NCBI GenBank assembly: GCA_963855995.1
Contig: OY979727.1
Coordinates: 12,020,946-12,084,945 of the forward strand
DNA: 64,000 bases
Source: Muricea muricata
Taxonomy: Eukaryota; Cnidaria; Anthozoa; Malacalcyonacea; Plexauridae
Direction of reading: 5' to 3'
Under the pieces are notes generated by a model. That model was not told the DNA's origin. It did no database searches and was given only the letters and a program-made list of their open reading frames with translations. The translations under genes were made by a program, and so were the position numbers. Below are positions 1 to 64,000 of this stretch, piece after piece. Every line of letters starts with the position of its first letter. The stretch's first letter is position 1.

Positions 1-415
1 TCTAAAAGAACATAAAAAAGGAAATTGAGATTAAAGTCCAGAAAACTTGATGTACCATGTAACCCGCAAAGTAAAACTTTTTTAAAAAATCAACCAGTTA
101 CCGAACAGCCGGAAGTCCTGGTAAAGATCCTCGTGCTGAATTAAACTACCCATAAATCAAAATTAACGAACGATTGTGACCAGAAAAAAAAATTTATTTG
201 ATCTAGCTTTATTAGACGAAAATGAGAAACTTAAATGACAACCAAAAGTAATCTAGTTTTTTTGCTTTAAAGACCACCACAGCTATTGTGACAGTAATTT
301 AAGTATAAACGACATACATATTTGATGATGATAACAACATACCTTGGCATAAAACTTGGATGATAGAAAACACACAGAACAGTATAAAACTCACAAAGCT
401 CTTCCTTGAAGTCAT
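1..415 (-). CDS. Receptor array unit 1, signal-peptide exon (gene cut by left edge)
   Basis: Only the 5' end of a discoidin-receptor-like gene is present. Exon 1 is 343-415: ATG at 415, reading MTSRKSFVSFILFCVFSIIQ then VLCQ, a typical hydrophobic signal peptide, ending at a GTATGT donor in phase 1. The exon 2 acceptor (TTCTTTTAG) lies at the very edge, so exon 2 begins at base 1 and the discoidin domain is outside the window. The assignment rests on matching the exon 1/intron/acceptor layout of units 2-5 downstream. The signal peptide differs more from the others (they begin MFGSFILSC or MFRSFIISC), so this is a more diverged copy. Whether the rest is intact cannot be seen. Confidence 0.65.
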
Positions 416-1239
416 CTAAAAGTTGAGTAAGAACAGTCTGTCTTAAGACTCTTAAATATAGCATAAAAACCTTAATTTCCTGTGTTGTAATCTTTTAGTT
501 CGTTTTCGAGTCGGTTTATACCGGTTTCACTATACTCTGATAGTAGCTAATCTTAAAAAAAGGGTAGAATAGTGAAACTTATGAAGAAGTCTCGAATTAA
601 AGTCTTTAAAGCCGAAAGAGTCTTGTTGGAATATCTCCTCAAAAGTCAGATAAACACCTTGATAGTCCGGATTCAGGTCATTATATAAATTTCTTAGACT
701 GGTGCGTCTTACTAAAGGTCTTTATATGACAAAGATGTATCCTCAGTCTCCGCCTTTAACTCTTAGAACTGACTCGTTCTGAGTTGATAGTTTATGCAAT
801 TTTAAGGATGCATACAAAACAAACTATTTATACTGAGCAAGCTCGGCTTGGGTTGCATCAAACGAACACAAGTGTAAAGCAATTGGTATATGTATATTTC
901 GATTTCTTCCGGTGGATCTGTTGCTGATTAATTTTTCCTAACTTCTATAAAATCGCCAACCTTGTAACGAATTACAACGAACACGGCCTTCTAAATTAAA
1001 ATGAAACCCTGACAAAATACCATTCAGTTTTTAGCATCGTCAGCACTCAAACTACTTTGTTTCTCGTCTCTTGACGTCTGTAGAGCTAATATACCTTCAC
1101 TTCGTTTGGCATTGTTACAACTCGAAGAAACCCTATAAACTACGGAAACGCAAGGTGCTCAAGATACAAGCATATTTGTTTGCAACGACTGCAAGAAGCC
1201 AGCAGTCAGGTACCACCAAACATTGAGAAAACCTAACTG
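416..1239. other. 5' flank module of unit 1
   Basis: No gene is seen. Bases about 780-1239 are a diverged copy of the module that also lies upstream of the other units (2,690-4,140, 11,740-12,490, 28,480-28,830), recognisable by the shared run around AAGAAGCCAG and the ATTGAGAAAAC text. It is probably promoter-proximal or noncoding 5' sequence of the array genes, duplicated with them. Confidence 0.4.
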
Positions 1240-1247
1240 ATCAGGGC

Positions 1248-1615
1248 CTGTTCATATGGGAAGAAGTTTTCCCGGTTAGCGAAAAAACATTTCGACAAGT
1301 TTACAAGATCTCGCCTTCTTACGAAAATAGTATGAAAAGTTACCTTGCGTTCATATGAGACGAAAAGTTTTCCCGTTAACCGAGATCTCGCTTGATGACA
1401 GGCGAGATCTCGGTGACCGAGATAATTTTTATCCCATATGAACACAACTTTCCCGCTTAGCGGGAAAACTTTCTGTTTACACTTTACAAAATCTACATCA
1501 CCGCGGGAAACTTTACCTGGTAAGCGGGAAAACATTTCTCCATATGAACAGAACAACATTTGATCTGTCGAAATGTTTTCTTGGGAACCGAGATAACTTC
1601 TACCCATATGAACAG
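1248..1615. mobile_element. MITE-like palindromic insertion with CTGTTCATATGGG ends
   Basis: Terminal inverted repeats CTGTTCATATGGG (1248-1260) and CCCATATGAACAG (1603-1615) bracket a GC-richer segment full of internal CATATGAAC and TTTCCCGCTTAGCGGG-type palindromes. The flanking text on both sides continues the duplicated 5' flank module, so this is an insertion into it. The open minus-strand frame inside is not a gene. Confidence 0.6.
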
Positions 1616-2689
1616 TATTATAGATGAAGCTATGCGAATGTACTTGGACGGATTTCTGCAGTGTCTGATTTGAAGAGTGCATTTGACATTACAAGCCGGT
1701 TGAGAATAAGATTACATGGCGGACGTAGCTACAATAATTTACTAATTCATTTACACTACCAACTGTACGTCACAAAACATGCAGTAATGTTTTATGCCAT
1801 TCAACTAGAAGGCGTAGGATGATATTGAAGAGCCTATATACTATAATGGTGTTATTTTTTTATCTTTCTACCAGTAAGCAAACAGAGTTTTATATACTAA
1901 ATGTGATCATGTCATGAATTACCCGTCACGGCCAAATTTACAAATAAACTTAACCAACACTTTCGTCTGCTTACCATTTCCATTTTAAATATTAAAGACC
2001 ACCAGAAGACTTATAAACCAAGGATTTTCGGAACTTAAACGGACACGGAAAACCCATGTAGAAGTCAAGATCAATTAATGGGACACACTTCCAATGATAG
2101 CAGACATAAAAGTATAGTACAGTACAAAGCAGCGAGATTCCGACTTGCCATACAACTATACGCCTACCACAATACAGCTACTGGCAAGAGTCTGATTGGT
2201 TAATCTACCAGGTCCAGCACCTCTGATTGGCTGAAAGAAAGATTAAGGTAGAGGTAGTCACAAATGAAACGTGCAAAATTATCATATAAATGAGACGTGA
2301 CAAGTACCATAGGAACCGGATTTCTCTGCTTGCGATACCCGATGATAAAAAAAGCCATAGACTATTTGCGAGTTATAATTTTGCTAATTTCTCAACAAGC
2401 CGCAACAAAATTGTAAATTTCGTCGAGTTACAATCATTTGTCTGTCAAAATATCCCCAAATATAGCATGAAACTTGTCATTTGTAGACTTGTTTGCAGAT
2501 TGTTGAAATATCTTGCAGGAAGCTTGTGGTAGCGTAAAGCATAAAGTCTTCTTTATTTACATTACACTAATAAGTAAGGACATATCTATTGTGTCTGGTC
2601 CCTCAATTCCTTGTTCTCAAAGAATGTTCATGTGTTGATGGTTCAGGGATGAATTTATTGCAAGAGTTCGCGGAATGACCGTAGTGTTT
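1616..2689. other. Intergenic, no gene recognised
   Basis: The first ~150 bases continue the 5' flank module after the MITE. The rest is AT-rich sequence with short chance ORFs and no domain, RNA gene or clear repeat that I can recognise. Confidence 0.4.
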
Positions 2690-4140
2690 GTTGGAATAGC
2701 TCTATCTTAAAAAATTAACTAAGTTAGAGTTAAATACCGAGGAGGGAGTTATGTTATATAAAGACCCAGAAGATGCGCCATTGCGCAGGAACTTTATTAA
2801 ACAACGCCATCTAGCTCTAAATCCTGAGTTGATAGTTTACGGAATTTAAAGTTTAGAAAACGAATCGAATTATTTATACTGAGCATGAAAGCTCGCCTTG
2901 GGTTGCATCAAGCGAGCGCATCTGTAAAGCAATTCGTATAAATATATTTTGATACTGGGCTTATTGTTGATTACGTTTTCTCAACTTTTGTAGAACTTGC
3001 AACTTTGTAATGAATTTCATAGTCTGATTTTACAACAAGCACAGCTCTCTAAACCACAGGCATCCTAGCACACGTTACGTCATTGCATACATTATTATAT
3101 TAATATCCTAAGGCTGGCAACTCTTTTACAGTAATAAACTGACACACGTTAGACTTTCGCTTCAAACAAACAAAATTAACACAATTTACCGCAAAAAACT
3201 AGATACAAATGATCTTGGATATCTCTTCTACATTTCTAGATAGTTTTTAGACAAAAACAAGATTCGAAAATACGTAAACTTGTTCAATAAAAAGTGTTTT
3301 TGATCGAAATTTTCCGTGTAGATAGGCGGGATGCAAAGTGCCCTACAAACGTCACTATCGGAAACGACTTCGGCTAAGCAAGTCTAAGTTCCTATTGGCT
3401 GCTATTGAACTCGTCTTTTCTTCGGCGTTTCCGAGTTCTCATGAGCCAATAGGAGCTTAGCCGAAGTCATTTCCGAAGATGACGTTTGTAGGGCACTTTG
3501 CATCCCGCCTATCTACACGGAAAATTTCGATCAAAAACACTTTTTATTGAACAAATTTAAGTATTTTCGAATCTTGTTTTTGTCTAAAAACTATCTAGAA
3601 ATGTAGAAGAGATATCCAAGATCATTTGTATCCGGTTTTTTTGCAGTAAATTGTGTTAATTTTTTAGTTTAAAGCGAAAGTCTAACGTGTGTCAGTTTAT
3701 TACTGTAAAAGAGCTGCCAGCCTTAGGATATTTATATATAAAAAAGTTTTTTCTGTCAAATTACTATTTCAGTTTACCATCGGCCTCGCCAGCACTCGGG
3801 CTACTTTAATTGTTACTATATACCAACATACACTTGTCGTACCTTCGATGTCCGTAGAGCTAATATACTTTCACTTCGTTTGAAATTGTTACCACTTGAA
3901 GAAAACCTATAAACTACGACAACACAAGGTGCTCAGGATACAAGGATATTTGTTTGCAACGACTGCAAGAAGCCAGAAAGATGATAACACGTACACCAAA
4001 CATTGAGAGAACTTACTTTATAGATGACGCTTAGTGAATGCACTTCCTCGAATTTCTTCGGTGTCTGGTTTGATAAGTGCATGTGACGTTACAAGCGGGT
4101 ATTGGGAGTGCGCATTATCTGGCGGACGCGCCTTAAATCA
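2690..4140. repeat. Second, gene-less copy of the array 5' flank module
   Basis: Bases 2690-3060 and 3740-4140 are strongly similar to 11,745-12,110 and 12,110-12,490 upstream of unit 2, but no receptor exons follow on the low-coordinate side. This is a flank left behind by a lost or rearranged unit. It is interrupted by the foldback element at 3103-3731. Confidence 0.6.
3103..3731. mobile_element. 630-bp foldback element (near-perfect long inverted repeat)
   Basis: Two arms of about 290 bases run in opposite directions from ATATCCTAAGGCTGGCA at 3103 to its reverse complement ending at 3731. They are separated by a short centre around 3390-3440 that itself can pair (CGGCTAAGC ... GCTTAGCCG). 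Arms differ by only scattered substitutions. A fragment of the same family lies at 40,330-40,475. There is no coding capacity, so it is a non-autonomous foldback or MITE-type transposon. Confidence 0.8.
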
Positions 4141-4298
4141 TTTCTGCGTCATTTACCTTGTGCCACTTGAAGATGACGGATGTTATAGAAGTTCCTATAT
4201 ACCATCTAGTGTTTGTTTGTCTATGTACTTAGGCAAAGTATTTTATGGAAATAAGCAAAGAGCAATAAACTCTGAAAGTTATAATTGTTTTAACACTA

Positions 4299-5564
4299 TG
4301 TTCACAGGATGCCGGTACGAAAAAGTGCCGTCTAATTTCATTCTATTAGCAACGCCCAGAATATTGCAGATTCGGTGTCTATGTGGTCTGTTGAAAACAG
4401 AATGCAGCTTAATCCTGATAAGTGTAAGGAGTTGAGAATCTCGTTTAACGCAAAACCAAGATCCTTCGACCCAATAGTAGTTAATGGGAAACAGTTGGAA
4501 GTTGTTACGAATTTTAAACTTTTAGGTCTTAATATTAACAATAAATTGACGTGGAATCATCACATAGACGATGTTGTTAAAAAGGTCAATAAAAGACTTT
4601 ATTTCCTGAAGCAGTTAAAGCGTGCGAAAGTTCCGTGCAAAAGGTTGGCAACATTTTATACCTCGTGTATCAGATCAGTTATTGACTATGCTATCCCGGT
4701 GTTTTATCATTCGTTGCCTCAATATTTGCAAAATGACCTGAAGCGCCTGGAGAAACGAGCTATGGCCATAACTATGCCTACAGAAAGTTATTCCAATACA
4801 TTAAATATTCTTGGCATTCCATCATTGAAAGACCATCACGAACAACTTTGTGCAAAGTTATTTCAATCTGTTGTGTCTGATATATATCATAAAATCCATA
4901 ATCTTTTACCGGACAGGAATCAACCTAGTTATAATTTGAGGCAAGAAAGGACCTTTAACATTCCTATGATTCACACAAATAGAGTTAAAAACTCCTTTAT
5001 ATATGCGATGTGTAACAAACATAATCTTAGTTAATATTGTTCATTCTTAGAGTTTTTAGATACAATTCAACTTTCTTTTGTAAATATTTTTGTAAGTGTT
5101 TATACACTATATAAGTAGAATTTATTGTAATTTACGTAATTCAGCCTTTGGCTGCGAGGTAAACTTAAATATATACATACATATATACATACATAATTTC
5201 CAGTCCGCCACTCCGTTTTGTACTGTTTTCACGATACCGGTTCAATTTAAATTAAGTACGATTTCAACGCGTGTTCACACGATATTAAATCAAATTCGCC
5301 GTTTTAACTTTTGAATTTGAGTATGAATTTGGTGACAGAATATAACTAGAAAATTGGGAACTGAAGCGGTATCAAAAAGTGCTGTTTTCGGTGTTCACAC
5401 GATACGGCAAAGCGTTACTATACGTTTTCATCTCATGCCGTTTAGAAACCGGCATTGTTTCGTGACTATATCGTACAATTTCGTACCGGCATCGTGTGAA
5501 CAGAAAGCGTACGTTAAAGTAACTTTTCATGCTGCTTTCGCCCCGTATTAGCATCGTGTGAACA
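4299..5564. mobile_element. TIR element TGTTCACAxGATGCxGGTACG, copy 1 (split by a LINE)
   Basis: The left end TGTTCACAGGATGCCGGTAC (4299) pairs with the right end, whose reverse complement starts TGTTCACACGATGC (5564). Internal GTTCACACGATA motifs recur. Full-length sister copies at 12,634-13,031 and 28,984-29,373 are only about 400 bp. The extra ~860 bp here is the LINE insertion at about 4338-5194. Confidence 0.7.
4338..5194 (+). mobile_element. 5'-truncated LINE, 3' end of reverse transcriptase ORF
   Basis: An open frame from about 4345 to the stop at 5032-5034 encodes the C-terminal part of a non-LTR reverse transcriptase: the thumb-like region with W-x-x-x-N-x-M-x-L-N-x-x-K-C, then YTSCIRSVIDYA and a terminal LLPDR-type segment common to CR1/L2-like LINEs. 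The element ends in a TATATACATACATA microsatellite tail. Both edges abut TAATTT, consistent with a short target duplication, and the uninterrupted host element is seen at 12,634-13,031. It is truncated at its 5' end, as is usual for LINEs. The frame is still open, so the insertion is relatively young. Confidence 0.85.
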
Positions 5565-5569
5565 TAGTC

Positions 5570-6125
5570 TAAAGCAGTTACTCTTTTTACATTATTTTTA
5601 AAATAGTTTTGATATTTTTAAAATAGTTTTGATAAGGGTGTTTGATATCTAAAGAAGTCGTAGTATGAAAAAACCCCAGACCGGACGTGATTTGACAACG
5701 CGACGCAAATTTTCTGTTTTCAGCGATCTGTATCTCTAATCAATTTTCATTTTTTTTCAATCTTCGAAACGACCTGAGAAATTTAAGCTATTTGGTGCAG
5801 GTATCTTGCAAAATTTCATTCCGTTAATGGTTTTATTTAGCTTTGGAAACTAAAAAATCGCGTCGCTTTGGGAAATCGCGTCGCTTTGGGAAATCGCGTC
5901 CAGTCCGTGCGTTTGTTGCATGCGGAGTTGCAACACCTGCATGGGTAGTGGTGAAGTAGGCGAAAATGTTGGAACAAAGAATTGTTTTTGTTTTACAAGT
6001 GTGCCAATCTGCCACCGCTATTTTTGTTCAGCGGCTATTATATGCCAGTGTCATGTAGTCACGGTTCCCACGACACAATCAACCACATTCTAGAACGATT
6101 GAACGACATAACGCGAGACACAGTC
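5570..6125 (+). repeat. ORF-bearing repeat, copy 1 (decayed, truncated)
   Basis: Similar to 13,040-13,520 and 29,400-29,900. It contains the CGTCCAGTCCGTGCGTTTG block, a short tandem duplication of GGGAAATCGCGTC, and the start of the conserved ORF (HILERLNDITRD), which is then lost at 6119-6125. At that point unrelated sequence carrying the small gene at 6257-6832 begins. The product is not recognised. Confidence 0.5.
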
Positions 6126-6256
6126 AAAATTATGCAATTATTGATTATGGAGAAACTTTGTGATACAACAGCATTACCAATGTTCTCTAAGCATTTTCTT
6201 TTTGCAATATGAAATGATGAAGTTAGAAATATGTTATGTATCATCATTTAGTACTA

Positions 6257-6832
6257 TTAGTACTCACATTTGTGGATGCTTTTATAATTTTTCCATACTT
6301 TAGCTCTCTGAAGAATCCTTTTGCCACCCCCAGGACAAATGTCTTTCAGTGACTCATAACAAAGGGCCTTTATATCCTCGTCCATAATGATTTCAGAATC
6401 TATATAAATTCATCGATATTAATTATGGTAACAATAACAGTGAATGATTGTTCAGAAAGTTGTGTATTGGCAAGCTAATACGGCGGTCTATTCAAATATC
6501 TTAAATATCACAAATGGCGCCAATTTATGACACATGGTACAGGACGTTGCCAAAATATAATAAACAATTGTTGATAACGTACTGACACTACTACGTTAAA
6601 TTGTCCTAAATTGTCCTCTTAGATAACTTTTTTAAATAACTAACATTGAATAAGCTGGTCACGTTATACTCTGGATGTATGTAAATGAATTGCTCCCCCA
6701 CATGTTACACATAATTATATATTTATATTTTACATAAATAGCGTTAAAAGAAGTGTTACCTTCAAGCAGCTCGCCAATTTCTCTGTTTGCGTTAAGTATC
6801 TGCTTCATCACCGTGTTTGATTTGGTAGACAT
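6257..6832 (-). CDS. Putative small two-exon gene, 71 aa, unknown
   Basis: Exon 1 is 6760-6832 (ATG at 6832, begins MSTKSNTVMKQILNANREIG) with donor GGTAACA in phase 1. Exon 2 is 6257-6399 after the acceptor TTTATATAG, completing the split codon in frame and reading on to CPGGGKRILQRAKVWKNYK and a TAA at 6257-6259. The two open exons, matched phases and plausible splice sites support a gene. The predicted protein is small, charged and soluble, with no signal peptide. A GT donor also overlaps the last codons (AAATGTGAGT), so the true gene could continue into another exon, but I found no convincing partner. It has no paralogue in the window and matches no family I know. Confidence 0.4.
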
Positions 6833-7560
6833 CTCAAATTCGTTAATAAAGTTTAGTTGAAACCAGTTGAATTAAAAAACCTTTAAAAAAGCCTTTGTGC
6901 TGTTGGCCTAAACGAATTTTCGAATACAAAATACAAATTTCAAATAGCCTCATGGGATATCATGTAACGTTATCTCGCGATTGATTGGAAATTTCCTTAA
7001 AACAAGGAAATCTATACGTTTCTACTGAGAAAAGCTAAAGAAATAAATCTGGTAAGGAAATTTTTGAGGAATTTTTACGACTTCGGACTAAGAATTTCGA
7101 AGGCAATCTAAGGAACTTTTTTAGTTTTTTTAGACGATCTAAGGAATCCTAAAATGTCGTTGAATGTGAGAGCAGTTCTTTCGAGAGTGTTTCATTAACT
7201 TGAGAAATGGAAAATCAAACACAAGGGCCAACATGGAAATGTTTTGCCTGTGTCACGTTCGTTACACTCACACTCAGAGCGTTAATGAACCATTATTACT
7301 CGGTGTACAGTAGAAATCCAATGTCTTTAATTTTCGGTTTAGCATAAATCAATTAACTCTTTCTGAAAATTATTTCTTATGGTAAGAAACAAATTCTCAC
7401 TTTTAGAAAAAAATTCTTACCAAAAGAAAATGTTTAATACATAAGAAAATATTTCTTGCCTTAAGAATTTTTTCTTGGCACAAGAAATATTTTCCTATTT
7501 TAAAAAATAATTTCTTACGTTAAGAATTATTCTCTTGTCAAGAAATTTTTTTTTTGCTGT
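6833..7560. repeat. AT-rich spacer with degenerate AAGAAAT/ATTTCTT repeats
   Basis: Bases 7360-7555 are a run of loosely repeated, alternating-orientation words (TAAGAAAT, ATTTCTTA, AATTTTTTCTT), giving a locally palindromic low-complexity stretch. The remainder holds no recognisable gene. Confidence 0.45.
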
Positions 7561-7561
7561 G

Positions 7562-9260
7562 TTCGCCAACTTCCGAACTTCGCAACGAAGTTTGGAATAT
7601 TACAGTATGAAAGTTAGCTGAAATCGACTGTAATTGATTTAAGCTTGTCCTACATGATAAAGTCTAGTTCCACCCCTAATGTGCTTGTCTTTCTTTAAAC
7701 ACTTGGCTACGTAAAAAAATAGACGATAGCCAGCTTATTCATTGTGACGTTTTAGAACACACTAGAACACGATGAAGGACCTACTAGAACTCAATTAAAA
7801 CCTCATTGAACTAAACTGTCTTGATAATTCACAGAGTATTTTAATTATGTACTGAAATAAATATTACATAAACTTAAATAACTATTATAGAAATAATGGT
7901 TTGGAAGCTTATAATTACAACACAAGTCATTATCTATGTTTTTGTTCTGGTTTATGAAAAATAAGGTTGCTCATCGTCACGCATGTATTGAGCACGACAT
8001 GAACAATTAGACAGTTCAAGAATTGATATTGATGATTCTGTAAAAATACATAACAAACGTGACTAAATTTATGCATAAAGACCGAGTAACAAAGATAAGG
8101 AGTTATATTTCTTATTCTAACAATTTCTTCATTTAACTATGATGAAACTGGCAATTTTGTTGAAACTTGTAATATTCTGGTAAAAGTCTGTTGCTATTTT
8201 CGCATATGGGTATATACACCCCTTCTTTCAAGAGGTTTAAGAGGGGAATTATAGACCAACCATTCATTCTTTTTGTATTCTATGGAACTGAATGTGACTT
8301 TATAGTGATGCAAAGTTCTTGATATTGTATTTTGACCTGATATCTTTATTTAGTATCCATTTTCAATTGTTTTTATTTGCGGAAGGGGCGGAATACCGTC
8401 TTCAGAGGACACTTGAGGATACACTTCGGGCTATGCGTGGGTTATTTCCATAGAAATAATAGATATAGAATGTGTACTCCTATTTTTTTTTCCGTGAAAA
8501 TTTTGTCTCCACAAAATGGCGGATTTATAAGGGCATTTTGGCTAGTCCCAGACTCTTACGCAGAGAATTTTGCGCGGTTGCGAGGAGTGCGATTGTTGTT
8601 TTTTTTTGTCAAGCAAAGTTTACAGAAAGATAAAAATTCGTGACTTTACATGGAAAAATGGTTCATAAAAACTTTTAAACAAAGGAAAACGAATTTATGA
8701 GTTTTTTACGAGAAAGGATTAGTCCTGAGCTGATAATACACAGAAATTGGAGTTACAAAATACAAGTTTTCAAGATTGCTGCAAAAGCCGAAAAAGATAA
8801 AACTCAAAAACAAAGTCAAAGGATGAAAAACAATCTCAACAGGTGTGTTTTAGCGTTTTTAAATACATATATACGAAAACAGTCACTGATTGATAGTCAC
8901 AAAGAATGAAATGGTTTCCTTTGTTGGTTTTTGTCTGTGTTTCTTAATAATATATTTAAAAGGCATGCAATTTGGCAATGACAATTTCAAGTAATCGATA
9001 TTTGCTCATACAATTACATCTTACACTCAACGTAATAGTTTGCTATAGTTTACATAGCTGCCGTTTTTTGAAACGGAAACTTAAAGATTTATTATTAAGC
9101 TTCAAAAGTCAATGAAAAAACGATTATTTGGCCACTTTGGCAATGTTTCAAAATTAAGTCATGTTTACGCAAAACTACGACAGTTTTTTGTCTTAAATAC
9201 ACGACTATATGAAGAACTATCTTTCGCGAATCTACAAGATATTTTCTAAAAACCATGTAG
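7562..9260. repeat. Spacer duplicon R1, long form (copy A)
   Basis: Nearly the same sequence recurs at about 31,890-33,560 (before unit 5), and shorter forms at 14,760-16,130 and 21,290-22,575 (before units 3 and 4). The first ~70 bases (7562-7630) are the right end of the mariner-like MITE seen complete at 14,516-14,808. The duplicon sits just downstream of the receptor tail exons, so gene and spacer were duplicated together. It contains a plus-strand pseudo-exon at 8697-8842. Confidence 0.7.
8697..8842 (+). pseudogene. Exon A of a decayed plus-strand gene
   Basis: An open exon starts MSFLRERISPELI, is lysine- and glutamine-rich (KAEKDKTQKQSQRMKNN), and ends at AACAG|GTGTGT in phase 2. A second copy at 33,011-33,156 has the same length and stays open despite substitutions. 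A matching 3' exon (RREYCSKQDKRNYAWKRQQ) survives at 15,684-15,807 behind a TTTAATTTCAG acceptor with the right phase. In this copy that 3' exon is missing, so the gene is broken. The predicted protein is small and strongly basic; I do not recognise the family. Confidence 0.45.
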
Positions 9261-9263
9261 TTA

Positions 9264-11450
9264 TCACTTCATCAATTTTTGGTATCGGGTGTTATCATCC
9301 GGTTCTCGTTTTGTGCTGTCCAGTTTTGTGTAGCCTGGGAGAGATTTTAGTTTTTCTTCGTCCGGAGGTGGAGTATATGGTATAACATAACCTGAATCAT
9401 CTATTATCAGTTTCTCATAGTGGTTATCATCCGTCTCCTCTCGCTGGTTCCTGTCAAGCTCAGTGTAACCCGAAGATGGCGAGGTTATTTCTTCGTATAT
9501 TGTGGTTTCAACCCCAGTTGGATTAACAAGACCTGAGTCAAGTCTAAATAGTGTTGGCGTTCCTCTTGTTTCATGTTGGTCTCTCTCAAATTCAGAAGAC
9601 GCACGGTTAAAGATTTGAACAGCTTCGTATGGCGCCGTTCTACGAGGAATTGGTGTAACATAACTTTGTCGTTCTGATGACGTTTCAATGGTTGGAATTC
9701 CGTTATCTTGATTCTGTTAACACATTTAAATTATATAGTTTAGCTAGCACCTGTATCATCACTGGATCAATAGTTGATGATCCCGACTGGACCTCTTGGA
9801 AGAACAGTTTAGAATTGATAGAACTATCAAGTATAATTAAAGATATAGTTTAGTTTAGGTTTCCTCCTGTAGTAACACTGGATCAATAAGAGACGATTCT
9901 AACTGGAGCTTTAGAAAGAACAGTCTAGAACTGATTGAGCTATCCAGTATAAATAAAGTTAGTTTAGTTTAGGTCTCCTCCTGTAGTAACACTGGATCAA
10001 TACGAGATGATCCGTACTGGACCTCTAGGAAGATTTGTTACATCTGATAGAACTACCCAGAATATATAAAGTCAGTTTACTTTAAATTATTTTAATTTCT
10101 TCAATAGCAACACACCTGATTACTTTGTGATGGTCCTGCAACTGCTGCATGATGTGTTTCAACTGTGTCTTCTGCATTTGATAACTTCGTTGTTTTCAGT
10201 CGCTTTTTGCATATTATAAGAATTAGAGCCAAGAGAAGAGCAACGGTAACTAGAACTGCAACAATTACTTGCGTTGTAGTCGAACTTGTTTCTAGGAAAA
10301 TACAAAATAACAAAGACGTTGTAGATATAGACGCAATCTAGCTTTTATCACACCAATCGCACCATGTGATTACATTACAACGTAATAATAAGATTAAGAA
10401 AACCAAATTATCACAAACCTTTTTCAACTGTTGGTACACAGCCATACAGCTCAAGTCTCATACATACTTGGTTAGGCGGGTAATAACCTGGATGAACCCT
10501 GATGTACCTTGCCACAATTACAGGGTCTACGTTATGTCGTACGACACTAAATACATCAGTATTTCCCTGGAATATCTAAAACAATACACATATAGTTGCA
10601 CCTCAATGAATACTTAATACATGAATTGAATCGAGCATCAGATATTACACTGAACTCCACATATCATTTTCTTCCTGTAGTAACAATGAATCAATTAGAC
10701 TCCTCAGGCTTTCTATTAAATTTACCTTAACAGTTTTATTTTTTTCTTGATAAAAATTCCATATTCCATCATCTTTTCTGTAGGATATTTTATAGTCCTT
10801 AGCATATTCTCTTCCTCCAGAATATGATCGTCCTTGTGTTGCAATACCTGTGATTTTTGTCAGATTCACCAAATCAATCTGAATAAACTGATCATAATTC
10901 TTTTCAGTTATCTTTCCTCCTGTGATGTCTGGACACCATGCACCCCACTGTCGAACATTGCGGTTTAAACGAGCCAGCCAAGCATATGGGGTCTTTTCTT
11001 TGACAACACTAGAAGCTGTGATTTGCGAGTCTTTGATCCTGCCATTTTGCATCCCAAGTGGCGATGTACATTCTAAAAGAATATAAAAAGAGAATTACGG
11101 TCGAGATTACACGAGATCAAGAAAATTTGAGTGTGTATATATGAGCCGAAATTCGTCTATGTTTCTAACCCTAGTACGTCTTAACCCATAAGTAAAACTT
11201 GTGCAAAATCGACCAGAAAAATCAAACGATTGTGACCAGGAAAAAAATACTTGAATCTAGCGTTTGACTGTGTTTTATTGCGAGATGACAACCAGAAGTG
11301 ATGAAAACCAAAAGTAATCTATAGTGTTTTAAACTCCAAAAAATTCACTGCGATGTTGATACACCACTGATATTAATCCTGAATTAACATACCTTTGCTT
11401 AGAACTTGGATTGTAAATAGCACACAGGATAGGATAAAACTTCCAAACAT
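9264..11450 (-). CDS. Unit 2: DS-TM receptor with ITAM-like tail (395 aa)
   Basis: Five exons give one intact frame: 11393-11450, 10726-11072, 10419-10575, 10116-10291, 9264-9713; all junctions are GT-AG and phases agree. Residues 1-19 (MFGSFILSCVLFTIQVLSK) form a signal peptide. Residues 20-187 are a discoidin (F5/8 type C) domain of DDR type: ITASS, GAWCPD, IQIDL, TQGR, YKISY, then CMRLELYGC, with four cysteines placed as in DDR1/2. The transmembrane helix is about 196-215, followed by CKKR. The 149-residue tail exon has nine tyrosines. Y319EEI and Y329TEL are six residues apart and fit the ITAM consensus, followed by YEKL, YVIP, YTPP, YTKL and YQKL. There is no kinase domain and no DS-like or stalk exon; DS splices straight to TM. 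It is probably a surface receptor signalling through phosphotyrosine/SH2 docking. The ligand is unknown. Confidence 0.85.
9740..10085. repeat. 114-bp minisatellite in unit 2 last intron
   Basis: About three degenerate copies of a 114-bp unit (AACACTGGATCAATA ... GATAGAGCTATCCAGTAT ... AAAGTTAGTTTAGTTTAGG) fill the intron between the TM and tail exons. The same intron in units 3 (16,600-16,860), 4 (23,040-23,400) and 5 (34,740-35,070) has it. The same repeat is present in reverse orientation at 58,877-59,310. Confidence 0.8.
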
Positions 11451-11459
11451 CTTTGTTGT

Positions 11460-12490
11460 AATCAACTAAAATTTAAAAAAAAAACAACAATTCTTTATAA
11501 TAATAAATCACACCTAGACGTGTATTATCTTGGTCGAAAGAATTATAAGCAACTAACAAGTGTATATGATATCTCGGCCTGATTTAACTTATTTTCGTTC
11601 ACCGGATCTTTTAAATCATTTTGAGTCAGGTTCTCTTTGATATTCCGGAGTCCTTATATTTGTATACGATAGTAACCTTCACAAACGTATATAACTGCAT
11701 AGATAAACTTGTGAAGAAATCTCGACTTAAAGTTTTTAAAGTCTATAGTGTTTGTTGGAATAGCTCTTCAAAAATTAACTAAGTTAGAGTTAAATACCAC
11801 GAGGATGCACAGGAACTTTATTAGACGTCGCCATCTAACTCTAAATCCTGAGTTGATAGTTTATGGAATTTTAAGTTCAAAAAACGCATTAAATTATTTA
11901 TACTGAGCATGAAAGCTCGCCTTGGGTTGCGTCAAGTGAGCACATCTGTAAAGCAATTCGTATAAATATATTTTGATATTGGACTAATATATTGTTGATT
12001 ACGTTTTCTCAACTTTTGTAGAACTTGCAACTTTGTAATGAATTTCATAGTTTGATTTTACAACAAACACAACTCTCTAAATTAAAACCTCCCAATTAAT
12101 AAAGTTTTTCTGTCAAATTACCATTTCAGTTTACCATCGGCCTCGCCAGCACTCTGGCTACTTTAATTGTTACTACCAACATCCACTTGTCGTACTTTCG
12201 ATGTCCGTAGAGCTAATATACCTACACTTCGTTTGGAATTGTTACAACTTGAAGAAAACCTATAAACTACCAAAACAAAAGTGCTCGGGATACAAGAATA
12301 CTTGTTTGCAACGACTGCAAGAAGCCAGAAATATGATATCACCAAACGTTGAGAAAACTTACCTTATATTAGCGAATGCACTTCCTCGAATTTCTACGGT
12401 GTCTGGTTTGATAAGTGCATTACAAGCAAGTATTGGGAGTGCGCATTATCTGGTGGACGTGCCTTGAATCATTTCTGCGTCATTTACCTT
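11460..12490. repeat. 5' flank module of unit 2
   Basis: Homologous to 2690-4140 (without the foldback insert) and in part to 28,480-28,830. No coding exon is recognised. On the minus strand it carries a consensus splice donor AAG|GTAAGT (near 12,355), conserved in position in most sister modules, so an untranslated first exon is possible. Confidence 0.45.
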
Positions 12491-12633
12491 GTGCCACTTG
12501 AAGATGACAGATGTTATAGAAGTTCCTATATACCATTCTAGTGTGTTTTTTCGTCTTTGTACTTAGGCAAAATATTTTAATGTAAATAAGCAAAGTGCAA
12601 TAAACTCTGAAAGTTATAATTGTTTTAACACAA

Positions 12634-13031
12634 TGTTCACAGGATGCCGGTACGAAAAGTGCCGTTAAATTTCCAATCCGTTTTGTATTGTTTTCACGAT
12701 ACCGGTTCAATTTAAATTAAGTGCTATTTCAACGGGCGTTCACACGATATTAAATCAAATTCACCGTTTTAACCATTAAATTTGAGCATGAATTTGGTGA
12801 CAGAATGTAATTAGACAGCTGGGAACTGAAGCCGTATCAAAAAGTGCCGTTTTCGGTGTTCACACGATACGGCAAAGCGTTACGTTTTCATCTCATGCCG
12901 TTTAGAAACCGGCATTGTTTCGTGACTGTATCGTACAATTTCGTACCGGCATCGTGTGAACAGAAACTCATCAGAAAGCGTAAAAGTAACTTTTCATGCT
13001 GCTTTCGCCCCGTACCAGCATCGTGTGAACA
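12634..13031. mobile_element. TIR element TGTTCACA, copy 2 (uninterrupted)
   Basis: About 400 bp with ends TGTTCACAGGATGCCGG and the reverse complement of TGTTCACACGATGCTGG. Several internal GTTCACACGATA/TATCGTGTGAAC motifs point alternately inwards. It is the same family as 4299-5564 and 28,984-29,373 and is non-coding. Confidence 0.65.
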
Positions 13032-13039
13032 TAGTCTAA

Positions 13040-13745
13040 AGCAGTTACTTTTTTACATTATTTTTAAAACAGTTTTGATAAGGGTGTTTGATATCTAAAG
13101 AAGTCGTAGTATGAAAAAAACCCAGACCGGACGTGATTTGACAACGCGACGCCAATTTTCTATTTTCAGCGTTCTGTATCTCTAATTAATTTTCATTTTT
13201 CTTCAATCTTCGAAACGACCTGCGCAATTTAAGCTATTTGGTGCAGGTATCTTGCAAAATTTCATTCCGTTAATGGTTTTATTTAGCTTTGGAAACTGAA
13301 AAATCGCGTCCAGTCCGTGCGTTTGTTGCATGCCGGAGTTGCAACACCTGCATGAGTAGTGATGAAGTAGGCGAAAATGTTGGAACAAAGAATTTTTTTT
13401 TGTTTTACAAGTGTGCCAATCTGCCACCGCTATTCTTGTTCAGCGGCTATTATATGCCAGTGTCATGTAGTCACGGTTCCCACGACACAATCAACCACAT
13501 TCTAGAACGATTGAACGACATAACGCGAGACAGAGTAATTAGCTTCCTAAAAAAGGATACATCCGATCTTGTGCGTAAATTCAAGGAGTTAGTAGCGCAA
13601 TGTCAGCTTCACTTCCTGCCGTGTATCCATGGGACAAAGTTGCGACTTCCTCCGCTACTAATGCTACGTGCTTCTTATAACTTGCCTAATCCTTCAAAGG
13701 CTACTACCATATACATGCAATTTTGGAGCAAAGATAATTAATCGA
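13040..13745 (+). pseudogene. ORF-bearing repeat, copy 2 (longest ORF)
   Basis: Bases 13,470-13,741 keep an open frame reading HILERLNDITRDRVISFLKK, DLVRKFKELVAQCQLHFLPC, then IHGTKLRLPPLLMLRASYNL and ending QFWSKDN. The upstream start codon seen in the copy at 29,839 (MESSSHGT) is here ATG followed by TAG, so this copy is broken. Fragments occur at 5,570-6,125, 28,360-28,480, 38,560-38,735 and 40,180-40,310. The retained ORF across copies suggests a former coding exon. I do not recognise the protein. Confidence 0.5.
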
Positions 13746-13897
13746 ACATTGAAGTAGCTTCGTCCGAATACTGTTTACCAATAATGCAACATATAAATAA
13801 ATAATTTCAGCCAAATTTATAAACTTGTAATATTCCAATGAAACACTCAAACATTATTTTCGAGAACGTACGAGAAATTTATCCAAAGACCACATAG

Positions 13898-14110
13898 TTA
13901 TGTCTTCATCAATTTTTGGTTTTGGGCGTTATCGTCCGGCTCTCGTTTTGTGCTGTCCAGTTTTGTGCAGCCCGGAAGAGATTTTAGCCTGGAGGTGGAG
14001 TATATGGTATAAAATAACCTTAATGATCTATTACCAGTTTCTCCTAGTGGTTATCATTCGTCTCCTCTCGCTGGTTCCTGTCAAGCTGAGTGTAATCTGA
14101 AGATGGCAAT
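13898..14110 (-). pseudogene. Relic of a receptor cytoplasmic-tail exon
   Basis: The reverse complement aligns with the 3' half of the unit 2/3 tail exon: YTQLDRNQREET, then IPYTPPP, then the wording around QNWTAQNESR in a shifted frame. It has in-frame stops (one replaces the YEKL tyrosine), a substituted GYVIP motif and an internal deletion. No TM or ectodomain exon is attached. It marks a lost array member. A second relic of the same type lies at 31,462-31,677. Confidence 0.75.
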
Positions 14111-14515
14111 GTGGAGCAAAGATGACTAATCGAACTAACACGTTTAATACTTTATATATACTATGCATAGATTACAATCGACTTCACAAAATCGATTTGG
14201 CAATATATTCCAAATTTTGTTCCAAAGTTATAAATTTCGTTGCAAAGTTCAACAGTAAATATTAAAATCCAAAAGCATGTTTGTAAACAAAGCCTCTGAT
14301 TGGTCCATGAATTAAAATAATCCAATCAAATGCTTTGTTTCAAAAAGCAGTTTGTGAATTTCACTATGAACTTTGAGCTTCCCAATGGACTGGAACGAAA
14401 TTTGAAGTCTTTCGAAAAAGTTTCGTGAAATCGACTGTAAGTAATGAGCGTGGTCAGACATTTCAATCTTTCTCTAATCTTTGATACACGCTGTATGTAT
14501 ATTGACACACAGTTA

Positions 14516-14808
14516 CAGTCGATATCAACTAACTTTTTACCGTATTATTCTAAACTTCGTTGCGAAGTTCGGAAGTACGTTGCGAAGTTCGGAAGTTCGT
14601 TGCAAAGTTCAAAAGTTCATTCTAGAATTCGCAAGCCGGTTTGTAAGCTAAGCATTTGATTGGCTTCTTTGAGTTCACGAGCCAATCACAGACTACAAAC
14701 CGGCTTGCGAATTTTGAAATGAACTTTTGAACTTCGCGACGAACTTCGCCAACTTCCGAACTTCGCAACAAAGTTTGGAATATTATGAAAGTTAGCTGAA
14801 ATCGACTG
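14516..14808. mobile_element. Mariner-like MITE (CAGTCGAT ends, TA flanks)
   Basis: Ends CAGTCGATATCAACTAACTT and its near-complement AAAGTTAGCTGAAATCGACTG are flanked by TA on both sides. The interior is a long palindrome of GCGAAGTTCGGAAGT words around AGCCAATCA. Copies: 21,091-21,364, 31,703-31,942 (left-truncated), 7562-7630 (right end only), and 62,782-63,033 inside the Toca gene. TA flanks suggest Tc1/mariner mobilisation. Confidence 0.75.
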
Positions 14809-16130
14809 TAATTGATTTAAGTTTGTCCTACATGATAAAGTCTTGTTCCACCCCTAATGTGCTTGTCTTTCTTTAAAGACTTGGCTATTTTTACAAAAGT
14901 TGGTCAAACTCTTAGTTATTTTCTCTTTGTTTGCCAAGTGTCGCGTGCGTTTCGTGCGATGTAAAAAAATAGACGGAGATGACATGGACTTGAGAGCCAG
15001 CTTATTCAATGTGACGTATTAGAACACACTAGAACACGATGAAGGACCTACAATCTTAGACAAAACCTGTTGAGACAAAGCTTCTAAATTATTCTTAATA
15101 TTCTTCTTAATATTGAAGTAATGGTTTGGAAGCTTATAATTACAACACAAGTCATTATCTATGTTTTTGTTCTGGTTTATGAAAAACAAGGTTGCTCATC
15201 GTCACGCACGTATTGAGCACAACATGAACAATTAGGCAATTCAAGAATTGATATTGATGATTCTGTAAAAACACAAAACAAATGTGACTAAATTTATGCA
15301 TGAAGACCGACCAACAAAGATAAGGAGTTCTTATTCTAACAATTTCATCATTAAACTGTGATGAAACTGGCAATTTTGTTGAAACTTGTAATATGCTGGT
15401 AAAATTGACAGCTTGCAACAAGTCTGTGGCGATTTTCGCTGGGTATATACAAACCTTCTTTCAAGAGGTAAATTATAGACCAACCATTCATTCTTTTTTG
15501 TGTTTGATAGTACTGAACGTGACTTTTTGGTGATGCAAAGTTCTTGATATTGTATTTCGACCTTATATTGATTTAGTACCCATTTTCAATTGTTTTTAAT
15601 TGCGGAAGGGGCGGAATACTGTCTTCAGAGGATACTTGAGGATAAATGTCGGGCTATGCATGGGTTATTTCTTTTAATTTCAGGCGAAGGGAATACTGTT
15701 CAAAACAGGATAAACGAAATTACGCATGGAAAAGACAACAAATAATGAAAAAAAGTTATACCCTACATCCTAAAACGGGCTTTACAAGACGAAGAACATT
15801 CACTTGACTATGAAGTTCTGCTTATGATGTATGAGAAATGAAGGCATTTATGAATACAAGTCTTTATCATATCTTCTTAATTATATACATCGTTCTTAGA
15901 TTAGAAACTTGCAAGCGTTCACTTTACAAAGATGTCTATTTTTATATAACTATTTTATCATTATTAACATGAATTGTATTAGATTATTTACAATTTAAGA
16001 AGCGTTTGATTTTCACAGTTAAAAATTTTAAACCAAAAATTTGGCGAAAATTCATGGTGTACAGAAGCCTAAGTGCATCACTCAATCATGACTTTTGCAG
16101 ATCTACAAGATATTTATCTAAAGGCCATGT
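14809..16130. repeat. Spacer duplicon R1, short form (copy C)
   Basis: Shares its left part with 7,630-8,450 and its right part (15,660-16,130) with 22,110-22,575 and 33,800-34,260. The middle, with pseudo-exon A, is absent. Bases 15,684-15,807 hold pseudo-exon B: open, following TTTAATTTCAG, reading RREYCSKQDKRNYAWKRQQ and onward to a TGA. Confidence 0.6.
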
Positions 16131-16135
16131 AGTTA

Positions 16136-18721
16136 TCACTTCACCAATTTTTGGTATTGGGTGTCATCGTCCGGTTCTCGTTTTGTGCTGTCCAGTTTTG
16201 TGTAGCCCGGAAGAGATTTTATTTTTTCTTCATCTGGAGGGGGAGTATATGGAATGACATAACCCGAATTATCTATTACAAGTTTCTCATAGTGCTTGTC
16301 ATCCGTCTCCCCTCGCTGGTTCCTGTCAAGCTGAGTGTAACCCGAAGATGGCAAGGCAATTTCTTCGTATATTGTTGTTTCAACCCCAGTTGGATTAACA
16401 AGGCCTGAGTCAAGTCTAAATAGTGTTGGCGTTCCTCTTGTTTCATGTTGGTCTCTCCCAAATTCAGAGGACGCACGGTTAACGATTGGAACTACTTCGT
16501 ATGGCGCCGTTCTACGAGGAATTGGTGTAACATAACTTTGTCGTTCTGATAACGTTTCCATAGTTGGAATTTCGGCATCTTGATTCTGTTAACACATTTA
16601 AATTATATAGTTTAGATTTCCACCTGTATCATCACTGGATCAATTAATTGTTGATGATCCTGACCAGACCTCTTGAAAGAACAGTTTAGAATTGAAAGAG
16701 CTATCCAGTATGAATAAAGTTAGTTTAGTTTAGGTTTCCTCAGTAACACTTGATCAATAAGAGACTATCCTTACTCGACCTCTAGAAAGAACAATTTAGA
16801 ACTGATAGGGCTATCCAGAATATATAAAGTTAGTTTATTTTTAATTAGTTTTGTTACCTTTAGAAACACACACCTGATTATTTTGTGATGGTCCTGCGAC
16901 TGCTGCATGATGTGTTTCAACTGCGTCCTCTGCATTTGATAGCTTCGTTGTTTTCTGTCGCTTTTTGCATATTATAAGACTTACAACCAAGAGAAGAGCA
17001 ATGGTAACTGCTAGCGCAACAATGACTATCGTTGTACTCGAACTTATTTCTACGAAAATGCAAAAAGGTAATGCTCAAGTCTTCTAGTTCCATCTTTTTC
17101 GCATTTTTGCACTTCTTCCCTTTAATTTCGCCTTATAAATTCGCGATCGATTTTACTTTCATCTCTTTTTATAGCTAATATTATTCGAATTTGACAGTCC
17201 ACAATTCGAAATTTTCAGAAAGAGTCTCTGTAAGGAGGAGAGAACCATGCATGACCATGCACCATGTTGATAGCAAAGTAAAAATCTTTGTTATATATAG
17301 ACATGTAGATTAGAACACTTACCGTTAAACGACTTGGTTGATGAGGAAGAAGTGTTAGTCGATGAAAAAGTTCCTGAAGTAGCAGTGTTAGTCGATGAAG
17401 AGGTTCCTGAAGTAGCAGTGGTTGTCGATGATCTTTCTACACAAATATAGACAATACTCTTATTTCCTTCGTTTCCGTTGGCAGAAACTAATAACAGAAA
17501 CAGCATACGTAGGATGCTTCACCGATTGGAACTTAATGCATTAATACATAGCACATAAACACCCACCATTTTACTTTTTAAATTGGTAGTGTCGTACTTT
17601 ACCCAATCGTCAACAAATAACAAAATACCTGAATTAAAATTGATCTCGGTGATGAGCAGTTATCCCCCATGCAGCCAGACACATGACAATACATTATGAT
17701 GTCATAATTAGGTAAAAGGAACAAAATTATCACAAACCTTTTTTAACTTCCAGTATACAACCATAAAGCTCAAGTCTCATACAGGGTTGGTTTTGCGTCG
17801 AGTAATAACCTGGATGAACCCTGATGTACCTCGCTATAATTGCTGGGTCTAGGTCATGTCGTACAACACTGGATTCATCAATGTTTCCCTGGACAATCTG
17901 AAACAAAATAGATAGTGGCAATTGGTGGGTACGTTATACATAGTATTACAACAGTTCCATCACACATGTAAGACTCATCATTTCAAAATTTCAATTAAAT
18001 TTACACTTTCATCGTTCTCTTGATAAAAATTCCATATTCCACCATCTCTTCTGTAGGATATTTTATAGTCCCTAGCAAATTCTTTTCCTCCATTATATGA
18101 TCGTCCTTGTGTTGCAATTCTTGTGATTTTTGTCAGATTCAACAAATCAATCTGAATATACTGATCATAATTCTTTTGAGCTATCTTTCCTCCTGTGTAG
18201 TCTGGACACCATGCACCCCAGGCTGGAATACTCCTGTTTAAACGAGCCAGCCAAGGAAATGGCGACTTTCCTTTGATAACACTAGAAGCTGTGATTTGTG
18301 AGTCATTCATCCTGCCATCTTCCATGCCAAGTGGAGATACACATTCTAAAAGAATGTAAAAAAGGGTTAAGGTCGAGATTACACGAGATCAAGAAAGAAC
18401 ATTTGAGTGTGCATGAACCGAAATTCGTCTCTTTGTCTAACCTTAGTACGTCTAACCCATAAGTAAATCTTGTGTATAATTGACTAGAAAAATCAAACGA
18501 TTGTGACCAGGAAAAAAAAACTTGAATCTAGCGTTTGATTATGTTTTATTGCGAGATGACAACCAGAAATGATGAAAACCAATCTATAGTTGTTTAAACT
18601 CCATACAATTCACTGCGATGTTGATATACCCAGTATATTAGTCCTGAATTAACATACCTTTGCTTAGAACTTGGATTGCAAATAACACACAGGAAATGAT
18701 AAAACTTCTAAACATCTTCAT
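16136..18721 (-). CDS. Unit 3: DS-Ser/Thr stalk-TM receptor with ITAM-like tail (~434 aa)
   Basis: Six exons form one intact frame: 18658-18721, 18005-18345, 17738-17897, 17323-17436, 16874-17049, 16136-16585. ATG at 18721 is used; a second in-frame ATG at 18715 matches unit 2's start and gives 432 aa. Order: signal peptide (MFRSFIISCVLFAIQVLSK), DDR-type discoidin domain (GAWCPD, IQIDL, TQGR, CMRLELYGC), a mucin-like Ser/Thr stalk with TATSGT-SSSTN repeats, TM helix, KKR stop-transfer, and a 149-residue tail with nine tyrosines. The ITAM-like motif YEEIALPSSGYTQL is at 16328-16369. An upstream stalk acceptor (TCTGTTATTAG) would add residues and also stays in frame, as used in unit 4. The DS-like exon is deleted; a scrap of its 3' end remains near 17,630-17,680. 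Confidence 0.85.
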
Positions 18722-19291
18722 TGTAATCAACTAAAATTTCAGCAAAAACACTTGTAATCAACAAGTAAATGATATCAACAATACGATTTATATTCTTTCT
18801 CTCCAACAAACAGGTTGTTTCATCATTCAATATGTAATCTTTAGTTTAATTTTAGTCGGTTTTCTTTGATGTACAGGTCACTGACGCTACTTACTGACAG
18901 TTACGCTGAAAAAGATAATTAGATGAACTTAATTGTGAGGAAATCTCGATTTAAAGTCTTTAAAGTCGACAGATTCTACTCGACAGATACAGATGCATGG
19001 AATTCATGTCGTATAACACTCTCGGACGCTGTCCTTAACTTGGGGTGTTTATATGAGATAAATCTTTCTAAATTCTCGGTATCTAACCTTTGGGGCAGAC
19101 GCGTTCTGAATTAGGGGTTTATTGAATTTCACATTCAATCTAAATTACAAAACCCAAAATACGAAACACAACTCAGTCATACATTCTAACAATATTACTG
19201 ACTTAATTGCAAGGACATCACTATCACGATTATATTATTTTTCAAAACTTCGCACTCGTAAACCACTATAACGTTAACTGTAAGTCGTTAA
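18722..19291. other. 5' flank of unit 3
   Basis: Homologous to 26,433-26,970 (unit 4) and 36,650-37,180 (unit 5). No gene is recognised. It ends at the TTAA target of the piggyBac-like element. Confidence 0.5.
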
Positions 19292-20192
19292 AGGCACAGT
19301 GCAGCCTGTTGGGCGATGGTTTTTAGTAGATACACAAAGCTCCTTTTATTCCTGAGCGAGCTATACGTTCAAGTATCGTAGGTTGTTACTACCATTTGCA
19401 TTCAATCGTTACACCGCGCCGCGAAATGAAAGTTGTTTCGAGTTTTCCAACGCGTGTTATAATTGGACAACTTTACGTTTTACATTTCAAACTTCTAATT
19501 AGGGGGCGTGAACGTTTACAACCGTTTTTGCAATTATATCCGGCGAACCGCTATAAATAGCAACCGCTAACGTAAACAAATATATATTAAATCGTTCTTT
19601 TGCAATAATTATCACTAAATTGTCTTGAAAACCATTCAATCATCTCTTTGTAAAGCAAATACATTAATATTGAACGACAAAATTCGAAACTGAACAATTT
19701 CAGCTTCGTGATCATGTAACATAAAACTGACGTGTCAGTCGAACTATTTTCGGCTGGTTGCTGACGGTTGCAAACGTTCACGCCCCCTAATTAGAAGTTT
19801 GAAATATAAAACGTAAAGTTGTATAATGATAACACGCGTTGGAAAACTCGAAACAACTTTCATTTCGCGGCGCGGTGTAACGATTGAATGCAAATGGTAG
19901 TATGGTTGTTTTCGTTGTTGTTTCATTGACCCTTGGTGCCGGTTCAATTGAAGCACGGAAATTTGTATCGCTTGATGCATATTACTAAAATCATGATTTA
20001 CTTTCAACACACTTCGTAAATATTTATCGAGCATACTAAAACTTTATAAATATACTTAAAATGTTCGCCATCTTCAATCTACTCGCGAATTGATGGATTT
20101 CTTCAGTTATGATTGATGCTAATTGAATTTTGGAACTAGTTTCTTTAATAAAAAAGCATAAAATCACATGATTGAAAGGCTGCACTGTGCCT
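19292..20192. mobile_element. piggyBac-like MITE with TTAA target duplication (901 bp)
   Basis: 16-bp perfect terminal inverted repeats AGGCACAGTGCAGCCT are flanked by TTAA at 19288-19291 and 20193-20196. A second, longer inverted repeat lies inside (about 19,385-19,520 against 19,768-19,905). The orthologous flank of unit 4 (near 26,965) has a single TTAA and no insert, which is the empty site. No transposase ORF, so it is non-autonomous. Confidence 0.88.
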
Positions 20193-21090
20193 TTAAGTCA
20201 ACCAATGATGGATTCTATTTCTCGTATTTTGGACATTATAATGATTTACATTCAAGATTTTTGAAGGACAATCCTCTTTGAATTTGCCGAGATTAGCTGT
20301 GTATACTGTATATTTCAATATTGGACCTATTACTGATTAAATTTTCTCAACAAACACACGTCAGCCTTTTGAATTACAAACAGCCAATAGTGGCAATATA
20401 TAAAGTCATTTCTGTCAAATTACCATTTTTATCACCGGCTTCGTCATGCAGCACTCAGAAAACACTGACCTAGAATACAAAAACGCAAGGGGTTCAAGAT
20501 AAAGAATATTTGTTTGCAAGGGCTGAAAGCAGTCATCTGCCAGCGACCACCAAACGTCGATAAAACTTACCTTATTCTTTTATAGATAAAGCTTAGGGAA
20601 TGTACTTCGCTGGATTGCTATGGTGTCTGGATTGATAAGTGCTTATAACATTATCACAAACCGGTTGAGAATGCAGATTACCAGCAAGTGGACGTACCTT
20701 AAATAATCATTTTTCTACTTCATTTACATTACTTTCAGTACGTCATAAAAAAATTGGGCGGTCCTCCGTATTACAGACAGAAGGCGTAGGATGTAACAGA
20801 AAAGCCAATTTCCCGCATATTAACGTTTGTTTGCGTTTGTTTATTTTTCAATGTAAGCAAAGTATTAAGCAAAATATTTTAATGTAAATAAAAAAGCAAT
20901 AAGCAAAGCATGGTGTCCATATTTGAAGTTATTTTTCAAACATTTACTCGTTACATACAATGGACTGGAACGAAATTTGAAGTATTTCGAAAAAGTTTCG
21001 TGAAATCGACTGTAAGTAATGAGCGTGGTCAAGCATTTCAATCTTTCTCTTATCTTTGATACACGTAATATGTATATTGACACACAGTTA
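20193..21090. repeat. 5' flank module (type 2) of unit 3
   Basis: Homologous to 26,975-27,780 and 37,190-37,920. It includes TAATATACTTCATTT-like AT-rich stretches and, on the minus strand, TATAAAA close to a consensus donor AAG|GTAAGT near 20,570. It may hold an untranslated first exon; no protein-coding exon is recognised. Confidence 0.45.
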
Positions 21091-21364
21091 CTGTCGATTT
21101 CAACTAACTTTTTACCGTAATATTCTAAACTTCGTTGCGAAGTTCGGAAGATCGTTGCAAGTTCAAAAGTTCATTCTAGAATTCACAAGCCTGTTTGTAC
21201 GCTAAGCATTTGATTGGCTTTTTTGAGTTCAGGGGCCAATCACAGCCTTTGTTTACAAACCGGCTTGCGAATTCTGAAATGAACTTTTGAACTTCGCGAC
21301 GAACTTCGAAACTTCGCAACGAAGTTCGGAATATTACAGTATGAAAGTTAGCTGAAATCGACTG
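21091..21364. mobile_element. Mariner-like MITE, second copy
   Basis: Same family as 14,516-14,808: palindromic GCGAAGTTCGGAA words, AGCCAATCA-type centre, and right end GAAATCGACTG followed by TA. Confidence 0.7.
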
Positions 21365-22575
21365 TAATTGATTTAAGCTTGTCCTACATGATAAAGTCGA
21401 GTTCCACCCCTAATGTGCTTGTCTAGAACACGATGAAGGACCCACTAGAACTCAATTAAAACCTCATAGAACTAAACCAGCTGTCTTGATAAGTCACGGA
21501 GTATTTTAATTATGTACTGAAATAAATATTATATAAACTTAAATAAATATTATAGAAATAATGGTTTGGAAGCTTATAATTACAACACAAGTCCTTATCT
21601 ATGTTTTTGTTCTGGTTTATGGAAAATAAGGTTGCTCATCGTCACGCACATATTGAGCACGACATGAACAATTAGGCAATTCAAGAATTGATATTGATGA
21701 TTTTGCAAAAAAACAAAACAAACGTGACTAAATTCATGCATAAAGACCGACCAACAAAAATAAGGAGTTGTATTTCTTATTCTAACAATTTCATCATTTA
21801 ACTATGATGAAACTGGCAATTTTGTTGAAACTTGTAATATACTGGTAAAATTGACAGCTTGCAACAAGTCTGTGGCGATTTTCGCTGGGTATATACCAAC
21901 CTTCTTTCAAGAGGTAAATTATAGACCTACCATTCATTCTTTTTTGTGTTTGATAGTACTGAACGTGACTTTTTGGTGATGCAAAGTTCTTGATATTGTA
22001 TTTCGACCTTATATTGATTTAGTATCCATTTTCAATTGTTTTTAATTGCGGAAGGGGCGGAATACCGTCTTCAGAGGATACTTGAGGATAGATGTCGGGC
22101 TCTGCATGGGTTATTTCTTTTAATTTAAGGCGAAGGGAATACTGTTCAAAACAGGATAAACGAAATTACGCATGGAAAAGACAACAAATAATGAAAAAAA
22201 GTTATACCCTACATCCTAAAACGAGCTTTACAAGACGAAGAACATACACTTGACTATGAAGTTTTGCTTATATTCTATGAGAAATGAAGGCATTTATGAA
22301 CACATGTCTTTATCATATCTTCTTAATTATATACATCGTTCTTAGATTTGAAACTTGCAAACGTTCACTTTACAAAGATGCCTTTTTTTACATAACTATT
22401 CTATCATTATTAACATGAATTGTATTAGATTATTTACAATTTAAGAAGCGTTTGATTTTCACAGTTAAAAATTTTAAACCAAAAATTTGGCGAAATTTCA
22501 TAGTTTACAACAGTCTAAGTGCATCACTCAATCATGACTTTCGCAGATCTACAAGATATTTATCTAACGACCACA
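21365..22575. repeat. Spacer duplicon R1, short form (copy D)
   Basis: Closely similar to 14,815-16,130 in front of unit 3. Pseudo-exon B recurs at about 22,128-22,250, but its acceptor reads TTTAATTTAAG instead of TTTAATTTCAG. No functional gene is seen. Confidence 0.6.
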
Positions 22576-22581
22576 TAGTTA

Positions 22582-25500
22582 TCACTTCATCAATTTTTGG
22601 TATTGGGTGTCATCGTCCGGTTCTCGTTTTGTGCTGTCCAGTTTTGTGTAGCCCGGAAGAGATTTTATTTTTTCTTCATCTGGAGGGGGAGTATATGGAA
22701 TAACATAACCTGAATTATCTATTGCGAGTTTCTCATAGTGGTTATCATCCGTCTCCTCTCGTTGGTTCCTGTCAAGCTCAGTGTAACCCGAAGATTGCAT
22801 GGCAATTTCTTCGTATATTGTTGTTTCAACCCCAGTTGGATTAACAAGACCTGAGTCAAGTCTAAATAGTGTTGGCGTTCCTCTTGTTTCATGTTGGTCT
22901 CTCTCAAATTCAGAAGACGCACGGTTAAAGATTTGAACTCCGTTCTACGAGGAATTGGTGTAACATAACTTTGTCGTTCTGATGACGTTTCAATGGTTGG
23001 AATTCCGTTATCTTGATTCTGTTAACACATTTAAATTATATAGTTTAGCTAGCACCTGTATCATCGCTGGATCAATAGTTGATGATCCCGACTGGACCTC
23101 TTGGAAGAACAGCTATGAACTGATAGAGCTATCCAATATAAATAAAGTTAGTTTAGTTTAGGTTTTCTCCTGTAGTCACACTGGATCAATAAGAGATGAT
23201 CCTTACTGGACCGCTGGAAAGGACAGTTTATAACTGATGGAGCTATCCATGCGTATAAATAAAGTTAGTTTAGTTCAGGTTTCCTGCTGTGGTAACACTG
23301 AATTGATAAGAGACGATCCTTACTGGACCTCTGGGAAGAACAGTTTAAAACTGATAGAGCTATCCAGAATAAATAAAGTTAGTTTAGTTTAAATTATTTT
23401 AATTGCTTCAAGAACAACACACCTGATTATTTTGTGATGGCCCTGCGACTGCTGCATGATGTGTTTCAACTGTGTCCTCTGCATTTGATAACTTCGTTGT
23501 TTTCTGTCGCTTCTTGTATATTATAAGAATTTGACAACCAAGAGAAGAGCAATGGCAGCTGGTACCGCAACAATGATTTGCGTTGTACTCGAACTTGTTC
23601 CTACAAAAATGCAAAAAGATCTGAAGTCTTTTAATTTCATCTTTTCCGCATTTTGCACTTTTTTCTTCCCTTTAATTTCGCCTTATGAATTCGATTGTAC
23701 TTTCATCTGTTTTTATAGCTAATATTATTTGAATTTGACAGTCCACAATTCGAAATTTTCAGAAAGAGTCCCTGTAAAGAGGAAAGAACCATGCATTACT
23801 ATATGCACCATATTGACAGTAATGTAATAATCTTTGTTATATATAGACATGTAGATTAGAACACTTACCGTTAAGCGACGAGGGTGATGAGGAAGCAGTG
23901 GTAGTCGATGAAGAAGTTCCTGAAGTAGCAGTGGTAGTCCATGAAGAAGCTCCTGAAGTAGCAGTGATAGTCGATGAAGAAGTTTCTGAAGTAGCAGTGG
24001 TTGTCCATGGTCTTGTTACGGGAGTATGGATGTGGTTAACTTGTGTTGTAGCGGTGATAGAACCATTGGAAATATTCTTATTTCCTTCGTTTTCGTTGAT
24101 AGAAACTAATAACAGAAACAACATACAATAATTAAGTAGGATGCTTCACCGATTGGAACTTAATGCATTGATATCTAGCACATAAACACCCACCATTTTG
24201 CTTTCAAATGCTAGCGTCATACTTTACTCAATCGTCAACAAATAAAAAAATACCTGAATTAAAATTGATATCGGTGAGTAGCAACCACAGGCCACCAACA
24301 TTTAACCTCAAATTTATAAACCTTGCTATATTTTCACAAAGTGACAAAGTTACACTGTGACTCTGAGAAATGTTATCTGTAAAATTTCTAAAACAGTACT
24401 GAACTTTGTTTGTGAAATTATGTTTGGTTGAGGCGAAAAATATCTGTGATCTTTCCAATAGAGCATAACCGCACATGTACTATCAATATTACCAGTAACC
24501 AGTAATCTTTGAACTTTCGCACGCCAAAAAACTCAAGTGTAATGTCAATATATGATGACAGTTAAATTTCTATTCCATCCCACCCATCCTTCGCCTTCAT
24601 CCCGTTTTGCATCATCAGGACCAAACTTGCCATCTGTTAGTATTCCAATACCATTTTGTAAACGTCATTATTAACTCCATTCATTATAAGATGTGTCTTT
24701 AAAGGACACTTTGTCATTGCTTGTCGTGTGTCCAATTGACATTGAGCAGAAGAGAATATCTAGAATAGTGCACATAAATTTGTGTTGTCAGATTAAAGAA
24801 ACAAGATTATAACAAACCTTTTTCAACAGTTGGTGCACATCCATACAGTTCAAGTCTCATGCATACAGGGCTGCCTATATAAACTGGATAAACCCTGATG
24901 TTCCTCGCTAAAATTACAGGCTCTAGGTTATGTCGTACAACACTGGATACATCTGTGTTTCCCTGGAATATCTAAAAAAAAAGTGGCAATTAGTGAGACT
25001 TAGTACGTAATACATAAGTATTACAACAATTGGATCAATCATCACACATGTAATTTCGTAAAATGTATAAAAAATACAAGATTAAGACTCATCATTTCAA
25101 AATTTCAATTAAATTTACCTTCACAGTTTGATTTTTTTCTCGATAAAAATTATATATATGTTCCATTATCTCTACTGTAGGATATTTTATAGTTCCTAGC
25201 ATATTCTTTTCCGTTAGAATATGATCGTCCTTGTGTTGCAATTCCTGTGATATTTGTCAGATTCAACAAATCAATCTGAATATACTGATCATAATTCTTT
25301 TCAGTTATCGTTCCTCCTGTGATGTCTGGACACCATGCACCCCAGGATGGAATATTCCTGTTTAGACGAGCCAGCCAAGGAAATGGCGATCTTTTTTTAT
25401 AAACACTAGAAGCTGTGATTTGCAAGTCTTTGATCCTGCCATCTTCCATACCAAGTGGAGATTTACATCCTAAAAGAACATAAAAAACGGTTAAGGTCAA

Positions 25501-26432
25501 GAGATACGATCAAGAACATTTGAGTGTGTGCATGAATCAAAATTCGTCTATTTTTCTAACCCCAATGCGTCTGACCCATAAGTAAATCTTGTGTATTATC
25601 CCATATGTGTGATGAAAGCGGGCTTCTGATTGGTTCTCGGCAGGTTAGTTTTTTTCGAACTAACCTTCTTTTTTCGAACTTACCCGCTGTTCTCTTTTAT
25701 CGATAAAACCGGCTTTCTGATTGGGGACAAAAACCCGAACTGACTGCTTGTTGCTTACGCTGCCGTCTGCCAAACTGTTCAACAGCAATAACGAACAAAA
25801 TTTAGCTGATTATTAAACCTACACTTTAAAGGTAAAAAAATGGGCACTTGGGCAAAAAATGACGCAGAAACCAAGCAAAAAGAAACGGAAAATTGTAAAC
25901 TAAAGACAATAGAGACCCTGATAAAGAAATATTAAGAGACCAACAAGTTTAAGAAGAGAAAATGTTGACAAAATACATCGGTGACATCGGCGACTCAGCG
26001 AGCCTCGGAAAACAACACAAGAAGATAAGTTTAGTATGGGATAAAAACCCAACTTACTTGCAGGTTCGGTTGGTTCGGGATTAACGCACCTCGGGGTCTG
26101 ACAGCTGCCCGAACCTACCTCGCTTCGCGTCAGGTGCTTTAATCCCGAACCAACCTCTCTGCAAGTAAGTCTGTTATAAAATCAACCGTAAAAATCAAAC
26201 GATTGTGACCAGGAAAAAATTACTTGGATCTAGCGTTTGACTGTGTTTTATTGCGAGATGACAACCACAAGTTAAGATGAACACCAAAAGTAATCTATAG
26301 TTTTTTAAACTCCAAACAATTCACTGCGATGTTGATATACCCAGTATATTAATCCTGAATTAACTTATCTTTGCTTAGAACTTGGATTGTAAATAACACA
26401 CAGGATAGGATAAAACTTCCAAACATCTTCAT
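22582..26432 (-). pseudogene. Unit 4: receptor pseudogene with fullest domain plan
   Basis: All exons of the family are present: signal peptide 26369-26432, DS 25119-25469 and 24818-24971, DS-like about 24,230-24,760, Ser/Thr stalk 23869-24105, TM 23423-23600, tail 22582-23018. Lesions: the exon 1 donor is AT, not GT (AAAG|ATAAGT). A 4-base insertion in an AT run of DS exon 1 causes a frameshift and stop. The DS-like exon has several frameshifts and stops. The TM exon carries 2 extra bases. The tail exon lacks 13 bases. The stalk exon is intact, with TATSGTSSSTT-type repeats, and the distal tail (ITAM-like motif at 22774-22815) still reads through. DS exon 2 is open but substituted. Several independent lesions make a functional full-length product very unlikely. 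Confidence 0.85.
25597..26178. mobile_element. Composite palindromic insertion in unit 4 intron 1
   Basis: Absent from the same intron in units 2, 3 and 5, where TTGTGTA is followed directly by the AAATC-G/A-ACC text. Bases 25,597-26,043 start TATCCCATA and end TATGGGATA. Bases 26,045-26,175 form a second palindrome (CTTACTTGCAG ... CTGCAAGTAAG) around GGTTCGGGATTAA and its complement. It is non-coding. Confidence 0.55.
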
Positions 26433-28095
26433 TGTAATCAACTAAAATTTCAGCAAAAACAATCCTTCCAATATTGCACTTGTAATCAACAAGTAAATAA
26501 TATAATTCAGGCTCATTTTATTTTCTTTCTCTCCAACAAACAGGTTGTTTCATCATTCAATCAGCGTAGTTTTAGTCTGTTTTCTTTGATGTACGGGTCA
26601 CTAACGCTACTTACTAATAGTTACGCTGAAAAAGATAATCAGATAAACTGTGAAGAAATCTCGATTTAAAGTCTTTAAGGTCGGCAGATTCTTTTGAACA
26701 GATTCGGATGCATGGAAAGTCGGCATTCATGTCGTATGAAATAAATCTTTCTAAATTCTCGGTATCTAACCTTGGGACTGACGCGTTCTGGGTTAGGAGT
26801 TTATTTCACGTTCAATCTAAATTACAAAACCCAAAATACGAAACACAACTCAGTCATACATCCAAACAATAATACCGACTTATTTGCAAGGACATCACTA
26901 TCACGATTATATTATTTTTCAAAACTTCTCACTCGTAAACCACTATAACGTTAACTGTAAGTCGATCATTAAGTCAACCAATGATGGATTTTATTTCTCG
27001 TATTTTGGACATTATAATAATTTACATTCAAGATTTTTGAAGGACAATCCCCTTTGAATTAGCCGAGATTAGCTGTGTATACTGTATATTTCAATATTGG
27101 ACCTATTGTTGATTAAAATCTCAACTTCTGTAGAATTTGTATCTTTGTAACGAATTTCATACTTTAACTAATTGACTTTACAACAAACACACGTCAGCCT
27201 TTTGAATTAGCCTACAAACAACCAGTAGTGGCAATATATAAAGTCATTTCTGTCAAATTACCATTTTGATCGCCGGCTTCGTCATGCAGCACTCAGACAA
27301 CACTGACCTAGAATACAAAAACGCAAGGGGTTCAAGATAAAGAATATTTGTTTGCAAGGGTTGAAAGCAGTCATCAGCCAGCGACCACCAAACGTCGATA
27401 GAACTTACCTTATTCTTTTATAGATAAAGCTATAGGGAATGTACTTCGCTGGATTGCTATGCCTGTGGTGTCTGGTTTGAAAAGTGCATATAACATTACC
27501 ACAAATCGGTCGGGAATGCAGATTATCAGCAGGTGGACGTACCTTAAATAATCATTTTTCTACTTCATTTACATTACTTTCAGTACGTCATAAAAAAATT
27601 GGGCGCTTCTCCGCATTACAGACAGAATGCGCAGGATGTAACAGAACAGCCAATTTTCCGCATACTAGCGTTTTTTTATTTTTCAAAGTAAACAAAGTTT
27701 TAAGCAAAATATTTTAATGTAAATAACCAAATAGCAACAAGCAAAGCATGGTGTCCACGTTTGAAGTTATTTTTGAAACATATATTCTTTAATATAAAGC
27801 GTGCTTGATATGTGAAAATCTAGTAACTAGATTCTAGTAACACAAAGACACCTTAAATATTTGTTGTACGAGCTTACAAGTCTAATATAACAAGGGCGAG
27901 GTTATTCAATGTCACCTCGTTTTACATTATTGATGACTTGCATTATCGTCACGCGGTAGTCATGTTCGAGGTATAACACAAAAGAATATGTTATTAGTTT
28001 TTGCATATGTTCTCTCACTATTTCAGAACCATCCTCAGATATATGCAAAACTTGATTCATATTAATCTGACACAGCACAGAACAACGAAAAATTC
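26433..28095. repeat. 5' flank module (type 2) of unit 4
   Basis: Homologous to the unit 3 and unit 5 flanks. It contains the empty TTAA site of the piggyBac-like element near 26,965. The last ~300 bases lead into an inverted SINE tail. No gene is recognised. Confidence 0.5.
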
Positions 28096-28260
28096 ATTGT
28101 CTCGAGCGGGATTTGAACTCGCATCTTCGGGTTTCTAGACCCGCTCTAGCAACTGAGCTATCGAGTCATCTGGGATTGGTGGCGAGTCCTATCCAATTTA
28201 AGTGCACGAAATATTTTCGTGACGACCTAACGCTTGTCTTTTGTTTGAAACGATGAAATT
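28096..28260 (-). repeat. tRNA-derived SINE, copy 1
   Basis: The reverse complement reads a tRNA-like head with A box (TAGCTCAGTTGCTAGAGCGG) and B box (GAGTTCAAATCCCGCTCGAG) at 28,100-28,167. A conserved body/tail follows towards ACAACGAATxTTTCGTTG. It is part of a family, not a functional tRNA: same head at 38,408-38,477, 52,496-52,565 and, on the plus strand, 52,672-52,745, with drift in the stems. Confidence 0.8.
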
Positions 28261-28359
28261 TATTCCTTGTACGGTTTAAAGCCTTAATGCACTAGAAAAA
28301 TACTTCCCAACAATGCATTACATCTTCTAGTACTGTTCAGCTGCTACTACTATGGTAGT

Positions 28360-28830
28360 CATTGACATGGAATCAAGTTTCCACAACACAATCTACCACG
28401 TCCTAGACGGGTTGAACGAACTAAAAGCCTAACGGAGTAATTAGTTTCCTTAAAAAGGATACAACAGATTTCGTACGTGAGTTCTCAGCACTCTAGCTAC
28501 TTTAATTGTTACTACCAACATACACTTTTCGTACTTTCGATGTCCTTAGAGCTAATACACCTTCACTTCGTTTGGAATTGTTACAACTTGAAGAAAACCT
28601 ATAAACTACGAAAACGCAAGTGCTCAGGATACAAGAATATTTGTTTGCAACGACCGCAAGAAGCCAGAAATATGATACCACCAAACGTTGAGAAAACTTA
28701 TCTTATAGATGACGCTTAGCGAATGCACTTCCTCGAATTTCTACGGTGTCTGGTTTGATAAGTGCATTACAAGCAAGTATTGGGACTTGGGAGTGCGCAT
28801 TATCTGGCAGACGTGCCTTGAATCATTTCT
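28360..28830. repeat. ORF-repeat fragment joined to a 5' flank fragment
   Basis: 28,360-28,480 is a diverged ORF-repeat start (ATGGAATCAAG at 28,368). At 28,487 it jumps into the 5' flank module text seen at 12,150-12,480. The chimeric junction points to recombination between repeats. No intact gene. Confidence 0.5.
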
Positions 28831-28983
28831 GCGTCATTTACCTTGTGCCACTTGAAGATGGCGGATGTTATAGAGGTTCCTACCATTCTAGTGTTTTTTT
28901 TTGTCTTTCTACTTAGGCAAAATATTTTAATGTAAATAAGCAAAGAGCAATAAGCTCTGAAAGTTATAGTTGTTTTAACACTA

Positions 28984-29373
28984 TGTTCACAGGATGCCGA
29001 TACGAAAATGCGCCGTTTAATTTCCAGTCCGTTTTGTATTGTTTTCACGATACCGGTTCAGTTTAAATTAAGTGCTATTTCAATGGGTGTTCACACGATA
29101 TTAAATCAAATTCGCCATGTTAACTATTAAATTTGAGCATGAATTTGGTGACAGAAGGTAATTAGACAGCTGGGAAATGAAGCCGTATCAAAAAGTGCCG
29201 TTTTCGGTGTTCACATGACACCGCAAAGCGTTACGTTCTCATCTAATATGCCGTTTAGAAACCGGCATTGTTTCGTGACTGTTCGTACAATTTCGTGCCG
29301 GAATCGTGTGAACAGAAAGCGTAAAAGTAACTTTTTCATGCTGCTTTCGCCCCGTACTAGCATCGTGTGAACA
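28984..29373. mobile_element. TIR element TGTTCACA, copy 3
   Basis: About 390 bp; ends and internal motifs as in the copy at 12,634-13,031. Non-coding. Confidence 0.65.
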
Positions 29374-29399
29374 TAGTCTAAAGCAGTTACTCTTTTTAC

Positions 29400-31310
29400 A
29401 TGTTTTTTAAAACAGTTTTGATAAGGGTGTTTGATATCTAAGGAAGTCGTAATATGAAAAAAACCCCGGCAAACGCCCACAGACCGGACGTGATTTGACA
29501 ACGCGACGCGAATTTTCTCTTTTCAGCGTTCTGTATCTCTAATTAATTTTCATTTTTCTTCAATCTTCAAAACGACCTGAGCAATTTAAGCCATTTGGCG
29601 CGGATATCTTGCAAAATTTCCTTCCGTTATAATGGTTTTATTTAGCTTTGGAAACTGAAAAATCGCGTCCCTTTGGGAAATCGCGTCCAGTCCGTGCGTT
29701 TGTTGCATGCGGAGTTGCAACACCTGCATGAGTAGTGGTGAAGTAGGCGAAAATGTTGGAACAAAGAATTGTTTTTGTTTTACAAGTGTGCCAACCTGCC
29801 ACCGCTATTCTTGTTCAGCGGCTATTATATGCTAATGTCATGGAGTCAAGTTCCCACGGCACAATCAGCCACATTCTAGAACGATTGAACGACATAACGC
29901 GAGACAGAGTAATTAGCTTCCTAAGAAAGGATACATCCGATTTTGTGCGTGAGTTCACAGAATTATAAGACTAAAGTAATTCCGAATAAAGTGTGCATAA
30001 TTAGACTTTACACAATTAAATACTGTATTTAATTATGTATTTAATTAATGTAAATATACAGTATTTAATTGTGTAAAGTCTAATTATGCACACTTTATTT
30101 AAGAAATAGAAAACGAGTCGCGTGCGTTTAAGGTGTGATAATGCACGCGGGAAATGTTAGGAGAATACGAAAGAAGCGTGTAAAACACGAGGCGTAGCCG
30201 AGTGTTTTACACGTTTCTCGAGTATTCTCCTAACATTTCCCAAGTGCATTATCACACCATAAACGCACAAGACGAGTTTTTCTATTTCTTTTATAATATA
30301 AGAATGTTATTGCACCGCAAACAATATTTTCAAACATATTGATGATAAAATTTTCCTTACATGTTAGGATTGACGTCATGCAAATGCTTTTGCTCATTGC
30401 TTAGCAACAAGCTCACATTTTTAAGCGGCCGGCGAAGGAAGTGAACTTTTTAAGCAAAAACAAACAGATTTTCGATACTTATAATTTTAAAAAGCCTCAA
30501 AAAGGGCAGGATTGATACAAGAAGTAATTTACAGATGTTTTGCTGCATATGGCATGAGATTTTTGGCAAGAAAGTCGAACAATCTGATCTTTTCGTCGTC
30601 CTGTTTTGTTTCTGTTTGCTGAAAGTATGGAATATGGAATATATTTTTCGTGTTTCGCCGATGATATGTCAACGAGTTTCTGTCCCGATGACAATTAAGG
30701 TACTTTCTTGATAAAATTATTTTAGTTTTTGTAGTTTTCGTGCACTTTTTCACGGTTTTTTGTGTTTTCTCGCTGCCTTTTTAAAGTTTTGTCGAGTCGT
30801 TCAATCGAATTCGTACTCAGCGAAAACAGCTACGAATGCTTTTTTTTAAACTTTATCGTTCTGCTTTGCCCGGTTTTCTTTTGTTTTCAATCTGTTTTTT
30901 CTCCTTCATTTTCACGCCGTTTTTTTTCTACATTATATTATAATTTATGCATAAAAACTAGCTAAATGTGGTCACAGTCTCCCGGGAAACAGGAGACAAA
31001 ACAAAAAAACCAGCGTGCTGCGTGCATTGTTGTGTTATAATGCACGCTCAGTAACCAATCACATTACAGATTTTGCACTACTTATATTATAATCGGAAGT
31101 ACTTTAGTCTTATACTTGCTGAAACTATCGGCCGGTAAAGGATTCACAGAATTAGTAGCGCAATGCCTGCTTCGCTTCCTGCCGTGTATCCATGGGACAA
31201 AGTTGCGACTTCCTCCGCTACTAATGCTACGTGCTTCTTATAACTTGCCTAATCCTTCAAAGGCAACTACCATATACATGCAATTTTGGAGCAAAGATAA
31301 TTAATCGAAC
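29400..31310 (+). pseudogene. ORF-bearing repeat, copy 3, split by a 1.2-kb insertion
   Basis: The frame starts at an ATG at 29,839 (MESSSHGTI), runs through HILERLNDITRDRVISFLRK and FVREFTEL, and is interrupted at 29,966. The remainder (LVAQCLLRFLPCIHG ... MQFWSKDN) resumes at 31,150-31,304. Apart from the insertion this copy keeps both the start codon and the open frame, unlike the copy at 13,040. The product is unknown. Confidence 0.5.
29966..31142. mobile_element. 1.18-kb insertion with nested palindromes
   Basis: TTCACAGAATTA occurs at 29,954-29,965 and again at 31,143-31,154 on the two sides, and only once in the uninterrupted paralogue context, so it looks like a 12-bp target duplication. 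Inside, TAAGACTAAAGTA at 29,966 is complementary to TACTTTAGTCTTA ending at 31,111. Two hairpins (about 29,987-30,105 and 30,103-30,296) have arms of roughly 45 and 80 bases. Short ORFs inside are not recognised. Confidence 0.6.
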
Positions 31311-31461
31311 ATTGAAGTAGTTTCGTCCGAACACTGTTTACTAATAATGCAACATATAAATGAATAATTCAGCCAAATTTATACTTGTAATATTCCAATG
31401 AAACATTCAAACATTATTTTCGAGAACGTACGAGAAATTTATCCAAAGACCACATAGTTAT

Positions 31462-31677
31462 GTCTTCATCAATTTTTGCTTTTGGGCGTTATCGTCCGGT
31501 TCTCGTTTTGTGCTGTCCAGTTTTGTGCAGCCCGGAAGAGATTTTATTTTTTCTTCGTTTGGAGGCGGAGTATATGGTATAACATAATTTGAATTATCAG
31601 TTTCTCATAGTTGTTATCATTCGTCTTCTCTCGCTGGTTCCTGTCATGTTGAGTTTAACCCAAAGATGGCAATGTGG
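31462..31677 (-). pseudogene. Second relic of a receptor tail exon
   Basis: The reverse complement aligns with the 3' half of the array tail exon (LDRNQREET-like, IPYTPPP, QNWTAQNE in a shifted frame), with a deletion in the YEKL region and stops. It shares the same neighbouring text (ATGGCAATGTGGAGCAAAGATGAC) as the relic at 13,898-14,110, so both come from one older decayed copy that was later duplicated. Confidence 0.75.
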
Positions 31678-31702
31678 AGCAAAGATGACTAATTATCGAA
31701 CA

Positions 31703-31942
31703 TTTAAAACTTCGTGGCGAAGTTCGGAAGATCGTTGCAAAGTTCAAAAGTTCATTCTTGAATACGCAAGCCGGTTTGTAAGCTAAGCATTTGATTGGCT
31801 TTTTTGAGTTCAGGAGCCAATCACAGCCTTTGTTTACAAACCGGCTTGCGAATTTTGAAATGAACTTTTGAACTTTGCCAACTTCCGAACTTCGCAACAA
31901 AGTTTGGAATATTACAGCATGAAAGTTAGCTGAAATCGACTG
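31703..31942. mobile_element. Mariner-like MITE, left-truncated copy
   Basis: The palindromic core and right end (GTTAGCTGAAATCGACTG then TA) match 14,516-14,808. The left CAGTCGAT terminus is missing. Confidence 0.6.
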
Positions 31943-34260
31943 TAATTGATTTAAGCTTGTCCTACATGATAAAGTCTAGTTCCACCCCTAATGTGCTTGT
32001 CTTTCTTTAAACACTTGGCTATGTAAAAAAAATAGACGGAGATGAGAGCCAGCTTATTCATTGTGACGTTTTAGAACACACTAGAACACGATGAAGGACC
32101 TACTAGAACTCAATTAAAACCTCATAAAACTAAACTGTCTTGATAAATCACAGAGTATTTTAATTATGTACTGAAATAAATATTACATAAACTTAAATAA
32201 CTATTATAGAAATGATGGTTTGGAAGCTTATAATTACAACACAAGTCATTATCTATGTTTTTGTTCTGGTTTATGGAAAATAAGGTTGCTCATCGTCACG
32301 CATGTATTGAGCACGACATGAACAATTAGACAGTTCAAGAATTGATATTGATGATTCTGTAAAAATACATAACAAACGTGACTAAATTTATGCATAAAGA
32401 CCGAGTAACAAAGATAAGGAGTTATATTTCTTATTCTAACAATTTCTTCATTTAACTATGATGAAACTGGCAATTTTGTTGAAACTTGTAATATTCTGGT
32501 AAAAGTCTGTTGCTATTTTCGCATATGGGTATATACACTCCTTCTTTCAAGAGGTTCAAGAGGGGAATTATAGACCAACCATTCATTCTTTTTGTATTCT
32601 ATGGAACTGAATGTGACTTTATAGTGATGCAAAGTTCTTGATATTGTATTTAGACCTGATATATTTATTTAGTATCCATTTTCAATTGTTTTTAATTGCG
32701 GAAGGGGCGGAATACCGTCTTCAGAGGACACTTGAGGATACACTTCGGGCTATGCGTGGGTTATTTCCATAGAAATAATAGATATAGAATGAGTACTCCT
32801 ATTTTTTTTCCGTGAAAATTTTGTCTCCACAAAATGGCGGATTTATGAGGGCATTTTGGCTAGTCCAAGACTCTTACGCGGAGAATTTCGCGCGGTTGCG
32901 AGGAGTGCGATTGTTTTTTTTTGTCAAGCAAAGTTTACAGAAAGATAAAAATTCGTGACTTTACATGGAAAATGGTTCATAAAAACTTTTAAACAAAGGA
33001 AAACGAATTTATGAGTTTTTTACGAGAAAGGATTAGTCCTGAGCAGATAATACAAAGAAATTGGAGTAAAAAAATACAAGTTTTCAAAATTGCTGCAAAA
33101 GCCGAAAAAGATAAAACTCAAAAACAGAGTCAGAGGATGAAAAACAATCTCAACAGGTGTGTTTTAGCGTTTTTAAATACATATATATGAAAACAGTTAC
33201 GATGATTGATAGTTACAAAGAATGAAATGGTTACCTTTGTTGGTTTTTGTCTGTGTTTCTTAATTATATATTTAAAAGGCATGCATGCAATTTGGCAATG
33301 ACAATTTCAAGTAATCGATATTTGCTCATACAATTACATCTTACACTCAGCATAATAGTTTACTATAGTTTACATAGCTGCCGTTTTTTGAAACGGAAAC
33401 TTAAAGTTCTATTATTAAGCTTCAAAAGTCAATGAAAAAACGATTATTTGGCCACTTTGGCTTTGTTTATAGCGAAATTTTCAGTCATGCCTCGGGAATG
33501 CAAAATGTTTCAAAATTAAGTCATGTTTACGCAAAACTACGACAGTTTTTTGTCTTAATTTAAATACACGACTATATGAAGAACTATCTTTATTTCAGTT
33601 TGTTTCTTCAAGAGCACCATATTCTAAACTGTAAATGTGATAGTATTTAAGTGATTTATTTGTGATGAACTTTGTATATACACTCTGCAGTTCAACTCCT
33701 GGTCAAATTCAATATGGCGGATTTAAAAGGGCACTTGCGAAAAAAAGTGGAGACATGATTCGTGACCGAGTACGCATTCTATATCTATTATTTCTATGGT
33801 TATTTCCTTTAATTTCAGGCGAAGGGAATATTGTTCAAAACAGGATAAACGAAATTAGCTACGCATGGAAAAGAAACAAATAATGAAAAGAAGTCATACC
33901 CTACAACCTATAACGAGCTTTAAAAGACGAAGAACATTCACTTGACTATGAAGTTCTGCTTATATTGTATGAGAAATGAAGGCATTTATGAATACATGTT
34001 TTTATCATATCTTCTTAATTATATACATCGTTCTTAGATTAGAAAATTGCAAACGTTCACTTACAAAGATGCCTATTTGAATAAATATACTATCTTTATT
34101 AACATGAATCCTATTAGATTATTTACAATTTAAAAAGCGTTTGATTTGCACAGTTAAAAATTTTAAACCAAAAATTTGGCGAAAATTCATGGTTTACAAC
34201 AGTCTAAGTACATCACTCAATCATGACTTTCGCGGACCTACAAGATATTTTCTAAAAACC
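31943..34260. repeat. Spacer duplicon R1, long form (copy B)
   Basis: 31,943-33,560 closely matches 7,630-9,230. It includes pseudo-exon A at 33,011-33,156 (open, MSFLRERISPEQI). Pseudo-exon B follows at about 33,820-33,940 but has a 4-base AGCT insertion that brings a stop. It is the only copy with both exons, in the order expected for a spliced plus-strand gene, and it is broken. 33,960-34,260 matches the region just after the tail exons of units 3 and 4. Confidence 0.6.
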
Positions 34261-34266
34261 ATGTAG

Positions 34267-36648
34267 TTATGATTTCATCAATTTTTGGTATTGGGTGTCA
34301 TCGTCCGGTTCTCGTTTTGTGCTGTCCAGTTTTGTGTAGCCCGGAAGAGATTTTAGTTTTTCTTCGTCCGGAGGTGGAGTATATGGTATAACATAATCTG
34401 AATTATCTATTACGAGTTTCTCATAGTGGTTATCATCCGTCTCCTCTCGCTGGTTTCTGTCAAGCTCAGTGTAACCCGAAGATGGCAAGGCAATTTCTTC
34501 GTATATTGTTGTTTCAGCCCCAGTTGGATTAACAAGACCCGAGTCAAGTCTAAATAGTGTCGGCGCTCCTCTTGATTCATGTTGGTCTGTCTCAAATTCA
34601 GAGGACGGGTGGTTCAAGATTTGAACTACTTCGTGTGGCGCCGTTCTGCGAGGAATTGGTAGAACATAACTTTGTCGTTCTGATAACGTTTCACTAGTTG
34701 GAATTTCAGCATCTTGATTCTGTTAACACATTTAAATTGTATAGTTTAGTTAGCACCTGTATCATCACTGGATCAATAGTTGATGATCCCGACTGGACCT
34801 CTTGGAAGAACATTTTAGAATTGATAGAGCTATCTAGTATGAATAAAGTTAGTTTAGTTTAGGTTTCCCCCTGTAGTAACACTAGATCAATAAGAGATGG
34901 TCCTTACTGGACCTTTAGGAAGAACAGTTTAGAACTGATGGAGCTATCCAGCATGAATAAAGTTAGTTTAGTTTAGGTTTCCTCCTGTAGTTACGCTGCA
35001 TCAATAAGAGATGATCCTTACTGGACCTTTGGGAAAAACAGTTTAGAACTGATAGAGCTGTCTACCATAAATTTCTAATTGTTACTTTAAGAAACACGCA
35101 CCTGATTATTTTGTCGTTGTTCTGCAACTGTTACATGCTGTGCTTCAACTGTATTTGCTAACTTCGATGTTTGTTGTCGTTTTTTGTATATTATAAGAAT
35201 TACGACCAAGGAAAGAAAGGCAATTGTAACTGTTACCAGAGTAATCACGACATTTGCACTCGAAGTTGTTTCTATGAAAACATAAAGTAGCAAAAACGTT
35301 CTAGATATCGTCACATCGACGCAATTAAACTAGCTTCTCAGTTTATCACCATCATACCCATTATAATTATTATTATTAACCCTATATCTGCCATATTCAC
35401 CACAGCAATTACTATTACCAGTATTATCACAAGTACAGGAGCAGATTGCATGTACTCTGGCTGGGCAAGGTCCATTGAAATCATCCCTGTCCTCCAGGCA
35501 ATCTTGAAAAGGCGTTGTTTCGTTTCCCCTGGCAGGAACTAAATGTAGTGTAAGATACATAATAATAATGTAAGATACATTAGCCCATTGCAACGAAATA
35601 CGTTCACACCCACATTAACACCCGATTATTTTACTTAGAACAATTGTAGCCCCACACTTTACCCTATTGAAAATAGTGTAATAAAATACCTGAATTAAAA
35701 CTGATCTCGGTGATGACCAACCATTTTCCGCCAAAATATAACCTCAACTTCATAAACCTTGCTATATTTTCACAAAGTGACAAAGTTACATTTGTACTGT
35801 AACTCTGGGTAGCGTTATTTGTAAAATGTCTTAGACAGTATTGAACTGGGCTTGTGAAATTATCCTTGGTTAAGGCGAAAAATATCTCTGATTTATTAAA
35901 TACAGCATATCTACGGTTCTTGTAAACATTCACAGCAAGTGTAACATCTTTGAACTTTTTCACGCTGGAAAACTCAAATGTAATGTCGATATATGGTGAC
36001 ATAGTTACATTTCTAGACCATCCCACCCATCCTTCGCCTTTATGACCTTTCTCTTTTGCATTATCACGACCAAACTTGCCATCTGTAAGTATTCCAGTAC
36101 CACCTTTGAAAACACCATTGGTAATTATTCCATTATAAGATGTGTCGTTAAAGCTCACCCTCCCATTCTTGATCGTGTGCCCAACGGGCATTGAGTAGGA
36201 GAGAATATCTAGAACAGTAAACATTACAAAGTATGCTGTCAGAAACATGACAAGACATTATGATGTCATAATTAGGTAAAAGAAACAAAATTATCACAAA
36301 CTTTTTTTAACTTCCGGTACACCAAATAGTACTGAGTGTGCAAGAACCGAAATTCGTCTACTTTTCTAACCCTAGTACGTCTTAACACATAAGTAAAACT
36401 TGTGTAAAATCGACCAGAAAAATCAAACGATTTTGACCAGGAAAAAATACTTGAATTTTGAATTCATTGCGAGATGGCAGCCAGAAGTTAAGATGAAAAC
36501 CAAAAGTAATCTATAGTTTTTTAAAATCCAAACAATTCATTGCGATGTTGATATACCTTGTGTATTAATCTTGAATTAACATACCTTTGCTTAGAACTTG
36601 GATTGTAAATAACATACAGGATAGGATAAAGCTTCCAAACATCTTCAT
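34267..36648 (-). CDS. Unit 5: DS-like-Cys stalk-TM receptor with ITAM-like tail (~464 aa)
   Basis: Exons 36585-36648, 35690-36208, 35350-35538, 35102-35271, 34267-34719 join in one frame; ATG at 36648 (a second at 36642 gives 462 aa). The signal peptide resembles unit 2. Both DS exons are deleted, so the signal peptide splices to a 172-codon DS-like domain homologous to the second ectodomain module of DDR1/2: ITNGVFKGGTGILTDGKFG, GWVGWSRNVT, YIDITFEFSS, KWLVITEISFNS, with five N-glycosylation sequons. A stalk exon with seven cysteines (CPARVHAICSCTC) replaces the Ser/Thr stalk. The stalk donor chosen (GATG|GTGATA) is the one that keeps phase. TM and tail follow; the ITAM-like motif is at 34462-34503, but PYEVV is changed to PHEVV and one extra Ser precedes the stop. 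It may bind a different ligand from units 2 and 3. Confidence 0.75.
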
Positions 36649-38090
36649 TGTAATCAACTAAAAGTTCAGCAAAAACAATCCTTTCTATATTGCACTTTTA
36701 ACCAACAAGTAAATGATATCAATATAGATTCAATTTATATTCTTTCTCTCCAACAAACAGTGAGGTTGTTTCGTCATTCAATCAGCGTAATTTTTTAGGG
36801 TCACTAACGCTACTTACTGATAGTTACGCTGAAAAAGATAGATGAACTTGTGAAGAAATCTCGATTTAAAGTCTTTAAACTTGACAGATTCTTTTGAACG
36901 GATTCAGATGCATGGAAAGTCGGAATTCATGTTGTATGAAATAAACCTTTCTAAATTCTCGGCCTCTAACTCTTGGGACTGACGCGTTCTGAGTTAGGAG
37001 TTTATTGAATTCCACATTCAATCAAAATTACAAAACCCAAAATACGAAACACAACTTAATTAGTCATACCTTCTAACAATATAATGCCGACTTAATGGCA
37101 AGAATATCACTATCACGATTATATTATTTTTCAAAACTTCGCACTCGTAAACCATACAACGTTAACTGTTAATCATTAAGTCAACATGACGGATTCTGTG
37201 TCTCGTATTTTGGAGCCGAGATTAGCTGCATATATATTTTAATATTGGACCTATTGTTGATTAAATTTTCTCAACTTCTGTAGAATTTGTATCTTTGTAA
37301 CGAATTTCATTCTTTGACTTACAACACACACAGGCCTGCCGTTTGAATTACAAATAGTGGCTAATAGTGGCAATATATAAAGTCATTTCTGTCAAATTAC
37401 CATTTCGATCGCCAGCTTCGTCATGCAGCACTCAGACAACACTGACCTAGAATACAAAAACGCAAGGGGTTCAAGATAAAGAATATTTGTTTGCAAGGGT
37501 TGAAAGCAGTCATCAGCCAGCGACCACCAAACGTCGATAAAACTTACCTTATATAGATAAAGCTTAGGAAATGTACTTCGCTGGATCAGCAGTGGTGTCT
37601 GGTTTGATAATTAAGTGCATATAACATTACCACAAATCGGTTGAGAATGCAGATTACCAGCAGGTGGACGTAGCTTAAATAATCATTTTTCTACCTCATT
37701 TACATTACTTTCAGTGCGTCATAAAAAAAAGATGGGCGGTGCTCCGTACTACAAACACAAGACGTAGGATGAACAAGAAAAGCCAATTTCCCACATATTA
37801 GCGTTCGTTTATCTTTCAAAGTAAACAAAGTTTTAAGCAAAATATTTTAATGTAAATAACCAAAAAGCAATACGCAAAGCATGGTGTCCATGTTTAAAGT
37901 TATTTTTTAAACATATATTCGTTGCTATAAAGCGTGCTTGATATCTGAAAATCTAGTAACGCAAAGACACCTTAAATATTTGTTGCACGAGCTTACACGT
38001 CTAATATATGTAACAAGTGCGAGGTTATTCGAGATCGCCTTGTTTTACATTATTGATGGTTTGCATTTAACCTCACGGTGGTCATGTAAT
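36649..38090. repeat. 5' flank module (type 2) of unit 5
   Basis: Homologous to the flanks of units 3 and 4, and lacks the piggyBac-like insert. No gene is recognised. Confidence 0.5.
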
Positions 38091-38214
38091 GTTCGAAATA
38101 TAACCCAAGTCGTGGATCCAGCCGACGTGCGTGTCCCGAAAGATTGATTGCAAACCAGAAATAGGTAATACCGTCAAAAATACAGGAAGTTACATAGGTT
38201 CTATTTCAGAGCCA

Positions 38215-38545
38215 TCTCAGAGATATGAAAAAACTACATTCGAATCCCAGTCGAGACAACGAATTTTTCGTTGTTCTCTTCAGTGTCAGATTAATATGAA
38301 TCTAGTTTTTGCATAGGTTCTCTCACTATGTCAGAACCATCCTCAGAGATATGCAAAACTTGATTCGTATTAATCTGACACTGCAGAGAACAACGAAAAA
38401 TTCGTTGTCTGTAGCGGGATTTGAACTCGCATCTTCGGTTTTCTAGACCGCCGCTTTACCAACTGAGCTATCGAGCCAACTGGGATTGGTAGTGAGTCCT
38501 GTCCAATTTAAGTGCACGAAATATTTTCGTGACGACCTAACGCTT
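38215..38545. repeat. Inverted SINE pair (copy 2 plus tail)
   Basis: 38,255-38,310 and 38,320-38,410 carry the same SINE tail text in opposite orientations (CGAATTTTTCGTTGTTCTC against its complement). The tRNA-like head, minus strand, is at 38,408-38,477 with A and B boxes. Confidence 0.7.
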
Positions 38546-38559
38546 GTCTTTTGATTTCG

Positions 38560-38735
38560 TACGTGAGTTCTCAGCGTCGGTATTACAAAAGGAGTTTTGC
38601 AAGCGACGGGTATCCTTTCTTTCTGCTGTGCACCCATGGTAACGAAGTTGTAACTCTTTTCCGTTTCATGCCTTGCGCAATTCTCCGAAGGCAACTACCG
38701 CGTACACGCAAGGTGTATAACCGAACATTAAAGTG
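38560..38735 (+). repeat. ORF-bearing repeat fragment, copy 4
   Basis: Starts TTTCGTACGTGAGTTCTCAGC and aligns with the second half of the ORF repeat (CCATGGTAACGAAGTTGTAA against CCATGGGACAAAGTTGCGAC). Frames are broken. Confidence 0.4.
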
Positions 38736-39136
38736 CATTACCACGCTCAATTCTTAATATAAGACTTGAGGAACCTAATCGAAAGCTCAATAAAAGTAAT
38801 TATTCAATCCAGAGAACTTGCATACAATCATATATATACTCAATACCAGATTAAAGTAGAGCTTTATAGTTTATTACTATTATTATTATTAATTAAATCA
38901 AACTTGCAACTCTGAGTTTAACGTTTTTACGATCTTCTCTATTCTCTGGTCTCGCCGTTATCCTTTAATCTTATCTCCGCTTTACAGACTATACGTTTTA
39001 TTAAAACAATCTGTCTGGGCAATCTTCGGCGATTCTGCAGTTGCAAGATTTCGGTTCGTTTTGTGATGTTTCTTTGTTAGTTAGGATACGCTTGTGTCTA
39101 GAGATAGAACATTATATGTTACCTATGCAACTGCAA

Positions 39137-39594
39137 CTAACTTTGACAGTATACATTTTTACTAAAAGGCGGATTGGACCAGATAATGTTCCTTCGGCGG
39201 TTTCTCTTCTGACTGTTCCTAGTGGGAGTTTTACGTGTATCCTCAAGTTTGACATTATAGTTACTTTGATAGAGGGCTGTTTCATAGGTGTCTGCTACTA
39301 AATCGAATGCAGATTTGTCAGATGATATTCGCTTGTTGACCGAAGCCGGTTGTTGTTTGGTGATAGAAAGAGAGTGATTTGAGTGCCTGTTGATGTATAG
39401 TGGGTCATTGTTTGGTTTTCTGTAGGTAGTGACTTTCTTCCAAGAAAGGTCACTAACTGATGATTAACTTCTGCCGTGATCTTTATAAACGTCATGTTTG
39501 ATATTGTATTGATGTTGTACAGGGCACACATTTGTTTCATTTGATATTGTAGATTTTTATCCTTCAATAACCGCAGAGCCGCTGGACAAAGCAA
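39137..39594 (-). mobile_element. Penelope-like retroelement relic
   Basis: From about 39,420 down to the TAG at 39,137-39,139 the frame reads YRKPNNDPLYINRHSNH, ITKQQPASVNKRISSD, and NRRRNIIWSNPPFSKNV. These are segments typical of the region after the reverse transcriptase of Penelope-like elements (usual wording: YRKPN, PASVNKRIS, IIWFNPPFS). The upstream part (KITAEVNHQLVTFLG) is in another frame, so the fragment has at least one frameshift. No catalytic RT motifs or GIY-YIG domain are present here. Confidence 0.75.
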
Positions 39595-40160
39595 TTTCGT
39601 CCCAATCTAGACCCATTCGTCAAGGCGATATTATGATGCATACCGTGTATCTACAGCCGAACAGACAACGGTAAAATGTCATCTAATTGCTCTTAAGTAT
39701 ACAGCTAAATGCATTAAGGTTCTACTGTGATAAAGCCAAAAGGTAAAAGCGAAGAGCAAAAAGCATGATGGGTTATGGTTAACACGGGAGTCGCTTAAAT
39801 CTGTTTTATCGTATTCCCATTCAAATGAACGTAATATGAGCAATTAGGCAATTCAGGAATTGATATTGGTGATTTTGGTACATACACAATACACACGTGA
39901 CGATGAAGAACTATATTTTGCGATGATGAAGAACTATGACGATCACGCGAGGAATATATTTTGATCAGTAATGAGTTATATTCTTATTCTAATAAGTTTC
40001 CAAGCCGTCTCTTCTATATTAACTATGATGAAATTGACAAGGTTGTTGAAACTTGCAATATGCCGGTAAAATTGAAAACTTGTAACAAATCTGAGACGTG
40101 TTTGGCTTGGTACGCACCTTCTTTTAAGAGATGAATTGTAATGGCGATCAACCATTACTA
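39565..40160. repeat. Direct duplication, copy 1
   Basis: AATAACCGCAGAGCCGCTGG onward matches 41,070-41,610 with few differences. Copy 1 carries about 40 extra bases near 39,745-39,800. Non-coding. Confidence 0.75.
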
Positions 40161-40179
40161 CTCTGTTTAGCTGCCACTA

Positions 40180-41067
40180 CTATGGTCACCATTGGCATGG
40201 AATCAAGTGCCCACGCACAATCTACGACCGTAGACGGGTTGACCGCGAACTAAATGCGAAACGGAGTAATTAGTTTCCTAAAAGGATACAACATAGAGAA
40301 TAATACATGGGTGCGCGGAAATACAATATTTGGCTGCTATTGGATTCGTCTTTTCTTCGGCGTTTCCGAGTTCTCATCAGCCAATAGCAGCTTAGCCGAA
40401 GTTGTTTCCGATAGTGATGTTTGTAGGGCAATTTGTATCCCGCCTATCTACACGGAGAATTTCGATCAAAAAACACGTTTTACTCCGCCTGCCGTGGGCG
40501 AGGCGGAGTTTTAAATTCGCCCCGTTTCTGGGTTTTTTTCGGTGTCGCAAGTTGGCGCAGCGCTCATGGGTGATACCGCTGGGCACAAGCCGCGTGAGCC
40601 GACCTAAACACAGCGTCTAAACTCAATTTCTAGCGGAATATGTCAACAAACACGCATTTTAACATGTATACTAGAACACCTAAGCCGCAATGTTTTACGT
40701 GCAAAGATTCTCATGCAAAATGTTTTAAAACGACAAATTCCACCGCGAAACTTTACCGAGGAGCGATGTATCGCGGTGAAGTTTTGAGAGCGTGTTTCCG
40801 TCATTTTCTATTGTGTTTCCACTTTTAAGAAATTTAGAAATTTCTTCACAAGAATCAAACGCAAATTCTACTGAAATATCTATATAGAAAACACAATTTT
40901 TAATTTTCAGGAAGGTTCTTTATCAAAACATTGCTCCAGAAATGTTTTAAACGGCAAATTTTGATAGACTCCATCATTTCAAGATCAAGAAGTGAGCCTA
41001 GGAAATGTGTTCCTAATTCTAATCACGAAGTATTCGTTGTGATTTCTTTCCTTGGTTTTTTATTTCT
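40180..41067. other. Repeat debris between the direct duplication copies
   Basis: 40,180-40,310 is an ORF-repeat fragment (ATGGAATCAAGTGCCC). 40,330-40,475 matches half of the foldback element at 3103-3731. 40,480-40,620 is a locally GC-rich patch around CTCCGCCTGCCGTGGGCGAG with no gene recognised. The rest is AT-rich with no recognised feature. Confidence 0.5.
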
Positions 41068-41610
41068 TATTTAATAACCGAAGAGCCGCTGGACAAAGGA
41101 ATTTCGTCTCAATCTAGACCCATTCGTCAAGGCGATATAATGATACATACCGTGTATCTATAACCGAACAGACAACGGTAAAATGTTATCTAATTGTTCT
41201 TAAGTATACAGCTAAATACATTAAGGTTCTACTGTGATAAAGCCAAAAGGTAAAAGATTCCCATACAAAAGAACGTAACATGAGCAATTAGGCAATTCAG
41301 GAATTGATATTGGTGTTTTTGGTACACACACACAATACACACGTGACGATGAAGAACTATATTTTGCGATGATGAAGAACTATGACGATCATGCGAGAAA
41401 TATATTTTGATCAGTAATAAGTTATATTCTTATTCTAATAAGCTTCCAAACCGTCTCTTCTATATTAACTATGATGAAATTGACAAATTTGTTGAAACTT
41501 TCAATATGACGGTGAAATTGAAAACTTGTAACAAATCTGTGACGTTTTGGCTTGCTACACACCTTCTTTTAAGAGATGAATAACAATGGCGAACAACCAT
41601 AAACTAGCTT
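41068..41610. repeat. Direct duplication, copy 2
   Basis: Second copy of 39,565-40,160 in the same orientation, from AATAACCGAAGAGCCGCTGG to the GCGAACAACCATAA text. Confidence 0.75.
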
Positions 41611-42479
41611 CGTCCGAATACTGTTTACAAATAGCACAACCTTGACCTTCAGTTAAGTACATACTATGTATATGACTATTATATATATATTTGTTTCTTT
41701 ATATTCTTCAATATATTAATTAAATAATTGTTTGCTTTTGTGAAGACACAATGTTCAATTATATTGCACATCAGTATGCATTCATCTGCATGAGAATACT
41801 TTACAAAACAGCCACACATAGTGATTCTCAAATTATAAATCAATCCCAACTGTATATAATATGTGGTTGACGTTAGACATTACCGTTTATGGTGGCTTGA
41901 GGACAAAAGGTTAACAGGACTACGCAGCCAAAAACGCGGAAGTGGTGACAATTCTGTTGGCATTTTGCCACAGACTTGTTACCAACAAGCCGATATCAGG
42001 ATGCGTTTACATGGACTGCAAATTGTCAACAGGTTTCAAGTAGATTGTCAAAACCTGTTATCCACAGGCTTGCTACAAGTTGTTTTAATAAGTTTTAACA
42101 AGTCTGTAAATGACCAGTTGCAACCAACCTGATTTTATATTTTTAACCTCCTCTTCATTGTTTAAAGTTTCTGACCGATAATGAACGCAACAATTGATTT
42201 CCTGATTATTCTAGCAACGATTTCATGTAAATTATTGGCGTGAAAAAGCCAAGCTGTTTTTTCCGCTAAAACACGGAGTAAAAACGTTTAATGCTTCTCT
42301 GGAACTTCATTTGGCTCTCCATTATCCAAGAAGATATTACAGCGATGGTTTAAAGTGTTATATAAAATTTGAAAAATTTTGTTGCTACCTTGTCGCTGTG
42401 GACTTGGTTTAAGGTCGTACAGCCACCACAACGGTGAGTAAAAGCCGCTATACAAGGCAGTTATTAAATATTCAGAACA
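41611..42479. other. 3' flank of the SH2 adaptor gene
   Basis: 41,960-42,130 holds a dispersed repeat of AACAAGTTGCAAGT-type words, also in the introns at 44,100-44,340 and at 59,820-59,940. The remainder is probably 3' untranslated or intergenic sequence. I see no clear polyadenylation site or gene. Confidence 0.4.
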
Positions 42480-45400
42480 TCATCGAGAGCTTGGCTCGAT
42501 ATGTTCAGACATTAAAGTAAGTAAGCCATCCATCTTAACTATGACGTCAGCTTCACTAAAGCCTAGTCCGACAGCCTTTGATACGTTCACTGTATCCATA
42601 AAGTACCCCTCAAGTCCCACGTCACCATGCATGTTCCTTACAAACCCCACAGCTTGACGCCTGTAGCTCCCGACATTCGTCCCATAATCCCTTGCGCTAC
42701 TCAAGTGGTTACACATGACTTCGAGTTCGTCCAGTTCCGCGATGCTATTTTCAGTTTTCTCCAGGGGGGTTGGACCAACTTCAAGACATTTAACAGCGTG
42801 GGCAACAAAGGGAAGACACGGCTTCACCTTACCCAGGGAGGGGTGAGTACCTTGCGAATTTAGAATTGCGTAAACTGCCTTCAATGTGTTGTGATAAATA
42901 ATTGATAGCTTCGGATGACTTTCTTCCAAACGTTGCCATGTCAGTTTTAAACGCTTTACCTAGAAATAAAAACCAAATTTGTTGAAGAAAATTCAAAGTA
43001 TTTATTTCAGGTACCCTAATATAATTATTAAGAAAACATATAAAATCTAATTTAATGTATCAAGGTCCTTGCAAGAGATTCTGGAGGTTAACTGTATAGT
43101 AAGATCCCTTATATAGCTATAATAAAATAATAATTAATTTACATATGAAATATTTACAGCTAGAAAATATTTAACTTATTAAATATTTGACTTATTATTT
43201 TATTTATTTAACTTATTAAATATTTAAGGTGGCTCGATAGTCAGAATTCATTAGAAATTTTGTCTCTACGATTAAATGTTTTGTCGTTAATGCTTGAGCT
43301 TCATTTTAGTTCATTGCACAACTCTACAGCACTGTTTGCTGTATTTAAAAAAGAATTTCTTAAAAGTTTGCCTGAACATAGAAATCACGTTTCTTGTTGG
43401 AACTCGTTTCTAATTATAAGTTCATTTCCATAAACTCCACACCTTACCTATGACAACAATGTCTCTGGACATACGAACGGTAGGAATATAAAACTTTTCC
43501 AATTATGAATACAACCAGCAGAGCCATGCAATGAACTAAACTAAGCTTTACACGCGCACTGTAAAAGATTCTATGGCGAAAGAAGTATTATGTGCTATGA
43601 GTTATACTATCGAGCCACCTTAACTTATTATATTACTTATTTAACTTAGACTAAGACCAAAGTCATTCTCGACGATGTGATATATAGCCTAGATCCACAT
43701 TTTCTTTTGTGGGCTGTGTTCAAATTAGTTACATAAAGTTTATATCGGCGTACATACTCTATCACATCGATCACATTGATACATTCACGACATTCACGGC
43801 TAAACAGGCTTAAACTAGGCTTAGAGGTGACAAGCATGACAACATTGATTTATTTTTACCTGGGTAGCTTCCAGTCCCTCCATCACGGCCATAAAGCCAT
43901 TCAGGTTGCCAAGGGAACCAAACAAGGCATGAGCAATGCCAATAAAAACTGTGAGAATATCGATACGTTCCTCAATTTCTCCAGCGGCAATTACCATCGA
44001 ACTCACCCAAGACGTCATGATAGAATGCCTGTTGGAGTGAAAACAAAACTCTCACGCACGGGAAAGAAAGTTTACGAAACCACAGTAAACGAGTTGTAAC
44101 TAGTGCGTTCGCAAGCTGTTGCCAAGTTGTGTTTGCACTGCTTGTTTCCAGTTGTTGGAACAAGTTTGGAACAAGCTGTTAACAACTTGTAACAAGCTTG
44201 ACGAGACTATCAGCCTTGGTACAAAGGTTGTTCCAACAAGACTGATACAGTTATGTAATAGCAATATTGTTTCAACCTTGTGTTGTCAACTTTGTGACAA
44301 TATTGTTACAACAGGTCTGTATCAGAGCTGTCAGGACAAGTTTGAGACCTGATATTGCTGCCAAGCTCGTTACAAATTGTCAATTTCTCAAACTTGTCAG
44401 CCACTCGGGTCAAGCAGGGCGAACACTACTTGTTGATGACAGACTGCCACTCATATTGTTCTTCAGCATTGTGACACCGGGGTTACTCAGGCTCAACAAT
44501 ACTGAACAATATTGTTGACAAAAATGAACAATGCAGGCAGCAAAACATTGTTCAATCCTGTCTTCATCAACCCTGAACAGGTTGCTGAACACCTGTATAC
44601 TTTTTGGGAACAGCTTGAATAAAATTTTCCACAAAGCTCTCACCTCTTTAAAATATTTTGTCTGAGTTCACTTCCTTCGGGAAATAAAATCAATTCCAGT
44701 CCACTTGGGGTGGCCGCCTCGTTCTCGCAAAATCCCTCACCCCAGACCACCTCAAGATCTCGGCGCGTCATTTGCTTCGCTAAGGTCAGGCAATCATGTC
44801 TGCCGAACTCCTTGTACAGGGTTTTACGAAACATCTCGAATACTTCATTTAAGATGGATTGTTTTTTCTTCATGAGCGCCGATTGTTCGGCTTGTTTTTT
44901 CGGCGGGATGGCGACCGTATCATATATGACCTCGTTTTGATTTACGTCCACGTCCTCAACATACAAACTCGGTGGAGAGGAGCGTGACCCAGTACGTGGC
45001 CGCTGATCCACACCATCAAAATGGCTGCGCAACTGGTCCGCACTCAATGTGGGATCGCTACAATTTCGCTCGCGCCTTAATACCAATGGTGGTGTACCTG
45101 CAGGTGTTGCAGGCGCACTTGACACCTTAATAGTCGGGCCCAACTCAGGCACTAACAGAAAGCCGTTATCCCGATTGGCCGGCGATAACAATTGTACCTC
45201 TTCCGTATCTGTGACTAATTTTTTGTTGGCGTATAAATACTGTATAAGATCCACGAGGTTTTCAAAACTGCCGCTCTTGTACAGTTTGTATTTGTACTTG
45301 AGATTCTTTGTGGTCGAACGTTCTATGGGGTAGTGCTTGACCACGCCGTTTTCGTTCACAGAAATAGAATAGTCTCCAGATCTCGCGGGATTCTCGCGGA

Positions 45401-47040
45401 CCAGAAATTCGCCTTCGTTGCAGAGTACCTTTACGGCATATTCCGAAGTCAGGCGACCATGGAACCAGGCCTGGTCGGCCAGATCTTGTTGCACATCTTG
45501 TTCCTTGGCCCTGTGTAGACGTTTCGAGAGAATTTTTGCCATTCTGAAAGAAAAATTGATTGACAAACAATAGCTTTGCGATCACGGGCCGGTTGAAAGC
45601 TTGAGGCCCTGTCACACGGTGCAATTTTCCTTGCAACTTGCAACGCAATTCTAATCTTAAGAGATGTAAATTTGTACCAAATATTTGGTATGCTAAAAAT
45701 ATGTTGGCAAACTGTGATGGAAACATGTATTTTTGCCAATCATGCCAATTTTACATCTCTTAAGAGTAGAATTGCATTGCAAGTTGCAAGAAAAATTGCC
45801 CGTGTGACAGGGCCTTTGGTTAGCACTAACCCTGGGTAAATGTCATCAGTTGTTTTAATTCCTGTACTTCCACACGAACGCTTATTTCAAAACCTCAGAA
45901 ACCAAAACATTCAGGGCTCGAAATAGTGGGCTGCCAACGGCCAACAAAAGCAGGCCATATTTTAGAGATGGCAGGCGAAAATAAAATTTGACTGCCAAAT
46001 TACAAAAAAATGGCAAGCGAAATTCAACTGAAAAGTTTGATGTCAGTTTATTTCGTTTGATTACCATAACTTGTAAGAAATAATGACTAATTAAAAACAT
46101 CGAGTTTTTAGCTTCTACCTGAAATGCTCAGTAGAAATCTAGATCGTTTTGCTGTCTAAATATGTTAGTACAGTATATTTGCACTTAACGAGAACATTCA
46201 TTTCTACAGCATACGAGACTCCACCATTTTTGGCAGGTAAAAAAAATAAAATGACAGGCTAAATGGTATTTGACCTGTGTGGTTTGGCAGGTCATATTTT
46301 TCTTTCTATTTCGAGCCTTGCAAAACATGCTATCAATACAGACGACATTTCTGAAGCATTGCTTTGCTCTTCTCATTGAGGTACGAAGGTAGATGACAAG
46401 CTTAATACATTAGTCGATCATTTTCACTCGAGATTAAGACATATTTAGCCTCGCGTTTACTACAAGCGTAAAAATACACAACCTCTTCTGGGCTATTGAA
46501 AACATGATTGAGCAATGTTTTGCTGCCCACTTTGTTCAATGTTGCTAACAATAGTGAACACTGGTGCTACACCTGGCTCAACAATGAAGAAGTCAGTCGT
46601 ACGAAAGGCGAATAGCACTATCCACTGGATAGTGATTTTCTCAAACTTTCTAAACATGTTTCGTAACTGGTGAAACCCATATAAAAGTTCCGCACTACTT
46701 GCAAGTCAATCAAGGTCGCTTTTTGTCTCTTGTGAGTTCAATATCCCTGGTCTCGTTGCCTTTTACGCCTTTTTGCGGCAGTTGGAAAATCACTATACGG
46801 TGGATAGTACCATCCATTTTTCGTACAACTGGCCCCTGGACAATAATGTGACAACATTGATGAATGTTGCCAGCAAAACATCGTTTAATGCTGTTTTCGT
46901 GAACACAGGTTGTTCATTTTTTCTAAGAGAATGAATGATAATATATCTTACTTCTTAAACGGCATTCCCCTGTCAGCGGATTTCAGATGATTCCTCTTCT
47001 CCGAGGTGGAAGACATTTGCTCGACTTGTTGTGCAGACAT
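42480..47040 (-). CDS. SH2 + Cdc25-like adaptor, BCAR3/SH2D3 (NSP) family, 545 aa
   Basis: Four exons give a complete frame: 46952-47040, 44644-45543, 43860-44028, 42480-42959; GT-AG sites and phases agree. Residues about 56-150 are an SH2 domain (WFHGRLTSEYAV, then EFLVRENPARSGDYSIS with the phosphotyrosine-binding Arg of FLVRE). A Pro/Ser-rich linker with YDTV follows, then from about residue 255 a Cdc25/RasGEF-like domain (MTRRDLEVVWGEG, SWVSSMVIAAGEIEERIDIL, VKRLKLTWQRL). In this family that domain is catalytically inactive and binds p130Cas/BCAR1-type scaffolds, so the product should link phosphotyrosine signals to adhesion and Rap/Rac control at the membrane. SH2 plus GEF-like order without other domains is diagnostic. 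It is shorter than vertebrate BCAR3, with a short 29-residue exon 1. It cannot be resolved into BCAR3, SH2D3A or SH2D3C and probably predates that split. Confidence 0.92.
44095..44600. repeat. Dispersed AACAAG/CAATATTGTTG repeat in adaptor gene intron 2
   Basis: Intron 2 is filled with degenerate words such as CAACTTGTAACAAGC and CAATATTGTTGACA. Related words occur at 46,500-46,580, 46,840-46,920, 41,960-42,130, 59,820-59,940 and 60,340-60,540. Non-coding. Confidence 0.5.
45604..45815. mobile_element. MITE in intron 1 of the SH2 adaptor gene
   Basis: TIRs AGGCCCTGTCACACGG and its complement CCGTGTGACAGGGCCT enclose about 212 bp with subterminal inverted TTGCAACTTGCAA and TTAAGAGATGTAAA. There is no coding frame. 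The target duplication is not clear. Confidence 0.75.
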
Positions 47041-50000
47041 ACTTTATGTTCTTAATATTCTCCTTTTTTAACACAAAGAACTATTCTAGAAAAAAATAAA
47101 CAACGAACACAAATGACGGTCTACCATCTTTCCCAACGAACGAGCCATTTGGTCAAATAAATTACACGAGTTAATCGGGTCCCTTGTCCGTCCTTTAAAG
47201 GGTGTTAGCCAGAGAATCACTCGGGTAAATTGGGAAAGTAGACAAATTGAGCAGGGATGTTTGGTGGAAACTTTACACTCAGATATGATCGGGAAAGTTC
47301 CTTATCATCTAAAAAAGGAAACTTTCCTTCATCTTGGCTCATGGACCGAAATTGGAACCAATTCTGTAAAAGTGACGATTTTTCTTTCTCAAAGTCTCAC
47401 AGCAATTCGCGCTACACATGCATTTATTGAAATGGTTGCCAGGAGCTCGTTCACCAAGGCAACCATATTTGATCATTTCGACTATATTCCTAAGATTGCC
47501 AACGGCTCGGATTGTCAAACCCTTCGGCATTTTAATTATGGTCATTTTGAACATCGTAATTATGCAAAATCTATTAAGCAGACATCCAATATTAAAAATA
47601 ACTTTTCCTGACGACGACTGCTAAACGTAAGCCAACAAGTAAATATTATGTATTCACAACCCATAATTTAATTCCTAAACCAGTTCAAGACGACAAAAGG
47701 CCATGACAACGCGGTGGTTTGAAAGAAAATTCTGGAATCATTTGTAACGACATGAATAGGCATGTTTTCAAATATTCAAAATCTGTATGCACCCCACCAT
47801 CTTTGAATGATCCGTAGAGTTTTTCCTATAACTTGGCAAGCATCGCTTTTGGCCTTGTTTAGACAATTCCCAAGCTCATATGTTACGTTATATTGTATCC
47901 TACGGAACTGATGTAATGGTCCACGAATAGCGCTCTTAAGTCTTAATAAGGGCGCGAAAAAGAGAAAACATTGATGAATATACAATACAGTTAGTATTTA
48001 ACATGTATATGAAATGATTGACTAAACTATTCAACAATATTTTATTCGATTTTTCATTGAGTAAATATAACGTACACTGCTTCCCTTTAATTATGATCAG
48101 TTTAACAGAACTTGCTTGTATATATTATAAATATTATATCATACGTAGCGAGTAAAGGTATGACATTTTGCAATAATAGTTGAGGACAACATTCCCTTTG
48201 CAAATAAAGATATTATACATTTTAATCTATAACACATCGGTTACGTCGTAAGTGCGTGCGTTTGCTGTAAAACACATTGTATATTTTATACGGTCGACGA
48301 ATCCGATTGTTACAATGGCAGATACAGGCAATATCATGCGAAATGATACAAAACACGGTGCTTTAAAACAATACAATTATATAACAAACCTTGTACGCCA
48401 GATTGTTCTACGAACTGCACAGAGAGTCGCTTATATTAGAATTGATGCTAGCCATCACCAAGTACTCAGCAATATGAAACTAGCTTTACTCCAGTATTGA
48501 AGTTATTACGAAGTCATGAATTATCAATGAACCTCAAGTATGTGCACTTGATATGCAAATCAGAGTCAAGTTGCTAAAACGAATCATAAAGTACGTGTCC
48601 GTAAAGACCCTTCCCAGTTGAGATAATTTGGAACTTTCCAAGGAACTTTCCAAGTCATAACTGAGTAGGAAGACGTCATTTTATCCGATGAACGTGCGTG
48701 TATTTTTTATTTCATTGCCATGTATATTGTAAAGAGAACACCCAAACAACATACATCGAGGTCGACAGTAAGTCATTCAATTCTACTCACTTCATGCTAA
48801 GTGTACAAAGTGATGTAAGAAGAGTCTTCAGATTAGGACTGCTGCTCAGACAATATTACCTTCCAAATTTGCCCTTAAGTTCAGTTTACTGGTTAAAGCC
48901 CCTTTGGTCAAATGTTTCGTGAACGTGTAAATTAGGAATTTTTGATAAACTTGTCAAAGTTTCCTAACTTACAGGGTAAAAAAGAAACATTTGCCACATA
49001 AAATTTGTCAAAGAAAAGGTTGTCGTCTGAAAAGTGCTTAACACCAAATGATTCATTACAAAACAACTTAAACAATCACTTATTGAAAATATGGACAAAA
49101 GTTCTCAACATTAAAGGTATTAAGTTCATAATACGCCCTGCATACCTACAGTAGGCCGTACCTTCCTTAATTATCACCTCGCGAGATGCCACAACGAGTT
49201 TATCAATCCACAAACGTTTCCGTGAATCAATTTCGCGGTTGCGTTGATTTTAAATCGTGTATAATATAACAATCCAAAATAGAGTTGACGTTCGCGGGCA
49301 TGAATGTGTTTTTGGCCCGACTCAGAATCATTTTGAGCTCTGAGGAGGGCCAAAAACATATTTATGCCCAAGAACATCAACTCTATTACTATTACAATAA
49401 CTTTAAAGGCCATATATTTGAGAAAAAAACAAATTAAAATATCACTCAAAAGTGGGCATTTAAAATGATTTATAAATTAGCTATTACGTCAGCGGGCTAA
49501 AATGTATTTTAGCCTGCTGATTTGTTTATTTTAGCCCGCAAAATACGTCACAATGCTCGCTAAAGTTATTATAATTGATATTATACACATTATGTATGAC
49601 TAACAAGGAATTTGACATAATTCTTAAATGGTTACTCAATTTATGCTTCTCCAAAGATTGATCGAGAAACACCAACAGGCGAGAAATATCAATATATCAT
49701 AAAAAGTTAATCCATACAGCTAATTGAAAAAATTTAAAAAATTATACTTCCCGATTGTGATAAAAATTTTCCTTTTCAACTTATGAAAAAACGCAGCTCT
49801 CAAATATATCGCCACTTTACATGCTCATGTCGTTTTTCTCAAGTGAGTTACACTGGAAAAGTTATGAGAGGTCTTTATGTAATTACATCATTGGGTGGCG
49901 TTAAGCCAATACAGTGCTCTAACACGGTAAACGGCCCATTTTGATCCAGCGCATTCAATTAAGTGATGACAAGTAGTAGAAATGCTTTATTTCCTCTTAA

Positions 50001-52440
50001 AAACATTTTACTTTAACATTATAGAAACGCCATAGCCAAATTTTGTAATTATAGATAGTCGCTGTTTATTCCTTGATAGATACAGTTTATTCCTTGATAC
50101 ATGCAGTTGATTCCTTGATACATACAGTTGATTGCTTGATGGAAACACTTTATTTTGATGGAAACAGTTTAGCAAAATATAAATTTTCCTGGTGTGTTTT
50201 TTCTCAGTTCAAAGAGAATTTCAGAGTATTTCATAACAAAAACCATTTTTTTCCAGATTCTACTAAAAGAATTGGATCACTCGTTCTCGATTTCTATGTA
50301 CGGTGAAAGAAATCTCGAGCTCGTAATCTGATGGCTAAATAAACGATCGAGGGAATGGATTGGAAACGTGAGCTAAAACGTTTATGTATATTAAACCAAC
50401 ATGCACTGGCGTTAGACATTTTCTGCACGCAAACATTCCGAATAGGAGTTTTAAAAGTGGACAGTAAAGTCGGGCCATATCGCAAATGTAGCGTCAGCAA
50501 CTTTAAATGCTTCGGCTCAAGTTTTCACGCTTACTAATAACATTTTAAAATATCCGGCAATATTCAATCACCAATTACCCGCAACAACACTTCGCGTAAA
50601 GGCGTCGCATTCTTCGAGCAAATATTTGCCTTTTACGTTAATGAGATTACTCTAGGTGAAAATACTATATAGGGAAATCAGGACGGTATGTTTTTAATGA
50701 AAATTGCAGACAATGTTAAAGTATACTTCAGGATTTTTTGAACTGAATTGTTCTCGTAACGCATATACATTTCTCACCAATTCTTCCTTCTCCAAACTCG
50801 TTTAAAACCAGTATCTGTAATTTGGTAAATCTCAATTTGAAGTCATCTCTTCATATATTTACAGAAGAAATAGCGGTGTAAAAGTTAATCTTACTGTTAA
50901 GCGCGTGTATTCCGTAAACATAACAACATTTCCTTGTTATTTAAAATATAATAGCATTATGTTGCTGCCAATGACTGTTTATTTGCGTACTAAAAATACA
51001 AAACAGCAATCCTTTTATGTACTGGATTGTCGCATTAAAACATCATTAAGCGATTAAATCAATTTGTCAATTAAAGTCTGTCAAATGTAAAAATGCCAAA
51101 TATTTTTGCGCAACATTTTTTTTCATTACATAACATAACGAACATTTTGTCACTTCTTGGACCCGAATCGCTCCGTTTTTATTCACATCACATCATTCGC
51201 CAAGAGTTACCAAGTGGCCGATAACTGCTCTTTTACTTGTAAACATACATGCCTGTTCGTACAATAATATTGCAGCATGAAGATGGGATTATCAGCGATG
51301 AAATTACACACAGTTCCATAGCTGGGGGCCCGCTCCCGACAGCAAAGTGATGAACATTTAATTTTCAATGTCAAAAAATGTCAAAAAGGAATTTCAAAGC
51401 ACTTCCTTATATGAATTCGAGGACATTTAAGTACTTGATTTTTTTCTCCAAATTTAAGGTCATTAAGGTTTTCCGCGAACACAGCACCCAAGACGGTCGG
51501 GACATTCGCGAAGGGAATCCTAAATATAACTGGAAAAATAAACCTAAAAATAATAAGTTCGGTTTGGCACAACCAGTGAAATGTCCCTTCAACCCAATGC
51601 GACAGTCTCCGCGAAGTTATACCGAAATTTTGCCCTTTGAAATTCTACCGCACTTATAATTGCTTCATACGCCTCTCTTCCGCCGTAGCCAGTTCATCAA
51701 ATTAGGTGAAACTTGCCTAAAATTCTCAGCAAGTACAGACGAGTAAATGTGGGCGAGGAAGAAACAGCCCCATGGGGTTATTTAGTCGTTCAGCGCACCG
51801 GTTCACACTATATATAGGAAATGAAGAATGCGGTCAAATTTGTATGGGAACAAATTGTCGCTGATGATATTTTTTCTCACAGTTCCTAGAGTGCGGTACT
51901 TAATTAATAAAAAAAATTATCAAGTAGTTTATATTAGTCTTCGAAACATGAAGAAAGTTCCTTGTGATGTGTTTGCAATACATATTTAGCCGTGTTTGGC
52001 ACGTAGCTTGTCGTGTTCTCGTGTATTCCATGCACGAACTATAGTTGTTCGTTAAAGCTAAAGGACGGTTGGTTTAGTCGACCAATGCAGAGCTTAAGCA
52101 AAGTGTACTACAAGGTTTTTATTTGAATTTACCATTTGATCCCGTCATATTCTTGCGCCATTCCGTACTAATGGTATTACAATCGTACAGTCGCGGCTAA
52201 AAAGGCAACGAAATTTCTGACAAATATCACGGAGGAAAAAAGAATGTGTTAGGACTCCATGACTATTCCTGTTCATGCGTTCTTGTGTGTGTATTTTAAA
52301 TGATAAGTTTCCCTATACTTTTTCGCGAATCAGTCCTGTGGACTTGTGAATGCTGCATATTGGCATCGCGACCATCGTCTATGAGAAGAGTGAGAGCAAT
52401 AACAAAAACAAATCTCGTGCTTGAAATCTTAAGTAAATTT
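47041..52440. other. Gene-poor intergenic region
   Basis: No gene is recognised in either strand, although open frames up to 116 codons occur (47,261-47,611 plus; 51,378-51,659 plus). They show no family motif or splice partner I can support. Small structures: an inverted repeat at about 49,277-49,387 (AATAGAGTTGACGTTC ... GAACATCAACTCTATT), a short palindrome of GCGGGCTAAAAT at 49,492-49,545, and degenerate ~22-bp tandem repeats (TTCCTTGATAxATxCAGTTxA) at 50,060-50,170. The first ~100 bases are the probable 5' UTR/promoter of the SH2 adaptor gene. Confidence 0.5.
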
Positions 52441-52454
52441 AAATTACTTATTCA

Positions 52455-52620
52455 TATTAATCTGAGACGGCAGAGAACAACGAAAAATTCGTTGCTTCGA
52501 GCGGGATTTGAACTCGCATCTTCGGGTTTCCAGACTACCGCTCTACCAATTCAGCTATCGAGTCAACTTGGATTGGTAGCGAGTCTTATCCAATTTCATA
52601 CCAATAGATTAATACGAATC
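52455..52620 (-). repeat. tRNA-derived SINE, copy 3
   Basis: tRNA-like head on the minus strand at 52,496-52,565 (GTTCAAATCCCGCTCGAAG B box), with the same body (GCGAGTCTTATCCAATTT side) and tail as copies 1 and 2. Confidence 0.8.
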
Positions 52621-52664
52621 TAGTTTTTCATATCTTTGAGGATGGTTCTCAAATAGAACAATCC

Positions 52665-52815
52665 CAGCTGGCTCGATAGCTCAATTGGTAGAGCGGCGGT
52701 CTAGAAACCCGAATACGCGAGTTCAAATTGCGCTCGATACAACGAATTTTTCGTTGTTCTTCACAGTGTCAAATTAATATGAATCAAGTTTTTCATACCT
52801 CTGACGATGGTCTAA
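52665..52815 (+). repeat. tRNA-derived SINE, copy 4 (opposite orientation)
   Basis: Head at 52,672-52,745: TAGCTCAATTGGTAGAGCGG (A box) and GAGTTCAAATTGCGCTCGAT (mutated B box), then ACAACGAATTTTTCGTTGTT and the AATATGAATCAAGTTT tail. It lies about 60 bp from copy 3 in inverted orientation, so the pair can form a large hairpin. Confidence 0.8.
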
Positions 52816-54620
52816 AATTAAATAACTTATGCGTGAAGCTTTCTGAAGTGTAAATGAATCCATTCGCCGGGTGTGTGTTGACATGTAATACATGCACACA
52901 CCGCGACATTTTAACCGCATAACTTAATCATCTATAAACCTTGTCAGTTTATCTGGGCGATTTCGCTTTGTTTACGGAAAAACATAACCCACGTTATCCT
53001 GTCAGTGTATTTTTTCGCGCGATATGTTAATGAATTGGACGCAATAAATAAGACAATAGATTTAGTTAAATTATACTATATCGCATTCCTATAGTACTTA
53101 ATATGATCATGATACGTTAAATGAATGCGCTAAATGATTTGAAAAATCTACAGAATACCATTTTTCACATTTTTACAAATGATCAAGGTGAATCCTTGTT
53201 AAAGGCCGAAGGTGTGCGGCCTTCGATATTCATAGTCTGATCGCATGCAATGTTTTTGACTCTATTATAGAATCGTGTTCACAGAGATATGTTAAAACGA
53301 TGTAATGCGTTGATTCCCTTAGTCTGACAAACTTGCGCATTAGTTTTAAAAGCGTGTCAAGTCAAAATATTGGCGTTCGCTTATATTATATACATATTTA
53401 TTAACCTAGTGTTTGTTCCTGTTTACGTCAGTCCGAGAAGCAAAAACTGTCACAATATATAATGAGCAAATATTAATTACAAGCTACTGTCGATATGACG
53501 ATATTTAAACAGCATTCAAAGCAATTGTTTAACAACAATAGCCAAACATTCGCTTGACTTTACGCAAGATATTCAAACTAAACTACGCTTAGATAGAGCT
53601 ATTGATTACCCATTACGGTAATTGAAGTGACAAGGCAGATTGAAGGGTTCATGACTTCAGAAAGCAGTCGGTAACATTGAAATTAATACACACATAACAA
53701 GACGCAAACCTACCTTGTTCGATGCTTGGTCTTTGTTAAACCACAGCGGTCAATACCCAAGCTTGCGACCAGACACCAACAACGCTACTCCAATTTTAGA
53801 ATGTTTACGCAGCGCGACCTCCTGACGTCTAAGGCAACGATGGACAAAAAGAGGTGATTATACAGAGGTCAGGAAATGATCAAGGCAGATTGGAAGGGAA
53901 TGGGAAACCGAACCTAGCCCCCCGCGGAAAAATAGTTGTAGTTAAAGCGCGAATAATGATAATCTGCTGAGGTGATGATGTAAAGGTTCGAGTAACAACC
54001 TTTCGTCAATTTTATCTTTTCAAATATATGATACGGGTGAATGAATTACGAATGTCGATAGCTAGAAACTGTAAATTCACAAATATCAGCGCATTGTCTT
54101 ATTCACATGCAATGGACAAAAGATAAGAACGTGCACTTGGTAATGCGTTATTCTCTAACGTCAATGAGCGTGCGCACTTTCGCAGAAGATCTTATAATTG
54201 ATACATTACTTTCGCAGAAGATCTTATAATTGATACATTAGTGTTTACCTTCCTGAACAAGCCCCGAGTTTCGGAACTGTGAAGTTTAATCAGGGCAAAT
54301 TATGGTGATTTTAAGGTGAAGTCATAACCAATTTGACGTTTCAGCTTATTATTTCTCAATACGTCGTCACACTGAAAAGGTCAAACGAATTGTATAAAAA
54401 AAATTATCGAACTCTATCCTTGCTTCGTCGAAAAAAAACTGTTGAGAGAGATAACGAGTTTGTTCAGTGATAAGCGTGACTTGTGCTGTTGTGCACAAAT
54501 AAATAAAATTATGTCGCCTCTGAATAATTTTCCCAGGCATACCATATCCCGATTGTTTGCAAAAGTGCAACCTTATTCTCCTCAGCGAACGTCGAGAGTT
54601 ACAACGCCTGCTCAAAACTA
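52816..54620. other. Intergenic, no gene recognised
   Basis: AT-rich sequence with one obvious recent event: a perfect 33-bp tandem duplication containing TTTCGCAGAAGATCTTATAA at about 54,177-54,242. No coding or RNA feature is recognised. Confidence 0.4.
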
Positions 54621-54629
54621 CTCAAACAA

Positions 54630-54785
54630 CTCATTAACAATCCACATCACAAATTATCATCTCTTCTGCCAGACCGTCACTCCTCGAACTACGATCTCAG
54701 GAAAGCCCTCGAGATCCAACATCCAAGAGCAAGGACAGATTAAAAACTTTTATCCCGGGGTGTATCAAGGAATTTTCTTAGATTT
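54630..54785 (+). mobile_element. LINE 3'-end fragment
   Basis: Reads HKLSSLLPDRHSSNYDLRKA, then RARTDRLKTFIPGCI after a frameshift. This is the C-terminal wording of CR1/L2-type reverse transcriptase ORFs and is paralogous to the LLPDRNQPSYNLRQ region of the LINE at 4338-5194. Short and decayed. Confidence 0.7.
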
Positions 54786-55695
54786 CAATAGATACATTTT
54801 TATGAATAAGTTATATATTTTGATGTATGTGGGAATGTGTGTATGCATATACACAGTAAATACGAGTGTACTGTAAAATTATAGTTTAATATTTTTATCA
54901 ACGTTATATGTATAAACTATTGAAAAAATATTGTATGCTGCATAGAACTTAATTCACTGATGTAAAATAATCACGCAAATCAGTTATTTAAACTGCAAAG
55001 CTGTTGCGATTGCCCTGCCAGTTTTAGTGCGTTGTTTGAATCTGGCAAAGTTAATAAATGAAATTAAATTAAACTTAAAGTGGTTTTCTCAATAAATATT
55101 GCTCTACTCTATATGTACAGAGATCAGAAACCCTATTGTGTCACATTCTGCCACTTGTTACCAGTTGATATTCAATACATCCAGTATGTAATATATTTTC
55201 CATACCTGGATATAAGGTGTCAGCATGATGTTAAATTTTTAGTGGAGTTGATCTTGCATAAACAGTTTTTCATGTTCTAGTTTACCAATGCTGTATTGCA
55301 CTGACAACAGAGAAACTCAACAGTTTTGGTTAAGTACAGCAGTACCGGTACAAAACTACTGAACGTTCGCCAACAGATTCGTTATTGCATTGGTGCACTG
55401 GAATCGTCGTTATTTGTGCTTTTGCAGTGGTAAAATTGTCTAAAAATCTGCCAAAATTGACACTAAAGGAAGTGAGAAAAAAACTGTGCCTGTGGGCTGT
55501 GGTCCGCACGTTAGAAACATGTGAGAGTGATAAGCTGTGATAACATAACAATGACACAAGTACCCACGCGAAATTGCTATTTACGGTTTTGGTAACATTA
55601 TATGTGCTATAGATAACTTCCTGGTTTTAAAGTTTTAAAAGCTTCACGGGGCAAATCGTAGCTATCAATACTTTGCAAAAAGTGGATATCATTGG
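54786..55695. other. Intergenic, no gene recognised
   Basis: AT-rich; only short chance ORFs. Part may be 3' flank of the LINE fragment. Confidence 0.35.
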
Positions 55696-56258
55696 TAGGG
55701 TTGGGCGATATTTAAAAAATCAACTCACGATTATTGTTATGGAAAATATCGCGATAATCGATAATATCGCGATTAATGAAATAGAAAAAATGACCATATT
55801 TTTCAAGTACAAATAATATCAAAGCATGTATAAACTTGTATATAATCTTATTAAAGGCAAATCAGCAACAGATTAAAGTAATATGAAGGCTTTTTCTTCT
55901 CTAATATTTACTGTTCATAACTGTTGTAATATAACGCGTACTGTTCAATTTTATTCCATGTTTTGTGGAAGGAAAACTAAATTATGAACATGCAGTACAA
56001 CTACTACGAAAAGCATTTACAATAATCGATGTCTTGCTAATACACTTTTTGAGGGTATATTTGTTGCTGGAATGCAAAGATACTTTCAACTTGTTTAGGA
56101 TTCTGCAAGCTATATACATGTTTCTAAGCAATATCACGATAGTCATCGAACATGACGATAATTTCGATAAATCGTCACTCAAGTTTTTAGCTTCGATACG
56201 ATAATCGCGATTGGAAATATCACGATAAATTAAAATATCGAAATATTGCCCAACCCTA
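55696..56258. mobile_element. hAT-like MITE with 8-bp target duplication
   Basis: TIRs TAGGGTTGGGCGATATTT and the complement of TAGGGTTGGGCAATATTT are flanked on both sides by ATCATTGG (55,688-55,695 and 56,259-56,266). The interior has ATCGCGATAATCGATAATAT palindromes near both ends and no transposase. An 8-bp duplication is characteristic of hAT transposons. Confidence 0.88.
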
Positions 56259-56266
56259 ATCATTGG

Positions 56267-57580
56267 TATAGGTTATTTCACAACCTGAACGCAGTCTAAA
56301 TATAAGAAGTCTAACTTCCTGACAAAGAACTTCTCTCGAAACGTCAAATTCAGTCTCTTCATCGTTTTTGGTAGCGAAACAACCTAACCTTTCCTGTGTT
56401 ATTATCTGTACTACCCATACTGCCCACGTTAGTTCGAGGTGATATCACTAATTACCTACTTTACGTGAAAGTCCTGGTTCAATATTCTTAATTGTTTTCA
56501 GTCGAATATATCAAGAACCCAGATGGTTTAGTGTAAGGTTGGTTGAAGGTCAGCAGAAGTCACCAAAGGCGCAGCCAAGATCTGAAAATCAACAATCTAC
56601 AGATCAACAGGGATCGGAATGGTAGAATAGGGACACAAAATGTCAGCGGGGAAAATAAGGGATAGTAGAGGGTATAATACTCACCTAGATATTATCCAGA
56701 ATTACTTGGTGAACTTCTGATCAAGCCATTGTATATCCAGCAAAAAATTGATGAAAGTGTCCGACCCAAATTTCCTGAAATTTTCCTAGATATCTATTTT
56801 TGCAGTACGTTTTGACGAATGATTCTAATATTTATTGGATATTTAATTACCACTTTGCCGATCATGCTTCTCAGGTAAAACAGGCAAAGAATTTTACACG
56901 CATACGATATCTTGAAAGTTGAAAAACTTGTCTTGTCACTGTACCTTCCTATTCTTTGTTTCCCATCTCAGGCCAGATTGCACTTACAATTCTTTCGCTG
57001 CGATTTCTCTTTACATACCTTCTTTCCATGATTTTCGACGCATTTCAGCAACGAAAATCCGCAAATAGCATTATAAAATAGTCCTCCCTCTATGGTAAAT
57101 CAGCGTCGACAGTGAATTTAACAATTCAAAAAAGATTTCTTTACACAAAATGAAAATTTTTAAATATAGTAATATTACCCTGAATTTCATCCATATTTTC
57201 AAGCAAAACATACAAGATGACTTCGTTTATTTGAGGTTTTCTCAGAAAAAAACGGGTTTCAAGTTCTTTAATGTTGCCAGTATACAAGATCAAGTAACTG
57301 CCTTATACTAAAAAAATTTCGCAGTGATTTTTCGACGCTAAATATGTGAGCAGATCACTATTAAAACCGCGTAATGAGCATACGGCCATCTTCACGGCCT
57401 GTAATCTCCGACAAGATGTTTAGCTAATTACATATATAGTTTCATATATTCTCGTTTTCATCAACTGGGATTGTTTTTCAGCGCAATGTCACAATGCCAT
57501 TCCGAAATTAGATTTGGATGGTAGTCCAATCATGTCATCCTTAGTATAGTATATTATTCCTTAATGAAATATCGTCTCTA
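56267..57580. other. Downstream flank of the Toca-type gene
   Basis: No gene is seen. It probably includes the 3' untranslated region of the gene whose stop codon is at 57,581-57,583. I cannot place its polyadenylation site with confidence. Confidence 0.4.
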
Positions 57581-60500
57581 TTATTCCGATAGTTGTATAT
57601 ATGCTGTCGGGACGTATCCCTCGTCATCCCCTTTTAGTACCTGAGTCCAGCCTGTGTTATCCATATCTCGCTCTAGTACAATCAACTCCTCGCCTGCTGA
57701 TACTGTTATTTCACCGTCATTTGAGCCTGCAAAATGAATCAATCACAAATATATATTTCACAACCATTTTTAGACTTGCTACAAGTCGACTCTTAAAACC
57801 CCTTAAACAAAACACATGTAAAACACAGGCTTTCTCGCTTTTGCTCAAGCTCGCTGCATTCGTGTGTGTTTTGCTTCAGTGGTTTTAAGACTTGACTTGT
57901 AGTAAGTCTAAACCATCCTCAGAGATATGAAAAACAACGGGTATCTAGACTCCCGCTCTAACAAATTAGCTTTCGAGTCAACTGGGATTGGAAGGGAATC
58001 TTATCCTATTTAAGTGGACGAAATATCTTCGTGACGAATTAACCCTTGTAGAAGCCTCTATATATATACCACTACAGTTTTGTAGAAAAACCACGTAAAT
58101 GTATCATCGCAAAGCTTTACTTTCGGTCCGTAAGCACGGATCTTCATCAGTGCTAATAATAATGCATTACTATTAGCCCTGATAAGGATCCAAAGCTTTG
58201 CAATAATAAATTTACGTGGTATTTCTAGAAAAGAACACTCGGTATCATAGTCACTCGATTAACCAATAAACACGTTAACTAATCACAGGATGAAAAATCA
58301 GATTTGCATTTTGCAATACATTTGCAACCCAGTGCCAAGACGCAAATGCCGTAAATTTGCTATAATGCAAATTTGTGTGCAAATTTGAAAACACAAATGA
58401 TCAAATTTGTACTATAGCAAATCTGTTACCTTTGCGGCATTTGCATCTTGGCACTGCGTTGCAAATGTATTGATTTTTCATCCTGTGTAATTAGCAAATA
58501 ATAAAGTTACTCTGGATTATCACAATACCAGGACAGTTAAGAACACCTAGGAACAAGCGAGAACACCTAAAAACACCTAGGGACAGGAAATCATGTCCCT
58601 GCCAAGGAGACAACCATTGTACCTTGGAAATCATACAAAACATAACATCGAATATCATCCTCAAAATCGTCGTCTTGGTCCACCACAGCTGCCCCCGGGG
58701 GAGGTGGCGGGGCGGGGATATTTCCTGGAGGAGGGTTAGGGACTCCATTTGAGGCTTGAGCGGGGGGAGCACTTCCTGCCTGGCCAGAGTATAACGGTTG
58801 TCGTGGGGGAGGATCTGATTTCTGTAGAGCTGCCAAATAACACTGCAAAGAAAATTTTTAAATATTTTACTATTTATGCCTGCATAGCTCTACCAGTTCT
58901 AAACTGTTCTTCCTAAAGCTCCAATAAGGATAATCTCCTATTGATCCAGTGTTACCACAGGAGGAAACTTAAACTAAACTAACTTTATTTATACTGGATA
59001 GCTCTATCAGTTCTAAACTGTTCTTCCTAGAGGTCCAGTAAGGATCATCTCCTATAGATCCAGTGTTACTACAGAAGGAAACCTAAACTAAACTAACTTT
59101 ATTTATACTGGATAGCTCTATCAGTTCTAAACTGTTCTTCCTAGAGGTCCAGTAAGGATCATCTCTTATTGATTCAGTGTTACTACAGAAGGAAACCTAA
59201 ACTAAACTAACTTTATTTATACTGGATAGCTCTATCAGTTCTAAACTGTTCTTCTTAGAGGTCCAGTAAGGATCATCTCTTATTGATTCAGTGTTACTAC
59301 AGGGGGAAACCAGGTACGATCAAGGTTGTACACCTATTATCGGCGCTCATAATAAAACATCAACATTGTCACGAGACTCACCTGATATTTATGCAACTCT
59401 TCGTTGCTCTTATCCAGTCTTTTTGCATTCACTGCCAGTTGTTCTTTAATGCTCTCCGGGTCCCCTAGTGCAGTGTTTTGACTATAAACATCCATCATTT
59501 TCTCCAGTGCTTGTCGTTCAGACAACAGTGTCGCTGATTCTGCACCAAATTCTTCGATTTTCTTTTTACAAACTCTAGTTTTCTCCCCAGGGTTAAGACT
59601 TTGGAAATCGTTGCCATCACCAACGTTCTAGTCGAGTTGAAATTCTATTATAGGGCTGGACCATAGGGTGGATGGGATGGCGGGAAAAATGGGAGGGAGG
59701 GGATGGAGGGAAGGGGAGGTAGTAAAGACCCACCACATGGCTCTAGGGGACCTGGGGGGGGGGGGAATTCGGACAACATGATTTAGGCCCATTTATGAAG
59801 TAATTTGTTATGTTATTTGCAATTTGTAGACTTATTAGAACTTCAAACAACTTGCGGCATGTCTGTGGATAACAAGTTTTGAAAATCAACTTGCAACAAG
59901 TCAGTTGACAGCTTGCAACAGACTTATTAACCAGACCATGGAAACATCGTGATATCTGCTTGTTCTACCAAAAAATAAACCTGTGGCTACTTGCGCGTCT
60001 TTGGGCTCGTAAGCACGTACCAGGGGACGAAATACCGACATTTACCTTGTTCTTATTTGGTTTGGGTTTTTGGTTTTTCTTTGCCTTCTTTTTATCGACC
60101 GGCGTGCTAGGTTGTTGTGCAGCTGGTTTTCCATATTCTTCAAACTGAATATCCCCTGGTGGCGACAAACCCGTCTTGTTTGCTTCGCTTAATGTTTGAG
60201 AGTCCTGGAAGAGATGTTTAGATAGACAGTTATTTAGCTCTGCTTCTTAATCCGCCATGGCTACGCAATATATACCTCTTTCCTAACAGGTAATATTGCA
60301 CGGAATTTAATTGCTAAACACGCAAAAATTGATCAGATTGATGCAAAGTTGAGTATTGTTCAATCAATAGTTATTCGATAACAAAAAACAATAGCTTTTA
60401 CAATGTTGACAGACATTATTTCATGAAACAAGCTTATTGATCGCGGCCAACAATGATTCAACAATGCTTGTTTAGAACAGCTGTTGACAATTGTTTGGAG

Positions 60501-63500
60501 CAACTTGCAACAAGTTGTTGTAAACATTGATAATGTTGTTAATTCTTGTTTGTGTATGAATGACAGACACTGTTAATGTATTAAATTATATATTTTTAAA
60601 ATATTGAAAACACAGCATGACTAAATTTGTACACAGTTTTCTTGCAATACCTTTGGACCGTTAACAAGCTGGGCTGATGTCTTCATTCCTTCCAAACATT
60701 TGTTGATAATAGGAATGACCTTACTGTGGACTTCAGAATATTGGGCCAGTAAGGAGCCGTATTTTGCTACCCTTTCCTCTTCACCTTTTTGAAGTGCCTT
60801 GTATAAAAGGCAAAATGAAAAGACAGAATTGAGCTATCACACTTCCAATTGAAGAAAGCAAAACAAAATAACAAAATTAGACCGCATTCCAGCAAATGGA
60901 GTTTAGAACAAAGTAATAGAGACAGGGTTCAAATTAGTGAGGAAAAATTGATGTGCAAATTTTCTTTATGAGAATGTCGAGGAAAATTTTGTTTTTTAAA
61001 GTGGAACAACTGACAAAATGGCAGCCGTTTCATTGTAAATTTTGTGAAATTTCTGAAGACATTCTACCTTTTTAAACACAAAAAAGCATGCCCAGATCTT
61101 CTTTTTCCACATAAAAAAATTATACCCAGACCTTGATTGTCACAATTGCAAAATAAAAATTTGCACATCGTTTGGAAAAATGATGTGCCATTTTTACTAT
61201 TTAGGTAAAGTCTAAACGATGTGCAAATTGCACATTGCACACCGTTAATTCGAACCCTGAATGGAGAGGTTCAGATTTGACTTCCACTACCGCTACCACC
61301 ACCTTAATCAATCTTTCAGCCAATCAGATGAGCTTGGTCTACCCAACTGACCAATCAGATTGATTAAAAATCGGATCTGAGCCTCTCCACTATATACTCC
61401 AACCCTTGATGTTAAATCTGTCTTAATCTTGAGTGGAAATCATGTACCTGTAGGCATGTCAAAATTCAAGTTGGGAACAGTTGGAAAAAGTCAAGAAGGT
61501 CAGAGCATACAGCGTGATACAGGTTCAATTCCTGCTGGAGGGCCAGGGTTTGTGTGATACCCCTTTCCTAGGGCAAACTATCAGACTGGTGCATAATTGA
61601 TTTACAACCATTTCTCAAAAATATACTTTTTACTTACATCATTTAGCTGGGGGAAGCTTGTAGAATAATGAAGAGTTTGGCTGTTGTTAGTCTTAGTGAG
61701 CTGTTCACGATATGCTTCCTTTGCATTTTCTGATTGCTGTCCTTTCTCCATTGAGATGCTTTTCAGCTAAAAAGTGCAAAAAACGTACATGAAAACATAT
61801 AGAAACTCCTATAAAGGACTGTTTTGAGTGGTTCAAAGTGGGTTTTTTTCCATTTTTTAACACTCTCACTGGTGAATTCTACCTTTTCAATTTGTAATTT
61901 AGTCATATTCATATCCTTGTCAGCTTTTTGGTAACTTTGGAATGCTTCATTGGCCTCCTTGCTCGACTTTTCATATGCTCGTTTTGCCTATAACATAATA
62001 GGTACTATACATTAAGACCTAGCTTTCATATTCAGCTACAGTATATTATATTCTCTACAAAATTCCTGCATTATAAATTATAAAATCAAGTCTTGCATCT
62101 ATCATGGTTTCCTAAAGTTGTCTGCAACAATCACACTTACATTATCCAAGGAGGCCATTGACTGATGAAGATTCCGAAGCAATGTTTTTTCACCATCTAA
62201 GAACTTTGGATCAATAAGGAATAACATTAGGCAGGGCTAACACAGAATCACAGTTTGATTAAGGACAGCTTCAAGCTTTTTTTTTGTATACAGTAAAAGA
62301 GGAAACAACTGTGAATTAAGGCTGAGTAATTCTATCAGGAAATGTTCGTATCAATAAATCAACAATTTATATGTCAGAAACCTTCAGTTGGCAATCACAT
62401 TGATTTTTCAACTTATGGTCACAGATATTGTTCTTGTTTTTACGTGTCGATCATCAAATAATCTTGTTTTTTAAATGTCGATCAACAATTAGGCAAAAAG
62501 ACAAACAGTGGAAAGTTTGTGATAGTTCTCGACAGGTCTGATCCACCATCCTACAGTACCTTTTTTCTCTCTTGTTTAGCCTCATTGTGAAGGTTTTGCA
62601 ACTCTTTATACACTTTTGATTGTAATTCTTCATTGATAACCTCATGCTGCCCTGCAATATCGTCTGTTTCTTTCAATATACCAAGGAATGCTTTATGTAC
62701 TGATAAACTAGAGGTGAAACCAACATCAGTGTCAGAAGAAGAAACTAAGTAGAAGCTAATATCCAGTTTATACATAAATTACAGTCAATTTCAGCTACAT
62801 ACCTTTTCACTGTAATATTCTGAACTTCATTCCAAAGTTCAAAAGTTAATTTGCAAAGTTAAAAAGTTCATTTCAGAAATGGCTTGTAAACTAAGCATTT
62901 GATTGGCTTCTTTGAGTTCAGGGGCCAATCACAGCCTTTGTTTATAAACCAGCTTGCAAATCTGAAATGAACTTTTGAGTTCTGCAACAAAGTTTGGAAT
63001 ATTACAGTGAAAAGCAACAACTGAAATCAACTGTAAAATTGAAATTCCTCAACAGTGATATTCCTATTTGGTCCCATCCAAATGGTATACCCTGTAGCAC
63101 TTATCACAGGATTCTTAATTGTACACTAGCAGCTTTCTTATTGCTAAATAGAAATTTAGTGTTGATGCTATTTTATTGGTCTAATAGTTTGACTATTTTT
63201 CCAAAAAGGCCATTACAGCCAATTGTCAATAAAAATTTATCAACAGAATTGATGTGGCAAAGAAACTGAAGTTTATAGAGAAATACCAACCACACAAAAC
63301 AAACTCAGTTAATTCCCCCTTGCATGCCATTTACTGACTGTCTCATGAAGATAGCAAAGTCTCTCAGTTAATTTAAGCAATTGAGCAGAGGTTTGATTTA
63401 GGTTTATACCCCAATATCCCAGCTTAAAAGACATATGTGGCAAGCACAACATCTGACATACAACCCATGGCGTACCCTCTACTTCAAAGGGGGTGTTTGA

Positions 63501-64000
63501 ATATAAACCCCACATTTTACAAATAAATTAAATTTTATTGGTCAATTTGAACAGACTATTTTCAATAAATTTACCAACCAAACAGGTTCCACATTTTTTT
63601 CTGTTTTCCAAAATTGGGGTTGTCACACCCCCAATACCCTCCCTCCTTGGTACAGACCTGCCAATGACCCGACTAGTTAGGGTGGAAGCGAAATACTTGA
63701 ATATAATGGTGCAGACGAAAATATGGCCTCAGGATCATTTGCATAACACATTACACAGAATGTGACATTAAACAGCAAACACAGATTTCTAACACAAACC
63801 TTGACTCCTCTTTCTTTTTGGGAGTAAAGGATTTACATAATTTTCTATAAGAAAGAACAAAATATAAAAAATTATTTCCAAAATTGCAAACTCGAAAAAG
63901 ATATAAAAGATGCTTCAAAGCATGTAGTTCAATTCATTCACATCCCCCCTTGTTAGGTAAATGACTTGCAATGCAGCTCCTTCACTATCCAAATAAAGCT
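57581..64000 (-). CDS. CIP4/FBP17/Toca-1 family F-BAR protein (5' exons off window)
   Basis: Ten in-frame exons: 63800-63844, 62560-62707, 62141-62203, 61883-61987, 61638-61766, 60651-60797, 60046-60204, 59382-59627, 58623-58842, 57581-57726, giving 468 residues; phases agree throughout. The first six hold the C-terminal two thirds of an F-BAR domain (KLCKSFTPKKKEE, DIAGQHEVINEEL, KVIPIINKCLEGM). Then come a linker (SPPGDIQFEEYGKP, lysine-rich), an HR1 helix pair (KKKIEEFGAE, LGDPESIKEQL) expected to bind Cdc42-GTP, a proline-rich segment, and an SH3 domain split over the last two exons (YVLYDFQGSNDGEI, GWTQV, EGYVPTAYIQL). Family role: membrane curvature sensing in endocytosis and actin assembly through N-WASP and dynamin. 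The N-terminal F-BAR exons lie beyond the right edge. Orthology to TRIP10, FNBP1 or FNBP1L cannot be split; a single invertebrate gene is expected. Confidence 0.93.
58284..58487. mobile_element. 204-bp MITE in the last Toca-gene intron
   Basis: TIR CACAGGATGAAAAATCA and its complement, flanked by TAAT on both sides. Almost the whole element is palindromic (GCAAATTTG-rich arms). Non-coding. Confidence 0.75.
58877..59310. repeat. 114-bp minisatellite, 3.8 copies, in Toca-gene intron
   Basis: Copies start near 58,877, 58,991, 59,105 and 59,219 (exact 114-bp spacing), the last three very alike. The unit ATACTGGATAGCTCTATCAG ... CTAAACTAACTTTATTT is the reverse complement of the minisatellite in the last intron of receptor units 2-5. 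Confidence 0.88.
62782..63033. mobile_element. Mariner-like MITE in Toca-gene intron
   Basis: Ends CAGTCAATTTCAGCTA and TGAAATCAACTG, with TA on both sides. The palindromic core with AGCCTTTGTTTATAAACC and the TTGATTGGCTTC arm is shared with 14,516-14,808, so it is a diverged copy of the same family. The open frames through it are artefacts. Confidence 0.7.

What the first reader, a model, noticed from the sequence alone, without database searches (positions are those of the whole stretch)
1..36648. Tandem array of kinase-less DDR-like receptors with ITAM-like tails
Seen: at least five minus-strand units share a signal peptide, DDR-type DS and/or DS-like modules, one TM helix and a tyrosine-rich tail encoded by a single last exon that ends in a stop with no kinase. 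Known: the DS plus DS-like pair is the ectodomain of discoidin domain receptors, which normally carry a tyrosine kinase. Inference: a DDR ectodomain was joined to an immunoreceptor-style tail and expanded in tandem, giving a candidate recognition system (immune, allorecognition or matrix sensing). I know of no described family with this architecture, but I could not search.
Basis: partly seen in the sequence, partly recalled or inferred. Interest (0 to 1): 0.92.

Follow-up and report, generated by a model that had tools for sequence, protein, structure and literature searches.

The report
Collagen-receptor-like sensors with immune-type tails
A soft-coral chromosome carries a row of cell-surface receptor genes that look like collagen-sensing receptors which lost their built-in enzyme and instead carry tails like those of immune-cell receptors, so they are candidates for a recognition system of their own.

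Summary
The window is, by its closest proteins, octocoral DNA. On its minus strand lie three open receptor genes (u1 SP-DS-TM-tail, u2 SP-DS-stalk-TM-tail, u5 SP-DSL-stalk-TM-tail), one pseudogene, the 5' end of a fifth unit and two tail relics. DSL is the DDR-specific domain PF21114 (E 1.9e-36). The last exon ends in a stop; no kinase follows. Each intact tail holds three ITAM-spaced tyrosine pairs (0, 1 and 0 of 2000 shuffles match). The genome encodes a tandem-SH2 Syk. About 350 kb away a second cluster has seven more kinase-less units, and its last unit is a true DDR kinase gene, the probable source. The same tail exon also lies behind vWA and CUB exons. A Dendronephthya protein has the same kinase-less architecture. 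Of the residues that bind collagen in human DDR2, R105, E113 and the disulfide are kept; the D69 column is the most variable of 160. Best reading: DDR-derived, Syk-coupled ITAM sensors with diversified ligand pockets. Signalling and ligand are inferred; positive selection was not shown. My paper searches listed none describing them.

The parts
343..415 (-).
9264..11450 (-). u1: open gene, SP-DS-TM-tail, 395 aa; exons 11450-11393, 11072-10726, 10575-10419, 10291-10116, 9713-9264
   Evidence: splice sites, phases; PF00754 E 3.6e-20
9264..9713 (-). u1 tail exon: three ITAM-pattern matches, ends in stop
13904..14109 (-). Degenerate tail-exon relic
16136..18721 (-). u2: open gene, SP-DS-stalk-TM-tail, 451 aa; exons 18721-18658, 18345-18005, 17897-17738, 17487-17323, 17049-16874, 16585-16136
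   Evidence: (PF00754 E 1.6e-23)
17618..17737 (-). Probable remnant of a deleted DSL exon in u2 (weak match, E 0.010)
22582..26432 (-). u3: pseudogene that kept the full order SP-DS-DSL-stalk-TM-tail
31464..31879 (-). Degenerate tail-exon relic
34267..36648 (-). u5: open gene, SP-DSL-Cys-rich stalk-TM-tail, 447 aa; exons 36648-36585, 36208-35690, 35538-35401 (donor uncertain, alternative 35350), 35271-35102, 34719-34267
   Evidence: PF21114 E 1.9e-36; DDR1 DSL, E 4.4e-17
35690..36208 (-). u5 DDR DS-like domain exon

Best explanation
The array encodes single-pass receptors made from a discoidin domain receptor whose kinase half was replaced by a tyrosine tail exon. SHOWN by sequence: the exon order, the DDR-type ectodomain modules, the stop after the tail, the conserved ITAM-spaced tyrosine pairs, a DDR kinase gene with DS, DSL and TM exons of the same family in the sister cluster, and a tandem-SH2 Syk in the genome. 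INFERRED: a ligand (collagen-like or another matrix or cell-surface protein) clusters the receptors through DS or DSL; a Src-type kinase phosphorylates the paired YxxL motifs; Syk docks by its two SH2 domains and signals onward. Paralogues keep the tail but vary the ligand pocket and may drop DS or DSL, so the array works as a set of differently tuned sensors, in logic like the collagen-GPVI-ITAM-Syk route but in one chain.
For: Phase-consistent gene models. DS and DSL domains. In the loci held, the DDR kinase matches only unit B8; that kinase scores 346.8 bits against DDR1 and 252.5 against the best non-DDR chain. Its TM exon is 63-74% identical to TM exons of kinase-less A4, B1 and B2, and its DSL pairs with kinase-less B2 (89/93). 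Tail: three ITAM-pattern matches in u1, u2 and u5; terminal YxxL-x12-YxxL in 19 of 25 tails of 80 aa or more, the 12-residue gap of FcgammaRIIA (PMC6433993 passage). Syk: two SH2 domains and a kinase, best PDB match SYK, E 3.8e-138. Tail purifying selection. Pocket: R105, C73 and C177 in 15 of 15 and E113 in 14 of 15 DS domains, D69 column most variable of 160. Same architecture in Dendronephthya.
Against: No expression, phosphorylation or binding data. Of the other 21 tails of 80 aa or more, 12 have one strict ITAM, 4 have two, 2 have three and 3 have none; many first motifs are YxxV. Ectodomain selection is not clearly positive: median dN/dS 0.71, 0.53 and 0.50 for the two DS exons and DSL, and the u1-u2 DS value of 1.41 is not significant. 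W52, which DDR2 needs for collagen, is in 0 of 15 DS domains. Tail searches of the protein collection reached only Dendronephthya proteins or nothing; one search missed the Paramuricea tail protein P0001, so they are insensitive.
Confidence: 0.6

Rival explanations
1. Kinase-less units are partners of the DDR kinase: they join its dimers or clusters through related TM and ectodomain and are phosphorylated in trans, serving as scaffolds or decoys for DDR signalling rather than as Syk-coupled receptors.
For: The kinase gene in cluster B has a TM exon 63-74% identical to those of A4, B1 and B2. Human DDR1 phosphorylates signalling-incompetent DDR1 in trans, and this needs the TM domain (PMC5489314 abstract).
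Against: Among six TM queries the window TM exons of u2, u3 and u5 matched the u1 type best, not the kinase type (u1 is itself that query). The tail also lies behind vWA and CUB exons without a DDR ectodomain. Paired spacing fits tandem SH2 better than single docking sites.
Confidence: 0.2
2. The tails are inhibitory, adaptor or sorting tails: YxxL/V/I as ITIM-like or AP2-type endocytic signals and the recurrent YVIP as a Crk-type SH2 site (motif meanings recalled), so the receptors would dampen signals, anchor adhesion or be endocytic.
For: ITIM-type (S/I/V/L)xYxx(I/L/V) matches occur in each of the five tails scanned, u1, u2, u5, P0001 and P0002; YVIP recurs after YQKL/YEKL motifs.
Against: The fixed 12-residue gap between YxxL pairs at the end of 19 of 25 tails is not expected of independent docking or sorting signals.
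Confidence: 0.13
3. Mostly decaying tandem duplicates of little function.
For: u3 and two relics in the window; tail matches of A4, C1y, C3x and C3z contain stops.
Against: Twelve C12 kinase-less units have matched exons free of stops; tails of u1, u2 and u5 look purified; the architecture is kept in Dendronephthya.
Confidence: 0.04
4. Gene-model artefact: DS/DSL exons and tail exons belong to different genes, or the tail is skipped in favour of a distant kinase exon.
For: No transcripts were available to me.
Against: Consistent phases and GT/AG sites in three genes; a deposited Dendronephthya protein has DS, DSL, TM and tail in one chain; no second match of the DDR kinase in 264,648 bases compared.
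Confidence: 0.03

Closest known systems
Discoidin domain receptors DDR1/DDR2 (receptor tyrosine kinases)
   Same: DS (F5/8 type C) and the DDR-specific DS-like domain; single TM; a true DDR kinase paralogue lies in the sister cluster
   Different: No kinase; tail of ITAM-spaced tyrosines; intact window genes keep only DS or only DSL; W52 in 0 and D69 in 1 of 15 DS domains
Dendronephthya gigantea 'discoidin domain-containing receptor 2-like isoform X2' (P0002) and LOC114533655 (P0033)
   Same: P0002: DS-DSL-TM-YxxL tail without kinase; P0033: the end of a DSL module, a TM-like stretch and a YxxL tail; both list a contig of 924,213 bases, which suggests but does not prove linkage
   Different: Database entries named by similarity; none of the papers my searches listed describes them
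ITAM receptors, notably FcgammaRIIA (one chain) and GPVI-FcRgamma (collagen receptor)
   Same: YxxL-x12-YxxL, as in FcgammaRIIA (passage); collagen to ITAM to Syk logic of GPVI (passages)
   Different: Ig-type ectodomains in those receptors (recalled for FcgammaRIIA); here DDR-type; homology of the tails is not claimed
Hydractinia Alr allorecognition receptors
   Same: Cnidarian receptors reported with ITAM/hemITAM/ITIM motifs (PMC12065747 passages)
   Different: Alr ectodomains are Ig-like (recalled); no Ig domain found here; polymorphism not tested

Membership tests
Discoidin domain receptor (RTK) | DS domain | tested here: met
   PF00754 in u1 and u2; not found in u5
Discoidin domain receptor (RTK) | DS-like domain C-terminal to DS, both in one protein | tested here: not met
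   No intact window gene has both; u5 has DSL alone (E 1.9e-36), u1 and u2 DS alone. Outside the window A4, A5, A6 and five of seven kinase-less cluster B units have both at exon level
Discoidin domain receptor (RTK) | Cytoplasmic tyrosine kinase | tested here: not met
   Tail exons end in stop; the DDR kinase domain matches only unit B8 in 264,648 bases
Discoidin domain receptor (RTK) | Collagen pocket residues W52, T56, D69, R105, E113, C73-C177 (PMC2807035 passages) | tested here: inconclusive
ITAM receptor | YxxL/I-x6 to 12-YxxL/I in the cytoplasmic tail | tested here: met
   3 matches per tail in u1, u2 and u5; 0, 1 and 0 of 2000 shuffles
ITAM receptor | Tandem-SH2 Syk/ZAP-70 kinase available in the genome | tested here: met
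   C5:5284748 on, 588-aa frame, 2 SH2 domains and kinase, best PDB match SYK
ITAM receptor | Tail tyrosines phosphorylated and bound by Syk | not testable with these tools
   Needs biochemistry
Cnidarian Alr-type allorecognition receptor | Ig-like ectodomain | tested here: not met
   Pfam scan of u1, u2 and u5 shows DS or DSL, no Ig domain
Cnidarian Alr-type allorecognition receptor | High allelic polymorphism and control of fusion | not testable with these tools
   One assembly only

The most novel reading that the evidence does not exclude
This is a cnidarian immune or allorecognition gene complex that arose when a collagen-receptor kinase was converted into Syk-coupled ITAM receptors; a portable tail exon is shared by DS, DSL, vWA and CUB ectodomains, and the collagen pocket was turned into a diversified recognition site (fixed R105, E113 and disulfide core, hypervariable rim).
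Probability: 0.25. Interest if true: 0.92.

Novelty: new variant of a known kind. Interest (0 to 1): 0.75.

Why it matters
It would show an extracellular-matrix receptor kinase turned into a family of immunoreceptor-style sensors in an early-branching animal, near its kinase relative, with a Syk kinase in the same genome. That gives a direct test of how ITAM signalling acquired new ectodomains and offers octocorals a concrete candidate recognition locus (their allorecognition genes are not known to me).

Tried and rejected
Kinase downstream of the tail: rejected. The divergent DS-DSL gene on C2 (15.47 Mb) as a kinase-bearing parent: no match of the DDR kinase in the 17 kb held and none listed nearby, where only 139 of 1197 kinase candidates were scored, so this stays open; the B8 gene is the clear DDR kinase. 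Positive selection on ectodomains: not shown. Rim-versus-core split of the pocket: the rim test (1 of 20,000 random sets) was chosen after seeing the columns; the unsplit test of all nine scored contacts gives 439 of 20,000, and loop position alone could explain part of it. Structure prediction of P0002 failed (mean pLDDT 44.1, six sequences) and was not used. A search for other proteins with the tail, using a tail of the vWA group, found none at E <= 0.001 among 110 candidates. Three attempts to print a DDR alignment from the PDB search printed coagulation factor chains instead, DDR1 ranking lower. The DSL tree bootstrap had not settled, and the two groupings I cite are under its starred level. 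Of 28 tail rows, two (C12a_12034849, C12a_12052409) picked up wrong frames; one search dropped the 3 rows under 80 aa. At least five further tail matches (C12:11980654, C12:11610983, C1:89367941, C3:20329668, C3:21920023) were not in that comparison.

Not in print: searches (open-licence full texts only) listed no paper on kinase-less DDR-like ITAM receptors; one search showed 12 of 158 papers. I judged by titles and abstract starts, and read passages of some.
Full report
WHERE IT IS. The window is C12:12020946-12084945 of an unnamed 453-Mb genome. The closest named proteins are from the octocorals Paramuricea clavata and Dendronephthya gigantea: P0001, P0002, P0004 and P0007, 57-63% identical over 33-47% of the u1 query. 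I therefore read it as octocoral; the species is not known to me.

WHAT IS IN THE WINDOW. Spliced models agree in phase and use GT/AG sites: SP exon (phase 1), two DS exons, DSL exon (1-1), stalk exon (1-1), TM exon, tail exon ending in a stop. Signal peptides and TM helices were read by eye. u1 is SP-DS-TM-tail (395 aa), u2 is SP-DS-stalk-TM-tail (451 aa), u5 is SP-DSL-Cys-rich stalk-TM-tail (447 aa; one stalk donor is uncertain). The symmetric 1-1 modules would let DS or DSL be lost cleanly: u2 keeps a weak remnant of a DSL exon (E 0.010) and u5, by eye, the end of a DS exon. u3 keeps the full order SP-DS-DSL-stalk-TM-tail but is a pseudogene. The fifth unit is cut by the left edge. Two further tail relics are present.

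DOMAINS. Pfam: DS PF00754 E 3.6e-20 and 1.6e-23; DSL PF21114, the DDR1/2 DS-like domain, E 1.9e-36; no kinase and no Ig domain. By PDB sequence search at E <= 1 the DSL exon matches only two DDR1 chains (E 4.4e-17 and 4e-16). DS matches coagulation factor V/VIII, neuropilin, DDR and other chains, so DSL is what ties the family to DDRs.

THE FAMILY IN THE GENOME. PF21114 gives 17 matches from 18 scored candidates. From the loci I fetched I mapped exons. Cluster A (C12 11.98-12.058 Mb, minus): three vWA units (A1-A3; A1's tail seen), then DS-DSL units A4 (stop in the tail), A5 and A6, then the window units. Cluster B (C12 12.407-12.472 Mb, plus), about 350 kb from u5: eight units. B1-B7 are kinase-less, five with DS and DSL (B1, B2, B3, B5, B7) and two with DS only (B4, B6); B8 is the kinase gene. 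Twelve C12 kinase-less DDR-like units (A5, A6, u1, u2, u5, B1-B7) have matched exons without stops; only u1, u2 and u5 were modelled in full. Further copies lie on C1 and C3, several with stops. A divergent DS-DSL gene lies on C2 at 15.47 Mb with a different tail.

THE KINASE RELATIVE. A PF07714 exon at C12:12470949 (E 3e-57) follows the DS, DSL, stalk and TM exons of B8. The joined kinase (317 aa) scores 346.8 bits against DDR1 and 336.9 against DDR2; the best non-DDR chain, BDNF/NT-3 receptor, scores 252.5. Compared with all 264,648 bases of receptor loci in hand, it matches only B8 (next best E 0.59, inside the same gene on the other strand). Its TM exon is 63-74% identical to those of A4, B1 and B2. 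Its DSL pairs with kinase-less B2 (89/93; below the tree's starred level, bootstrap not settled). A 3' exchange after the TM exon, kinase for tail, is the simplest reading. The tree also groups the C1 copy with Dendronephthya and Paramuricea sequences (93/92), which suggests that DDR-like copies predate the split of these octocorals.

THE TAIL. u1, u2 and u5 tails carry three matches each to YxxL/I-x6 to 12-YxxL/I, two of which share a tyrosine; 0, 1 and 0 of 2000 residue shuffles reach that. The recurrent module is YxxL-x12-YxxL; it closes 19 of the 25 tails of 80 aa or more that I compared, 22 from this genome and 3 from other octocorals (3 of 28 rows dropped as shorter). FcgammaRIIA has the same 12-residue gap, and 6-12 is the published range (PMC6433993 and PMC9731471, passages). 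Against this, of the 21 tails other than u1, u2, u3 and u5, 12 have one strict match, 4 have two, 2 have three and 3 have none, and for single matches shuffles do as well in up to 144 of 2000. Tails of u1, u2 and u5 show dN/dS 0.33-0.40; bootstrap intervals of dN-dS lie below zero for the two pairs tested, u1-u2 and u1-u5.

THE TAIL IS SHARED. Genome-wide the tail gives 36 matches from 52 scored candidates. Three units in cluster A have it behind vWA exons (PF00092 E 6.6e-36 on joined exons of one of them), and one locus on C2 at 7.2 Mb behind CUB exons (E 3e-12 and 5.2e-12). Splicing of these is inferred from position and strand only.

A human SYK N-terminus found a 588-aa open frame on C5 (E 1.7e-47, 38% identity), whose protein has two SH2 domains and a kinase and matches SYK best (E 3.8e-138), then ZAP-70. 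Syk in cnidarian-grade animals and its link to an ITAM pathway have been proposed (PMC5978004, passages), and ITAM/ITIM motifs are reported on Hydractinia candidate allorecognition genes (PMC12065747, passages). DDRs are reported in Hydra vulgaris (PMC10785288, passages).

THE LIGAND SITE. In DDR2 the collagen pocket is made by W52, T56, D69, R105, E113 and the C73-C177 disulfide (PMC2807035, passages). The D69 column has nine residue types in 15 sequences, the most variable of 160 columns; the columns of 175, 112 and 52 rank 5, 8 and 14. All nine scored contacts together average 1.17 bits against 0.72 (439 of 20,000 random sets reach it). So the core of the pocket is kept and its rim varies. 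This fits diversified ligands, but loops vary in general. Selection does not prove it: median dN/dS 0.71 and 0.53 for the DS exons, with 15% of pairs above 1 in each, and 0.50 for DSL; u1-u2 first DS exon 1.41 with a bootstrap interval that spans zero.

OTHER SPECIES. P0002 of Dendronephthya (591 aa) has DS, DSL, TM and a tail with two YxxL-x12-YxxL modules and no kinase; P0033 has part of a DSL and a related tail; P0001 of Paramuricea has the first DS half and a related tail. I read the sequences of 9 of the 33 proteins returned; the tail was in those three, all octocoral. The tail search did not recover P0001, so absence elsewhere is not shown.

VERDICT. Observation confirmed; interpretation supported for architecture and origin, open for function. 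It has the sequence marks of an ITAM receptor; it is not a DDR in the strict sense (no kinase, modules split), but most likely descends from one. I place it as a new variant of a known kind.

Noticed in passing
C12:11980654-11999448 (L009-L010, minus): Three tandem units with vWA exons, TM and the same ITAM-like tail exon, two of them seen to have a repeat stalk; close vWA relatives lie at C12 11.22-11.37 Mb.
   Followed up: partly
L028 (C2:7213500-7220500): CUB exons followed on the same strand by a TM exon and the same tail exon, with three ITAM-pattern matches.
   Followed up: partly
C2:15473435-15476548 (L021, minus): Divergent DS-DSL gene with a TM exon, a short unrelated tail and no DDR kinase match in the 17 kb held; P0022 (source unnamed) is a DS-DSL protein with yet another tail, so kinase-less DDR-like proteins may be older than this family.
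   Followed up: partly
window 42483-45578, minus: Neighbouring gene with an SH2 domain (PF00017 E 5.3e-15); by recall it resembles the BCAR3/SH2D3 family.
   Followed up: no
window 9760-10084, 23067-23389, 34766-35059: A 114-117-bp tandem repeat, 2.6-2.8 copies, sits in the intron before the tail exon of u1, u3 and u5.
   Followed up: no
window 17351-17431, 23894-24009: A 33-bp coding tandem repeat makes the Ser/Thr-rich stalk of u2 and u3, so stalk length could change by repeat slippage.
   Followed up: no
window 4336-5031, plus: Open frame with a PF09004 match (E 8.9e-11); by recall this domain is common in LINE-type reverse transcriptases.
   Followed up: no
C12:12442529 region (unit B4, L017): A tail frame of 400 codons made of repeated tyrosine modules, much longer than the others.
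   Followed up: no
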